From assembly GCA_963971285.1 (NCBI GenBank), contig OZ020250.1, positions 21,108,783 through 21,172,782 on the forward strand: DNA of 64,000 nucleotides, read 5' to 3'. The DNA comes from Astropecten irregularis (lineage: Eukaryota > Echinodermata > Asteroidea > Paxillosida > Astropectinidae). Made by a program: the position numbers and the translations under genes. Positions 1-64,000 of the stretch are shown piece after piece. Position 1 is the first letter of the stretch, and every line of letters begins with the position of its first letter. The notes beneath the pieces are model-generated. The model had not been told where the DNA came from, made no database searches, and was given only the letters and a program-made list of their open reading frames with translations.

Positions 1-2765
1 AATAATATGGTTGTGAGGAACACAACAGAATCACTAAAGACGCACACTGTTCGAAACGTCGAGAGATAATACTACCTGTTCTTCTCAGAACTGCACACTC
101 TCACATAAGAGATTACATGGTGTCACCGCAAACCTACCTTATTTTACAACTGAATCAAATATCAAAACCCAATGTCTTCTTGTCCCCTTTCTCGGCTACA
201 ATTCAATACTTTACAACACGCAAGCTTTAGGACTTGTTTCAGGAACGCGATCAGCGATCCTGCTCCTGAAAAAGCTGCTCTGGATCGCGAAACAAACATG
301 CCCTATGCAAACCAGCCGGCTCATCGACCTTGTTTTAACCAGATTTGACCATTGTTGTACATTGTCAAGATGTTGCTGTCGTAGGGTGGGGTTACCAAAT
401 TATATCTCGTTATATTGGGTTATTGTTGAAAGTAGACAGACACACAAACAAACGGACAGAGTATTGAGAGATCAGAATAGGCTTGTTTTAAAAAAATGTG
501 CTTTCGTGTGAAGAGCAGACCATAATCTTGAAGACACAGTACAGTCTCTGGCGATTTGCAACACTATAGCTTCGAATGTGTATCAATTAACATCGATACA
601 CACAAGTGTGCATCGATGATAATTGATTGATCTTTTTGGTGGAAAGGATGGGAAACTGATAAGCAAACTTGTTGATCAGAACCCTTTTAAGGCTTTCACA
701 TGACTGGATTACTCAGTCCGTACCTCACAGGTACGCTAATCTAAACGTCTTGGGTCCTCTTCCCTACTCAGTCAAAATGGTCTTACCCTGAAGTAAATTG
801 CTCCGCCTCAAGTTATCATTAACTCTCTCTTTCTTTCCGATTTTTTTATAAATCCGTTTATTAACTTCTAGATAATTGTTAACTCAAAATATGATGACTT
901 TGCAATATTATATGGTCCAGGTTAATACCATACTTTCATTTCTAAAGTGTAAACAAAATCGGCTTATAAGATAAGATAAACCTAAAAAGAAATGTCATGT
1001 TCTACAATAATTAACAGAATGCTTTAGAAATGACGTGTAATGACGCCACCAAGAATCCCCACCTTAGGACAACACTTAACATCGGCATGCACCATCGATG
1101 CCTATGCAGGTACAGGTACATACAGGTACCGTTGTTATTTCCTTGTGAGATGCCATTCATTAGGGCCCCATCTTGTGACCTTCAAAATCTCTTCTGACAA
1201 CACGACGCTATTGTTATGCATTGTCCCGGTCTTAGCACTTAAGAATGGAAAACACCGTGTCACGATGGGTAAATTTGGTCAGTATTTAGAACAAGTATTG
1301 AGTAACAGGACAGAACAACAGCACCTCGGTGTAGCGGACTCCTGTTAAAATCTTCGTATGTGTAAAAGCATTATGAGACTGTACTCTGTATGTTCTGGTT
1401 GCTTTTATGGGAGCTAGACTATAGGTTCTAATTAACAAATACCGGTTATGCTATTTACACGTCAAGCTCAACAGTTTTCTGAAGAAACACGTCATGTACC
1501 CATTTAAATTCCCTCGGTTGACGATAAATGCAGACTTAATATCAATGGAATTTTGTGTTGTTTTTGGCTGTCTCATTTGTTCCCATGCCATTTATCATTC
1601 ATGATGAAAATATAAAAATGTATGTTTATTTTGGCCGTTCTTTTACTATTAACCTAGCTTTGCCCAAAAGTATAGAACAGTGAGCTATTCCACCAGCTTT
1701 TTCCCCACATACTTCTTCTCTTTGCAACTCCCTGCTTGGTGCATGTTTCCCATTCAACCTACTGTCTAGACAGTTTTAAATGAAATATGAATTCCCATTT
1801 GTATCTCATTGAGTTTTATTCGTTGTAGCCCTTACCTATAGAGTGAGTTTTAGCCTTGTTAGGGGCAACCTTGCATACAAAGGTTCAGTGAAATCGGGAG
1901 AACCACGCATGACGCGCCAACGAAAGACGAAAAAAAAGTGTTGAAAATCAGTCGATGTACTTCGCCCAGCTTGAATTCGAGACAAGTTGTGTTTGTTAAA
2001 AAGCTTAAAATATTGAAAAAAAGATGTCATAGATCTTATTATCACTAGTATTTGGACCACTTTTCATATTTTGCTTTACATGTCCAGTAACAGTAAAGAC
2101 AAAGTAGCTTAGAACGCACTGATAATCGAAGTAGAAAAAAACAAAACAATCTCCCTTCGAATTTGTTTCATGCGTACAAATTCAATCATAAATTAGCATT
2201 AGAAACAAAAGCATATAAGGTTTAACTGGATTAGATTCGTTGTGCACATTGGTGGTCTGCAACTGTATAAATGATTCTCTAGTTCGGACATTCTGGGAAA
2301 AGATGTATACTCGGTACAGTACAGGATTGGTAAACTGAGCTGAGCTCAAATTTTCACAGGCTTATTATTTCATGTACGTGCTGGATTGGACAATTGATTA
2401 ATTTAGATCAAAATCAAGTGATGTACTCTACATACGCTCATAATGATAATGTCTTTAGTCCATGCTTAGGTATATACGAGGTTTAAAAGTGAAATTATAA
2501 TTTGTATTTGTTTAAAACAAAATTCAAACTAGATTTCGCATGAAAGAATCACTTTAGACTACAAATAACATTATTCCACAACGCTGATAGAGCAACGGAT
2601 TTCAAAACGTGTTGCATGTCTTTTCAAGTCTGTTGACTTTTTATGTCTTTAACTCAACTTCACTCTTACTCTTGTATCTCATGGCATACCAAGAGGTGTC
2701 AACGCTTAAAAATCGATGCAGCATGTTGCTTATTTTTGCATGTCCAATACTTCTAACAACCTTAC
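1..2765. other. Intergenic stretch, no firmly supported gene
   Basis: Mostly AT-rich unique-looking sequence. Open frames here (for example 1040-1348 plus) have no recognisable domain, signal peptide or splice context. The only suggestive piece is a minus-strand stretch at 162-265, preceded by a pyrimidine-rich acceptor (ctttttcag) and open for 34 codons in the phase that would fit the donor at 2766. It is described under findings and is not called as a gene. Confidence 0.6.
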
Positions 2766-2844
2766 CTTGTACAAGTTCCATCCAATTTCCCATCAGAGCA
2801 GCAATGGCCACAAGCCACCACATTTTAAAGGAATTCGCCATCAT
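2766..2844 (-). CDS. Possible first coding exon with signal peptide (secreted protein, identity unknown)
   Basis: On the minus strand a double ATG (2844 and 2841) opens 26 codons that look like a signal peptide: a lysine (FKMWW), then a hydrophobic core LVAIAALMG. The frame runs straight into a good 5' splice site, acaag|gtaagg, giving a phase-1 exon end, which is the usual phase after a signal-peptide exon. The following exon would lie at lower coordinates; none is certain. No family can be assigned. It could be chance, since a 26-codon frame with a donor is not rare, so confidence is low. Confidence 0.33.
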
Positions 2845-5800
2845 GACCGGAGTAAGTATCTCCGCTCTCGCAGAGCCTGATCTACTTTATGTGGGTAGTC
2901 TCCCTTGGAGTACCGCAGCCTCCTTCTCCTGGAATGTGAGCAAGCGGCAACGAACTTTCCCCCAGTCGAGAAACTCTTGATGACGTCTCACCACCAGGAG
3001 ACAGGCAGAGACGTCGTGCCAAATCATTACATGATTGTATAACCCCACCCACAATGAGCAAGCACATATCTTTTCAAGCATAGACGTTACATAACGCACA
3101 TTGTGCAAAGAATTCAAAGCACCACTGCGCCTGAAAAGGAAAAGTTGAGAGGTAATCTCCAAAGCAAATATCGACCAAGAGAAACTTCCATGAGGGCAAG
3201 CCTGTTTGTCGGAGTGCGTGGCACGTTGCTAGGTTTCCAGACTACAGAGGCTCTTTTTAAGGCTCTTTCAAAACCTCGCCCAGGCTCAGGCATGGCCTTC
3301 GTCGTCTTAAATCTGAAACATAGGTTGTGGATATTAGGTTTGTCTCCTGATGATGACTAGAGCAGGCTAGTCGAAACGTTGAGACCGAACCAGAAGTGTG
3401 ACGAAAGTGCGAAAGTACGAACGAATATAATTACACAGTGTTTCCACAAACCGATCCACATACCAATAATTGTCACCATACAAACCTCAAATCTGTCTTG
3501 TTGTGGATATTGTAGACGTTGAAGCTTCGTTTTCTTGTCTGAACCGAGCCGAGATTTTGATAAGGAATTTTGTCCTATGGGCTTCCATACGTATAACAGG
3601 AAACATGGCTTCGAAAAGTGTTTGCATGGTACTATGAACTTAATAATTGTAGGAATATACATGCAAGTAGCATATCACTGCCGTGCTTTCGAAAAGAGTA
3701 AAGTTGTATGATGGATTGTTAAAACTTTGTTCATTGTTTTCACTGAGCGATAATGACTGTGCCTGCATGCTATCGAAGCCTTCAGTCCTGGTAGGATCGA
3801 AACACTGATGAGCAGTTTGCAGCAGTTTATTACTTGTATTGATTTGATTCTGCATTGTACATTGTGATGATTTTAATCAGGTCCATGAATTTCAGGACAT
3901 TACCAATCTACTTCCGGGACAATAGGTCCTCTAATTCATCTCCGTTGGGAATCTGGGGCTTTATTTTGTGGTTGTGGATGTTTGAATGGTTGGTGAAAAC
4001 ATGTTCAAAGGTTATTGAAGATGAATGCCTTGTAAAAACCTGTAGTTTATGTCATCTCTTTCAAGTACATTGAAATATTTATATGGTCCACCTCATATCT
4101 TTAACACCACCAAAGTTCGAGCGGGACTCTAACCGGCGACCTCCTGAAGGAGCCGGTTCGAATCCCGCTCCAGTCAATTTGATAATAATAAGGAAAGTAT
4201 TTGTCATTGCGGGTTGCCTCTGTGTTCGTATGGAATGAAGATATAGATGCATGCAAACCACCTTTGGATGGGTAAATTGCTCATTGTGTTTGTTATACAA
4301 GTGGTTACCCAAAGGCCTCCCATTTCTAAGATTGTCCTGACGGTAGTCCATCTTTGCATAATCAGGCAGCAACTCCACCGTCCTGTCTTAGTCCCGTAAC
4401 TCCTTGGGTTTCAGTAGGACCACTCCATGGTAGGCCTACGGTAGGAGCGCAATACCGCCCAGCAGGGACAACAACAACATCCCTATTTGCTTCCGTCTGT
4501 GGTGATTTCAATGGGGCTACCTTATTCTTCTTTGGGATAACTCTCATAGTGAGAGGATGAAAGCCCTCTGTGCAAATAGGCCCCTGGGCTTAGGATTTTC
4601 CTGGATGGACGAAATTGTGTTCTTAATCTCCTTTGGTTAGCAAGATGCATGGCCGTCACGTGCATTCTACTTCAGAGATATGTTTAGCCTTATGAGTGTT
4701 GTGTGTGACCAAGGAGGTATGCTACATCCACGATGTGACAAACTCAAGCGCGCCAGTGTCTTACTGTATAGGCCTCCTGAAAGTTTGTGCTCTTCAAACA
4801 CTTTACCAAGCAAAGTTCTACGAAAATAATGTATAGTGACATCCAGTTCCCAACATTTTAAATTAGCAGAACCTTACTTTTCTACTCGCCAAAGAAAGAA
4901 TATCTACCAAAGCTCCGTGGAATGTAATCGACTGACATGGTTTTGAATGTGGTATATCACACGCAGAGCAAATTTCTACTTAAACACAGATACCAACCAA
5001 AGCCTTGTGTTACATACCTGCCAACCTGTAAGATTTTATCAGATTCAGTAAGATTTTTGAGATAAAAATAACAAAATTCGATTTTTCTTCTAATTGATAA
5101 ATCAGATTTACCGAAATTATTTGTACATGCATTTTATATGTATTTACTGAAGATTTGAGTGAAATTAAGATTTTTGCTTTCATTTTGAATGTAAAATAAG
5201 ATTTCAATCCATGAGTAATTATGATAGGCCTATCTTAAAATATGGGATGGTATTGTATTTTGGCTGCTACATGTTCCAAGTGCTCTGTAACAAAGAAGGA
5301 CCAACCAAAGGCCTATAGGTCTGTGCAATGTAAATTGACCGGTGCGGTACCCATTGTGCTGTAACAAATGACTTTTTTGATCTTCAAACAGATAATTGAT
5401 AAGATATAAGTATAAAATAGTAAATACTAGTATTATTTTTCACGAGAGCTCTTGGATGTATTTAAACTTACGGCTTCAACTTCAGCTCTGGCTGTTTAAA
5501 TAAACGCGTTTCTACTTGTGATCTATACACTTCAGTGCATATGAGACGCGCTGTTGCTCGTATAGCAACAGTCGTAGCCATATCCGTAGCCGGCCGAAAA
5601 AGCATGTGTCGGTTTGAATTGACCATAACGCGCCACAAGAGAGCGCCCTTCCATTTAGAGTGTGACTCCACTTCTAAAAAGAAATGAAAGAAGTCACTCA
5701 GTCAAGCCACACTTTAATGTCAACTGGATTGCCATTATTGGTAAAGCTCTGCCATGAAATTTTAAAATGCAATAACCATTATAAACACGATCATAGAAAT

Positions 5801-6693
5801 TATACCATGGGGACCACCCCATTTAGATAATTATTATTCGCTGTTATCTGAAAACATACATCAGCCATCGTTTTTCATTGTGCCTGTAAAACATGGCATA
5901 TTTTAGCCTCCGTACGTTTGCCAGCTGGACGATCAATGACGTCATGCTTCTGGGGTGGTCATCAAAGCGTCGCATCTGTTTCAATTTAATTCAATTTTCA
6001 GAATAATGCTTGAATAAGCTATATTGCCACGGGCTATGTGTAATTGCGAATGGCACTCCCCATAAAATTGCTCTTTTGTTGTTTATGAAAATAATTAATT
6101 ATAGCTCATGGTAGGGGGCGGTATGGTTTGATGCTTGCATTATACCTATTATTATTATTATGCAGGCACACAGCCAACGAGCTTTACGTCCGACCATTGA
6201 GTCACACTTCACAGTCACGCACACGGTCCATATTGGTAACTTGCTACATATCCAATAGGCGATATGGTATAAGCTACGTTCCTTGCCTCGCCACGTATTT
6301 CATAATCTAGTGAACATCTGATAGTGGGAGACATCCTTACTGCAAGCTTGATGTTGTTGCATTGCATGCTATCATCCTATGAATGTTAATTGATTGTGAA
6401 GGCCTCTCAGCAGCAGGCTGTATAGAGATAATGGTGTGTAGTCTGTTGCTGATAATGTTTCAAAGTCCTGTAATGGACTTAAGGAACGAGAACTCATAAA
6501 CTACATAACGTCTACGTTGTATGCCGGCTCTTTCCCTCGGTCTGACTTTCAGCAGCGTCTTGGCTCATCTATCAACATCTTCGGAAAGTCTTGGACGAGA
6601 TCAACGAATTTGCGTCGACGGGAAAGTGTTCAGATATAACTGACAGTGGTCGAGAGGAGTTATTGATAGGTATGAACCAACCATAAGGACAAC
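2845..6693. other. Intergenic stretch with repeat fragments
   Basis: No coding region is supported. It contains a fragment of the tRNA-derived SINE family around 4108-4190 (B-box-like GGTTCGAATCC followed by the shared CGCTCCAGTCAATTT), a degraded copy of the GGCTCM inverted-repeat element near 3250-3335, and AT-rich sequence with repeated taagatttt words near 5020-5215. Nothing recognisable as a promoter was found directly upstream of the GPCR at 6694. Confidence 0.5.
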
Positions 6694-7704
6694 ATGAATA
6701 CCAGTGGCTTTGAGATTGTGATTGAGTCGGGCATCATAAATTCGAGCAGTATGTCTACGCTATCAGCTGATAAACGGGACATAATATTTGCTGCTGAAAT
6801 ATTCATCTTTGGCTTGTTTCCAATCGGTCTTTTCACCAACTGCGCCTTTCTCTTCGCCGTTGTCTGCAGGAAATCTTTGCAGACTACTTTCAACATCTTC
6901 CTGTCCAATCTATCCATCGCGGGGATCTTTTACTTGTCCCTTGCCTTCGCTTTTACGTGCATGAGCGATAAAGATGACATTCTTGTGCGTGGATTCTGCT
7001 TCTTGATAGCAACCTCTTACGTTGCGTCGAGTCTGTTTGTCAGTATCGTCGCAATCGAGCGGTTTCTTGCCGTAGCAATACCGCGGAGGTACTCGCTCCT
7101 TGCTAGTGACAAGGGCCGCGCGGGAAAGATCAGCCTGGTAGCCTGGATGATAGCTGTAATGTGTGGTGGTCTCATAAAGCTCATAGTGTATCTGTTTGGT
7201 TTTCAAGGGAGCACCTTGCTAGTCGTGGCTGGGATCCTTGTCTTGGTCTTCTTGACATTGAACGTCACCCTGTACACACGTGTCATGTGGAAGCTGTGGC
7301 ACCGGCCTCTGGTATCGACTTCCAGTCAGCGGCGAGTCATGATCAAGTTAGCCCTCACAACATTCGTGTTGTTCGCGATCAACACAACTCACATTGTCTA
7401 CATCATCATGCACTACTTTTTTGAGGATAAGGTTGACACGACGCCTTTTGAGATGAGCATGCTTGCTTTGAATGCCACTGACTACACCGTTAACCCCTTG
7501 GTATACGGGCTGCTGAATTTAGACTTGAAGAAGGTTTCTCTGAGAGTGGCCCTCAGAAAATTAAGTTGCAGTTGGAGAGCCATCATGGGACAGAGAGGCA
7601 GTCATGTACCTCACTGCGCCATCAGCAGAACGGTTGATGCCGCAGTTGACCAAACACCAGCTCAGACAGTTGAGCAATATTCTTGCGCACTTCAAGCGAC
7701 ATAA
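6694..7704 (+). CDS. Rhodopsin-type G protein-coupled receptor, single exon (orphan)
   Basis: A 336-codon intronless frame with seven hydrophobic segments. Class A landmarks are visible: N in TM1 (GLFTNCAFL), FLSNLS in TM2, an ERF version of the DRY motif at the end of TM3 (AIERFLAV), and NPLVY (the NPxxY motif) in TM7, followed by a cytoplasmic tail of about 60 residues. N-glycosylation sequons (NTS, NSS) lie at the N terminus. Oddities: the usual TM2 aspartate is glycine (NLSIAGI), TM6 lacks the CWxP motif, and the second extracellular loop is short without the conserved cysteine. A paralogue follows 430 bp downstream on the same strand. Ligand unknown; such lineage-specific intronless class A receptors are expanded in echinoderms. 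The ATG at 6694 precedes the N-terminal sequons and the whole of TM1. Confidence 0.85.
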   Translation: MNTSGFEIVIESGIINSSSMSTLSADKRDIIFAAEIFIFGLFPIGLFTNCAFLFAVVCRKSLQTTFNIFLSNLSIAGIFYLSLAFAFTCMSDKDDILVRGFCFLIATSYVASSLFVSIVAIERFLAVAIPRRYSLLASDKGRAGKISLVAWMIAVMCGGLIKLIVYLFGFQGSTLLVVAGILVLVFLTLNVTLYTRVMWKLWHRPLVSTSSQRRVMIKLALTTFVLFAINTTHIVYIIMHYFFEDKVDTTPFEMSMLALNATDYTVNPLVYGLLNLDLKKVSLRVALRKLSCSWRAIMGQRGSHVPHCAISRTVDAAVDQTPAQTVEQYSCALQAT

Positions 7705-8134
7705 AATTAATAATGTGCGTGTTGTGGGGAATGCAGTCATAAACATTATAATGACGCTTGTCAAATGGTTATGAATTAATTATTAGGCTGTTCTTTGTGT
7801 GTGTAATGAAAGGAGCCATATCAATCATGATAATATGGTGTATATATTAATCATATTGTTTCCTAGCATGATTTATCTTTGTATGACGATGAATGCGCTT
7901 AAGTGATTGTGGTTCCTTTGTACACGCCATGCGTTTTGTATTTGCATTTTACCGTCATTATGTTTTAATGAAATGACGGTATAATCTAGCAACGAGCTTT
8001 TCGAAAATGACACTTGTGACTTTATATACACCGCGGCAACACCGTATACTGATGAGTTGTAAATCCTGCTGCTGGCCGTCGATGGCACAAAATGCATTGT
8101 GGTTGGAATAAGCAGGAATGATGTTCAGATCATC

Positions 8135-8932
8135 ATGAACAACACTACCATGTGTGCTTCAGCAACATCTGCGGATGGGGCCTTCTTGGTAACATCAGTG
8201 TTGGTGTTTGTGATCTTCACTATCGGCTGTGTAGCCAATGGTGTGTTTCTTTACCAAGTGGTACGCTTCAAGTCTGTGAGAACCGCATTCAACATTTTCC
8301 TGTTCAATCTTGCCAGCGCAAGTTTCTTGTTCCTGATCCTCACCGTGACCTTCACAGGACTGTGCATGCTGAAAGCAATTGATGAATTTTCTCTGGGATG
8401 GACAGTAATGTTCATCGTAGCCTACCTTGCATCCACTTTGTTTGTTACCATCATTGCAGCAGAAAGATACCTAGCCGTGTGCCACCCGCTGAAATACGTC
8501 TCCATCGTGAAAAGCAAGGCCAGATCATTCAAGATATGTGCAGCAGCCTGGATTACGTCCTTCTTATGCGCTGGATTGTTGGCGTATATGTGGTTTATGA
8601 AGCTTCGGCGATCATATGTAACTATCTTCTGTATTTTGAGCTTTGCTTCCCTGATTGTGGATTTCTTCATGTATGGCTCCATCCTACGAAAGGTACGCCG
8701 ATCCTCCTCCTCTAAAGTACTCCGACGAGTTGTGGGGAAATTGGCAATGACTGCACTTCTGGTGTTCTCCACGGACGCCTCGCACGTCATATTATTCATT
8801 ACGATGAAGCTTTACGAGGAGAACAAGCCGTTGTGTATTTTTTCGATGATGGCTGTCAATGTTGTTCTGGTTTCTTTAACATCTTTGCTGCATTGCTTTC
8901 TTGGTGTAGACATGCGCAGACTCTCTGGGTGA
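8135..8932 (+). CDS. Divergent rhodopsin-type GPCR, single exon, paralogue of upstream receptor
   Basis: A 265-codon intronless frame from the ATG at 8135; the open frame extends 5' to 8099 but only through a GTG, which is not a likely animal start. Seven hydrophobic segments align with the receptor at 6694: shared TxFNIFLxNL at TM1-TM2, AERYLAVCHP at the end of TM3 (intact ERY), and AAWITSFLCAGLL in TM4. TM2 has serine where aspartate is usual (NLASAS). TM6 has no proline-containing CWxP motif and TM7 has no NPxxY; the frame stops a few residues after TM7, so there is almost no cytoplasmic tail. It is either a functionally altered receptor or a gene in decay with its frame still intact. Tandem duplication with the upstream gene is the simplest origin. 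Confidence 0.78.
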   Translation: MNNTTMCASATSADGAFLVTSVLVFVIFTIGCVANGVFLYQVVRFKSVRTAFNIFLFNLASASFLFLILTVTFTGLCMLKAIDEFSLGWTVMFIVAYLASTLFVTIIAAERYLAVCHPLKYVSIVKSKARSFKICAAAWITSFLCAGLLAYMWFMKLRRSYVTIFCILSFASLIVDFFMYGSILRKVRRSSSSKVLRRVVGKLAMTALLVFSTDASHVILFITMKLYEENKPLCIFSMMAVNVVLVSLTSLLHCFLGVDMRRLSG

Positions 8933-10906
8933 ATACTGTACACAAATGCTGACATCTCTGAGCGTGTTTTGCCATGTGACACAAACACCGTGCTACACCG
9001 TGTACAAATAAGTGAAGGAGACACTTTATTGTGACTGGATGTCTACAGGTACTATATTCCTAAACCTGCTTGGCAAAACATTTGAAACTTTGAGGCAAAC
9101 AATGTCTCTTTAGAGTTAAAACGCCAACATTCGTTTCGAAAACGACCAAGTAAAATTGACCATTGAAACGCTGTTTTAATTACCATGTTCAACACGATGT
9201 TCTGAGTCGTGCGTTTGTATACCAGCTCAACGTTATGACTACTTATGGGCCCGAGGTGCTTTATCTGAATGTAAATTTGTTCATTTTAAGAATTCACCAC
9301 TTTTAAATCAGTTCGTAGCATAGAAACAAAACAAAACATCCTGACGAGTGGTCGAGCGTTCAAAATGTACATTATTTCTTAACATTTATTGTTATACATG
9401 CATTTTATTTTTATTTATTTATTTCTAATATTTATCCAGGGTAACACATTCACACAAAGGTGGTGTTCCATAGGGCCCTGACTTAAACTAATACTAATCA
9501 CTAATACAATCAAAATAATGAAAATTTATAAGAAAAACAAAGATACAGTCACTTAAAAGCGGGATAAAAAAGAAGAAGCAAACATTCACACGAAATTAAT
9601 GTACATGTAAGTTTGTACCCAAAGATATACCGTTTCGTGAAATAATGTTGAAATGCTATGTGTGTCAGTGTGTAACACTAGATGGTCAACATATGCCTAT
9701 ATCCATTTCAATTGGTCACAACATTTTGCAAACTAAGTCCATTTTGGGCGTTGTGCGAAGCAAATTTTGTGGCCTTTTGGAACTGAATTTTCAAGCATAG
9801 TTTATACGTTCTGCCGTCTGAGGCTGAATGTGTGCGTTTTTGTGTAGCAAGTATTCAATACTTATAGGCATGCTAAATATTGAAGGAAAATTCTCCGCCA
9901 TGTTTAATTAAACCCATCGCAAAGCTTGGTAATATTACTTACTATTTCCAATCCTAAGCCTATATGTCACTTTTGTTACAAATCGCCACAGAAATATGAG
10001 TATCCCTAAAATGTGTACTTGTGAGTTGTGACTACTGATATTATTTGTTCATACAAAATGAGATGAATTGAAGCCGTATACCACTAAAATCCAGATAATA
10101 TACATGACAGGTCACCGAATTTACTCATTACAATTTGTAGGTTACATCCGGGTTGATTTGATGTGTGACGTAATGAGTGTTCTAACTATGACACACCTCC
10201 CTTATACATGTACATGTAGTTATTATTCTCCTCATTTTCGGACCGTAATTTGTGCGGGTATAATGTGAACACAAATATTAATGCAAAAACCCGCCACCGT
10301 ACTAGATTCACTTCAATGTATATATTATGATTAACATGCGTATAATATTAACTGAATTTAATGAACGTCGGTTCTGGTTATTATTCTCGTAAAATAAATT
10401 GACAAAGATTCAAAACATTCAATTAATGGAGGAAGACTCCGAACGTTACTCACGATTCCATAATTATTATTTGTAGGCACTTTGTATAAATCTGATTTGA
10501 AACAAAACTTCCTATAAGACAGAAATCACCTTTGGCTTAAAGGTATAATACATGATTGTGGTAAAGGTCATAGAATAGCACTCACACTTTGTCTGATGAA
10601 ACATACAATAATAAGCCTGTACAAATCGGACATCTGAGTCACAAGAAAATAGCGAAAACCCGACTCAATTCTTCTTATACAACATAAAGAATGGTTTTGA
10701 TCTTACCCCAAGATCAAAACTGTTTTCGGTCTTTGTTTGACTAATCTCTGGGTATGTACACAATTTCAGGCTGAAATATGTTAACGGTATGTTTCTACCA
10801 GTACCATATTCATACCCTGAAAGTTATACGTAAATCTGTGAACATTTCTGTTTGGATATGTTACCAATCCTGTACTGTGCATTTAACGTGATATTTTCTG
10901 CTGACT
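8933..10906. other. Intergenic stretch between GPCR2 and the 3' end of the SLC5 gene
   Basis: No coding region is supported. AT-rich sequence; an (attt)n run lies near 9403-9424. At about 10538-10886 there is a copy of a related AAAGGTATAATACATGATTG-type inverted-repeat element, whose right end lies only some 20 bp beyond the SLC5 stop codon, so the carrier's 3' UTR probably includes repeat sequence. Confidence 0.5.
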
Positions 10907-11002
10907 TTAGACTTGTGTATTTAGTTGTGGTAGTTCAATCCCACATTCCCCTTCGGTCTCCTTCTCCTCTTCTTTGATAGGAGTTTTGCCGTCCACTAAA
11001 TC
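10907..11002 (-). CDS. Last exon of the SLC5 gene: acidic C-terminal tail with class I PDZ ligand
   Basis: This exon encodes 31 residues, a charged cytoplasmic tail (KEEEKETEGE) that ends in LNTQV followed by TAA at 10907-10909. T-x-V at the C terminus is a class I PDZ-binding motif; mammalian SLC5A8 ends in a comparable T-x-L motif and binds PDZ scaffolds. Binding here is inference. The corresponding exon of the neighbouring SLC5 fragment lacks such an ending. Confidence 0.8.
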   Translation of the reverse strand, partial: DLVDGKTPIKEEEKETEGECGIELPQLNTQV

Positions 11003-14000
11003 CTAAGGAGATCAAGAAACAGCGTAAAACATCATTCAAAAATACTGAATTGTGTAAAAGCCATCAAAATGTTACACCGAGGATGTTCAAATCGTAATCC
11101 TTTACGTACTCTCTTGCGATTCGCTTACCTCGGTCATTTGGATATCAGGAGGAACGAAATCACTCTTAATATTCCAGACGACAAGTCTTGGATCCATCTT
11201 AGAGGTGTCATTCACTCCTGTATAGAAAAAGGAAACATCAGCTTTGTCTATAAGTTTTTGATCTAAAGTGCCTGGCTTCAGGAATATAAGTTTTTAATAT
11301 TTCTTCACACAAACAAAGTTCTTCTAAATTCGGTCTCTAAAGAATAAAGATACATTTTTCTTAAATGTATTTTCTCCTGCACGGGCAATGTCTCTTTAAA
11401 GGTAATATCATACTTTGGTTTTTATCAAAGAAATACAGATTCATGGGCAAAAATATCAAGACAGATACAGTAACAGTTATCTGTGAAAATTTCAGTCCCA
11501 TACGGTGCCTACTTTTTGAGAAAACAGTGAAAAACAGCCACAGTATTTCTTAAGTCTTTTCTCTTTTATTTTTGATCTTTTAAAAAATCAAAAAGATTTT
11601 CGGTCGTTGTTTTACTAATTTCTGGATAAATACACCATTTCAGGCTGAACAATTTTAACGGTATGTTTCTACTAGCATCATCTTTATACCTTGAAGGTTA
11701 TACGTAAATCTGTGAACATTTCTGTTTTGGTTTCTTACCAACATATGATACTACCTTTAAAGAGGATAGACCCATGATAAATTATAAATGAAATAAATTA
11801 AATCAAATAGATTGGACACAAGACGGGATAATAATCCTAGAAAGCTTTTTTCTCCAAATTCGATTGCAATTTTGTCTGAGTGCTTTCTGGGAAAATAAGT
11901 CCGTCTCAAGTTGGGCGTTGAACTCTAAAATGGATGCCATATATCTTACCCGTTATCAAGGTAACGATTATAGCCACTGCCATGCTGATAACGAATGTTA
12001 AGAGCCCAAACCATATCTTGTTCAGGACGAAGATGGAAGGTATTCCTGAACTGCAGAGAAAATTCAAAGAAAAATACCGAAAAATAATTGCTATCGCGAA
12101 CGAAAATGGTTGAATGTTTTGAACAATGTACGATATTGCGGCCCATGCGGTGGCATGATAATTTCATTATCTCTCATCAGCATTTTTTTGGTCACGGCGA
12201 TGAAGAATTTATATCAAGCCTAATGTATACGGCGACCATTTTGTGTATAGCAAGTGGAGTATTAAATTATGGATTCGATGGATAAAAACAGGAAGGATCT
12301 TTTGTCTGATTGTTGTATAATGACAAATGCATCATTGATTGACTATGAATCGGAATTGACACGGCTTGTAAGGACTGTAAAAACCAATTAGTGAGAACTG
12401 TACACTTGTATCAATCTACATAGGCCTACATGTTGCATGTAGGCCATACATGCATTGAACCGCCATTACATGTATGGATATTTATACACATAGACTTTAT
12501 TTTGGTGATTTCGGTTCTTGGAAGTAGAATTTACTCCACTCATCTTGTTTTCAAAATAGATAACTACTATAAACTCAGTGGACAATTTTCATCAAAATCG
12601 ATCTTCATGTTTTCGAGAAAAAAAACGAATATTCGTTTTCGGTTTTGAATGAGAATTTTGTGCACGTTTCAATCGTGTTTAATTTCGATTATACTGAAAT
12701 CGAAATCGCCCAGCTGTTTGGTTGTTTTTATTTTGGAAGGTATTAAGATGCAAGACTATGATGACAGTTCAATGCAGCTTTTATAATTATAGAAACCTAA
12801 TCTTTTTTGTCGTGATATCAATTTCATTCATGAAATTTTCGGTCACGCTTCAGACAGGCATAGTAATTGGATTTATTATGTTGATCTGGTTTTTAATATA
12901 TTTTCACTTTGTCCACGAACCTGTCATCTGCCAGAGTTGATGACGTGGTCGCGTTTAGGTTCCACATAGCCTGTGTTGTGTGACTGGTGCCATTGGACCA
13001 GGTTTCGTTGATGCATGTTGCTGTTGATAGCGGTAGGTTATCGTTGGGACCAGGGAACACCACACTCCCTACTGACATGACCATAGCCACCGTCAACCCC
13101 ACCACATAACCAGAAACTGCACCCTGTACACACGACAATAATTCCAAATGGGGTATTAGGGAGACACGTTAGCGTCTAAAAGTGAACATTAGGGAGACCA
13201 GCTTCCTTTTAAAGACATGTTTTTATCGTCCATATTTTAATAGAAGACATAGAATGCTCTCAATATGAACATATGTCAATTTCAAGTTCATTGGTTTTTG
13301 GGATGTTAAGAAATAGGTAAGTAAACTTTGTGCACGACCCTATGGGAAAGTCTCCCTAAGAAGGTCCCATCCTCGGTTATACTGAAAAGCCAAACAATCA
13401 ATCAATATGAAATGAGAGACATTTGAGACGTTGGCGGCAGCAGACTGAAGGCCTTTCTCAAACCTCGGCTCCGGCTCAGGCTCCGGCTTCGTCTCTGTCA
13501 TTCATATGCTGAAAATATAGGTTGTAGTTTTTTCATTGAAGCTGAAGCTCTGGGTTTTTTTCAAACCAGAGAATCTACATCCGAACCGCAGCCAAAAGTC
13601 TCTACATGTATTTTGATAAGCATTATTTTAAAATGGACTCACGAAATGGAGCTTGAGCCGGAGCTTGAGCCGGAGCCTGAGCCTGACCCGAGCTTCGAGA
13701 AAGGCTCCCATTCTCGTCAATTATTGCTTGTTTACTTCGTCTGCAGTCAGATTCATTATCTATTTATAATCTACAACCTTTTCTTTTTACACGAAGTCAC
13801 AAATTAGTATAAGCATCCGCGTTTCATGGAAAGCAATTTCCCCGTGATTGATATTTTATGGCCTGTGTCAACCCTCATTCATGCGATCAATGAATTTCAC
13901 CGAAACTCACAACCGCATGGGACTCTTGTGAATGTTCGATGATTATCTTATAATGATGCATTCTTCCATTGCGTATATACATTATTCATCCTATGCAGGG

Positions 14001-17000
14001 AATTTGCTTGGTTGGCTTACAAATGTTCACAAGTACAACAGAATGCAGAACACTGCATGTCATTTACAAAACAATAATGGTCAACATTTAGGGGAAAACA
14101 TTTTGGACCTTTGGCGAGATTTCAAGAAATTAAAGGGCTTGTTTTGAGGCCGAGAAGTGGCATTTGTAGTATAAATTGGTTATAATACGGTTTTACCTAT
14201 AGGCCTAATTTGGGGATGCTGAATTCAAAAATGGCTGTATTTTGAGGTTAAAGGGGTCATATTTTCAACATTATCCTCAAATAAGCTTTAAAAAATACAC
14301 AAAATTTTAGCAAAATCATCACTGGTAAATCATTAACAAACCTGGTATAGATCTGATTTGCATAATTATAGAGTTACTAGACTTGATCGCATCCGCGGAT
14401 TGGCGGAGGAACGAAATGATCCTTTTTTTTAACAGAGGTGTATTCAGACTGAGATGTGTTTTGTGGAACTGTTAGAAACTTTCAAATCATAGCCTTTAAT
14501 AATTATTCATCCCTCTGAGATGGTTTGTCAGTGAGAGCGCCCTCTCGTGATTTTGTATTGTGTATTACCTTTGGGCCACACCATGGCACAAACGCTCCTA
14601 GGATGTACAGTGCGAGTAGCGTACCGTGAAAACCACCGTTCAATGTAACAATCACCTGTAAAGATGGGAAAAACCAGGAAACATTTTTCTCAACGAAATG
14701 TATTAACTTCCAGAATGTATAGCTATAAAGGTAGCATCATACTTTGGTAGCATACCGAAACAGAAATCTTCACAGATTTACCTATAACTTACAGGGTATA
14801 AAGATGGTGATGGTACAAACATATCTTGCAAGTTTTTCCGCTTGAAATGCTGTATTTATCAAGAAAAGAGTAAAGCTAATGACCAAATACAATTTTGATC
14901 TTTTACAGATCAATAAATAACTGGGACTGAAAATTTCACAGGTGACTGTTACTGTTACGAATGAAAAGGGGGAAATAACTTTACCGGTATTGCGTCTCCA
15001 ATTACTGGAACTACAAATGATGCCCCCAGTGTGAAGATGGAAAAGCCCACAACTGAAATTAGAAATGTTAGGACGTATTGTTAGAATGATACAATCGGGC
15101 GGAGATGATATGAAGCGGCTGCAGTCACTGGCTAGTGGCTGCCATAGGGGCGTGTGTGATTTGTAGCCGCAGCTAGAGATTTGGGACACGGCCATATCCC
15201 TAATAATCTTCGTTCTGCTTTTGATTATAGACATAATATCTCCATATTCAATTCTATAAGTTTCAAAGTAATTTCCGATCATTAAACAAGTGAATAGTTT
15301 CAATACATGTACTTCGATTTCACGAAGCCCTACGATGGATCTTAACTTGAGTTACGAAGGATAACCTAACGTATCCTACAATTCCTAGGTGGCGCTACAT
15401 GATGCATCATAAGTCGTACGATTGATTGTTAGTTACGATGAGTTATGTGAATTCGACCTCAGCTTACCAATTAATTTCAGGACACGGGTGTAAGTAATGT
15501 CTGACATCTCTTTCCAGAACGGTTTGACAAAGTGCTCGCCGACTAATGTCGCGTTTGCATTGAGCACCGATGACAAGGTACTGTCATTTAAATTGAGAGA
15601 TATAAACATACATCAGTTAATTGCCTATTAATTAGTGGATTCCCATGTAATCCGTCTGTCCGTTGACATATGTCTGTCCGTCCGTTTATCCGTTGGTCCC
15701 TCGGGCAGTCCCTCTGTTCCCCCATCCGTCCTTCCGTCCATCGCCAAGCCTTTATAGCTTTCAGGCTTAGAAGCAGTGTTCCTTATAGAGCCTTTCTCAA
15801 AGCTCGCCTCCGGCTCAGGCTCAGGCTCCATGTCATGTCATGCATTCCATTTTAAAATTATTTGGTATCAATATAATGCTTTTGGCTGCGGTTCTGGAGT
15901 AGATTCTCTGGTTTGAAAACGAAAACAGAACTTCAACTTCAATGAAAAACCACAACCTATATTTTCAGCATGGAATTACAGAGACGAAGCCGGAGCCGAG
16001 CTTTGAGGCCCATTTGCTTTTGCTTTCACCACCATTATTGAATATTAATACATTATACAAGAAATAAACTGCTGAAAATTGCTCATCAGCCAAAATAATG
16101 ACTTGAAATTTATAAAATGCTTGAAATAGGGAGGGCCTGACGCGTTTCGATCCTAGCCGGATCTTTATCGAAGGCTATCCTTCGATAAAGATCTTGCTAG
16201 GATCGGAACGCGTCAGGCCCTCCTAACTCCAAGCATTAAGACTATAAGGACAATCTTACCTTAATGCCGCACCAAACAAACCAGCGAGGAGTAGGCCAGG
16301 TACTGCCGGGATATGACCAAAAACATCCACAACGAAATACGGTAGAATCTGATATGAACAGAATAGTACCATTATTTTAAAGAAACAACAGAAGTGCTCT
16401 GATTGTACCAACAATTTCAAATTAAAAACAATGCTAAAATCTCCGTGGTACGACTTCGATGTTTCTCAGCTCACGTAAAAATAATAGTAATTGAATTACC
16501 TGCGTTCATTTCCTATGCTGCAAAGCGTGCACAATTTGCCTCTGCTTAGGCAACCAAAATGACCCGGACCTTAAAGTTGCAGAGCAGTTGCAAGTGGATC
16601 CAGGATTTGGCAATGTCTTAATTAAAGACGTCATCATGACGTCTCGTTATATGTCGATGTCTATACCTGATCATTTTTGGTCGTGTATCCAAGCAGAAGT
16701 GGCGAGCATCCTTCATAATAAGCGTATATTGTGCAACCAGTCATAATAAGCAGAAACAGAAAGATAAACTCGCCAACTACATAGCCAATAATACATCTGT
16801 AACACGTAAAGAATATCAAATGTTTTTATTGTAAATATCATCCATTACAAATAATAAACTGTTGCAAATTGCTCATCAGCCAAATTAATGACTTGAAATT
16901 TATAAAAAAAAATACTGCTTAAAGTTAGGAGGGCCTGACGCGTTTCGATCCCAGCGAAGGCCTTCGATACAGATCAGTGCACATTATTATTAAGGAGCTG

Positions 17001-20000
17001 TTTCTAAAAATTGATTTCTAAAAAATGAGCCCTCGAAAACGACTCATGAGTTGCAAATAATCGTTTTCTTAAACTACTCATTAGCAGAATTATAGTAGTT
17101 TCAGATGTTTTACATTCACATTTTAACTATTTTTAAAACAAAATACAGCTTGATTCCCTCGATGCTCAAGATTTTTGTCACCTGTTTGGTGATTGATGAG
17201 TGAATTATTAATTGGTTATTAATTAATTATTAATTGATTATTAAAGAATTAATTATTGACTTACGCTTTGGCAACTGCTTCTGATTTGCAGACAACAAAT
17301 CGTTGGACCATGTACTGATTGTTGATGGTCCAGTTGATGTACGTTATTTGGCCAAAAATAAATCCCCAACCGTTGTAGAATTCATCGATAACTGGGGCGA
17401 AGCTTAACATTAAAAGAAACAGGACATTGTACTCTTTTTAAAAATCGTGTATAATACGGGCGATTCCAAACAGTGCGCCAACAAGAGTTTGCAACGCGTT
17501 GGCCAATCACATTACGCGGAATCTGTCGACCCTCTCCATTGGGTAGACAAAATGATTCTGTGAATTGTGATTGGCCAAAGCGTTGCAAACTCTTGGTGAC
17601 ACATTGTATATGGAATCGCCCAAATTTGGAGATAAGGATTGATACAGTTTGTATCATTTGAAGTACATAATTATTATCCATAACATAGTAGGCCTATAAT
17701 TTACTTTCATGTTTAGTTTATTTGAGTGTGAGCCTGGATGCAACGAAAATTATAATAGAGGAAGGTGGTTACATAGCGGATGACGTCACAACCTTGAATG
17801 ATATTTTTTGAGTCGGTGAAGATCACGATTTTATATTGTTAGCATAAAATGAATAAACGGAAAGGTGAGGAAAATGTACATTATGGGACTAATTTCATAG
17901 AGCTGCTTAGGCACCAAAATATGCTTAAGCACCTAAAACCGTGGTAAATAAAATCAATATGTCAGCCAAAGCTCCTTTTGAATGTTATGCTCAGCAAACA
18001 GTGGCCGAATAAATGTCAAAAGCAGTAACATGAAAATTTGGTTGGTAATCCTGTTCGATTTTGTGCTTAAGCAGCTCTATGAAATTGAAATTCAGAGACA
18101 GAGAAAGTTCATACTCAAAGAAGTTAGTCCTGCCTCCCTCTGATGCAATCCTCCACACATTACCAAAACCACCCATCTCCATTGAACCCTTGATGATGAT
18201 AGCAAATATGGCAGCTAACATGAGGACCATCTGTAGACTGTCCGTCCATAACACAGCTTTGATTCCACCCTTTCAAAAACAACAATTCACAGATTAAGAT
18301 TCATAAATATCCAACGGGCCCCGTGTACAATGTGTATAATTTCTCTATTTCTGTTTCATTGCACATCGCTTACAAAGTACACTATCAACTGTTTCTTGCA
18401 TAGCATTTCTCGGTGTTACAACAACGTTTCTGTGGTCGATTTCACTAAACTCATCGTAATTTACGATCAATCGTAGGACTTGTGATGCATTACAGCCCTA
18501 CTAGGATACGATAGGATGTTCTTCGTAACTCGAGGACGATCGATCGTAGGCCGATTTCATAAAACTTACGACGCGTCGCAGAGTTAAGACACATCCTTTC
18601 TCTATGGACTCACCGCATAGATGCGACGCGTCGCAGCTAGGACGCGTCGCAAATCGAGTTGCGACGCGTCGCAGAGCTTTATGAAATCGGCCCCGGGTCT
18701 TTTGTAAACATTTGCTTTTGTGCCCCCTGATGTTGGACCTTTGGGAACAACTTTGAAATCGCTTTGAAATCTATAATTCATTCGTGATTATTTATTAATT
18801 GGATTTTATTAGTGAGTATTCATTTTTTTATAAGTATTTGTAATTGGCATTCATAATATTACTCATAAGTGCTGTTTAGATTTTGTATTCATTAGTGGTT
18901 ACTTTGTTTATACAATATTCATTCTTGATTATTGACAATTGTTATTGAAATTCGATTATTCATTATTATCCATATAGCGTCAATATACTTACCACAACAG
19001 TATAGAGAGCACATATTACACATGAACCTACAATGGCGACCTCCAGGCTAATACCAGTGACTGAGGAAAACACGATATCGATTATTGATTATTGATAATC
19101 GAAAGTCATTTAATCTATACACAGATTGTGATTGGTGATAATGTTCGATAAAGTAAAACCGATAAATTAGGATTTTCAAACCTCATATTCATATTCATTG
19201 TCAGCGAACAACAGCCAAAGAACAATCGCAAGCGATACACAACACATGGACATTTTGTTGTTAATTCTGTTTTTATCAAGACAGACATTTCATGGTTAGC
19301 AAATTGTTGTACTAAGCAGGGACGTGAAATTAGCCCAAGCTATAAAAGTAGGGTTGTTGTTGCTTTGCATGGTTTAGGTTAAGGCAGAAGCTGGGGTCAT
19401 TGCTACTATATTAGGGCTAAGGCTTGTGTCGTCTGCCATAGTGCTTTGGCTAGGTTGGATCACTGAGTTAATGTCAGGTGTTAATGAACGAGGATCAGTA
19501 GGATTTCAACCAACCTGCAGTAGCTGCTACAGATGCCGTGTATGTGACCAGACCAAGGTAGAGAAGCTGGTTAAAAGGAGTTGAACAATCCAAGGCTCTT
19601 AATGTTGTATCTTAAGCTTAACTCAATATTCCAACAATCAATATATCTTGCTATCTATTATACCCACACAGCTTAAAATCTTAAGTCCACAGGTCAAGGC
19701 CTCTGTCCAAATACGACTGCAAAATACAATAATATGCCAATTGTTTTGGGAATTTTAATGAAATAGTTATATTTACAGTGCACTTCAGGCCTCACCAGAG
19801 GACATGGCCAATAATGACTCATAGTACAACATGCAGATACGCGGGGCAAATCATCGGGTGTATGTATCCAGTGTTTATTATTTTGAAGTTTGAAAATATA
19901 GCGCAGCTGATCTGGGAGTGTAAGGAGACAGATTGCTCTAGAAAAAGTTGTTGGAATACTCACTGTGAATAAAAGGAACGATGTGATACCACATATCTGA

Positions 20001-21362
20001 GTAGCGTTATTGAAGCGTAGCTCCAGGTACTGTTAATAAAGTACAGGGGAAAATGTATAAGTTTGATGGGATGATGTTTTCGGCAAGCAAAAATATCCAT
20101 CTGTATAAAAATATCAATTTTTACTGGTCACCGTTTTTCCACACCCTTTTCTTATTGTCCATAAAACACATTTTATGTAGTTCTTTAAAATCTCCCTATA
20201 CCAAACCAGTGGCCAATTTCATAGAGCTGCTTAAGCACCAACATTTTGCTTAAGCACCAAAAACCTTGGTAAATAAAATCCGTATGCCAGCTAAATCTCC
20301 TTGTGAATGTTATGCTCAGCAAAAGTCAAAAATAATAAACATCACATGAAAATATGGTTGGCAATCCAGTTTGATCAAGGAAAACTTGTTATGCTTAAGC
20401 AAATTTTGTGCTTTGCCTTAAGCAGCTCTATATGAAATTGGCCCAGGCCTGGGGTGGATTTCACTAACGTTTTGCGATCATCGCTAAGCCCAAATCCATC
20501 GCTAAACGGAAAATTCCTACACAAAGTAGCGATCAATTTTTCCGTTTAGCGATGGATTTGGGCTTTGCGATGATCGCAAAGCGTTAGTGAAATCGGCCCC
20601 TGGTGTAAGATAATGTGACATGGGACTGTCAAATACCACTTCTGAGTTCTGACCTCAGACAACTTAAGCCCACCGCACACTATACGATCCGACATTCCGA
20701 CTAGGACCCGACTGGTTTTTGGAAGGATCGCAAAGCATTCTGGGAGTCTTAACCGTGATTGTTCCCAGTCGCAGACCCACTCTGATGGCCAGTCGGCAAG
20801 ATTCGACTGTCGAATCACGGTTAAGACTCCCAGAATGCTTTGCGATCCTTCCAAAAACCAGTCGTGTCGTAGTCGGATCGTATAGTGTGCGGTGGGCTAT
20901 AGGAGAATATGTTGCATTTGAACATGACTGAAGGGCCCATGGTGACTTTTCACTGGTCTATTAATTTATAAGCCAGTTCGTATTACTTTGGAATAACTTT
21001 CCACAAACCTTGTACACTGAAGTCAGACCTAGTCTGTAGTACAGGGGCACGAAGAACAGCATAGACATCAGCCCACCGATCGTCATGGGCACCATGAACC
21101 AAATTAACATGGGACCGTGATAGTAGACATCAGCTGGAATCCCTTGGATTGATATCCCCGAGGAGAAACTAGCGATGAGGGAGAGGGTTACCGGGAGGAA
21201 TGACATCTTACGGTCGGCTAAGATGTACTCCGAGGAGGTGCGCTGGCGACCACCGCTCAAGCCGTAGTACAGGCCGATGGCCAGGGAGGCTAGAAGCATC
21301 CCGCCGCATACGATGTAGTCCCAGACCTCGAAGTAAGACTTGGAGCCGAATTCTTTATCCAT
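10907..21362 (-). CDS. SLC5-family sodium-coupled monocarboxylate/multivitamin-type transporter, 15 exons, complete
   Basis: Exons, in transcription order: 21362-21009, 20029-19964, 19566-19515, 19060-18993, 18269-18115, 17402-17265, 16796-16667, 16348-16260, 15580-15468, 15052-14985, 14655-14569, 13123-12921, 12050-11950, 11217-11129, 11002-10907. All junctions keep frame and use GT-AG, giving 602 codons, close to the usual 610-620 of SLC5A8/SLC5A12. Recognisable SLC5 segments: EYILADRKMSFLPVTLSLIA (TM1 region), YLELRFNN, GGIKAVLWTDSLQMVLML, VQRFVVCKSEA, PYFVVDVFGHIPAVPGLL, and LSTLSSVLNANATL, which aligns with the TM8 sodium-site segment. Family knowledge predicts Na+-driven uptake of monocarboxylates or similar small anions at the plasma membrane; substrate cannot be read from sequence, and SLC5A6-like transport is an alternative. 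Exon 5 reads on into a repeat; the donor gtatga at 18114 was chosen because it alone restores frame with exon 6. Confidence 0.9.
11395..11761. mobile_element. AAAGGTARTATCATACTTTGG inverted-repeat element, copy in SLC5 intron 13
   Basis: Left end tttaaaggtaatatcatact, right end atgatactacctttaa; interior landmarks cagttatctgtgaaaatttc and tttttgagaaaacagtgaaa. About 370 bp, no coding capacity. Ends are near-perfect inverted repeats of each other. Confidence 0.65.
13451..13705. mobile_element. GGCTCM-type inverted-repeat element (MITE-like), copy 1
   Basis: Ends are inverted repeats, gcctttctcaaacctcggct at the left and gagcttcgagaaaggc at the right. Both ends carry GGCTCM/KGAGCC hexamer runs, and the interior has landmarks such as atatgctgaaaatataggtt and accagagaatctac. 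The other copies share this plan. No coding capacity. Confidence 0.65.
14724..14970. mobile_element. AAAGGTAGCATCATACTTTGG element, truncated, beside SLC5 exon 10
   Basis: Left end tataaaggtagcatcatact and the family interior, ending in ggtgactgttactgttacg. The right end is missing and the truncation point lies about 15 bp from the donor of SLC5 exon 10 (minus strand). Confidence 0.58.
15312..15459. mobile_element. Foldback element, ATCGTAACT family, 8 bp from an SLC5 splice donor
   Basis: Left cgatttcacgaagccctacg, right agttacgatgagttatgtga followed by attcg. Same family at 25585-25730 and (truncated) 18434-18548. Its right edge stands about 8 bp from the donor of SLC5 exon 9 on the minus strand. 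Confidence 0.6.
15790..16010. mobile_element. GGCTCM-type inverted-repeat element, copy 2
   Basis: Inverse orientation to copy 1: gcctttctcaaagctcgcct at the left, agattctctggtttgaaaac inside, ccggagccgagctttgaggc at the right. Lies in the SLC5 intron between exons 8 and 9, next to a (tccg)n-rich stretch at 15650-15745. Confidence 0.62.
16062..16255. mobile_element. Repeat with GAGGGCCTGACGCGTTTCGATCC hairpin
   Basis: aataaactgctgaaaattgc leads into gagggcctgacgcgtttcga ... gataaagatcttgctaggat ... cgcgtcaggccctcc, a hairpin. Relatives with the same lead and hairpin parts occur at 16850-16975 and 60950-61125, and the hairpin end alone at 43137-43185. Confidence 0.58.
18548..18697. mobile_element. 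Foldback element rich in GCGACGCGTCGC palindromes
   Basis: Left ggccgatttcataaaactta, right gctttatgaaatcggccccg; between them the 12-mer gcgacgcgtcgc or close forms occur several times. It joins directly to the truncated ATCGTAACT-family element at 18434-18548. Confidence 0.62.
20210..20447. mobile_element. GGCCAATTTCATAGAGCTGCTTAAGC inverted-repeat element
   Basis: Left end ggccaatttcatagagctgc followed by ttaagcaccaa; right end cttaagcagctctatatgaa followed by attggccc. About 240 bp. In the SLC5 intron between exons 1 and 2. Confidence 0.65.
20451..20600. mobile_element. Foldback element, GCGATCATCGC family
   Basis: Nearly perfect palindrome: tttgcgatcatcgctaagcc and ccaaatccatcgc at the left, mirrored by gcgatggatttgggc and gcgatgatcgcaaag at the right, with termini gatttcacta / tagtgaaatcggcccc. 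Copies at 43485-43613 and 54401-54544. Confidence 0.7.
20668..20897. mobile_element. Long foldback element with about 100-bp arms
   Basis: Left arm gcccaccgcacactatacga ... tttttggaaggatcgcaaag ... gggagtcttaaccgtgatt, mirrored by aatcacggttaagactccc ... ctttgcgatccttccaaaaa ... tcgtatagtgtgcggtgggc. A short spacer separates the arms. No coding capacity. Confidence 0.68.
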
Positions 21363-24088
21363 CTTACTCGCAGTTTTAATAACTTCTTGGTACTGTATAT
21401 TATTATCGTCACTAAATACGATACAGGTAGTTCAGACTCTGCGTACGGTTTAACAGTCAACAATACAATGCATGACTATTGGGTATATAGGCCTACATGT
21501 TTTATTTCATACTAATCGCAGGGGCGTGCATGTCTATAAAGTATACATACAATCAGTTTATTTAACCGTGAACTGAACTTCGTTTCAATGGTACTAAGTT
21601 CAAGAATTTACTCCGTGTGTAGATAATGATTTTACCCCCAAACCCTTGTTTGCAAATAGCCGTTTTCGCTACCCAGTATCGTGTAAAACAACACGTTAAA
21701 GGTAGTATCATACTTTGGTAGCATACCGAAACAGAAATCGTCCACATAATACCTATAACTTACAGGGTATAAAAAATAAATTAAAGATGGTGATGGTAGA
21801 AACATACCGTTAAAATTTGTCTGCCTGAAATGCTGTATTTATCCAGAAAAGAGTAAAACTACTGACCAATATTATTTTTGATCTTTTAAAGATAAAAAAT
21901 AAAACAGAAATGACTTTAAAAATATTGTGGACGTTTTTCTCTGTTTTCTCAAAAAGTGGGCACCGTATGGGACTGAAATTTCCACAGATGACTGTTACTG
22001 TATCTTCCTTGATATTTTTTTCCATGAATCTGTATTTCTTTGACACAAACCAAAGTATGATATTACCTTTAAACACATGCAATGATAAACCCAATGCGAA
22101 TCCAAAGAATCTGAACTTCAAACAAATCAATTTGATTGAATAATGTTTTTATTACTTAAAACAAATCACATTTGTTTCTGAATAAATAGTTAAATTTCTT
22201 ATTTAATTAGTAATGAAGCCATGTTAATTAAGTTAATTATCTGTGCATGAGTTAGGCGATTCCGTGAAAAATATAACATGAAAGTGAATTTATCCAAATA
22301 ACTTTTGAAGAATTTGTTTTATGTCATGTGATAGCGAATTAGTTGCATGTACTTTCTCTAAACAAAATGTGTTGCTCCGCCCCTATGGAGAATATTTAGG
22401 CTGCCGATGAGGGCGCTGTTGCCAAATATTTTCTGCCACTTAACATAATGGGATAACATTTCTTCAATTTAAACAATTTGTAATTTCCGATTAATTTATG
22501 TGATGAGGACACAATAAGCATGGACTATTTTATTGTAAAATTTTGATCAAATTTTGGTTGTGATATTTTAAACTGAAAATAATGTAACGTTCATCATTAT
22601 AATAATATTGTCCAATCAAGTTTGATTTCCCAGCAAAGCTTGGTTACAAAATCTAGAAAACAAATTGGTGTCAATTTTCTGTGCATCTGTAACGTCCGGC
22701 ACAATGGAACCGCCCAGTTATATCTTTAAAAAGAAAACAAATGAGACAAATAATGAGTTTCATCTGCCAAACAATATTAAAATATTTGATATTGGTTCCG
22801 TGTTAGCTATTTTGATGACAATACATAATTATGTAACGTAACAACAGAAAGCTTTATATTTTAATAACTACGTATTACGTTATATAGGGTGACATTAATT
22901 TCCATAGGGTTGTGCACAAAACTTTTCTTACCTATTTCTAAACATCCTCCAAACCAATAAACTTGAAATTGACATATGTTCATAATATATTGAGAGCATT
23001 CTCGGTGTTATATTAACATTTGGACAGTACAAATATGTCTTTAAAAGGGAGCTAGGACGTTAAGGCGACCTCCAAAATGTCCCCCTAAGTACCATGGTCA
23101 CCATAACCATCGCTGAAGTATGGAAAGCGGTCTCCCTATGTGTTAAAAGGCTGTAATTATTCCAATTATTATTCCAAAATTCCTCACCTTGGTGAGTTAT
23201 TAAAGACCTAAAAGCTGAACTTGAATCGACACATTGAGCTAAGCAAAGGGATGTTCAAGCTGATAAAAATGTCTATGGTTAGCATCGCGATGTCTTCCTT
23301 GGCGAACTCGGGTAACCAGCCAGATTTTCATGGTCTGTTTGATTATAACTGGTACCCCGTGCTGCTAATATTCATCCAATCATAATTATGTTTTTTCATG
23401 CGCTTGTTCTTTGATTTATCTTCCTCTTTTTCTTGTTCAGTTTGCGAAGCAAAATGTCTATTTTATTATTATTTAAGAATAATGTCTTTCTTGGGTAAAT
23501 ATACAATTATTTTGTAAGATCAAACTTAAACACGTCTGTGATTGTTAACTTTAAAAAAAGTTCTTTAGTTACTATGAATAAAGAACGAAAGCAATGATTA
23601 CACATGATTTTCTGCAAGCTGATAACTGAAGATAGAAACCACTATTAAGTGGTGTATTATTAATAGCGCCATCATGCGGCAAAGACCTATGTAAGTGTAC
23701 CAAGTAAAAAAAAAAAAAAGGCTAGTCTTTTTCATGAATATTAAATGTTTTTGGTCGGGAAATATATAATATGCAAATTAGGCTTGCCCTTCACCGACGT
23801 GGATGAGCATTGCATACTCAGTGCTTGTGAGTGCACGTGAAAAAATCACGTGCTGGCTCAGGTGGGATTCGAACTCATGACCTCCTGCTTACTAGTGCAG
23901 CTGCCATACCGCTATAGTCTTTTTATTCTGTACCTTTCAGACATTCAGACAGCTTCACATAATATTACAGCAAGGACCATATTAAAGAATAATACCTTTC
24001 CAAAGTCTTTCCCGTGGACCTAGTGAAACAATTTCAATAATGTTTCACTGCAATTTTGATTTTTTGATTTTGATCTTTCGCTATTCGT
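21363..24088. other. Region between the SLC5 gene start and the SLC5 fragment
   Basis: Holds the promoter and 5' UTR of the minus-strand SLC5 gene (not delimited), a full AAAGGTAGTATCATACTTTGG inverted-repeat element at 21696-22073, and at about 22880-23095 a sequence that resembles 13146-13375 in inverse orientation (shared words such as aaacttgaaattgacatatg), i.e. another dispersed repeat. A degenerate tRNA-like sequence (ggattcgaactcatgacctcc) lies near 23860-23925. No gene is supported. Confidence 0.5.
21696..22073. mobile_element. AAAGGTAGTATCATACTTTGG element upstream of the SLC5 gene
   Basis: Full-length: gttaaaggtagtatcatact at the left and aaagtatgatattaccttta at the right. Lies some 330 bp upstream of the SLC5 start codon, so it may form part of the promoter region. 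Confidence 0.65.
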
Positions 24089-24617
24089 CTAACACGCGGT
24101 ATCGATTACCTGGCTAGATAATGTTATGTCCGCGTTGAAGTCGGACTCGGGGCGCGGCGTTCGGTTCGATTCCTGAGTCTCGTCGTCTTCACGCTGTATG
24201 TCTAAATTCAAGTCGGTCTCCATGACCTGAATCTGATTTTCATGTCCTGTGTTTTCACCATCAGTAGCTGCAGTTTGATGCAGATCCGCCACCTCGTCCA
24301 TCTGTACAATGAAACAGAAACAAATTTGCAATAAATTTCCTGAGGTTGTTCGGTGTGAAGGCCATAGGGGGCGGTATTTCCTACCGAACAACCCCAGGAA
24401 ATTTATCAAAGTCAATTTGGAGTATATCAATTATAACGACTCATTATTTTTATATCAATAATGAAATCAAATCATCAAATAACCACACTCGGGAAACTGA
24501 CTGAATTTGACGGTATATTCAGGAGGTCGCCGGTTCGAATCCCGCTCTAGTCAAATTTTCTTTGTACACTTTTCAATCAATAATGGAAGTTAAACGTAAT
24601 TGTGTATTATTAATTCG

Positions 24618-25003
24618 GGCGATTCCAAAAAGTGCGCCACCGTGAGTTTTCACTTTTCAATTTGTCGACCCAACGCACGTCCGGGGCGTTTCTCAAAGCT
24701 CGGCTCAGGCTCATACTCTGGCTTCGTCTCTGTCATCCATATGCTGAAAATATAGGTTGTGGCTTTTCATTGAAACTGAAGCTCTGTTTTCCTTTTCAAA
24801 CCAGAGAATCTACTTCCGAACCGCAGCCAAAAGGTTCTATTTTTATACCCAGGCCGTAATTTTTAAAATGGATTCACGAAATGGAGTCGGAGCCTGAGCC
24901 GGAGTGTCGAGCCGAGCTTTGAGAAAAGGCCTCAGAAAGGGTCGACACTTTCCGCGCATTGTGATTGGCCAACTCGTGGTGGTGCATTATTTGGAATCGC
25001 CCG
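24618..25003. mobile_element. GGGCGATTCCA-type inverted-repeat element, host of copy 3
   Basis: Left end gggcgattccaaaaagtgcg, right end attatttggaatcgccc. A solo copy without insertion sits at 17457-17622 (gggcgattccaaacagtgcg to tatggaatcgccc), in the intron after SLC5 exon 5. Comparing the two shows that the central part here was interrupted by the GGCTCM element. Confidence 0.62.
24685..24931. mobile_element. GGCTCM-type inverted-repeat element, copy 3, nested in another element
   Basis: gcgtttctcaaagctcggct at the left and gagccgagctttgagaaaag at the right. It lies inside a second inverted-repeat element (24618-25003) whose halves it separates. Confidence 0.65.
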
Positions 25004-25769
25004 TATTTACATAAAATCGTAAGTTACCTTTTATACTACATAATGATAACTTGAGAAGACTGAAACTCAAGTGATAATGTGCTTACCTTTTCGTCATCTT
25101 TAGGTTTGAATGTGCTGTTTATTTTCCAGTACACCAACTGGGGATCTAGTTTTGATGTCACATTCTCCCCTTAAAAAAACAAAATTGAATACAAAAGATT
25201 TTGCATTTTTCCCAGGTTCGATCTCATGTTACATAAAACCAAAATTAAAACGATTGGTGTTCGTGTTAGAGTGGATAATTTCAACAATAGTTATGTCTGT
25301 CTTTCAGTTGACATTTTAATCATTTGTGCTTTACCTGTTAGCAAGGTAACAATCACAGCTGTCGTCATGGTCATTGCTAGAACCACCACTCCATACCATA
25401 TCCGGCTCAGTCGAAACAGCAATGGCGTCTCTGGCCTACATGTTCAGAAACATACAAAATACTTGGCATAAGTAATATTTCAATATACAAGGCCTTTGTG
25501 TTAAATGAAATATACGACTTGTGGCGGTTCATTCAATGACACTTCATGCATGTGAGGAGAGAAGCAGACCATGCAACATCTTGAGTCGATTTCACGAAGC
25601 CCTACGATCGATCGTAACTCAAGCTACGACGGATAACCCATCGTAGGGGGTATATCCTATCTAGACCTGCAATGCATCACGAGTCCTACCATTGATAGTA
25701 AGTTACGATGAGTTTGGTGAAATCGACACCTGGTCTGCTCACTTATGCCGGAGTCATGCACACCTAAGC

Positions 25770-26010
25770 AGTGGCGCACCCAGGGGGGGGGGGGGGGGCT
25801 CGGGGGGCTTGAGCCCCCCCCCCCCCCCCCCCCCCAAGAGGGTCCCTGAAAAAAAAAACGAAAAAAAAAACGAGAAAAAGAAGAAAAAAAACGAAAAAAA
25901 GGGGGGAGGGAAAGGGAGAGGAGGAATTGGGGGGGGGGGGAGTCACAAAATGTTTTTTGGGAAAATTTTTTCTTTGAGCCCCCCCCCAAGACAAAATCCT
26001 GGGTGCGCCG
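25770..26010. repeat. Poly-G/poly-C and poly-A rich repeat with GGCGCACCCAGG end
   Basis: Starts gtggcgcacccagggg, passes through homopolymer runs of G, C and A, and ends with the mirrored tcctgggtgcgcc. It looks like a short inverted-repeat element whose homopolymers have grown. A comparable G/C-run repeat with mirrored gggggcac/gtgcccccc is at 43683-43958. Long open frames here are artefacts of composition. Confidence 0.6.
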
Positions 26011-26550
26011 GTGCAATGGTCAACCCACCATAAAATGAAAGGTGACATGTTCATCATCATTTTTCTGTACAACTTGAACACCTGTGACAGTTCTGAGTAT
26101 TTTTAAATAATTTTTGAAGTACATGTATTAGGATTTATCACGTGAAGCCTCTGTAGCTGTATCTGTAGAATACAGCAAGCAAACTCCGCAGGCGGGAGCT
26201 GTTACATGCGTTTGTGGATATTGGAGGAGACCTTACTGGTAATGGGCCCCCGAAACAGTTCTTCTCATGGCATGATGATATTCATGATATAGCTTTATTT
26301 CCGCATTGAAATACATTTTATACGGTATTTCCTGAAACGAATTGCCCCAGAAAATGGTATCATAGTGGCACATTAATAATATTGTGAAAACAGGATGTTT
26401 TGATACCGATTATGTCCATAGAGAATTCCGGCTATTGTTTTCGAAAATTATTATTCGCATATAGTGAGGTCCCTGCACATACACATACCCGTGCCAAACA
26501 TAATGAAGAACTGATAGCGAAGCCATGACAAACAAAACAAAACAAAAGGG

Positions 26551-26890
26551 TTAAAGGTGATATCATACTTTGGTTGTTGTCAAAGCAAAGCAGATTCATG
26601 GGCAAAAATATCATGAAAGAAACAGTCATCTGTGAAAATTTCAGTCCCATACGGTGCACACATTTTGAGAAAACGGTGAAAAACGCCCACAGTATTTCAG
26701 ATTTTTTTTTTTTTAAGATAAAAATAGTTTTTGGTCATTGGTTTTATTCTTTTCTATGGATAAAATATACAGCATTTCAGGCAGGAATATTTTAACAGTA
26801 TATTTTTACCATCACCATGTTTATAGTTATAGGTTAATCTGTGAATATTTCTGTTTCGGTATGCTACCAAAGTATGATGCTACCTTTAAG
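26551..26890. mobile_element. AAAGGTGATATCATACTTTGG element
   Basis: Full-length: ttaaaggtgatatcatactt at the left, aaagtatgatgctaccttta at the right, between the SLC5 fragment and the lectin gene. A truncated copy is at 28354-28670, 119 bp into lectin intron 1, and a fragment at 29156-29305. Confidence 0.62.
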
Positions 26891-27212
26891 AGACACAACG
26901 CGTGAATTACTCCTTAAATAATAATCAGTAAAAAAAAAAATTATGAAAAAAAAGAAAAAAACCAGCGCCATCAGCGTCGAGTTAAGCATGTGTCTACACC
27001 CCCTCCCCCCCCCCCCCCCAAAAAAAGGCAACTGGAAAATAAAATGCTGGACAATACCGGATCCTGTTATACGCACCAGTTACATGAAAAACGTATTGTG
27101 TAGGCTATATAGGTACATTGTTTTCTACTACAAATAATGATAGCAGAAGCAAGTGTGGGAAGAAAGGTCTAACACCCCTTCCCCCTTTTTTTGCCTGTCA
27201 AAAATCCCTGTA

Positions 27213-27656
27213 CAGGGTGTCCAAAAAAAACCACCGCAACACTTTGTGTCGAGAACTATTATATGAAAATTAAACTGTTAATCACTTCAAGATTCATGTA
27301 ATGTGATAAAGCCATGTCTTGTCTATCACCATGTAGAATTTGAGCAAAATTGGACTGAAAAAACTAAGACTGAATCACCCAATCTCAAAACCCAATTTTC
27401 ATCTTTCTTTCAATATACATTATGTGTGTATTGACCACTTATTCTGGAATACTGCAAATTTGTTTTTAAAGAGTACTCTTTCAATAATGTTGGTCATATT
27501 TTCGCCAATTTCCGCCCGATTTTGCTTAAGTTCTATACAAGGTGATAGCCAAGACATGGTTGTATCACATATCTGAATCTTGAAGTGATAAACAGTTTAA
27601 TTTTAACATAATGGTTCCCGACACAGTGTGTTGCGGTTTTTTTCTGAGACACCCTG
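27213..27656. mobile_element. TA-flanked element with CAGGGTGTC ends (Tc1/mariner-like MITE)
   Basis: cagggtgtccaaaaaaaacc at the left, gtttttttctgagacaccctg at the right, with TA at both borders. The interior is also partly mirrored (gataaagccatgtcttgtct against agccaagacatggttgtatc). TA duplications and such ends are typical of Tc1/mariner non-autonomous elements; the superfamily call is inference. Confidence 0.6.
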
Positions 27657-28171
27657 TATTATGATATCCACAGTTGCAGGTGATTGCGTGCAATTGCATA
27701 GGGCCTAGTCTACTTTACCCTTTGGTCTGACGATGACTTTTGGTATATGTACCAAAGACCGGTATATTTCAGTATACCAAATCCACACCGTGATATCGCA
27801 TTTTGTTTGTACTCGTGAAGAGACGTGAAGATTTTCCATTGAGGTTGGAGTACTGTTAAGATAATGAGCAACCAATCAGATTGCGTGTGTTATGTCGTCT
27901 GTGTAATGATAAATAAACATTTCACCTGCTCTTTAGAACCAACTATAAGGCACGATTTATTCAATAATTATTATACTTCGCCATTTTCTCTTGTGGTAGT
28001 GGTATTAAATATTAACAGCTTCCGGACTTTAAATCGGTCGGAGTTTAGTTGGCTGTAGTCACTCCGCCGCTAGGAAACTACAAACTCGCATTAAATAGTT
28101 GTTAAGCTGTGCCGTAAATTTGAGCATTTTTTCGGGATCATTTTCCCGCCTTTTTGAATGGAGAGGCCATA

Positions 28172-28235
28172 ATGACTGTAATACGTGGAGCAATGAAGCC
28201 GAATATTCTGATCTTGTTTTCTTTCCTAGTTACAG
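28172..28235 (+). CDS. Lectin gene exon 1: signal peptide
   Basis: ATG at 28172 (a second in-frame ATG at 28193) followed by a basic start (MKPN) and the hydrophobic core [11 protein letters not shown], ending in a phase-1 donor acag|gtgagt. Joined to exon 2 the sequence continues VVAQT, giving a plausible signal peptidase site after VVA. An upstream ATG at 28158 opens only four codons. The first intron is about 4.0 kb and holds several repeats. Confidence 0.8.
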
Positions 28236-31200
28236 GTGAGTCCCGTGTGAACGCACTGTTTCTAAATCAAACTACAAAATTGTTTTACGATCATTGTCTA
28301 CATTTTGTTTTCCTTTTTGAGGCTTATGGTCACTTTTTGCAAACCTTTACAGCTTAAAGGTAGTAGCCTACCATACTTTGGTAAGAAACCAAAACAGAAA
28401 TCTTCACAGATTTACATATAACTTACAGGGTGTAAAGATGGTGATGGTAGAAACATACCGTTAACATTTTTATGCCTGAAATGTTGTATTTATCAAGAAA
28501 AGAGTAAAACCCAATTGACTAAAAACAATTTTGATCTTCGGAAGATCAAAAATCCCGTGAACAAATGTTAAAATACTGTGGACGTTTTTCACTCTTTTCT
28601 CAAAAAGTGGGCACCATATGGGTCTGGGAATTTCACAGATGACTGGTACTGTTTATCTCCCTTGATATTTTGATTTGCTTTTAAATTTGAAATGTTTTAA
28701 TTCGGAATTTTGCTTGGGTGGGACGTAAAACTTAGATTCGAGGGGGCGTGATGGAATATTGTCAGGATCACAATAATTGCCATAGTGCCGCGAAAATGAT
28801 ACCAATTATTGAATTATGCCACAAAATTGATGCTTACATAAAGATTCCGATACAGAGTTCATATAGTTTGAGCCGGCTGATGCTATTTATATGCTCAAAC
28901 TAATTGGAAGTAATATCAATCACGTGGGTCAGATTGTTAGCCACTTGACTCCTGCAGATAAAGATTCGGTACCAGGTTGAGGTATATCCAGATAGAAGCC
29001 ACGCCAGCTATACGAGTGGTATACATTATGGTATATGATAATAATACAGCGTTTATTTATAGCGGTTTCAAACCCATCATCATAACGCCTCACCACAGAG
29101 GTCATTTCCCCTTGTCTGCAATATTATTGTGAGAAGCAAGTAGTTACAGTATTTCTTGCTTAAAGATAACTTTCCAACTTTGGTTTTTGGCAAATAAATG
29201 CAGATTCATTGGCGAAAATATTAAGAAAGATACAGTAACAGTCATCTGTGAAATTCCCAGTCCCATTATAATGTATACGGTGCCCACGTTTTGAGAAAAT
29301 AGGGAGATTGTTGAAAGTCGGACTCACCCAATTGAACGGAAATTTGTTGGCGACCAAGTACCTGCCACCCGTGCTGCCCCAAAGAATATTCAAAAAGAAA
29401 GGAAAATTGACCTACCTTCAGGACTGAATGATTACTCACACGAAAATACGAAACGGTATATGCATTATAGCGGTATATGCATACCGATTCGTATGGGTAA
29501 ATTTCTTCAAAACAAGGTCAGTTTTCCTCGCTTTTGAATATTCTGTGTGGCGGTATAAAGAATATGCTATCCAACAAAATTCTGTGTTATTGTGTTTGGG
29601 AGAGGATCCGGAAAGGTCGCGGACCACCTAGACTTAATGGGGTCACTCTTTCTTAGTCCGCGCGGTGATTGTCTCTTTTTTTCCCCCGCAACTCTCGCGC
29701 GGTTTCGCGCGAGTTGCGGGGGGGAAAAAAGTCAATCACCGCGCGGACTAAGAAAGACTTGGCCCCAAGTCTACGGACCACCAGATCCGGTGTCATGCCA
29801 AAAGGTGTCCGATGCCAAATAGTGTCCGCGGAGCATGCGCAGTGAACACTGGACACTTTTTGGCATGTATATACATGCCAAATAGTGTCCGCTGCCAAAT
29901 AGTGTCCGAGCACAACCCATGCGTACGCACGTATAATGGTGCATTTGAAGAAGGCCGCGTACGTACAAGTACTAGTATTCTCGATCCTTTCTGATTGTTT
30001 GTCAAGGTACCGTATATTGCAGGGAGTCTATAGGGAGGTGTAATGAATAATACATATTTTGCAGGAAGTTAAAACAAACAGTACAATACGCATGCTATAA
30101 ACAAATAAAAACACTTTCATTTACGATCAAAAAATAACACGATATTGCGTGACTTTTATCACCTTTTTTCCCGTATCTGTATATCTACCCATCTAACTAA
30201 CCCTTAATTTCTTTTCTATTAAAAATAACGTCATTGGAACACTATTCTTAAACTATCTGCCAAGCTTGATGTCAGCCCGATTATTCTTAACTGCCCTTAG
30301 TAGATTTCACATGATGATTTTCGTCGATATAAATTATAAACTCCGACACGTCTTGCTAGGTGAAGAGTCAGCCTGACTCCATAGGACGCACGCTAAGTGC
30401 GGACACTATTTAGCAAGCTTGCATAATTATATGACGTCAACGGTGCATAGCCAATCAAATCCCAGTATGGTAATTAGCGGACACTATTTGGCAACGGACA
30501 CCTTTTGGCATGACACCGGGATCCGACTTTCATCAACACCCGAAAATAGTGAAGAATATGAAGCCCTATTCGTGCCACTTGACCAGTAGATGTATGTTTC
30601 CCCATGTGCGATGTATTTCATTGTACCGCCACTTATATCTCGCGGCCGCCACTTAGTAAGTCGCGACCGCCACTTATTATCTCGCGGCCGCCACTTAGTA
30701 AGTCGCGACTGCCACTTATTATCTCGCGGCCGCCACTTAGTAAGTCGCGACCGCCACTTATTATCTCGCGGCCGCCACTTAGTAAGTCGCGACCGCCACT
30801 TATTATCTCGCGGCTGCCACTTAGTATCTCGTGGCCGCCACTTAGTATCTCGTGGCCGCCACTTAGTATCTCGTGGCCGCCACTTAGTATCTCGTGGCCG
30901 CCACTTATTATCTCGCTGCAGAGAACATGAACAAGATTCTCAGTGCAATGAATTTCCCTGCATCTTTTATGTGCCTAAATATAAATACGTCATTTGTATA
31001 GCATGGCTACATACATGTATTATAGTTTGCACAATTACATGTCATGCGAAATTGTGTGCTGTAAGCTTCTTTGAAAATAAGTTGACATTTGTATTTTCCA
31101 TTCGTATTATGATATTTATAATATTTAATGCTGCCTGCATCAAACTTTGTAACCAGTTGAACAAAATGTATCTTTTCAATAACCAAAAAGTATTGGTAAA

Positions 31201-34200
31201 GGTTAGACTAGAGTTTGAGGCTATCAGATATAACCTTTATCAAAGATATCGCGTATTCAGGCAAACAAAATCACAACCTTTACACCTCCAAGTATACAGT
31301 AAAAAGCCGGTTAACGCCCATTAATCTGATACTCAACATAACACTGCATGACACCAAAAGTGTAATATAATTCACACTTTTATGAGATTTCTTGTCTTGA
31401 TTTCAATTCAATTAGTTTATCGTGACAATCTTCTCAGAAAGATACAATGCTTCATTTTCTATACCAACTTGACAGTAATGAATAGATTTAAAGTTTTATT
31501 TTGCTAAATTAAAGGTAATATCATACTTTGGTTTTTGTCAAAGAAATACAGATTCATGAGCAAAAATATCAAGGAAGATACAGTAACAGTCATCTGTGAA
31601 AATTCAGTCCCATGCAGTGCCCACTTTTTGAGAAAACAGTGAAAAACAGCCACAGTATTTCTTAAGTATTTTCTCTTTTATTTTTGATCTTTTAAATGAT
31701 CAAAAAGATTTTCAGTCGTTGTTTTACTAATTTCTGGATAAATACACCATTTCAGGCGGAAATATTTGAACGCTATGTTCCTACCATCACCATCTTCATA
31801 TCCTGAAAGTTATACGAAAATCTGTGAACATTTCTGTTTGGGTACGTTACCAATCCTGTACTTTAAAGGTAGTATCAGGGTATGAAGATGGTGGTGGTAG
31901 AAACATACTGTTAAAATATTTTTTCAACCTGAAATGCTGTATTTATCCAGAAATTTGTAAAACAACAACCGAAAATGTTTAGATTTTTTCAGTAAAAGAG
32001 AAAAAATTTAAGAAATACTGTGGCCGTTTTTCACTGTTTTCACAAAAAGTGGGTACCGTATGGTAATGAAAGTTTCACAGATGACTTTTACTGTATCTTC
32101 CTTGATATTTGTGCCCATGAGTCTGCATTTCTTTGACAAAAACCAAAGTATGATATTACCTTTAAGTCACTGAACAAGTGAATTCGAAGACTGGTTACTA
32201 TAGTAAAAGTTTGTTGACCTTTTGTTCTCTTATGAATGAACTTCCAGTGGTGGCCCAGACATATCCTAAATGTGGAGGAAGCTGGGTGCAGAGGAATGAC
32301 CGATGTTACTTAGCTGTGTCTGGGAGCGATAAGGAATGGACAGATGCCAGGACAAATTGCCAGAATAAAGGAGGAGATTTGGTCATCATACCTGACCAGG
32401 CTACTGCTGTAAGTTATCTAGCAATTATGACATTTTGTGGTGTTGTCTGGGGTCAATTTCAAAGAGCTGCTTAGGCACCAAACTTTGCTTTTAAGCACCA
32501 AAAACCTTGGTATAAAATCAAATCAGTATGTCAGCCAAAACTCCTTGTGAATGTTATGGTCAGCAAACAATGGCCGACTAATACAAGTTAAAAGCAGTAA
32601 ACATCACATGAAAGTTGGTTGGTAAGCCTGTTTGATCAAGGAAGACTTTTCATGCTTAAAGGGATGGTACAGAACTGGTGTTTGCGACAAAACCGTTGCC
32701 TACAGTGAAAGCACATTATGTAATCCATCATATACCTTAACTGACAAACCTGTAGAAGTTTGAGGTCAATCAACCATCTGGGTCACGAGAAAATAGTGAA
32801 ACCCCCCCCCCCCCCCCAAACCCGTGTACAGAGAACTGTACACATTTCAACGAATGTGTACAGCAATAACGCTTCGAAGCGATTTAGTCCGATCAGGAAA
32901 TAGTTTCAATTATTTCTCAACGAATATGGCATTTCAAACAAAAAACATTTCATGGGATGTTTTCTCCTATCATCACCATTATACTGTGTAAGTTTTATGT
33001 GAATCTGTGATCACGAAGTGTATTTTGTCTTACCAATTCTGTACCATCCCTTGAAGCAAAATGTTTGCTTGGCCATTGGGGGTGGGGGGGGGGGGGGGGT
33101 ACTATGATTGATAGTAAGTTAGAATGAGTTTGGTGAAATCGACACCGGTTCTTCCTTTTCTATGAAACTAATACCCATACATTTTCTTATGAGGCTAAAT
33201 TCGACAAACTTTGCAATATATGGAGGATGTGGTTTTCTAAGCAGCAATAATGATCGTCAAGATTTTAGTTCAGGATACTTGTTTTTCCTTATATACCATT
33301 CCTTAAATACTGTAGAACTTAATTTCATTGATTCTCCCTCAGGACGTGTTGCTGAATATGCTCTCAGGAGTGACGCAACAATACTGGATTGGACTGCACG
33401 ACAAAGTCAACGAGAAAGTCTTTAAATGGGTTGATGAGGAAACTCCAACGGATAAAAACTATGTGTAAGTGAAAAACAAATGATCTCCCTAAACTTTTAT
33501 CACTGACTGATTATTTAAAGGTATAATACATGATTGGTATTAAAGGTCACAGAGCAACACTCTGATCCAGCTTGTAGGTGATAATAAACCTGTGCACAAA
33601 AATTGCTTAGCACAAAAATGTCCCAATAAAACAAACCACCTTTAAAAATTCCATTTGGTATTCATGGTCGGTGAACAACAGCCAAAGTGACACACAACAC
33701 ATTGGAATTTTTTTGTTATGAAGACAGAAATTTCATGATTAGCAAATGTTTGTGCTAAGCAGGGCCATGCAATTGGCCTATAAGGCCTTGGCAAACCACT
33801 CCACATACTGCAATCGTTGGGGTTCGAACCAGGGACTCTAGACCTGAAGAGCAAACCACTATTCACCAGCCTGATCCAAAGATTCAAAACCTAAACTCAC
33901 TAATGCTTGATTTTCAGCAACTGGAGTCCCGGAGAACCGAACAACTCTGGAGCTCCATGGTCATCAGAGGACTGCGTGGCCATGAAACCTGACACTGCGA
34001 CAGGCAAATGGAATGATGAGACATGTACCGATAAACGACCTTACATCTGTGACAGACTTGTCAGTAAGTTGCATCAAAATTGCCCACGAGCCTATTCCAT
34101 AGAGCTGGTTTAGCAACAAAGTTTCATAAATCAATGCTAAATCAAATCAGGCCGATAGTGTATTCCTGTTTGAATGCAACTTTCAGCAAGTAATCGCCGA

Positions 34201-37200
34201 ATCAATTCAAATACAAAAGAGACATTTCCAAACAAATGTGCTAGCTTAAGGGTCTCAATGACATCTAGGACTCAAATTGAATCTTAATTTTGTGACTTTG
34301 AAAGGAAACAGTGCCATTCATAAATAAATGATAATAGACTTGGTAGACTTGGAACCAACAGCAATTATCTTCTTATGAAAAATTAACAAGTTCACATCAA
34401 GGTGGAAAGAAATGTACAATCATTTGATTGTAATGTCCACTTTAAGTGATTACAATTCATAGCCTAGCAGCCTTACAAGGGGCATTTCTCAAAGCTTGGC
34501 TCCGGCTCAAGCTCTGGCTCCGCCTCCATTTCGTGAATCCATTTCAAAATTACAGGTATCAAAATAGAGGCTTAATTTGGCTGCAGTTAGGAAGTAGATT
34601 CTCTGGTTTGAAAAGGACAACAGAGCTTCAGCTTCAATGAAAAACCACAGCCTATATTTTCAGCCTATGAAAACAGAGACGGAGCCGGAGCCGAGCTTTG
34701 AGAAAGGCCCAAGGGGGCTTCAACTTTGCATTATATTAGCACCAAGTTGCAAAATATCTTTGATGAATTACCACAGCAAGCCTTCCCAAATGTGACGAAT
34801 CGGACGGCTGGCGAAGCTACAACGGTAAATGCTACCAGTTCTTCACCATCGGGGCACGGAACTGGAAGTCTGCCCAGGATGTCTGCGCCTTCTTCTCTGG
34901 AGGTCACCTGGCCTACATCAAAAGCGCCGACGACCAAGCCTTCGTGGATAACCTGCAGATCACTCACGGCACTGCTTACTGGATTGGATTACAGGCATGT
35001 GCTGTATCAATTTTTCTTATGTCTTGGGTTTGCAGTATGGTAGTATCATACTTTGGTAGCATACCGAAACAGAAATCTTCACAGATTTACATATAACTTA
35101 CAGGGTATAAAGACGGTGATGGTAGAAACATACCATTAAAATGTTTCTGCCTAAAATGCTGTATTTATTCAGAAAAGTGTAAAAACAGTGACCAAAATTT
35201 CTTATCTTTTTAAGATCAATAATAAAAGAGAAAAGACTACTGTGGCCATTTTCACTGTTTTCTCAAACAGTGGGCACTGTATGGGACTGACATTTTCACA
35301 GATGACTGTAACTGTATCTTCCTTGATATTTGTGTCCATGAATCTGTATTTCTTTGACAAAAACCAAAGTTTGATATTACCTTCAAAAAGACCACTCTAT
35401 CTTTGGCTTTTGTCATTTTTATTGTTTTAATTTTTAAAGTACATTTGAATAACAGATTTACAATTTCCATAAGTTTCAGATGTTTTTAAATTTAAACATT
35501 CATTTTCACCCTGCACTAAAATAATGTCTTCAATTCCTGTGTGTCAATTTTTGCAAATTTAATTTTATGCCATCTGTGGCTATGTGCGATCCCATAAAAA
35601 TTACCAATTTTTAAAATTGGCTGTTTATGTTAAATTGTTTTGTTTTGTTTGTGATGTTTGTTTTTAACCATTAGGACGGTGCATCCGATGGTCAATACCA
35701 ATGGACCGATACCTCACCGTTTGACAAAAGCAACTCCTTCAATAAATGGGACACCAATCAGCCGAAGAATAAGTGAGTTACTATTCATTGCCTTCAGCTC
35801 AGGCTCAGGCTCAAGCGCAAGCTCAAGCTCAAGCTCAAGCTCAAGCTCAGGCTCAGGCTCAGGCTCTGGCTCAGGCTCAGGCTCAAGCTCAGGCTCCGGC
35901 TCCGGCTCCGGCTCTGTCATACATATGCTGAAAATATAGCTTGTGTTTTTTTTTTCATTGAAGCTGAAGCTCTGTTTTCCTTGTCAAACCCGAGAATCTA
36001 CTTTCGAATGGCAACCAAAAGCCTCTATTTTGATACCCGTTGTTTTAGGATGGATTCACGAAATGGAGCCGGAGTGTGAGCCTGAGCCTCCATTCCGTAA
36101 ACCCCCTGACCAAGCCCTGCTTGGGCTCTGACTGCGGCTTCAGCTCAATTGTGGAGATCTAGTTTGATTAATATAAAGTATCAAAGCTCAGGGTTCTGGC
36201 TGTAGCTTCAAAGAGAACACTTCTCTTTATAAATTATAGCAAAAGAAATTAAGCTTTAACTTCACAATCAATACTAGGGTCTGTATTGCCAGCTTCTGGA
36301 TGGCAGAAACCAAAGCCTGAGCCAGAGTATGACCCAGAGCTTCAAAGGGAGCTTTAATCCAAGGGTGTGATTAAAAGCCCAAATCTGGAATGACTGGGCC
36401 CTGTCTGGCTGAACCAAACTTACCCAACATTCAGTAATCTCTAAGATTATCACAAGCACAGCAAGATATTACTCCAAATATAACTCTCAAATTCTTGGCT
36501 GGATAGAACTTGAGAATGTTCCCATGTCTCACATTGCAGCTGGTTTGGCAAAGAAGGCGACTGTGGTAGCGTCAATGATAAAGGACTGTGGACCATAAAA
36601 AACTGCAACACCAAGTCCAATTATATTTGTGAAATCGCTGAAGGTAAGACTGTCACTTGAACCCAAACAAACAAACAAACAAACAAACAAACAAGTCTAA
36701 ATCTTGCTCAATCAAAGGGAAAATGGCCGAGATGCAATTCCATGTTTTTCTTAATCATCAAATAACCACAAGGGAAACTGACTGGATTAATTTTAAGTCA
36801 TTGAACAAAGTGAACAAAGAAAAATTGACTGGAGCGGGATTCGAACCAGTGACCCCCAGAATACCATACCGGTGCTCTACCAACCAATCAAAACAAGATA
36901 TAAATCAGTATTGGTTATTTCATTCATGGGACTGTAGATATTGAGCTACTGATGAACACGCTTACATAAATATAAAGCATAAAGCATTTTAACTTGCTAA
37001 GCAGACTCTTAAATCCACACACTCCGCTATCCCGTGTCTCAATTGTTTCCCCTCCCCATCCACATATAACTACAAATCATATCCATCTTGTTTTCTCATA
37101 CCAAGGATCCTGCCCAGTGGGCTGGCATTTGTTCAATGGGAAGTGCTACCAAGTCAACTCCCAAGTTCTCAAGACGTGGACCGATGCCAGAAAATTCTGT

Positions 37201-40200
37201 TCAGCTCAGGGAGCGTACATGACATCAATAACATCGTAAGTCGGGAGATTGGGATGGTGGTCAGGGAGGTATTGTTGCACTTTTTACAAAAGAGGAGAGA
37301 TTTTCAGAAGGCCCTTCCCCACTTGACCAATCTCGAGGGTGGCCCCGGGGCGACTCAGGTGTGAAAATAATCCAGGATTCCTGCTTGAAATGCTCACCCC
37401 TCCGTCACCCCCGAGCCACCACTGAGCCACCCCCAAGATTGCCTTTTCTCCGGGGTGAGTTCAACCCTGCTCAGGACCAGAGTTGAATTTTTTCATCCAG
37501 GGGCGGACTCGGGGTGAGTTTGCCCTGGGGATGAGCAGTCTAGCGGGAAAAGGCCTAGAGAGTCATTTCTTTCAAGTAGTTTCAACTAAGCCAGAGCTCT
37601 TTATTTAATGAAGTCATGATCAAGATAAGGTCAGGTTTGATGTAGCACCATGCACAAGAATCTCTTCTATGAGTGTATGGTCTTTAGCAGAACCAGTAGC
37701 GAACACTCGACATTTCGAACAGCTTGCTCTGTTCATCTTCAGGAGGGTGAGGTACGTGACGATCAGTTATCAAATTTTGCAATTTTATGAAACTTACTGG
37801 TAAATATGCCTAACGTCATGGAGTTTTTCTTTATTTTGGGTTATAAGTATGACTCCGACTGTTTTTCTGTCATTTGTTCATATCATTCAATAGGGACAGT
37901 GAAAACAGCTTCTTGCGAACATACCTCAAGGATCTGAATAACCTTGGAATTGATGAATTATACATCGGAATCTCAGGTCAGTTTAACTGAGTTGTGAGTT
38001 TGTCTGAATGTTTGCTTGTTTGTTTCATCAAATAACCACAAGGGAAAGTGACTGGATTAATTTTAAGTCATTGAAAAGTGAACAAAGAAAATTTTACTGG
38101 AGCAGGATTTGAACCAGCAACCTCCTGATTACCATACCGACACTCTACCAACTGAGCTATCCAGCCCTATGTTGGTGGTGTCTCCAATGAGTCGATTATC
38201 TTTGTTCATTTGGCAGTCAGAAGCCATGAAACTACTCGTGTGTGGGGAAAGTGGGGAAAATCTTTGTTGATTTTTGTCCTGTTTTGAAGTCATTATTCAG
38301 TATCCTTCCTCATAACTTTCTCTACAGATATAGGCCACGATGGCAAGTACACATGGACAGTGGATGACAAACCGATTGGATCATCAGGATATAAGCACTG
38401 GGCCTCGGGACAGCCGCCAGCGGGCGTCAATAACCAAAAGGACTGCGGTTATATCCTGACTGGTTCGTATTGTCATTCCTCTTATTATTTATTTCTGGTC
38501 TTGAAACCAAGGATTCCCCAAAAGCACCCTAGGCACTGTAGCTCGAAAGCCTGATGAAACTTTTTGTGGAAAGATGATGAGAAGAAGATACAGTTTTAGA
38601 GCCTAATAAGGTGGGAGGAAAACCCCCAGAATCAGGTAGGGACGAAAACCCAATCCACTTGTGGACTGAGCCGAACTTGAACCCGGTCCACCAGACGTGA
38701 AAGGCAAGGAAAGAGTCACTACGCCAACCTGAAATTCCCATTTCTCAAGTAGTATTGGATTTGTGTGCTTTCCATATGGAGACTCATGAACCTCTGTTGG
38801 CAAATTGTCTCATGCCATCAGACGGTTGAATGTGGATGAATATGATTATTAAGTCCATGCTGGGCTCATGGTGCCCGGATGGTCAGGCTTCAGATGAACA
38901 TTAAATGGTTTCTACACAATTTCTTCACAATGTTCTTGGCAAGGTGTGTACCGGTAGTCACAAACAAGATGACAATGTGTTACTTTGTCTTTCTAATTGG
39001 TCTGCTTGAGTGTGAATTTGATAGTGCTATACATTGCAGGCCAACAACTTCGTTAAAATTAAAACGTCAAATGACTCTATTTATTATTCTCTCCACTCAG
39101 CCGATTACCAAAATGCAGAGTGGATCGCTGGCGATTGCTTCATGATGGCTGCTTATGTTTGTGAGGTTCCCAAAGGTAAACTGTCCTTATAAGTTTTATT
39201 CCATTCTTATAATTGACACATAGGCACAATTTCACATACTTACGAGGGCCTTTTATCAGCTTTTAAGAGTAACTAACCAAAATTAGTGCATCCAGCTATG
39301 GATGCAAGGATGGAAGTGGCCAAGCATATAATTGTGTTGAGTTATATTCCAGTGAATAGAATAAAAGGGTTTATTTGGAAAAACAGATAGCTCCAGCCAT
39401 GAAAAATGTACCTAATCATGCTTTTCATTTGTTTATTAAGGAAACAGCAATAAATGTTGATATATGAATTTAGTGCAAACTAATAACAAATTACAGAACT
39501 TTAAAAAAGTATTGTGTACAGTTTGCAATAAATTGCTGAATTATAATATGTTCAAATTTATTGCTGTTTCCTTAAAACTAAAAACAATTGCAAATTTGCA
39601 AATGAACTCTTATCCATACAGTGATTTATTTGATAGTCTGTATTCAAGCCTCACTTAAGCTTTAAAAGTATTTTTTTCATACGCAGATACACCTATAAAA
39701 GTGATACCACCTGACCAAGGTAAGTCCTAGTCTTGTAATTCAGTCTACTGTTCCCTTGTTATGGCTTGTGAATTATCATAGTTGTATTAACATTCCGACA
39801 GGCTAATGCAATTGAAAGAAGCATATAGAATGGAATGAGGGTAAATGAACATTCAATTTGTTTAAAAAAAGTATTAATGGTCATTGCATTTCATCATGGT
39901 TATGATCAAATTATTTATAAGCAGAGAACTCCAATTTGGGCACATGTGACTTTAATACTTAGCCTGTCTAGATGTGGACAATGAGATCCTTTTGCAGAGT
40001 CAGATTGTGTGTAGCTCTCGTGGGACAGTGTGTGGGTAGGGAGGCTGGTCACTGCTTGGAAACTATTGACCAATCAGATGGCTTGTGTGCTTTCCTTATG
40101 GAGACTCATGAACATTTGTTGGGAACTTGTATGGCATGGGTCACTTTTGTCTCAGCCATCAGACGGTTCACACTCCACACCTCGTGTTCCTGTTTTGATA

Positions 40201-43200
40201 TTTTAGTTACCCAGGTGTCTCCATTGCTTTAATAGCTTAATTTATTACCTTACAAGTTGATTGCATTTGCTTTTTGGTATCTATTTCTAATTCCATACCA
40301 TTATTTTTGGTTCATCTTGATAGTTACTGATCATTGTGCTGACGATGACTATACTCTGTTCAACAAGAAATGCTACAAAATTGTACTGGATAAAAAGTCC
40401 TGGAATGATGCCCACACAGGATGTAAGAATGAAAATGCCGATCTGATCAGCATTCACGACGATGATGTGCAGTCATTTATGTCCGGTAAGAGCTTCAATC
40501 TTACAGTGGGATGCTGTGGCCTAGTGGTCTGGTGTGCCAAACTCTAGGTCTTGTGGTCAATCTACAGATTGTGGGTTCGAATCCAGCCATGGGTTAGTGG
40601 TGCTTGCATCCTTGGGTAAGACGCTTTGTCACATAATGCTCCTCTTCACCCAGGTGTAAATGGGTACCTGTGCAGGTAGAGATAGCTTTGTGTGCGGTAT
40701 GTTTCTACCAGCTCAATCTTCATACCCTGAAAGTTATACCTAAATCTGTGAACATTATTTGGGTATGTTACCAATCCTGTACTGTACCTTTAATCTACTA
40801 CCGGTATGCACCCTTTTGTATTTGTTTCTCTTCAGCTCGCATCAATGCAGTGAAACAGCGTGTGTGGATGGGTCTGAATGATAAAGCTGTGCCAGACACA
40901 TTTGTGTGGACGGATGGGACACCGGTAAGAATCCATTTAGGCTTCATTCCTCCCGTCCCCCCCCCCCCTCCCCCCGCCCTTGTACCAATGTGACCGTCAA
41001 GAGGACAAGAACATGCAAATAAAGATACACATTTATAAATAGATGAGAGGATCAGGGGCCAATTTCACGGCGTTGCTAAGCACACAAACTTGCTTAGCAC
41101 AAAAATGTTTCGCCCATTAAAACAAACCACATTAAAAATTCCATTTTGATTTTCATGGTCAGTCAACGACAGCCAAAGAACAATCACAAGCGATACACAA
41201 CACATGGAAATTTGGTTGTTACCCTGTTTTTATTAAAGACTGAAATGTCATGCTTAGCAAATTTTTGTGCTAAGCAGCGCTGTGAATTTGGCCCCAGAAG
41301 AAAGGTGGATGGATAAAGTGACAAAGTGCTCAAGCTCTTAGTGTGGGCTGTGTTACAACTTTTCAGGCTGATTATGACAACTGGGCTCCAGGACACCCCG
41401 CTGCTCAGGACTGTGTAGCCATGGTGGGATGGACCATAAACTATGGACAATGGAAGACAAGAGCATGCTATGAGACGAATTACTTTGTGTGTGAAAAAGA
41501 TGCTGGTGAGTTAATGCAATCCAAATTTCAGTTCGAAAAGAATGGGTTCTATTGTGTTTCAAAAAGATGCTGGTGAGTTACTGTAATGCAATTCAAGCTT
41601 CAGTTCAAAACAATGGGTTCTATTGTGTTTGAAAAACTTGCTGGTGTGTTAATTCAGTTCAAACTCAGTTCGAAACAATAGGTTCTATTGTGTGTGAAAA
41701 AGTTCCTGGTGAAAAAATGCTATCCAAACTTCAGTTCAAAACAATGGGTCTATTGTGTTTGAAAAAGAGGCTGGTGAGTCAATGCAATCCAAACTTCAGT
41801 TCGAAACAATGGACTCCATTGTCTAGCTCTGCAGGTTAAATATAACAGAATAAAAGATAAGGTATTTGGTTTTTAATGGGATAGTCATTGATCATGTGGT
41901 TATGTTTCCTGCTTTAAAGTTTGATAATTTTGCGATATTTTCATTTCATATTTGTAGCTGTCATTGTTCAGTCATTAACAATCATTTAAATTGACTGACA
42001 ATTCTTTTTGTAGAAAACGTCATTCCTTTTCCGACCTGTTTAAAGACACCATGGCTTGACCTTTTCATCCTCTGCAAAGTCCGAGGAGAATACTGAGAGC
42101 TAGATATTTTATTGAATTGCATTATTAAAATACACAATTGATTTATTTATACAGTTGCTGGATCAGGACCAACAGTACCACCCACCCAACCACGTAAGTA
42201 TAAGATCTAATACCAAATAGAAGGCCTAAGAGTATGGTACCAATCTTGTCAAATAAGAAGAAGAACAATTCTGTCTTAGTGCAATCTTCCTGCTAAGCAT
42301 TATAAGCAGGTCACCAGCCAGAATCACGTGTGTATTTCATATTGCTTGCAAACTGGTACACAGCTTATTTTTACGTTAAAATTTTGTTCAGCCATATTAT
42401 TTTTGCCAAGCATCTTAGTGAAATGTGTTCAAGGTATCCTGGGATTTCACCAAACACTAAGATCGATTTGAACTTTGTCTTGCCAGTATTTGCCATAGAA
42501 ATTTCTATTGTGACATCACACTTTGGCTGTGTCCCAAACGGGCTTCCAGAGCTATGGCTATGGCTAGGTCTATTGTCTTGATGTATCTGTGTATTTCCAA
42601 TGGAGTGAAGACCTAGACCTAGCTCTAGACAACAGATTCAGATGCAGCCTTTGCTTAGCAATTAAGATTGATTCACATTTAAGATTAATCTTATAGTGTT
42701 TAGTGAAATCGACCCCTGATCAGTCCCCTCCAGCTTGCTTAGAGTCATGATTGTGTACTAGACAAAGGATTAATTGTGTTCCTATCTGTTTATGATACAC
42801 CTGTATAGCGGTTTACCTGGACCGTTGTGGTAATGGATGGGAATATGACAAGAAGAGTGACAGGTGCTACCACTTCCATCCCTATGAGTATTACAACTGG
42901 TATGATTCCCGCTACAACTGCCGTAAAGAAGGAGGCGATTTGGTCAGCTTCACTGGCAACGATGACTTGGCATATGTTGTAGGTACGTATATCGTCCTCC
43001 AAAAGACATGGGTATACTGACCACAGATTAGAATGGAAAATTGCAGGATTCCCAAATCTTTTAAAGCCCTTTCCACACTGGACATTTTTTCCGGGGGTTA
43101 TTCTGTATATGTATTTTATCGTCACTTATTTTATAAGACTTTGAGAAAGATCCTGCTTGGATCGAAACGTCAGACCCTCCCCTTAGTCCAAGTAATTTAT

Positions 43201-46200
43201 TATCTTCTAGCACCTCAGTAGCGCACATGCTTTCCTGTACTAATAACGTCTTTTCCAGATTTGTTAGATATTTCTTGTGCATTTTTTCACAGGTCGACTG
43301 AAAGTCATCGCGAACGGCGGTATCTCATGGATTGGCTGTAATGATCTCGGGACCGAAGCAGGTTGGGTCTGGAGTGACAGAAAACCATTCGCATTCATCA
43401 ACTGGAACCCAGGTAGTAAAACCTCAGATATACTACTCTCAAGAAAATATCTGCTCACTTCAGTGTGTAAATGCCTACAATCCTGGGGACGATTTCACTA
43501 TTACGCTTTGCGATCATCGATAAAAATGGAAAATTGCTACAGAAATTAGCATTTTTTATAGCAATGGATTTGGGCTTTAGCGATGATCGCAAAACATTAG
43601 TGAAATCGGTCCCTGGAACACCTATTGTTCCTCTTTTTTGTTTGAACTTCAACTGTTTACAGCTAGATAGCTAGGATTTTTTCAGTAGGGGGGCACTGAG
43701 AGATTTACAAAATATGAAGTGCTCTTCATGAGCATGAAGCGCGAAGTCCAGGGATTCTAGATATTCTCTGGTGCAATCTGAGCCTTATTTTGGGAGCATT
43801 CCCCAATATTTTGTGGTGTTCTTTATAGGATTTATTCATCTTTTTTTTTCTTGCCCATGATTTTTGTAGAGGCCTGGGGGGCACGAAGAAAAATTGTGGG
43901 GGGGGGGGGGGGGGGGGCACGTGCCCCCCAGGCCCTGACTTTAGCTACGCCCCTGTTTTTTTGGCAACAGCCCCATTGATTTTGTACATGCTTTTCAATT
44001 GTGGACCTGATTAATTCCCCATTTAAAGCTTAGTTTCGTTTTCATTCATGCCGTTCAACCGAACGAAACACCATTTGCTTAATGTTGTAGGTGAGCCAAA
44101 TAACGTGATTGGTGACAGCCCAACGGGAGAGCACTGCTGCGAGATTTACAACAATGCCGGTACCTGGAACGATGATTACTGCTACACATCCCATGATTAC
44201 ACCTGTAGCCGAGATGGTAAGTCCATCATTCATTGTTCTTTGCCATTTGGTGGGGAAGACTCGAGTCTTGTTAGCCTTACTCGAGTCAAGTTGAGTTATT
44301 CTGATGAGAGACTTGAGTCGAGTTGAGTCATTTGCTCACAATGACTCGAGACAAATCGAGTCATTTAGCCTTCAGGACTCAAGTCGAGTTGCCAAAATTT
44401 TTTAATTAAGACATTTTTGCCGGCATGCTTTCCCTCTGAATTCAGATTTCATCTTCCAGTATTTCATCACCTTCACTGAGAAGAAGATGCAGGATGCGGT
44501 GGACTTGACTCTGAAGAATAAATGGCCGAGGCAGTGCGCCATGAGATGCATCTCTGAGACCAGCTTCTCATGTCTGTCGTTTGACTACGAGAGGGACGCT
44601 CGCACCTGTTACTTCCGATCAGTGGACAAGAACTCCGGAGGAGGGCTCATACCCACCTATGATTCTCAGCACTTTGACCATTACGAGAGAGGTAGGTCTT
44701 GGAATAGATCGAAGAGATTTGACCAAATCAAGAAGTCGGGTTACCTTCTAGGGCATGTTTGAAGTCTGGGTTAGAATTTTAAGTTTTTATTGGATTTTGA
44801 GACAACTCAAATATTTTTGGTACTGGGTCTCTGAGAAGGATCCTTGGGCACCGAGGAAAGCTAGTTGCATTTCAATTTGACTTTTATCCCATAGTCATAA
44901 GAATGACAGCAGAAGAATTACAAATTCATTGGCGGAAGTGTTTTGCTAGCAGTCCATTTTGCCTTGTAGAAATATATCCATCTGCAATTTCGTTCTATGA
45001 TCTGAGGAGCCAAATATCTCCACCTAAAACTCTCCGTTCTCCTTGCAGATAAGTCTGTCCCGCCCCCTGTAGCACCCACGGATCCTCCCCCTGGTATGGG
45101 CTGCCCTAAGGATTGGACTGCCTACCAGGGCTCGTGCTACTATCCAAGTTTCATCAAGAAGGAGTTCGCTGACGCCCAGACGGCCTGTCAAAATGACCAG
45201 GCTGATCTGGCTGCCGTCGCCGACTTGAACACCAATAACTTCCTCCGTGGTATGGTCTATGATAAAAGTAAGTACAAGCTACTATAGGTCTGTGATTTTA
45301 GTGTAAAGCAGAAAATAGTCGACTGAATTAAGCGGCATTTAAAATCATGACCTCTGAAACATGAGACCATATGTTACATCGATCCTGCAAATATAAAAAC
45401 AAGAGGAACAAGTAGAGGATATCTGTAACAGACGGTGTTTGCCAAGTTTAATTCATCCAGTCTTCAGTTGCCATTCAGAAGCCATGAATCCACTTACATT
45501 ATACAGCTATACCCTAGGGTCCAATTTCATGAAATCTGTTACCATAAGCAAACTCAGTTCTTCGCTTATCAAAGCACCCTTTTTTTTGCTTACGGTTAGC
45601 ATATTTCATGGGAGGGTTTTCTTTCTCGCTGCGCACTACCATCTTTATACCCTTGTAAGTCATAGGTAAATCTGTGAAGATTTCTGTTTTGGTTTGCTCT
45701 CAAAGTATGATAGTACTTTTAGGAGGTCCCCGGTATGCAGGAGGTCAACGGTTCCAATCCCACTCCAGTCAATATTCACTTTTCAATGACTTTAAATTCA
45801 GTCAGTTTCCCTTGTGGTTATTTGATGATTATATGATAGTACCTTTAAATTAAAAAAAAGAAAGAAGGCTTTTGCTGCAAAATTCGACACATTTAAAATC
45901 TTGGTCCATACAATGTTCAAGTATCTTCCTTCTTTTACCATAGATCAAAAGGAGACTCGTTTCTGGATTGGCTTAAATGACCTTGATCAGGAGATGCTGT
46001 ATAAATGGTCCAACGGTCAACCAATGACATTCACCAACTGGAATGCCTATGAACCCAATGATGCTAGCGGAGAAGACTGTGTAGAAATGTACATTGACAC
46101 GGTACGTTGACTGTTGATATTCACAATGGTAAGGCCTAAAAAAAAATTGTTATGTTGCCCTCAGCGACCGACCGTAAAATGCCAAAACTTTGGGTCGGGA

Positions 46201-49200
46201 TTTTATTTTTCTTTCTTTTTTCTCCGAGTCCTAAAGTATAAAAACCATTTTTGGCAGAAAATGTAAGATTTAGCAGTAAAAAAGTGTGTGTCCTCAAAAC
46301 GACCCAAGACCGTTGATTTATAAGCCCTGGTGACCATACATCCTGTATTTATTCTTAAATGTTTGAAAGTCTGCCAAAAAAAAAAAAAAAAATCGATCGA
46401 CTGACCCAAAATTTTAATTTTTCCACTTGAGGGCAACACAACAATTATTTTTTTAGGCCTAATAGTCTGTACATTATAAGGAAAGGTTTGCGGAGACACC
46501 ATGTATAAACTCTTTTATAGATGTGTGGTTCTGAAAAGAACCGGCGTTGAGAAGTTTGATCACGACGTTCCGGCCAGTGCACTCTTGCCGTCCTCAGGAG
46601 AGTGTGTGTCGTGAAGTCTGCACATTTGTGCACCTTTAAATACATTAAATTTATTGCAAAGTTACATCTATTGTTTTAGTCATTTTTACCTAATTTTGTT
46701 AAAAAGTGGATCTGAACTCCTCACTGGAATGTATATTATTATTGACAAATAAGCAGTTTTTGAGATATGCCCTTGCTAAGATTAAAACATCTGTCCTTTC
46801 AAACATTCGGTCATCAGGTCACTTCATTTGATTCTATTTCAGTTGAGGTGTCATTTTTTATTTGTCATTTTGTACAGGGTTTCTGGAATGATCTTCCATG
46901 CAAGGGTTACTCATTCAACTCACTGTGCCAGAAACCAATGACCACTGGTAACCCGTCCCAGCCTGACACAACATGCCCCCAGGTAATGATCACTCTAACA
47001 AATGACAGTGGCTATTTGACAATGGCTATGACAATGGTGATGGCTAGTGCTATGACAATGACAAAAAACAATTACAATGACAATGGCTATGGCAATGGCT
47101 ATCTGTGGCAATGACAATGGCTATGGCAATGGCAGTGTCTATTGCTATGACAATGGCAATGACAACAACAATGGTAATGGCTATCTATGGCAATGTCAAT
47201 GGCAATGGGTATTTCTATAACAATAACCATGACAATGACAGTGGCTATGGCTATGGTGCAATGTTTAATTATCCGTGCATCTTTTTGATAGGGTTGGATA
47301 CCATGGTACGATCGCTGCTACCTTCTGGAGACAAAAGAAGTTAGCTGGGAGGATGCGGGCAAAAACTGTCAGAAGACAAACGGAGCTCAGCTGGTGATCA
47401 TCGAGAGAAGGTATCGCACCTGTCGCACTTCAGTCCATTAAAACTAAAACAGAAATTCTTAGTGTGAGACCCATTTATCATTATCAAATGGATGTTTATT
47501 TTTCAGTTGTTCGAATTTTCAATTGCACCTACAAATCCATGGTCGGTCAGGATGGAAATTTCTGAGGTGCCTATTAAGTAGTTGCGCTTGGTTATAAACT
47601 CCAAGTGCTGTATGCCTTGCTCTCCTTTGACTTGGGCGACTCATGATGGGATGCTGACTGGCCACTCCTCAGCAACTATGGAAACTACAGTCCTTGGGTG
47701 GGCTTGCTATACGTAATTCCTACACACGCATATCATTGCTCATCTGTGAATTGGACCTCGTAAGCAGAATATTCACTTCCGTAAGCACCAATTCCGCTTA
47801 TACTGTAAGCAAGAGCCCTGTGCTGCCTGTAAGATCTATAGCTGATATGAAGGCCAGCCTTCTGAACATGGGGCGTTTACGAAATGGAGGCTCAGGCTCC
47901 GGCTCCGGCTCCGGCTCAGGCTCAGGCTCCATTTCATGAATCCTGCATTCTAAAATAACAGGTTATCAAAATAGAGGCTTTTGGCTGCGGTTCGGAAGTA
48001 GATTCTCTGGTTTGAAAAGGAAACTAGAGCTTCAGCTTCAATGAAAAACCACAACCTATGTTTTCAGCATATGATTGACAGAGCTGGAGCCTGAGCCCGA
48101 GCCTTCGTTTTGTAAACCCCCACATTTTCATTTCACTTGTACTTCTCACTCACTTCTTCCATTTATATCATCAATTGCAGGGAGGAGTTAGCCTTTCTGA
48201 GTGGTCAGTTGGGTCTAGAGAAACGAGACGAATTCTGGATTGGATTTAGCGACAAGAAGGTCAAAGGTCTGTACGAGTGGATGGACGGCACGCCGATCAC
48301 CTTTACAAACTGGCGTAGAGGACAGCCAAGTAAGTCATGTTGATAATCCTGTGCATATTCAGCATGTGAGTAAATATTAAGGGCCTGATGTTTCGATCCT
48401 GCTAGGAAACAAAATATTGGAACCTGACACAAACAAAACAAAGAATGTGAAATTTGGATGAAACGCCCCCTGTTTTAAAGAAATTAAGCTGCTTAGCAGC
48501 TTTGTTAACTCTTTTCGTGGAATGGTATATGTGGTATTGCTTGGTTTATGATCCAGTCTCCCTGTGGAGACTATGGTAATGTGTTGTAAGCATGCAGCTC
48601 TTATCTTGTGTGGTAGGTGCAGAGGGTAAAGGTTAATGCTGAAAATGTGTGACTCTGGTTTATCTGATGGCTGTTTCGCAGAATATGTGATCTTTGATCC
48701 AGAAATCTTTTCCATCTTTTCACCAGATGACAATGAAGGTAATTGTGTGACCATGAACTCCGGCAGGAATGCAGGCTACTGGATGGACAGGAGCTGTGGG
48801 AAGAAGAACCGTTACATCTGTGAGGCAGCACGAACTGGCTATCCGCCCATAACACCACCCACTAAGGTCACCCCCACCCAACCTACTGACACTGACTGCG
48901 CTGATGGATGGGTTGGATATGGTAGCCGCTGCTTCCAAGTAAGAACATCTCTCTTTGAACTCAGTCCAAATTCTTTGTCAGAATTCTAGGGGGCATAGGT
49001 GGCAAGTGCGTAAGGCACTCGCCTCTCACCAATGTGGCCCGGGTTCGAATCCGGCTTGGGTCATATGTGAGTATAGTTGTGCATTGGTTCTCTCCTATGC
49101 TATGAGGGTTTTTCTCCGGTTTTCCTCCCTCCACAAAAAATCAAACACTTTCGATCTCGGGCTGTACTCTATGATTATATTTGGGTTGATGTGGCTGGCA

Positions 49201-52200
49201 GCCAAGGGCGCCCATGAAAGCCTGCTACTCGATCATGTTGAAGTTGCATCCTTCGCAATTCAGCACCCCAGCTGCAAGTAAGGATGATTAGCCTCCCAAA
49301 TTATTATTATTATTATTATAATTCATGTTCTTTCCAACCTCAAAGCAATGATATCATGTAAGATGCTAAAAATGATAAACTTTTCGATACCAAGAAAGAT
49401 TTGAGGCTTTGGCTTTTTGGTTCATATATTCCATGAAATCCCCAACCATAATTCCTCTCCATTGTTTGTGATTAGATCTTTGAGTTTACGAATAGTGACG
49501 ACGCCGTGGGCTGGGACGAAGCGAACAGGGTGTGCCATAACTTCGGAGGAAGTCTCGCAAGCTTTCACCATCCTGATGAAGAAATGTACTTGGTCAGCAA
49601 CTTGTGAGTTATTGAACATAATGAAACAACTTCAGATGACCTGTATTGATATTATTAGTGTATTGATGTGTGGAATAATTATGAAATACATGAGGTTTGA
49701 ATGAGGTGATACATAATCACATGAGACAAATAACCACAGAATTTCTGATGCTAGATAGAGTGGAACGCCGCTATAACGAACATGACGGGATGCACAGAGA
49801 TTGTTGGTGGTCATTCGTTATAATGGACAGTGTTCAGCAGGCCTATACATTGTATATAAGAATTTGGAGCAAAGGATGATGTTTGGTAAAGCTAAATGTT
49901 AAATGTTCGGTATAGATGCATTCCACTAAAGCTTCCATTGTGTTTGCTGCTCCTTTCCAAATTCTGATTTCGTCTTGTCATGATTTAATTTGATTGCTTT
50001 CTTTACAGCACACCAACAACCTCAAGATCATTTTGGATTGGACTCAATGACCAACGAAATGAAGGAGGTATGAATTTCATATTTCATATATATGTATATA
50101 TGTATTTTTTTGGGGGGCGGTTAGGGGAGTATGCCCCCCAAACAAAAATTTCAGTGTTTGTATGGATATATATATTTGTGCACAAACGTATATGGAAGTA
50201 CGACCCAGCTACAGGATCATACCCCCAGGTCTGAAGAGTTGTTCAGATTTCAGGTATAAGTGCTAATAAGTAGGTTGAGATAACGTAGCTGTATCATTAC
50301 ACAGGATATCAATGGAGTGACGGCACACAGGTTGAGTACACTAACTGGGGCCCCGGCGAGCCCAACGATTATGGAGGTGAGGAAGAATGCGTAGAGACTA
50401 ACATGAAGGGTGGCGAATGGAACGATCTCTTCTGTTGGTACCCACGTAACTTTGTCTGCACCATTGCCAAAGGTAACTATTGCCCAAATATCAAGCTCAT
50501 TATGTTTCTTAATATCAGTCTTTGTTCATGGATGTAGAACATTATCAGTGCGAGAGGCCGCAGTTTGTATTCTGATTCAGATTTTGAGTTGCCTTTAAAG
50601 GCATTGCATACGTTTGGTGAGAAGTACAGCTGCTTTGGATAGTATAATGCATATTGCGAAACGTTCAATTCGAAGTACCGCGGTTATGGAAAAATATGTC
50701 ACTTTTTATCTCCAAAAAATATGAATCTGAGAAGCGTTATGGCCGTAACGCTTCTCAGCTATTGACTTACTGTTCTTTGGCGTGAAATAACCGCTCTAGT
50801 TTGTCGCCAAAATCTCAAAAACGTAACCACCTTTTGAATTGAAACTGTCACAGGTTAGTTTTATGGTATATATATACAATTATATTGGTTTGAAACAAAC
50901 AGTAGGCTCAAATTACCAAACGTATGCAATCCCTTTAAAGAAAGTCACTGTCTTTTTATCAATTTTTTGGACAAGTAAAATTTCTTTTGCACAGATTTTT
51001 GTGTTCAGCAGGTCAATGAAAATGCCTCTGGCCATAAATAGGTGTGATGTGTGTATTTCATTTTTGAATTTGTAAATGAAAAGTTGCTAGGTGATAGCCT
51101 GCATCTAGCCTCCATCTCCAGCCTCTATTAGAGACATTTTTCAAAGTATGAGCCTTGTGTAGGTCAAGCAATCCTCCGACTGATTTTATGCATGAACTGC
51201 ATGTTTAAATGAAAATTGTCTATCTTTTGAATCTCGATTTTTGTTTCAACAGGGAAGCCAGTTATTACAACACCAGTTCCAACTCCTCCTACAGGTAAAA
51301 ATTCAATGCTCCCAGAAACACACATTTGATTTAAACAGCTAAGGCATTGTTTTTGTTTTGTTCATTAATTCTGGTATCTGATTGGTCCAAAGTAATTTGT
51401 GGGAAGACATAAGACTCGGGCGATCCTAGCCTAGCCATTTAAAACAATTGGTGAATTTGATAAGGATAATTGTATCTTTTGTTACGTATCTTTGCCTCAT
51501 TTACATATTCCATGCAGTGGACACAAAGTGTTGAAAAATTTATTGGAATACGTCCTACAATTTGTCACTTTTTCAAGAATTAACGATTCAATCACCTATC
51601 ATTCTGTATTTTTAGATTTGTCAGTTTGTAAAAACGGCGACATATTGTCATACAATCCTCAAAATGTTTGAAATGCTACAATTGTTAGGCATATCATCTG
51701 GAAATCGTGGAAATACGACTGTTATTTTGACTATTAATATTCGTCCTTTTCATTTTCTTTTTTTGCACCAGGTGGTTCTTGTTTCAATGATGACAACTGG
51801 AAATACTTCAATAATTACTGCTACTTCTTCAGCTTCTTCTGGACGGATTGGTACAACGGTGAAGAAAGCTGTCACAAAAAGGACGCTCACTTAGTGTCCA
51901 TCCATAGCAACGACGAACAGGACTTTGTCAAAAATCGGGTATGTTCAAAATCAATCCATAATTCAATTCAAATTCCATTCAATTCAATAACAACATGATA
52001 GTAACATCATTTCTACAAAAGGAATGTATGATTAAGACATATTCCAGATTTATTTTCCATATTCTGAACTCTCTTAGTTTGAAATTATTTTTAAAAATAT
52101 TCTTTGGCCTGCACATAATGAAGTGCTCGCTATTAGGCAAGAACCAAAATACCGGTAAGCCACTAGTTGGAATATTCAGGGAGAGACAGTTACAATATTT

Positions 52201-55200
52201 CTAGGTCATGCTTTGAGGAAGGAAGAATTGGAAGACGTTGCAGTGACGGGAAAAATTGACGGAAAAAGAGCTCGAGGAAGGCAGAGACTCACTTTCATCT
52301 CAAGTCTCAGCCGCTGGATGAAGATCAGCGAAATTGAAATAATAAGAACGGCAAAGGATAGGAGGTTATGGAGATCCATGGCCACCAACGTTCTAGACGA
52401 ACAAGGCACTTAAAGAAGAAGAAGATTGTAGCGTATCTGAATTATTTTGTTGTAACAATTTAATATTTCTTCTTCTTCTTCATAAGATGACATTCGGAGA
52501 TTACTGGACCGGTCTGAGATCGAACCTATCACACCCAGGTGTCTACAAGTAGGTGCACATTTTTTTTTTTTTTTGTACATTTTTATCTCCTTTCATCCAT
52601 TTTGTTTAGTGAATGTTGTGCACACTCACCAGGTTATTAAAGGTACTATCATACTTCAAATCTCCACAAATTTAAGGGTATAAAGATGGTGATGGTAGAA
52701 ATATACTGTTAACCTTACCGTTGGCTTAGGTTCAGGCTCAGGCTCCAGCTCTGTCATCCATATGCTGAAAATATAGGTTGTGGTTTTTCATCACTGAAGC
52801 TGAAGCTCTGTTTTCCTTTTCAAACATGTCAAACCAGAGAATCTACTTCAGAACTGCAGCCAAAAGCCTGTATTTTGATACCTGTTATTTCAGAATGGAT
52901 TCACGAAATGGAGCCTGAGCCTGAGATGGAGCCTGAGCCTAAGTTTCGTAAATGCCCTATGATCAGTTCCGTTTAAAAATGTCAACGCTTCTTACTTTGT
53001 TTGTGCAGATGGTCAGATGCTAGTGATTTAGATTATGAATACTGGCTAAAAGGACAACCAGATACAGTCAACGGTGAACAGCTCTGTGTTAAGATGACCG
53101 GAGATGACGGTAAGAATTGGCACGATGTTGTAGACTTGTTTAGTATCTGATGCAATCGTGTAATTATCGTTTATTACTATACCTCATAAATATTCATGAT
53201 TGACCAAGAGCCGAACCCCAATTGGTCAAATCACTATCACGTGCCAGTGGATATATTTGCTGATCACCAGCGAGTAGGCCGGGGAATCTCCGAAGGAACT
53301 GGACAAGCAAAGGACAACAGATTTTGTTTAAATTTTGTGCATATAAACCTAGGACAGGGGAACGCGCTACATTAGGGAGACACTTTGATATTACTGTGAT
53401 ATTTGTGTTACATTGCCTAGGAAGAATTTTACTTGTGCATTCATAACATCATTCTGTCTTCCTGTAGCATCGACGGGAAGATGGACCGATGAAAACTGCG
53501 GCACCTACGCCCGATACGTCTGCAAGAAGCCTTTGCATGACATACCGGTAGTGACCCACGCCCCAACGACCCCACCCACCGGAGGCTGTCTAGATGGTTG
53601 GAAGAAGTACCCGGACAATCGCTGCTATAAGATCATGGGATCCGGTGATGATAGGGATCCCAAATTGAACTGGCAAGATGCTAAGGAACAGTGTAAGAGC
53701 GTTGGAGCATTCTTTGCATCGATACACGACGCTCACGTACAAGGTAAGAAACTGGGAAATTTCTGATGACACTTGAATTCACCAATGAGAAATTTATGTG
53801 AACCGATCTGGTCCCAGATCATCCCTAGCCAAACGAACAAAGATAATTGACTATTAGGGACACCACCAACATAGGGCTTTCCGTAAGAGCACCGGAGGTC
53901 GCTGGTTCGAATCCCACTCCAGTCAATTTGTCTTTGTTCACTTTTCATCCCTAGATCATATTCTCATATTTAAGTTGCATGAGTTGTTTTAATTACCCTC
54001 TTGTATCTTGTTCTTCTCCTATGCCCTGTAGCGTATATAACCGCTGACATGATGCTGTATGCCAACGGTGATGTGTGGATCGGCATGTCTGCACTCACAT
54101 CCGACTACAGCTTCTTATGGACAGACAGCTCATCAAATGATTTCTTTAACTGGGGATACAGCGAGCCAAACTACTACTTTCAGGTAAGCTTGTCTCTACA
54201 GATATTAGGATCTAGTGTACGTGTCGTATTTAAGATCTTGTGGTCGGTCTACAGATTGTGGACTAGTGGTGCTAAATTGCATCCTTGGGCAAGACGATTT
54301 GTCACATGTTGCTCCTCTTCACCCAGGTGTAAATGGGTACCTGTGAGGGTAGAGTTGGCTTTGTGGTTTGACTAGCCTCTGTCGGCTTACAGCAGCCATG
54401 GGCCGATTTACTTTGCTATCATTCCTAAACCCAAAATCCATCGCTAAACGGAAAATTGCTACGCGATGTAGCCATCAATTTTCCATTTAGTGATGGATTT
54501 GGGCTTTAGTGATCATCACAAAGCGTAATAGTGAAATCGGTCCCAGGTCTGTATATACTCCCCAGGGAGATGAGATTGTTTCTGGAATGAATACGTAGCC
54601 CGATGACCAGGGCAGTAGAGGGCCTATACCTTCTGCATCCTGAGGGCATGGGTATTTATCTTCAGGCGTTACTAATTCAGAACCACTTCAATCTGATTTC
54701 ACACTAGGGTGAGAATTCCACAGACTGCGTCAGAATGAAGTACGATGACGTGGACCCTGGTAAATGGAACGATGAAGATTGCTCGGCTGTCCACAGCTAC
54801 CTCTGCAAGATGAACCCAGGTACGTCTGTCAATGTCTAACCTTTTTTCTAACTTTTGTCTCTCATCTTTTCTTATGCACTCTAAGGGCCATGCCACACGA
54901 GGCAACTTTTACAGGCAATTTCGAGGCAACCAACTACACCGTATGCAGGAGGAATGTTTTGCCAAAATTAAAAGCGCGATTTATGAATTTATACTATTAA
55001 TATGATTTCAGATCCCAGCAACGTAGACAAACCAGACACGTCACCATGTCCAGACGCTCCCTCTGACGGCTACACCAAGTACGGGGATGTCTGCTTCAAG
55101 GTGGACCTGACCAAGAAGACCACTTATGAAGAGGCCAAGGCCTTCTGTGCTAATGAAGGCACAGTCCTGGCATCCATCTTGAGCGGCTTTGAGCAGGCTA

Positions 55201-58200
55201 AGCTCGGGACCATGGCGATGAATGCTGATGACAAATTCTGGATTGGTTTACATGATGACCCGGTAGGTTCATTGCCAACCTCAGTGCAAACTAGACTAGT
55301 AAAACAAAAAGGAAGAACCTATATCTCCTGGAGAGATGGACAAGGTCTTAGATAGGTGATCAAGGTTCACACTCATTTCAGACCACCATCTTCTGAGCAC
55401 AGCTGTGTTCATAGATTACAGTCTGCCTGGAATTTGGGATATTGTCCGATGGTATTCAACCATTGTGTGCCTGCATTGTTTACGCCTAGCTCCCTACACA
55501 CATGGCCCAGCCAGATGACATCTATTTGACCGATGGCTGATAATGAGGCCGGTAAAAGCTGGACAGGCTGGACTAAAGGGAATAACTGGGTAATGCTTGG
55601 AGTCGTTCAGCTTTCTTTCACTAATAAGTTTTGTAATTCACTAACTTCTTTTCCTGCAGAAAACCGGTATCTTCAGCTGGATTGACGGCTGGCCACTCTA
55701 CTATTCCAACTGGGACTGGAACGATCCCAAAGGCCTGGAATGCACCGCCGTGAAGACGCAGCCTGGTTGGTGGACCCCTGGCGGAGAATGGAAGAACGTT
55801 GAATGCTCAGAGTCATATTACACAGCCTGCAAATTTAATCAAGGTTTGTAACAAAAGAATAATTGATCAGTCAACAGTAAATGCAGATGGCTGTCCAGTA
55901 TTTCAAAGACGTCAAGTTTTATCAATAGAGAGGAAACAGCAGTTGAGGAAACATCAGGGGCTAATATTGTGGAGCTGCTTAAGCACCAAAATTTGCTTAA
56001 GCACCAAAATTTGCTGAAGCACCAAAATTGGCTTAAGCACCAAAAAACCTTGGTGCAAAATCAAATCAGTATGCCAGCCAAAACTCCTTATGAATGTTAT
56101 GTTCAGCAAACAATGGCTGAATACAAGTCCAAAGCAGTAAATTTGCTTGGTAATCCTGTTTGATCAAGGAAGACTTTTCGTGCTTGAGCAAATTTTGTGC
56201 TTAAGCAGCTCTATGAAATTGGCCCCTATAATGATCACATGATTAGAGAACAGAAAATGATGGGTAATAGCTTATTGTTAGTATGCACTACATTATTGAG
56301 AAGTTCGTGGAATCTCTGAGGTTTTGTGTCTGTCACTTTCCTGTCATAAACAGCAACTCCTCCTACGCCGGTACCCACGTCGGAAGGTTACTGCGAGGAC
56401 GATTGGACCGCCTTCGGATCAAGCTGCTACATCATGGGTTCCGGCAAGTTTGACACGGGCACGTTCAAGGAGGCTGTCTACGACTGCGACCGCTACTACG
56501 GAGGAGCTCATGTTGCCATCATCGGAAGCAAAGAGGAGAATGCCTTCGTGATGAACCTCGCCCAGAAGGATTTCGGTTTGAGCTGGATACTTATCGGTCT
56601 GGAGCGAAGCCCCTCAGGTAAGAGGGCATATGTTCACTATCTTACATCCTTTCCAATGCATCTCATCTTCTTCATCACAAATGCCTGTCTGCTTGTAACA
56701 CATAACTAGGGGAATTTGATGACAATACACCTGTTGGTTGAATTTCTTAATTGATTGGTATTTGCAAATGTTAAACAAGCTTGTATTAAATACATCCAGT
56801 ATGCCATTGTGACCTATATATGTGACACTGAGCCACAAACTATGGAGCACCTCTTGAAGTGTCCTCTATTGGAGCATAAATGCAAAGCTGAGGACCTTGC
56901 AGAGTACAATGATATTGCTAGGAGCTGTGTCCAGGCGTGGCTGCCTGGGGGATGGCTATCAGAAGACCGAAGGAGTACTGCTCGAAGGTTGATGTGGCAA
57001 TGCCATGCTCCCACTAATTGATTGATTGAACCAGTTCCCTGATGTCTATTGCTGCAGGTGCCTGGGAGTGGTTAGATGGTAGTCCTGTATACTACACCAA
57101 CTGGGGTGATGATGAACCAGGATCAAGTAACTGTGCAGAGATCAGACCGGATGCCAAGGGCAAGTGGTACGACATCGGCTGTGACATCAACAGCCACTTT
57201 ATTTGCGAGAAACCTAAACGTAAGTCCCATGCCTCATCAACATTGTGAACTATAAATCTTAATAAGGAAAGGTTTGCGTAGACACAATGTATAATCTCTT
57301 TAACCACTAACTTAAGTCTATCATCTGAGTAATAATCATCAAATAACCATAAGGGAAACTGACTGGATTGATATTAAGTCATTGAAAAGTGAACAAAGAA
57401 AAATTGACTGGAGCGAGATTCGAACCAGCGACCTCTGTCCGGAATACCAAGCCGGTACGGTATTCCAGGGATCACTGGTTCTAATTCCACCCTAGTTCAT
57501 TTCAATTTTTAGTCATAGTGTGTTTTATATTTTAGCTCTATCTTCTTTTCTTCTATTTTGGCAGTATCCTTGGTGACTACCCAGGCACCTATCCAATGTA
57601 AGTAGAATTATGGTTCATCTTATTTGAGACTGAAAATGGGCCAATTTCATAGAGCTGCTTAAGCACCAAAAATTGCTTAAGCATCAAAAACCTTGGTTAA
57701 AAATTAAATCAGTACGCCAGCCAAAACTGACAAGGAGTTCTCTTTGGTTCACTCTGTGAAATTGGCCCCATCACGTTTAATGCTCTGCCATGTTCGAATG
57801 CTGGCAACAAAAATAATGGGAGTATTGCTCATGTAATATACAGAATTAAAAAATGTCTCTAAAAATGTAGAGACTCACAATATGGATATTGGCAATTCCA
57901 CAGTAACTTACGTTACCTGTTAAGCTACTTTGACTTATTCCTTGACACAGTTATTCTTGAAAGACTCCAATAAAGAAATGTGTTATTGAATCAGCAAGTA
58001 TACCACTTAACATTCCTTGAAATGCATGCAAATATTCCAAAAAGAGGTTTTACGTTACAAAATAGGCACCGTGGAAATGCCAATAAACTTTTTATAAAAG
58101 AAAAGAAAAATCTTACAAATTTATACTGGATGATTCGCAGTGCAACCATGTCCAAATGGTGGTGATGACGGCTGGAAGTGGCTGAAACCGTACTGCTACC

Positions 58201-61200
58201 TTGCTGTTAAAAAGTACAAGAGCTGGCACGACTCCGAGGTCTGGTGCAATCAAAATGGCGGCTACCTGGCATCCATACACAGTGATGAAGAACAGAAATT
58301 CGTCAAAGAAGTGGTACGATCTTGTTTTATTACAATCTCTTTTTAGTTATAGGTCATTTTATCATGTTGGGTAGGATTTGTTAGCTCTCTTCAACTCTCC
58401 ATTATGTCAGCATACTTATTTACATAATTATTTACTACACCTCCCAATTAATACTTTTAATTAATTAAATTAATTAATGTATTTGTTGCAAGTTGAATGA
58501 AGGATTAGACGATTAAAGTTTGCTGACTTTACATAGACACATCGCACAATCAAGCCGTAACATAATATTGTCACATACTGTTAGAAAGCTCCTTTACCAG
58601 CTAAATTAAGAAGTGATATTGTGTATATCTTAAGATATAAACTGTATCTGTCTTTGTGCAGAAATCCGGTGGGTTGATATCTAAATTCTGGATTGGTTTC
58701 AACAAGCTCTATGACGAAGGTAGTGGGGACGATTACAGGTATGTAAGTCTGCATTTTCATATTCATGAATAAAATATGTAAGAGAAAGTACACAATTCAG
58801 CCTTGACCTCCACATACTCTTGTTAAGTCAGAAGAAATTGCCTAAAAAAATAGCTTTTCACTTGAACATTTCTGAAATGTTTTGCTTGAGCATCAAGAAT
58901 GTTCCATCTTTACCTTAGTCCTTAAGCCAAAGTTCTCTTTTTACAAACCTTATTGATTTGCCAAAAACCAACACTATAGCTGTACTGTGGAGCAGTGCTA
59001 ATGGGACATTCTTCTGACTTTTAGGAAAAAAGCAAACCATATAACTAAATGTTATCTCATAATCATCAAATAGTCACAAGGGAAACTGACTGGATTAATT
59101 TTAGGTCATTGAAAAGTGAACAAAGAAAAATTGATTGGAGCAGGATTCGAACCAGCAGAAAACCGTACCGGTGCTCCAACAACTGAGCTATCCAGCCCTA
59201 TGTTGCCGGTGTCCATAATAGTCAATTATCATTGTTTCATTTGTCAGTCAGAAGCATGAAACTTTGCTCATTTTCCAATAATATAAATTTTATCTCAATT
59301 AAGATTTCTGATTGATGCTTTATAACTTACCTCCTATTTTCCAGACATTTATCGGTAAATTGATGTACCTTATTTTTTCAGATGGACTGATGGATCCATT
59401 CCCGATTACACAAACTGGGATGACGGGCAGCCAAATGACCACAAAGGCGCACAGAAATGTGCACAAATGCAAAGGGGTAAGCAAAATTTAAATCCTCAGA
59501 ATGTGTAGTTTTGTTCTATAAGCATATACAAGAGCTGGCGCAGTTCTAGAGCCAATGTTTTTTGGGAGGCTAAAAGAGACAATAGTTTTTTGTTTTATTG
59601 GGGGCAGGGCCTAGAAGAGCCATTATTTCCTTTTGGGTGGGAACTAGAAGAGGCAATATTTTGGGGGGTTAGACCCTTCGCACGTGACGTCATCTTCTAA
59701 CATTCGCTTCTGCCATCTCTTATTAGAAGTAAAAAAGCAACCTAGTGCCTGCACACAAGTGTACAGCACGTTTTTCAAGTAATTGCCGTGTAATGACTGA
59801 AAAGATATTTTCGAGCATGTTTTTTTTTTGCATTTAAAATTTTTTTTTTTTTTTGGGGGGGGGAGGTGGCTACACACAATTTGGCTTCATTCAAAATACG
59901 GTTAAAGAATTAATATTGTAATGACTATCATAAATCTCAAAACAAACCATTTTTGTTCAGCTGGTTTTTTGAAATCACATTCCCTGTTCATGTAATAACA
60001 CTTTTGGATTATTTTTACTTCCAGATGGAACATGGGCCGATACAAACTGTGGAGACACCCAGGTCTTCGTCTGTAAGAGGAAGGATGACAATACCTCCCC
60101 AATCATCAAACCGTCCCCTCCTCCCGCCGTGGGTAATTGCCCTTCAGGATGGAGCAAGATAGGAACGGGCTGTTACCAAATCAATGCCGATACATCGGAT
60201 TATATGACATGGACGGACGCAAGAAGGCAATGTCAGAAACAGACCAGAGGTGATCTGGCCTCTGTGCACGATCAAGGAACACAGTGTAAGCTTGAACAAA
60301 ATCATCATTATTGTACAGTCTTCCTGAAATGCTGTGTTTTTCCTAAAAAGAGTACAATTTAAGACCAAAAACATTTTTGATCTCAGGGAGATCAAAACTC
60401 CTGTGAATAGATTTGAAAATATACTGCGAGAATTTTCAACTGTTTTCTCAAAAAGTGGGCACCGTATGGAAACTGAGAATTTTACAGATGACTGTTACTG
60501 TATCTTCCTTGGTATTTTTGCCCATGGATCTGCATTTCTTTGAAGTATGAAGTTGCTTTTCAAGAAGATTTGAAATGGGAGGTGGGAGGTAATAATTGAG
60601 CTTTGAATTAAACAGCAACAGAGGGATGAGGGAGGACAATTGCTGTGTAATTATTGGACTGATGCTTTCTTAGATCAACGCCTGACGATCTCGGCTTCTA
60701 ATATTGAACTTAATTCATATTCCTGTAGCTCTCTTGGCAAACATGTTAAAGACAGAAACTGGCAATGTATGGATTGGTCTTGCTGAGGGTACAGCTGGCT
60801 GGTTTGGCTTCCACTGGGTGGACCAGAGTAACGTAGACTACGAGCACTGGGCTAAGAATCAGCCTAGCTTTAATTTCGTAAGTTCAAATTACGCAAAAGC
60901 TTTCTCATCAATGACACTTAAATAGCTAGATCATTTGAACTTTCATTAATAAAGTGCTGCAAACTGCTCATCAGCCAAACCTGAAATTTACAAAAAATGC
61001 TTGGAGTAGGAGGGCCTGGCGTTTCGATCACAGCAGCATCTTTCTCAAAGGCAAAAAGGCTTTTAGCCTGCGATAAAGACCCTGCTAGGATGGAAACGTC
61101 AGGCCCTCCTAACTCCAAGCATTAATAAATTACGGAAGATTGAACTCCTAAATAGTACATTCTGTGCTGTATTATATCATAGTCTCTTATTCGCTGTACC

Positions 61201-64000
61201 TGTAATGCCTCAGATTCAAGCAATCTAACCTTTGGGTCTACAACCAGTGATTCCATTTTCCCATCTTTTTATTCGGCTCATAGCTCGAAACTCACACCAA
61301 TGCAATGTTTAATCCTGAAAATTTTTCCCAAAAACAAAAGCCATCTCCAACAAAAACAAAAAGTGTAAAATAGATCACAGTTTTTGATTAAAAACATTTT
61401 TAAATCCAAAATTGTACTTTTGTTTGATTTTTGGGGAATGGTTCTGGACTTCATATTTATGAGTTTGTTCTTTTTGCAGTTTGATGAGGCCTGCGTTGTC
61501 ATGGTGAATGATCCTGAGTATCCGGGGCGATGGGATGACATCAAGTGTGATGAGAAGCACGGCTATCTCTGCTATCAACCGCTTAGTGAGTTTATCCAAT
61601 TTGTATCAGTTAATTGCTGCTTTATATCGATGCATTGATATCGTATTATTTCAAACTTTTATTCAATTTTCATCTAAGTAGGGCCCAATTTCATGGAGTC
61701 CATTAACGTTAGCAAACAATTTTCGCTGACGATAGCAGACTTTTTTGCTTACGATTAGCATATTTCATGGGAGAGCTGTCTTTTTCACTATGCTAAAGCA
61801 AAGACTTTCTGCAGAATGCATATGACAGCGTGTTAGCAGAAAATAATCACGTTGCCCTAAAAATTCATTGCTATAAGCACAAAAATAGGTCGTAACGGAT
61901 TCCATGAAATTGGGCGCTGGTCAATTGTTGGTAGTTATAATTGATATACACCAGTTATTGTGTAAAGCATAGACCCTGCACAGCTGTACTTGTTACTTGC
62001 AGTAACACCATGTAATCTCTTCTGTAAGAGTGTGTGGTTCTGAGAAGAACCGGTGGTTTAACACTCAGTGTGCTCTGTTCGTCTTCAGGAGGGTGACTGG
62101 TTGCGTGACTTGGAGGATGCTGGTCATAACCTTTGCTGTAACTCTACTTAAACTTTCTTTCCCCAGACCCTAATCTGACCACCATGGCACCCCCAACCTT
62201 ACCCCCAAGCGGAGCCCCAAGTCAGGCCCCTGGACCATGCCCGATCCGGGGCTACCTGCCCCATGACAAGGACTGCTTCAAGATCTACACCGACAGACTG
62301 ACATTTGATGACGCCCAGAAAGCCTGTGAGGATGAAGGTGCAGCCATAGCCACTATTGTAGACGGCTACACTGAGGCTTTCATCATTGCTAACCTGTTGT
62401 ATGCTAATAAGGAGACTACTGATTCTGCATGGATAGGACTTGTGGCTGATAATGTGAGTAAATTTCCTAAATTTATTTTGTAATAGCAAGGCTTGGATGT
62501 GACAACGACAGTGCCTTAATTGCTACCCCTGATCATCCTTCCCCTTGATGCTCCTGGTCTTGATTTGGTGCCCCTGGTCATTGCCTCAGTGCCCATTGCC
62601 ATTACCTTGATGCCCCCTGATCATTGCCTTTATGCAACTGATGAGCATTGCCTTGGTGCCCCTGGTCATTGCCTTGACCCCCCTTGGTCATTGCCTTGAT
62701 TCTCATGGTCATTGCCTCGGTGCCCCTGGTCATTGCCTTGGTGCCCCTGGTCATTGCCTTGGGTGCCCCAGGTCATTGCCTTGGTGCCCCTGGTCATTGC
62801 CTTGGGTGCCCTGGTCATTGCCTTGGTGCCCCTGGTCATTGCCTTGGTGCCCCTTGGTCATTGCCTTGGTGCCCCTGGTCATTGCCTTGGTGCCCCTTGG
62901 TCATTGCCTTGATTCTCATGGTCATTGCCTTGGTGCCCCTGGTCATTGCCTCGGTGCCCCTGGTCATTGCCTTAATGCCTCTGGTCTTTGCCTTGATGCC
63001 TCTGGTCATTGCCTTGGTGCCCCTGGTCATTGTCTTGGTGCCCCTGGTCATTGCCTTGGTGCAACTGGTCATTACCTTGGTGCCCTGGTCACTGTCTTGG
63101 GCCCTGGTCAGTGCCAGTCTTTCAAAATATAATGACTCAATTAATCATAATAAATAATTATTTGTTATCAGTCCACAGGGTTGTTCCATTGGGTGGACAA
63201 ATGGCCAGTCACTTACACCAACTGGAGTCCATTTGAGCCAAGCGGAAAGAATCAGTTGTGTGTCAAGATCACCCAAGAAGCTGAATGGAAGACCACTTGG
63301 TGTAGTCAAACCAGGGCCTATATCTGCCGCACGACCACTGAAGTCTGTAAGTCTGCACATATACACAGTGGAATGCTGCTATAACAAACATCACATACAG
63401 TGGTCGTTCGTCATAGCGATTTCAAGCCGCCAGTGCTTTGGGAATTCGGTATCTTTTGTACACAAAAATTGGGAGCCAAGGGGCATGTTTGTTTCGCCGC
63501 ACCATCCCAGATCTGCGGGTCCACGTCCTATGCAGGGTATGCTTAAATGGGATCCGGATCAGCAAGATCACTGATCTCGTGCGTGAAACAAACAGGCCCA
63601 AGGATGATGATCAGTATATTCCAATGTTTGTTATAGCGGCAATCCACCGTACTTCCGGCTTTCGTTTTTGAAGTATGATTACCCTGTCAATTTATCAGGT
63701 ACCTGTTTATGAAGCACAGTTCTAAGAAGTGCCTTGTGCTTTATGCTACAATTAGTGACGAAATGGAATTCTTTGAGACTCTTTGAGAAAGCTGACTGGC
63801 ATATTATGTTTGGATTTCTTCTCCAGTCGTTCCTCCCACGGTTCCTGTCCTCGTACCTGAAGGATGTCCCAAGGACTGGGAAACCTTTCAGGGACAATGC
63901 TACAATTTCAAGACGGAGGCCACTAATTATCTGAGCTGGTACGAGGCAAACTATCTCTGCGAGACGGAGAACTATAATTCCAGGGTCCTGTCTATCCACT
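28172..64000 (+). CDS. Giant multi-CTLD lectin with PAN domain (mannose-receptor-like), 50 exons in window, 3' incomplete
   Basis: A chain of 50 exons with matching phases and (with one GC exception) GT-AG borders gives about 2,360 codons without a stop before the window ends in exon 50. Order: signal peptide, CTLD1-5, one PAN/apple domain, CTLD6-16 (the last cut by the edge), with Pro/Thr-rich linkers between many domains. CTLDs show the fold's landmarks: CxxxW start, WIGL-like core and paired cysteines. The mannose receptor family has 8-10 CTLDs plus ricin B and fibronectin II domains at the N terminus; those are absent here. Expected to be extracellular, secreted or membrane anchored (the anchor would be downstream), binding glycans in a multivalent way, perhaps in immunity or adhesion. 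The single-gene model is supported by phase continuity; a split into two genes is possible but no internal start or stop signals it. Exon coordinates are given with each domain below. Confidence 0.88.
29629..29773. mobile_element. Palindromic element flanked by a 9-bp direct repeat
   Basis: tagacttaatggggtcact at the left and ggccccaagtcta at the right enclose a long hairpin whose tip is cgcgcggtttcgcgcg. The sequence cggaccacc is present at both sides (29620-29628 and 29774-29782), as expected for a target-site duplication. Confidence 0.65.
29789..30517. mobile_element. Inverted-repeat DNA element, TGTCATGCCAAAAGGTGTCC ends
   Basis: Left end ggtgtcatgccaaaaggtgt followed by tgccaaatagtgtccgc; right end gcggacactatttggcaacg then gacaccttttggcatgacac. 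Further internal gtgtccgctgccaaatag repeats follow the left end. About 730 bp, no coding sequence found; probably a non-autonomous DNA transposon. Confidence 0.62.
30626..30917 (+). repeat. 14-unit tandem repeat, 21-bp unit
   Basis: Unit ccgccacttaktaxxtcgcgr in lectin intron 1. The first nine units alternate between attatctcgcgg and agtaagtcgcga types, forming a 42-bp dimer; the next four are homogeneous (agtatctcgtgg). NotI-like gcggccgc palindromes arise at junctions. Since 21 bp is seven codons, frames stay open across it, but there is no sign of coding. Confidence 0.85.
31510..32165. mobile_element. Two AAAGGTARTATCATACTTTGG elements joined end to end
   Basis: One copy runs 31510-31866 and a second 31862-32165. 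They share a single ctttaaaggt junction. The second ends tatgatattacctttaag, 80 bp before lectin exon 2. Other copies or fragments: 35038-35386, 40695-40797, 45620-45725, 52636-52715, 60312-60546. Confidence 0.6.
32248..34063 (+). CDS. Lectin gene CTLD1 (exons 2-4), mannose-type site
   Basis: Exons 32248-32408, 33343-33464, 33918-34063; internal introns are phase 0 and 2 and the outer borders are both phase 1. Begins [16 protein letters not shown], core YWIGLHD, then EPN in the long loop (SPGEPNNSG) and WND (GKWNDETC), so the calcium site 2 and the mannose/GlcNAc-type specificity triplet are both intact. This domain directly follows the signal peptide, leaving no room for a ricin B or fibronectin II domain. 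Confidence 0.88.
32450..33080. mobile_element. Nested pair of inverted-repeat elements in lectin intron 2
   Basis: The outer element starts ggggtcaatttcaaagagct and contains the gccagccaaaactcc-type interior of the AATTTCATAGAGCTGC family (here cagccaaaactccttgtgaa). It is interrupted at 32656 by a different element, ttaaagggatggtacagaac to tctgtaccatcccttgaa (32656-33054), after which the outer element resumes with gcaaaatgtttgcttgg. Outer copies elsewhere: 17885-18088, 20210-20447, 55960-56226, 57637-57771. Confidence 0.65.
34481..34709. mobile_element. GGCTCM-type inverted-repeat element, copy 4
   Basis: ggcatttctcaaagcttggc at the left, gagccgagctttgagaaagg at the right, with the family interior agattctctggtttgaaaag. 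In the intron before lectin exon 5, ending 68 bp before its acceptor. Confidence 0.65.
34777..36643 (+). CDS. Lectin gene CTLD2 (exons 5-7), sugar site lost, one GC-AG intron
   Basis: Exons 34777-34994, 35675-35772, 36540-36643. Starts [18 protein letters not shown]; core YWIGLQ lies at the exon 5 end and the next exon continues [10 protein letters not shown]. The exon 5 donor is cag|gcatgt, a GC instead of GT. The long loop reads QPKNN, not EPN, and the WND position reads WTIKNC, so canonical calcium-dependent sugar binding is unlikely. Same phase pattern (0, 2) as CTLD1. Confidence 0.85.
35785..36104. mobile_element. GGCTCM-type element, copy 5, with expanded hexamer array
   Basis: The left end consists of a run of about 20 GGCTCM/AAGCTC hexamers from 35796 to 35918, followed by the family interior (catatgctgaaaatatagct) and right end gagcctccattccgtaaacc. 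It begins within about 15 bp of the donor of lectin exon 6. Confidence 0.62.
36662..36694 (+). repeat. (acaa)n microsatellite
   Basis: Seven to eight perfect acaa units (aacaaacaaacaaacaaac) 20 bp after the donor of lectin exon 7. Confidence 0.8.
37106..39175 (+). CDS. Lectin gene CTLD3 (exons 8-11), degenerate sugar site
   Basis: Exons 37106-37235, 37894-37976, 38328-38462, 39101-39175. Starts [15 protein letters not shown]; the WIGL core is LYIGIS; long loop GQPPAGVNN; end EWIAGDCF then AYVCEV. EPN and WND are missing. Four exons instead of three, with phases 2, 1, 1. The fourth exon is only 75 nt. Confidence 0.83.
38030..38215 (-). mobile_element. tRNA-derived SINE (third family), representative copy
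   Basis: On the minus strand the head at 38165-38096 folds as a tRNA-like: acceptor GGCTGGA against TCCAGTa, D arm GCTC/GAGT, B-box region GGTTCAAATCC. The body ends with cacttttcaatgac and a downstream stretch cccttgtggttatttgatga. Other copies or fragments: 36745-36905, 57338-57480, 59062-59230 (minus), 4108-4190, 24486-24560, 45722-45835, 53866-53945 (plus). Anticodon and T stems are mismatched in every copy, so these are SINE heads, not functional tRNA genes. Confidence 0.6.
39687..39719 (+). CDS. Lectin gene exon 12: linker
   Basis: A 33-nt phase 1-1 exon (acgcag before, gtaagt after) encoding [10 protein letters not shown], a proline-rich spacer between CTLD3 and CTLD4. Its frame fits both neighbours. 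As a symmetric micro-exon it could be skipped without breaking the frame. Confidence 0.65.
40324..41505 (+). CDS. Lectin gene CTLD4 (exons 13-15), sugar site lost
   Basis: Exons 40324-40485, 40836-40924, 41367-41505; internal phases 1 and 0. Starts [16 protein letters not shown]; core VWMGLND; long loop GHPAAQDC and QWKTRACYE replace EPN and WND. The last codons of exon 15 (FVCEKDAG) and its donor are the first unit of a tandem repeat that continues into the intron. Confidence 0.85.
40502..40690 (+). mobile_element. tRNA-derived SINE copy (second family)
   Basis: Head with A-box-like tggcctagtgg and B box GGGTTCGAATCC, then a body cttcacccaggtgtaaatgg followed by gtacctgtgcaggtagag. A second, 5'-deleted copy with the same body is at about 54225-54375 (cttcacccaggtgtaaatgg again). 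It begins some 20 bp after the donor of lectin exon 13. Confidence 0.6.
41052..41296. mobile_element. GGCCAATTTCACGGCGTTGCTAAGC inverted-repeat element
   Basis: Left ggggccaatttcacggcgtt, right gctgtgaatttggcccc, interior cgatacacaacacatggaaa. Truncated relatives at about 19181-19340 and 33585-33780. A third related element with ggagtccattaacgttagc arms occupies 61682-61920. Confidence 0.62.
41483..41822 (+). repeat. Five-unit tandem repeat (65-71 bp) that includes the end of lectin exon 15 and its splice donor
   Basis: Unit core: ttgtgtttgaaaaag, then gctggtgagt, atgcaatccaaacttcagtt and aaacaatgggttctat. The first unit contains the real exon end (TGTGTGTGAAAAAGATGCTG) and donor gtgagt; units 2 and 5 retain gtgagt, unit 3 has gtgtgt, unit 4 gtgaaa. 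Confidence 0.8.
42155..42193 (+). CDS. Lectin gene exon 16: linker
   Basis: A 39-nt phase 1-1 exon encoding [12 protein letters not shown], a Pro/Thr-rich spacer between CTLD4 and CTLD5, bounded by atacag and gtaagt. Likely O-glycosylated spacer (inference). Confidence 0.65.
42441..42717. mobile_element. Inverted-repeat element, ATTTCACCAAACACTAAGAT ends
   Basis: Left gggatttcaccaaacactaa, right tatagtgtttagtgaaatcg followed by acccc. Between them a second mirrored pair, gctatggctaggtctattgt and acctagacctagctctagac. In the intron between lectin exons 16 and 17. Confidence 0.58.
42809..44216 (+). CDS. Lectin gene CTLD5 (exons 17-19), mannose-type site
   Basis: Exons 42809-42982, 43293-43412, 44091-44216; internal phases 1 and 1. 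Starts [17 protein letters not shown]; core SWIGCND, with a cysteine in place of the usual leucine; GEPNNVIG and GTWNDDYC give intact EPN and WND. There is also an extra cysteine pair (HCCEIY). Ends phase 1 before the PAN exon. Confidence 0.86.
44258..44395 (+). repeat. Cluster of GACTCGAGT-like words
   Basis: In the intron before the PAN exon, actcgagt or close variants (ttgagtcgagt, actcaagtcgagt) occur about eight times in both orientations within 140 bp. Confidence 0.55.
44446..44691 (+). CDS. Lectin gene exon 20: PAN/apple domain
   Basis: A single 246-nt phase 1-1 exon encoding about 82 residues with the PAN signature: [10 protein letters not shown] start, cysteines spaced CAMRC ... [12 protein letters not shown] ... 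TCYF, then YDHYE-like end (QHFDHYER). PAN/apple domains bind protein or carbohydrate. Sitting as a symmetric exon inside a CTLD series, it looks like an insertion by exon shuffling. No second copy was seen in the window. Confidence 0.82.
45049..46982 (+). CDS. Lectin gene CTLD6 (exons 21-23), mannose-type site
   Basis: Exons 45049-45267, 45944-46101, 46878-46982; internal phases 1 and 0. A Pro-rich lead ([13 protein letters not shown]) precedes [14 protein letters not shown]; core [17 protein letters not shown] and GFWNDLPC keep EPN and WND. Exon 23 ends in phase 0 and also carries the linker [14 protein letters not shown] with the first cysteine of CTLD7, so the domain boundary has no phase-1 intron. 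Confidence 0.87.
46131..46461. mobile_element. Inverted-repeat element with AAGGCCTAAAAAAAAATTGTT ends
   Basis: Left aaggcctaaaaaaaaattgt then tatgttgccctca; right tgagggcaacacaacaatta then ttttttaggcct. Starts 30 bp after the donor of lectin exon 22. Confidence 0.62.
46985..47260 (+). repeat. ATGGCWATGRCA minisatellite in lectin intron 23
   Basis: Imperfect 6- to 12-bp repeats such as aatggctatgacaatggc fill the whole intron between exons 23 and 24, from a few bases after the donor to about 30 bp before the acceptor. Confidence 0.75.
47292..48827 (+). CDS. Lectin gene CTLD7 (exons 24-26 part), QPN variant
   Basis: Exons 47292-47410, 48181-48329 and the first part of 48727-48938; its first cysteine is at the end of exon 23. 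Continues [12 protein letters not shown]; core FWIGFSD; GQPNDNEGNC (QPN rather than EPN) and YWMDRSC in place of WND. Sugar binding is uncertain. Internal phases 2 and 1. Exon 26 runs on through a Pro/Thr linker into CTLD8. Confidence 0.84.
47871..48120. mobile_element. GGCTCM-type element, copy 6
   Basis: gggcgtttacgaaatggagg with GGCTCM hexamers at the left, family interior, and gagccttcgttttgtaaacc at the right. These ends differ from the ctttctcaaag type (as in copies 5 and 7), so at least two end subtypes exist. It lies 60 bp before lectin exon 25. Confidence 0.62.
48828..50472 (+). CDS. Lectin gene CTLD8 (exons 26 part-29), mannose-type site
   Basis: Last part of exon 48727-48938, then 49476-49603, 50009-50067, 50305-50472. 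Linker [15 protein letters not shown], then [14 protein letters not shown]; core [19 protein letters not shown] and GEWNDLFC keep EPN and WND. Exon 28 is only 59 nt. Ends with a phase-1 donor. Confidence 0.87.
48989..49318 (+). mobile_element. tRNA-derived SINE with (att)n tail
   Basis: Starts with a tRNA-like head: A-box-like aggtggcaagtgcg, B box GGGTTCGAATCC at about 49049, followed by a body containing ttctccggttttcctccctc and ending in an (att)n microsatellite at about 49301-49318. These are the three standard parts of a SINE. It lies about 50 bp into the intron after lectin exon 26. Confidence 0.7.
51253..51294 (+). CDS. Lectin gene exon 30: linker
   Basis: A 42-nt phase 1-1 exon encoding [13 protein letters not shown], bounded by caacag and gtaaaa, between CTLD8 and CTLD9. 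It is the positional counterpart of linker exon 41 before CTLD13. Confidence 0.65.
51772..53528 (+). CDS. Lectin gene CTLD9 (exons 31-34 part), QPD variant
   Basis: Exons 51772-51938, 52487-52548, 53009-53109 and the first part of 53468-53743; internal phases 0, 2, 1. Starts [17 protein letters not shown]; core [19 protein letters not shown] carries QPD, the triplet of galactose-type CTLDs, and GRWTDENC has WTD in place of WND. Whether the site works is uncertain. The same exon layout recurs in CTLD13. Confidence 0.85.
52204..52413 (+). mobile_element. Non-LTR retrotransposon fragment (C-terminal end of reverse transcriptase ORF)
   Basis: The frame reads [20 protein letters not shown], then [19 protein letters not shown] and ends DEQGT-stop. 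This is the conserved tail that follows the reverse transcriptase in RTE-like LINEs ([13 protein letters not shown] ... DRxLW). Only the 3' end is present, as expected for 5'-truncated copies, within the lectin intron between exons 31 and 32, same strand as the host gene. Confidence 0.7.
52721..52959. mobile_element. GGCTCM-type element, copy 7, abutting another repeat
   Basis: ttggcttaggttcaggctca at the left, family interior, gcctaagtttcgtaaatgcc at the right. It directly follows a truncated AAAGGTACTATCATACTT element at 52636-52715, which suggests insertion into that copy. Confidence 0.6.
53529..54819 (+). CDS. Lectin gene CTLD10 (exons 34 part-36), mannose-type site
   Basis: Last part of exon 53468-53743, then 54032-54183 and 54708-54819; internal phases 1 and 0. 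Linker [13 protein letters not shown], then [16 protein letters not shown]; core [22 protein letters not shown] and GKWNDEDC keep EPN and WND. Counterpart of CTLD14. Confidence 0.86.
55012..55843 (+). CDS. Lectin gene CTLD11 (exons 37-38), sugar site lost
   Basis: Exons 55012-55262 and 55660-55843, separated by a phase-0 intron just after the core (FWIGLHDDP | [10 protein letters not shown]). Starts [17 protein letters not shown]. The EPN position reads NDPKG and WND reads EWKNVEC. Only two exons, exactly as in CTLD15. Confidence 0.85.
55960..56226. mobile_element. GGCCAATTTCATAGAGCTGCTTAAGC element with extra internal repeats
   Basis: Left end ggggctaatattgtggagct, right end gctctatgaaattggcccct. 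The left arm holds four tandem copies of a gcttaagcaccaaaattt-like 18-mer, where other copies hold two, so the arm has expanded locally. Confidence 0.63.
56354..57219 (+). CDS. Lectin gene CTLD12 (exons 39-40), degenerate site
   Basis: Exons 56354-56617 and 57058-57219, phase-1 intron. Linker [12 protein letters not shown], then [16 protein letters not shown]; core [17 protein letters not shown] (EPG) and KWYDIGC (WYD) depart by one residue each from EPN and WND. Between the two exons lies a retrotransposon fragment. Confidence 0.85.
56815..57021 (+). mobile_element. Retrotransposon fragment with [16 protein letters not shown] motif
   Basis: In-frame [20 protein letters not shown], then [20 protein letters not shown] and a stop at 57021. 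The motif (C-x-x-x-EPQTM-x-H-x-L-x-x-C) is known from the C-terminal region of jockey/CR1-type reverse transcriptases found in many invertebrate genomes. Only about 65 codons remain. It lies in the intron inside CTLD12. Confidence 0.6.
57565..57597 (+). CDS. Lectin gene exon 41: linker
   Basis: A 33-nt phase 1-1 exon encoding [10 protein letters not shown], bounded by ggcag and gtaagt, between CTLD12 and CTLD13. Frame fits both sides. Confidence 0.62.
58141..60100 (+). CDS. Lectin gene CTLD13 (exons 42-45 part), QPN variant
   Basis: Exons 58141-58313, 58662-58738, 59382-59476 and the first part of 60025-60285; internal phases 0, 2, 1 as in CTLD9. Starts [18 protein letters not shown]; core [19 protein letters not shown] and TWADTNC (QPN, WAD). 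Calcium-dependent sugar binding uncertain. Confidence 0.85.
60101..61585 (+). CDS. Lectin gene CTLD14 (exons 45 part-47), degenerate site
   Basis: Last part of exon 60025-60285, then 60729-60877 and 61480-61585; internal phases 1 and 0 as in CTLD10. Linker [12 protein letters not shown], then [15 protein letters not shown]; core VWIGLAE; NQPSFNF and GRWDDIKC (QPS, WDD) replace EPN and WND. Confidence 0.85.
61975..62110. repeat. Dispersed repeat containing GGTTCTGAGAAGAACCGG
   Basis: gtgtggttctgagaagaacc followed by gtcttcaggagggtgac. Two relatives: 46478-46625 (gtgtggttctgaaaagaacc, gtcctcaggag) and 37645-37760 (agcagaacc, catcttcaggagggtgag). All three lie in lectin introns. Confidence 0.5.
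62167..63346 (+). CDS. Lectin gene CTLD15 (exons 48-49), degenerate site
   Basis: Exons 62167-62453 and 63172-63346, phase-0 intron just after the core (AWIGLVADN | [10 protein letters not shown]), matching CTLD11. A long Pro-rich lead ([16 protein letters not shown]) precedes [16 protein letters not shown]. Long loop [10 protein letters not shown] (EPS) and EWKTTWC; site probably inactive. The intron is largely a 21-bp minisatellite. Confidence 0.84.
62530..63115 (+). repeat. 21-bp minisatellite in lectin intron 48
   Basis: About 27 imperfect copies of tggtcattgccttggtgccc(c). The array fills most of the intron inside CTLD15. Open reading frames through it are a result of the 21-bp unit and are not coding. 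Confidence 0.8.
63827..64000 (+). CDS. Lectin gene CTLD16 start (exon 50, cut by window edge)
   Basis: Acceptor ttctccag at 63826, then a Pro/Val-rich linker ([12 protein letters not shown]) and [15 protein letters not shown] ... SWYEANYLC, the N-terminal half of another CTLD. The frame is open to the edge of the window, so the gene continues. Confidence 0.83.

Follow-up and report, generated by a model that had tools for sequence, protein, structure and literature searches.

Exon-chaining models and domain scans confirmed that the 64,000-nucleotide window of the Astropecten irregularis genome analysed here (G000:C14:21108783-21172782) holds most of a predicted single, intact gene, gene A, which is complete just past the window edge, at 65873. 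Its product reads, in order, signal peptide, C-type lectin-like domains (CTLDs) 1-5, a PAN/apple domain, CTLD6-16, a transmembrane (TM) segment and a short tail with the motif GFDNVLY. This type I protein is probably an endocytic scavenger or pattern-recognition receptor. The analysis yields a complete gene model with 16 CTLDs, a paralogue with 18 (gene B) and purifying selection across the pair.

Gene A was modelled by exon chaining trained on the locus itself, with predicted splice sites, in three stages: without homology (34 exons), with a CTLD profile derived from the locus, and with homology to gene B. Genome searches covered the 475.7-Mb assembly. Its mitochondrial contig, C168 (16,335 bp), judged from the translations, carries COI at 6299-7855 with ND4L, COII and ATP6 after it on that strand, and ND1 and ND2 on the opposite one; COI-ND4L-COII is a gene order of echinoderms and inversion of ND1/ND2 relative to COI occurs in sea stars, which supports an echinoderm source. 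The final model has 53 exons and encodes 2,534 amino acids with no internal stop. The original prediction had joined 50 exons in phase from a signal peptide through CTLD1-5, PAN and CTLD6-16, still open at the window edge; the exon-chaining model and a Pfam scan both reproduced that chain, the same number of exons (50 of 53) touches the window, and exon 50 runs on across the edge to 64090. The sequence to the right, proposed as the place to look for further CTLDs and a membrane anchor, completes CTLD16 in exon 51 (64548-64733) and continues through a doubtful linker, exon 52 (64973-64999), to exon 53 (65635-65873), which encodes the TM segment, tail and stop. The gene thus extends little beyond the earlier reading, and candidate polyA signals lie downstream at 66667 and 67101.

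All exons are on the forward strand. Exon 1 (28193-28235) encodes the signal peptide, has a second in-frame ATG at 28172, where the original prediction started, and ends at a phase-1 donor (ACAG/GTGAGT). It is followed by CTLD1 (exons 2-4, 32248-34063), CTLD2 (exons 5-7, 34777-36643), CTLD3 (exons 8-11, 37106-39175), CTLD4 (exons 13-15, 40324-41505) and CTLD5 (exons 17-19, 42809-44216). The PAN/apple domain is a single exon between phase-1 introns (exon 20, 44446-44691). The second run comprises CTLD6 (exons 21-23, 45049-46982), CTLD7 (exons 23-26, 46878-48938), CTLD8 (exons 26-29, 48727-50472), CTLD9 (exons 31-34, 51772-53743), CTLD10 (exons 34-36, 53468-54819), CTLD11 (exons 37-38, 55012-55843), CTLD12 (exons 39-40, 56354-57219), CTLD13 (exons 42-45, 58141-60285), CTLD14 (exons 45-47, 60025-61585), CTLD15 (exons 48-49, 62167-63346) and CTLD16, of which exon 50 reaches the window edge (63827-64000, exon end 64090).

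Several small exons are less certain. The short linker exons 12 (39687-39719, coding score -0.8), 16 (42155-42193, 2.9) and 41 (57565-57597, -1.9) have no counterpart in gene B; together with exon 52 they measure 27-39 nt, each a multiple of three flanked by phase-1 introns, and skipping them would leave the frame intact. A further short linker, exon 30 (51253-51294, coding score -0.8), has a counterpart in B (identity 0.69). Exon 9 (83 nt, in CTLD3) is uncertain, and the frame needs some exon of the same phase there; because it does not match the 17-nt CTLD3 exon of B, and because CTLD3 of B scores only 53 bits, part of CTLD3 is uncertain. The GC donor site of exon 5 (34994) belongs to the same list of uncertain features. 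One candidate exon (47673-47759, 87 nt, score 3.3) was excluded because B has no counterpart.

The window contains other features. Two single open frames on the forward strand (6676-7704 and 8063-8932) match rhodopsin-type GPCRs (7tm_1), an exon on the minus strand (20961-21431) matches the sodium:solute symporter family, and two membrane-like stretches on the minus strand, at 11909 and 25294, have no Pfam match. Minisatellites with 21-bp units occupy 30625-30916 (~14 copies) and 62543-63115 (~27 copies); the latter sits in intron 48/49 of gene A and holds a 173-aa open frame with no Pfam match. A tandem repeat with a 65-bp unit (41485-41812) begins with a copy that covers the 3' end of exon 15 together with the donor. 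An interspersed repeat at 31508-31597 recurs in eight other places (9 window matches including itself, 84-100% identity) and is also present upstream of gene B. Farther out on the minus strand, from ~136570 down to 132577 (window coordinates continued), exons resemble, by eye, an ArfGAP with ankyrin repeats (AGAP-like).

The domain content of gene A agrees with the earlier count of at least 16 CTLDs and a PAN domain: in the 2,534-aa model, Pfam recognises Lectin_C in 16 stretches (E=1.3e-296) and PAN_1 once, at residues 739-814 (30 bits versus a cut-off of 21.4). Searched alone, the PAN exon reaches 38.8 bits against that cut-off (E=8.2e-10); the matching exon of B reaches 41.4 bits (E=1.3e-10), and the two are 60% identical. 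Xlink and UL45 also exceed the Pfam cut-off in gene A, which we take to be cross-matches to the related CTLD fold. With the locus-derived profile, gene A has 16 CTLDs, gene B has 18 and a third gene, C, has 7. Besides the Lectin_C matches, the CTLD superfamily signature is seen in at least six cysteines in all 16 domains of A and all 18 of B; the first CTLD of gene C, as cut, has five. EPN and WND, the motifs of mannose-type Ca2+ sites, occur as a pair in CTLD1, 5, 6, 8 and 10 of gene A (5/16) and are missing as a pair from the remaining 11, with QPN in CTLD7 and QPD in CTLD9. In gene B, CTLD6 and CTLD8 retain the pair, and CTLD5, 7 and 9 have QPD. Such motifs may indicate sugar binding and do not by themselves prove it.

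The transcription unit could in principle be two or more tandem genes, given 20 AATAAA hexamers inside the locus and a chain with predicted splice sites, and we regard this as very unlikely. The intron between CTLD5 and PAN is only 229 bp in gene A and 100 bp in gene B, and exons 23, 26, 34 and 45 each run across the boundary between two adjacent CTLDs (CTLD6/7, 7/8, 9/10 and 13/14, respectively); at these joints there is therefore no room for separate genes. The other joints are predicted from the reading frame and from paralogue B alone, in which the whole order is repeated. The single gene originally proposed stands on these observations.

Both ends of the predicted protein fit a type I membrane topology, with a signal peptide, one C-terminal TM helix and a short tail. 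A scan of the gene A strand over 24000-32247 for exons that combine an ATG with a hydrophobic core and end at a phase-1 donor returned one signal-peptide candidate, the exon at 28193 with the nested ATG at 28172; at the same strict thresholds, none was found in two control stretches or upstream of B. Looser thresholds left A with one candidate, gave none in the control 150000-170000 and yielded a sole candidate upstream of B, MRLKFLVFCLLLGT at 124442 (nested ATG 124445). The signal-peptide exons of A and B both join the start of CTLD1, VAQT, in phase. At the other end, exon 53 encodes a hydrophobic stretch with a mean hydropathy of 3.17 across 20 residues, followed by a tail of ~50 residues that includes GFDNVLY and ends in SKRPLEEPGLPPTTGFDNVLYTPSLEEIKTPQIAINDAKTNTMSEA before the stop. 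Six-frame translation of the 264-kb locus (527,996 residues) contains two occurrences of F[DE]N.LY, and the tails of A and B have one FDNVLY each. The stretch TGFDNVLYTPS is identical in the two tails; the remainder has diverged.

Gene B, on the minus strand from 124442 down to 83508 (window coordinates continued), is a full-length paralogue. Its 2,782-residue model reads signal peptide, CTLD1-5, PAN, CTLD6-18, TM segment and a tail with TGFDNVLYTPS. When the 53 exons of A were compared with 56 of B (the B signal peptide left out of the count), 47 pairs were formed, with equal phases in 47/47 and equal length in 25, leaving 6 exons of A and 9 of B unpaired. The proteins are identical at 1,397 of 2,423 aligned residues (57.7%), with pN at 0.27, pS at 0.75 and pN below pS in ten of ten stretches; dS was not used because silent sites are saturated. 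The sequences show full-length conservation of A and B, as expected under purifying selection. In an IQ-TREE phylogeny of 41 CTLDs, all 16 CTLDs of A are sister to the CTLD at the same position in B, and the 16-domain order is therefore older than the A/B split. Similarity between introns was left out as evidence because interspersed repeats dominate the DNA comparison of the two loci, in which 112 of 128 HSPs fall outside A exons.

The gene B model was adjusted by hand at two donors (90142 and 89306), placed at the positions of the CTLD-profile model, and its TM exon was extended to the stop. It includes doubtful short exons of 17, 12, 30 and 39 nt, and exon 18 measures 282 nt versus 219 in A, so that its end may be wrong; an exon at 113467, with no counterpart in A, was excluded. 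That gene A is a pseudogene or an assembly artefact is extremely improbable: we found no points in favour, its 2,534 codons run without a stop, pN is below pS throughout, and A and B are too diverged to be two haplotypes. Gene C lies between A and B, also on the minus strand, from 81538 down to about 68550 (window coordinates continued). Its signal-peptide candidate is at 81538, and its seven CTLDs are followed by a TM segment at about 68691, provisionally spliced to the last CTLD; the uptake motif F[DE]N.LY was not found in its tail.

The distal lectin domains show a period of four. From CTLD9 onward in gene A, the pairwise score peaks at lag 4 (209), with 119-131 at lags 1, 2, 3 and 5, 96 at lag 6, and 187 at lag 7, which comes from one pair. 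The corresponding scores in B are 183 at lag four, 171 at lag seven, 149 at lag three and 106-127 at the rest. The CTLD tree, with strong to modest support, groups 9 with 13; 10 with 14 and B17; 11 with 15 and B18; and 12 with 16. By pairwise score the CTLDs of gene C are nearest to CTLD13-16 of A and B, and in the tree six of its seven fall inside these groups, C5 lying outside. The array probably expanded in part through duplication of a four-CTLD block, represented by 9-12, 13-16 and, in B, 17-18, and the repeated block offers a clear example of how such long arrays of lectin domains expand.

Related loci elsewhere on the contig suggest a small family. Of 13 candidates scored genome-wide for the PAN exon, 9 matched with E no higher than 0.1: those of A and B, C14:4857584 (36%, 1.1e-10) and C14:20203675 (39%, 4.7e-10), then two weaker matches on C28 (6.7e-4 and 0.0011), C14:4901981 (26%, 0.013), C18 (0.023) and C27 (0.024). 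For the TM-tail exon, 9 candidates were scored and 7 had an E of 1 or lower, namely A, B, C14:4917800 (8.6e-7) and C14:4882058 (4.7e-5), with weaker ones on C27 (0.061), at C14:20220178 (0.137) and on C22 (0.84). At three further C14 loci, near 4.86, 4.90 and 20.20 Mb, PAN and TM-tail matches are paired: the TM-tail lies ~24.5, 16 and 16.5 kb, respectively, downstream of PAN on the PAN strand, and CTLD matches fall in the interval. Two of the three include one weak match: PAN at 4901981 (E=0.013) ranks behind the two C28 PAN matches that have no TM-tail partner, and the TM-tail at 20220178 (E=0.137) ranks behind the C27 match (0.061). The genome search found no TM-tail partner near the C28, C18 or C27 PAN matches. 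We infer a family of about five loci, all on this contig; for two of them part of the evidence is a weak match. The two PAN-like exons at G000:C28:12470174-12474682 are 4 kb apart, and CTLD6-like exons also occur near 6.72 and 7.23 Mb of C14. The genome as a whole is rich in CTLDs (150 scored among 1,282 candidates); among the matches listed, most are full-length in one open frame and many lie on C25, C23 and C1.

An uptake receptor is the best reading of gene A because a FENTLY-like motif is present in the tails of both A and B. The F-[DE]-N-x-L-Y tail would take the receptor into clathrin-coated pits, in the manner of the FENTLY motif of the mannose receptor, for which clathrin-dependent uptake is described (PMC8551360, PMC5297682). 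The long CTLD chain could bind microbial glycans or those on the sea star's own glycoproteins, PAN would perhaps bind protein ligands, and, judged by motif, only CTLD1, 5, 6, 8 and 10 may be capable of Ca2+-dependent binding of the mannose/fucose/GlcNAc type. Such a receptor might be expressed in phagocytic coelomocytes and act in defence or clearance. The pairless majority of CTLDs (11/16) would also suit a membrane lectin for adhesion or matrix binding, its array serving as a spacer or multivalent glue, and C-type lectins have been found in some echinoderm skeleton proteomes, though not in sea-star ones (PMC7351957). We nevertheless consider an adhesion role rather unlikely, since the short tail keeps TGFDNVLYTPS identical in A and B despite the divergence of the remainder.

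Long CTLD arrays are already known, with published proteins reaching 14-15 CTLDs. The claim that no named protein has this order is consistent with the literature matches listed, which hold neither the CTLD1-5-PAN-CTLD6-16 architecture nor a PAN domain among many CTLDs; automatic sea-star genome annotations may already hold a CTLD-PAN-CTLD protein. A similar layout by description is that of Fugu DEC-205-FUSE, with five CTLDs, LCCL, FA58C and ten CTLDs, seven in a later assembly (PMC514892). Like gene A it has five CTLDs, a non-lectin insert and then a long CTLD run; unlike gene A, its inserts are LCCL and FA58C rather than PAN, and it is a prediction lacking a cDNA. By domain content gene A can be likened to the Manila clam RpMR proteins, which are called mannose receptors and have 1 to 14 CLECT domains each; the seven domains given for them do not include PAN (PMC12321717). 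C-type lectin repertoires are expanded in some echinoderms (PMC10140915). The N-terminal region of HGF contains a PAN/apple module weakly like the PAN exon of A (best E=0.012 against HGF chains). We know of no lectin array that encloses the HGF module.

The mannose receptor family is the nearest known system. In a PDB search with the first 1,399 of the 2,534 residues of gene A, the best 60 of 252 distinct matches had the yolk-sac IgY receptor at the top (E=3.4e-98), followed by DEC-205, PLA2R and the mannose receptor. A single continuous alignment pairs CTLD6-10 with residues 372-1094 of the chicken IgY receptor, which we read as its CTLD2-6, and this register tops the scores in A (737; next, 613). 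CTLD8 is the best stretch among CTLD1-9 for the mannose receptor chains 1egg and 7jub, presumably CTLD4 of that receptor. These matches, with the similar tail motif, favour true membership in the family (MRC1, MRC2, PLA2R1, LY75), with loss of two N-terminal domains and gain of PAN and CTLDs, which we judge unlikely. In B the register peaks one step on (635 at CTLD7-11 versus 607 at CTLD6-10), which makes the positional match less than robust, and we do not claim positional orthology to the IgY receptor CTLDs.

Against membership, too, stand the domains by which the family is defined. Its members have up to 10 tandem CTLDs. Their minimum is eight (PMC514892), and the 16 CTLDs of A and 18 of B fall outside the range of 8-10. 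As the original prediction had it, no ricin-B or fn2 domain precedes the array: neither appears in the Pfam scan of the gene A model, and neither exceeds the cut-off on C14. Genome-wide, fn2 gave 0 matches over the cut-off and one weak match on C9 (an exon-split domain could be missed), and ricin-B gave 21 matches, none on C14. We therefore read gene A as a predicted type I receptor that would work like the mannose receptor yet lies outside that family's definition.

A broader proposal, which we hold tentatively as possible rather than probable, is a separate deuterostome family that is a sister line to the mannose receptors. It would combine a mannose-receptor-like CTLD core and an uptake tail with five CTLDs and PAN where the mannose receptors have their cysteine-rich and fibronectin II domains; no canonical fn2-bearing mannose receptor would be detectable beside it, and it would have grown by four-CTLD blocks into about five genes on one chromosome. 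If the tail of A acts as the mannose receptor tail does, the family's uptake part may predate the vertebrate front end, and an echinoderm would do the same job with different modules. In layout, A and B resemble MRC1/CD206, MRC2/Endo180, PLA2R1 and LY75/DEC-205 in having a signal peptide, tandem CTLDs, one TM segment and a short tail, with FDNVLY in A where MRC1 has FENTLY. They differ from that family in lacking the cysteine-rich and fibronectin II domains, in their 16-18 CTLDs and in the PAN domain set between CTLD5 and CTLD6.
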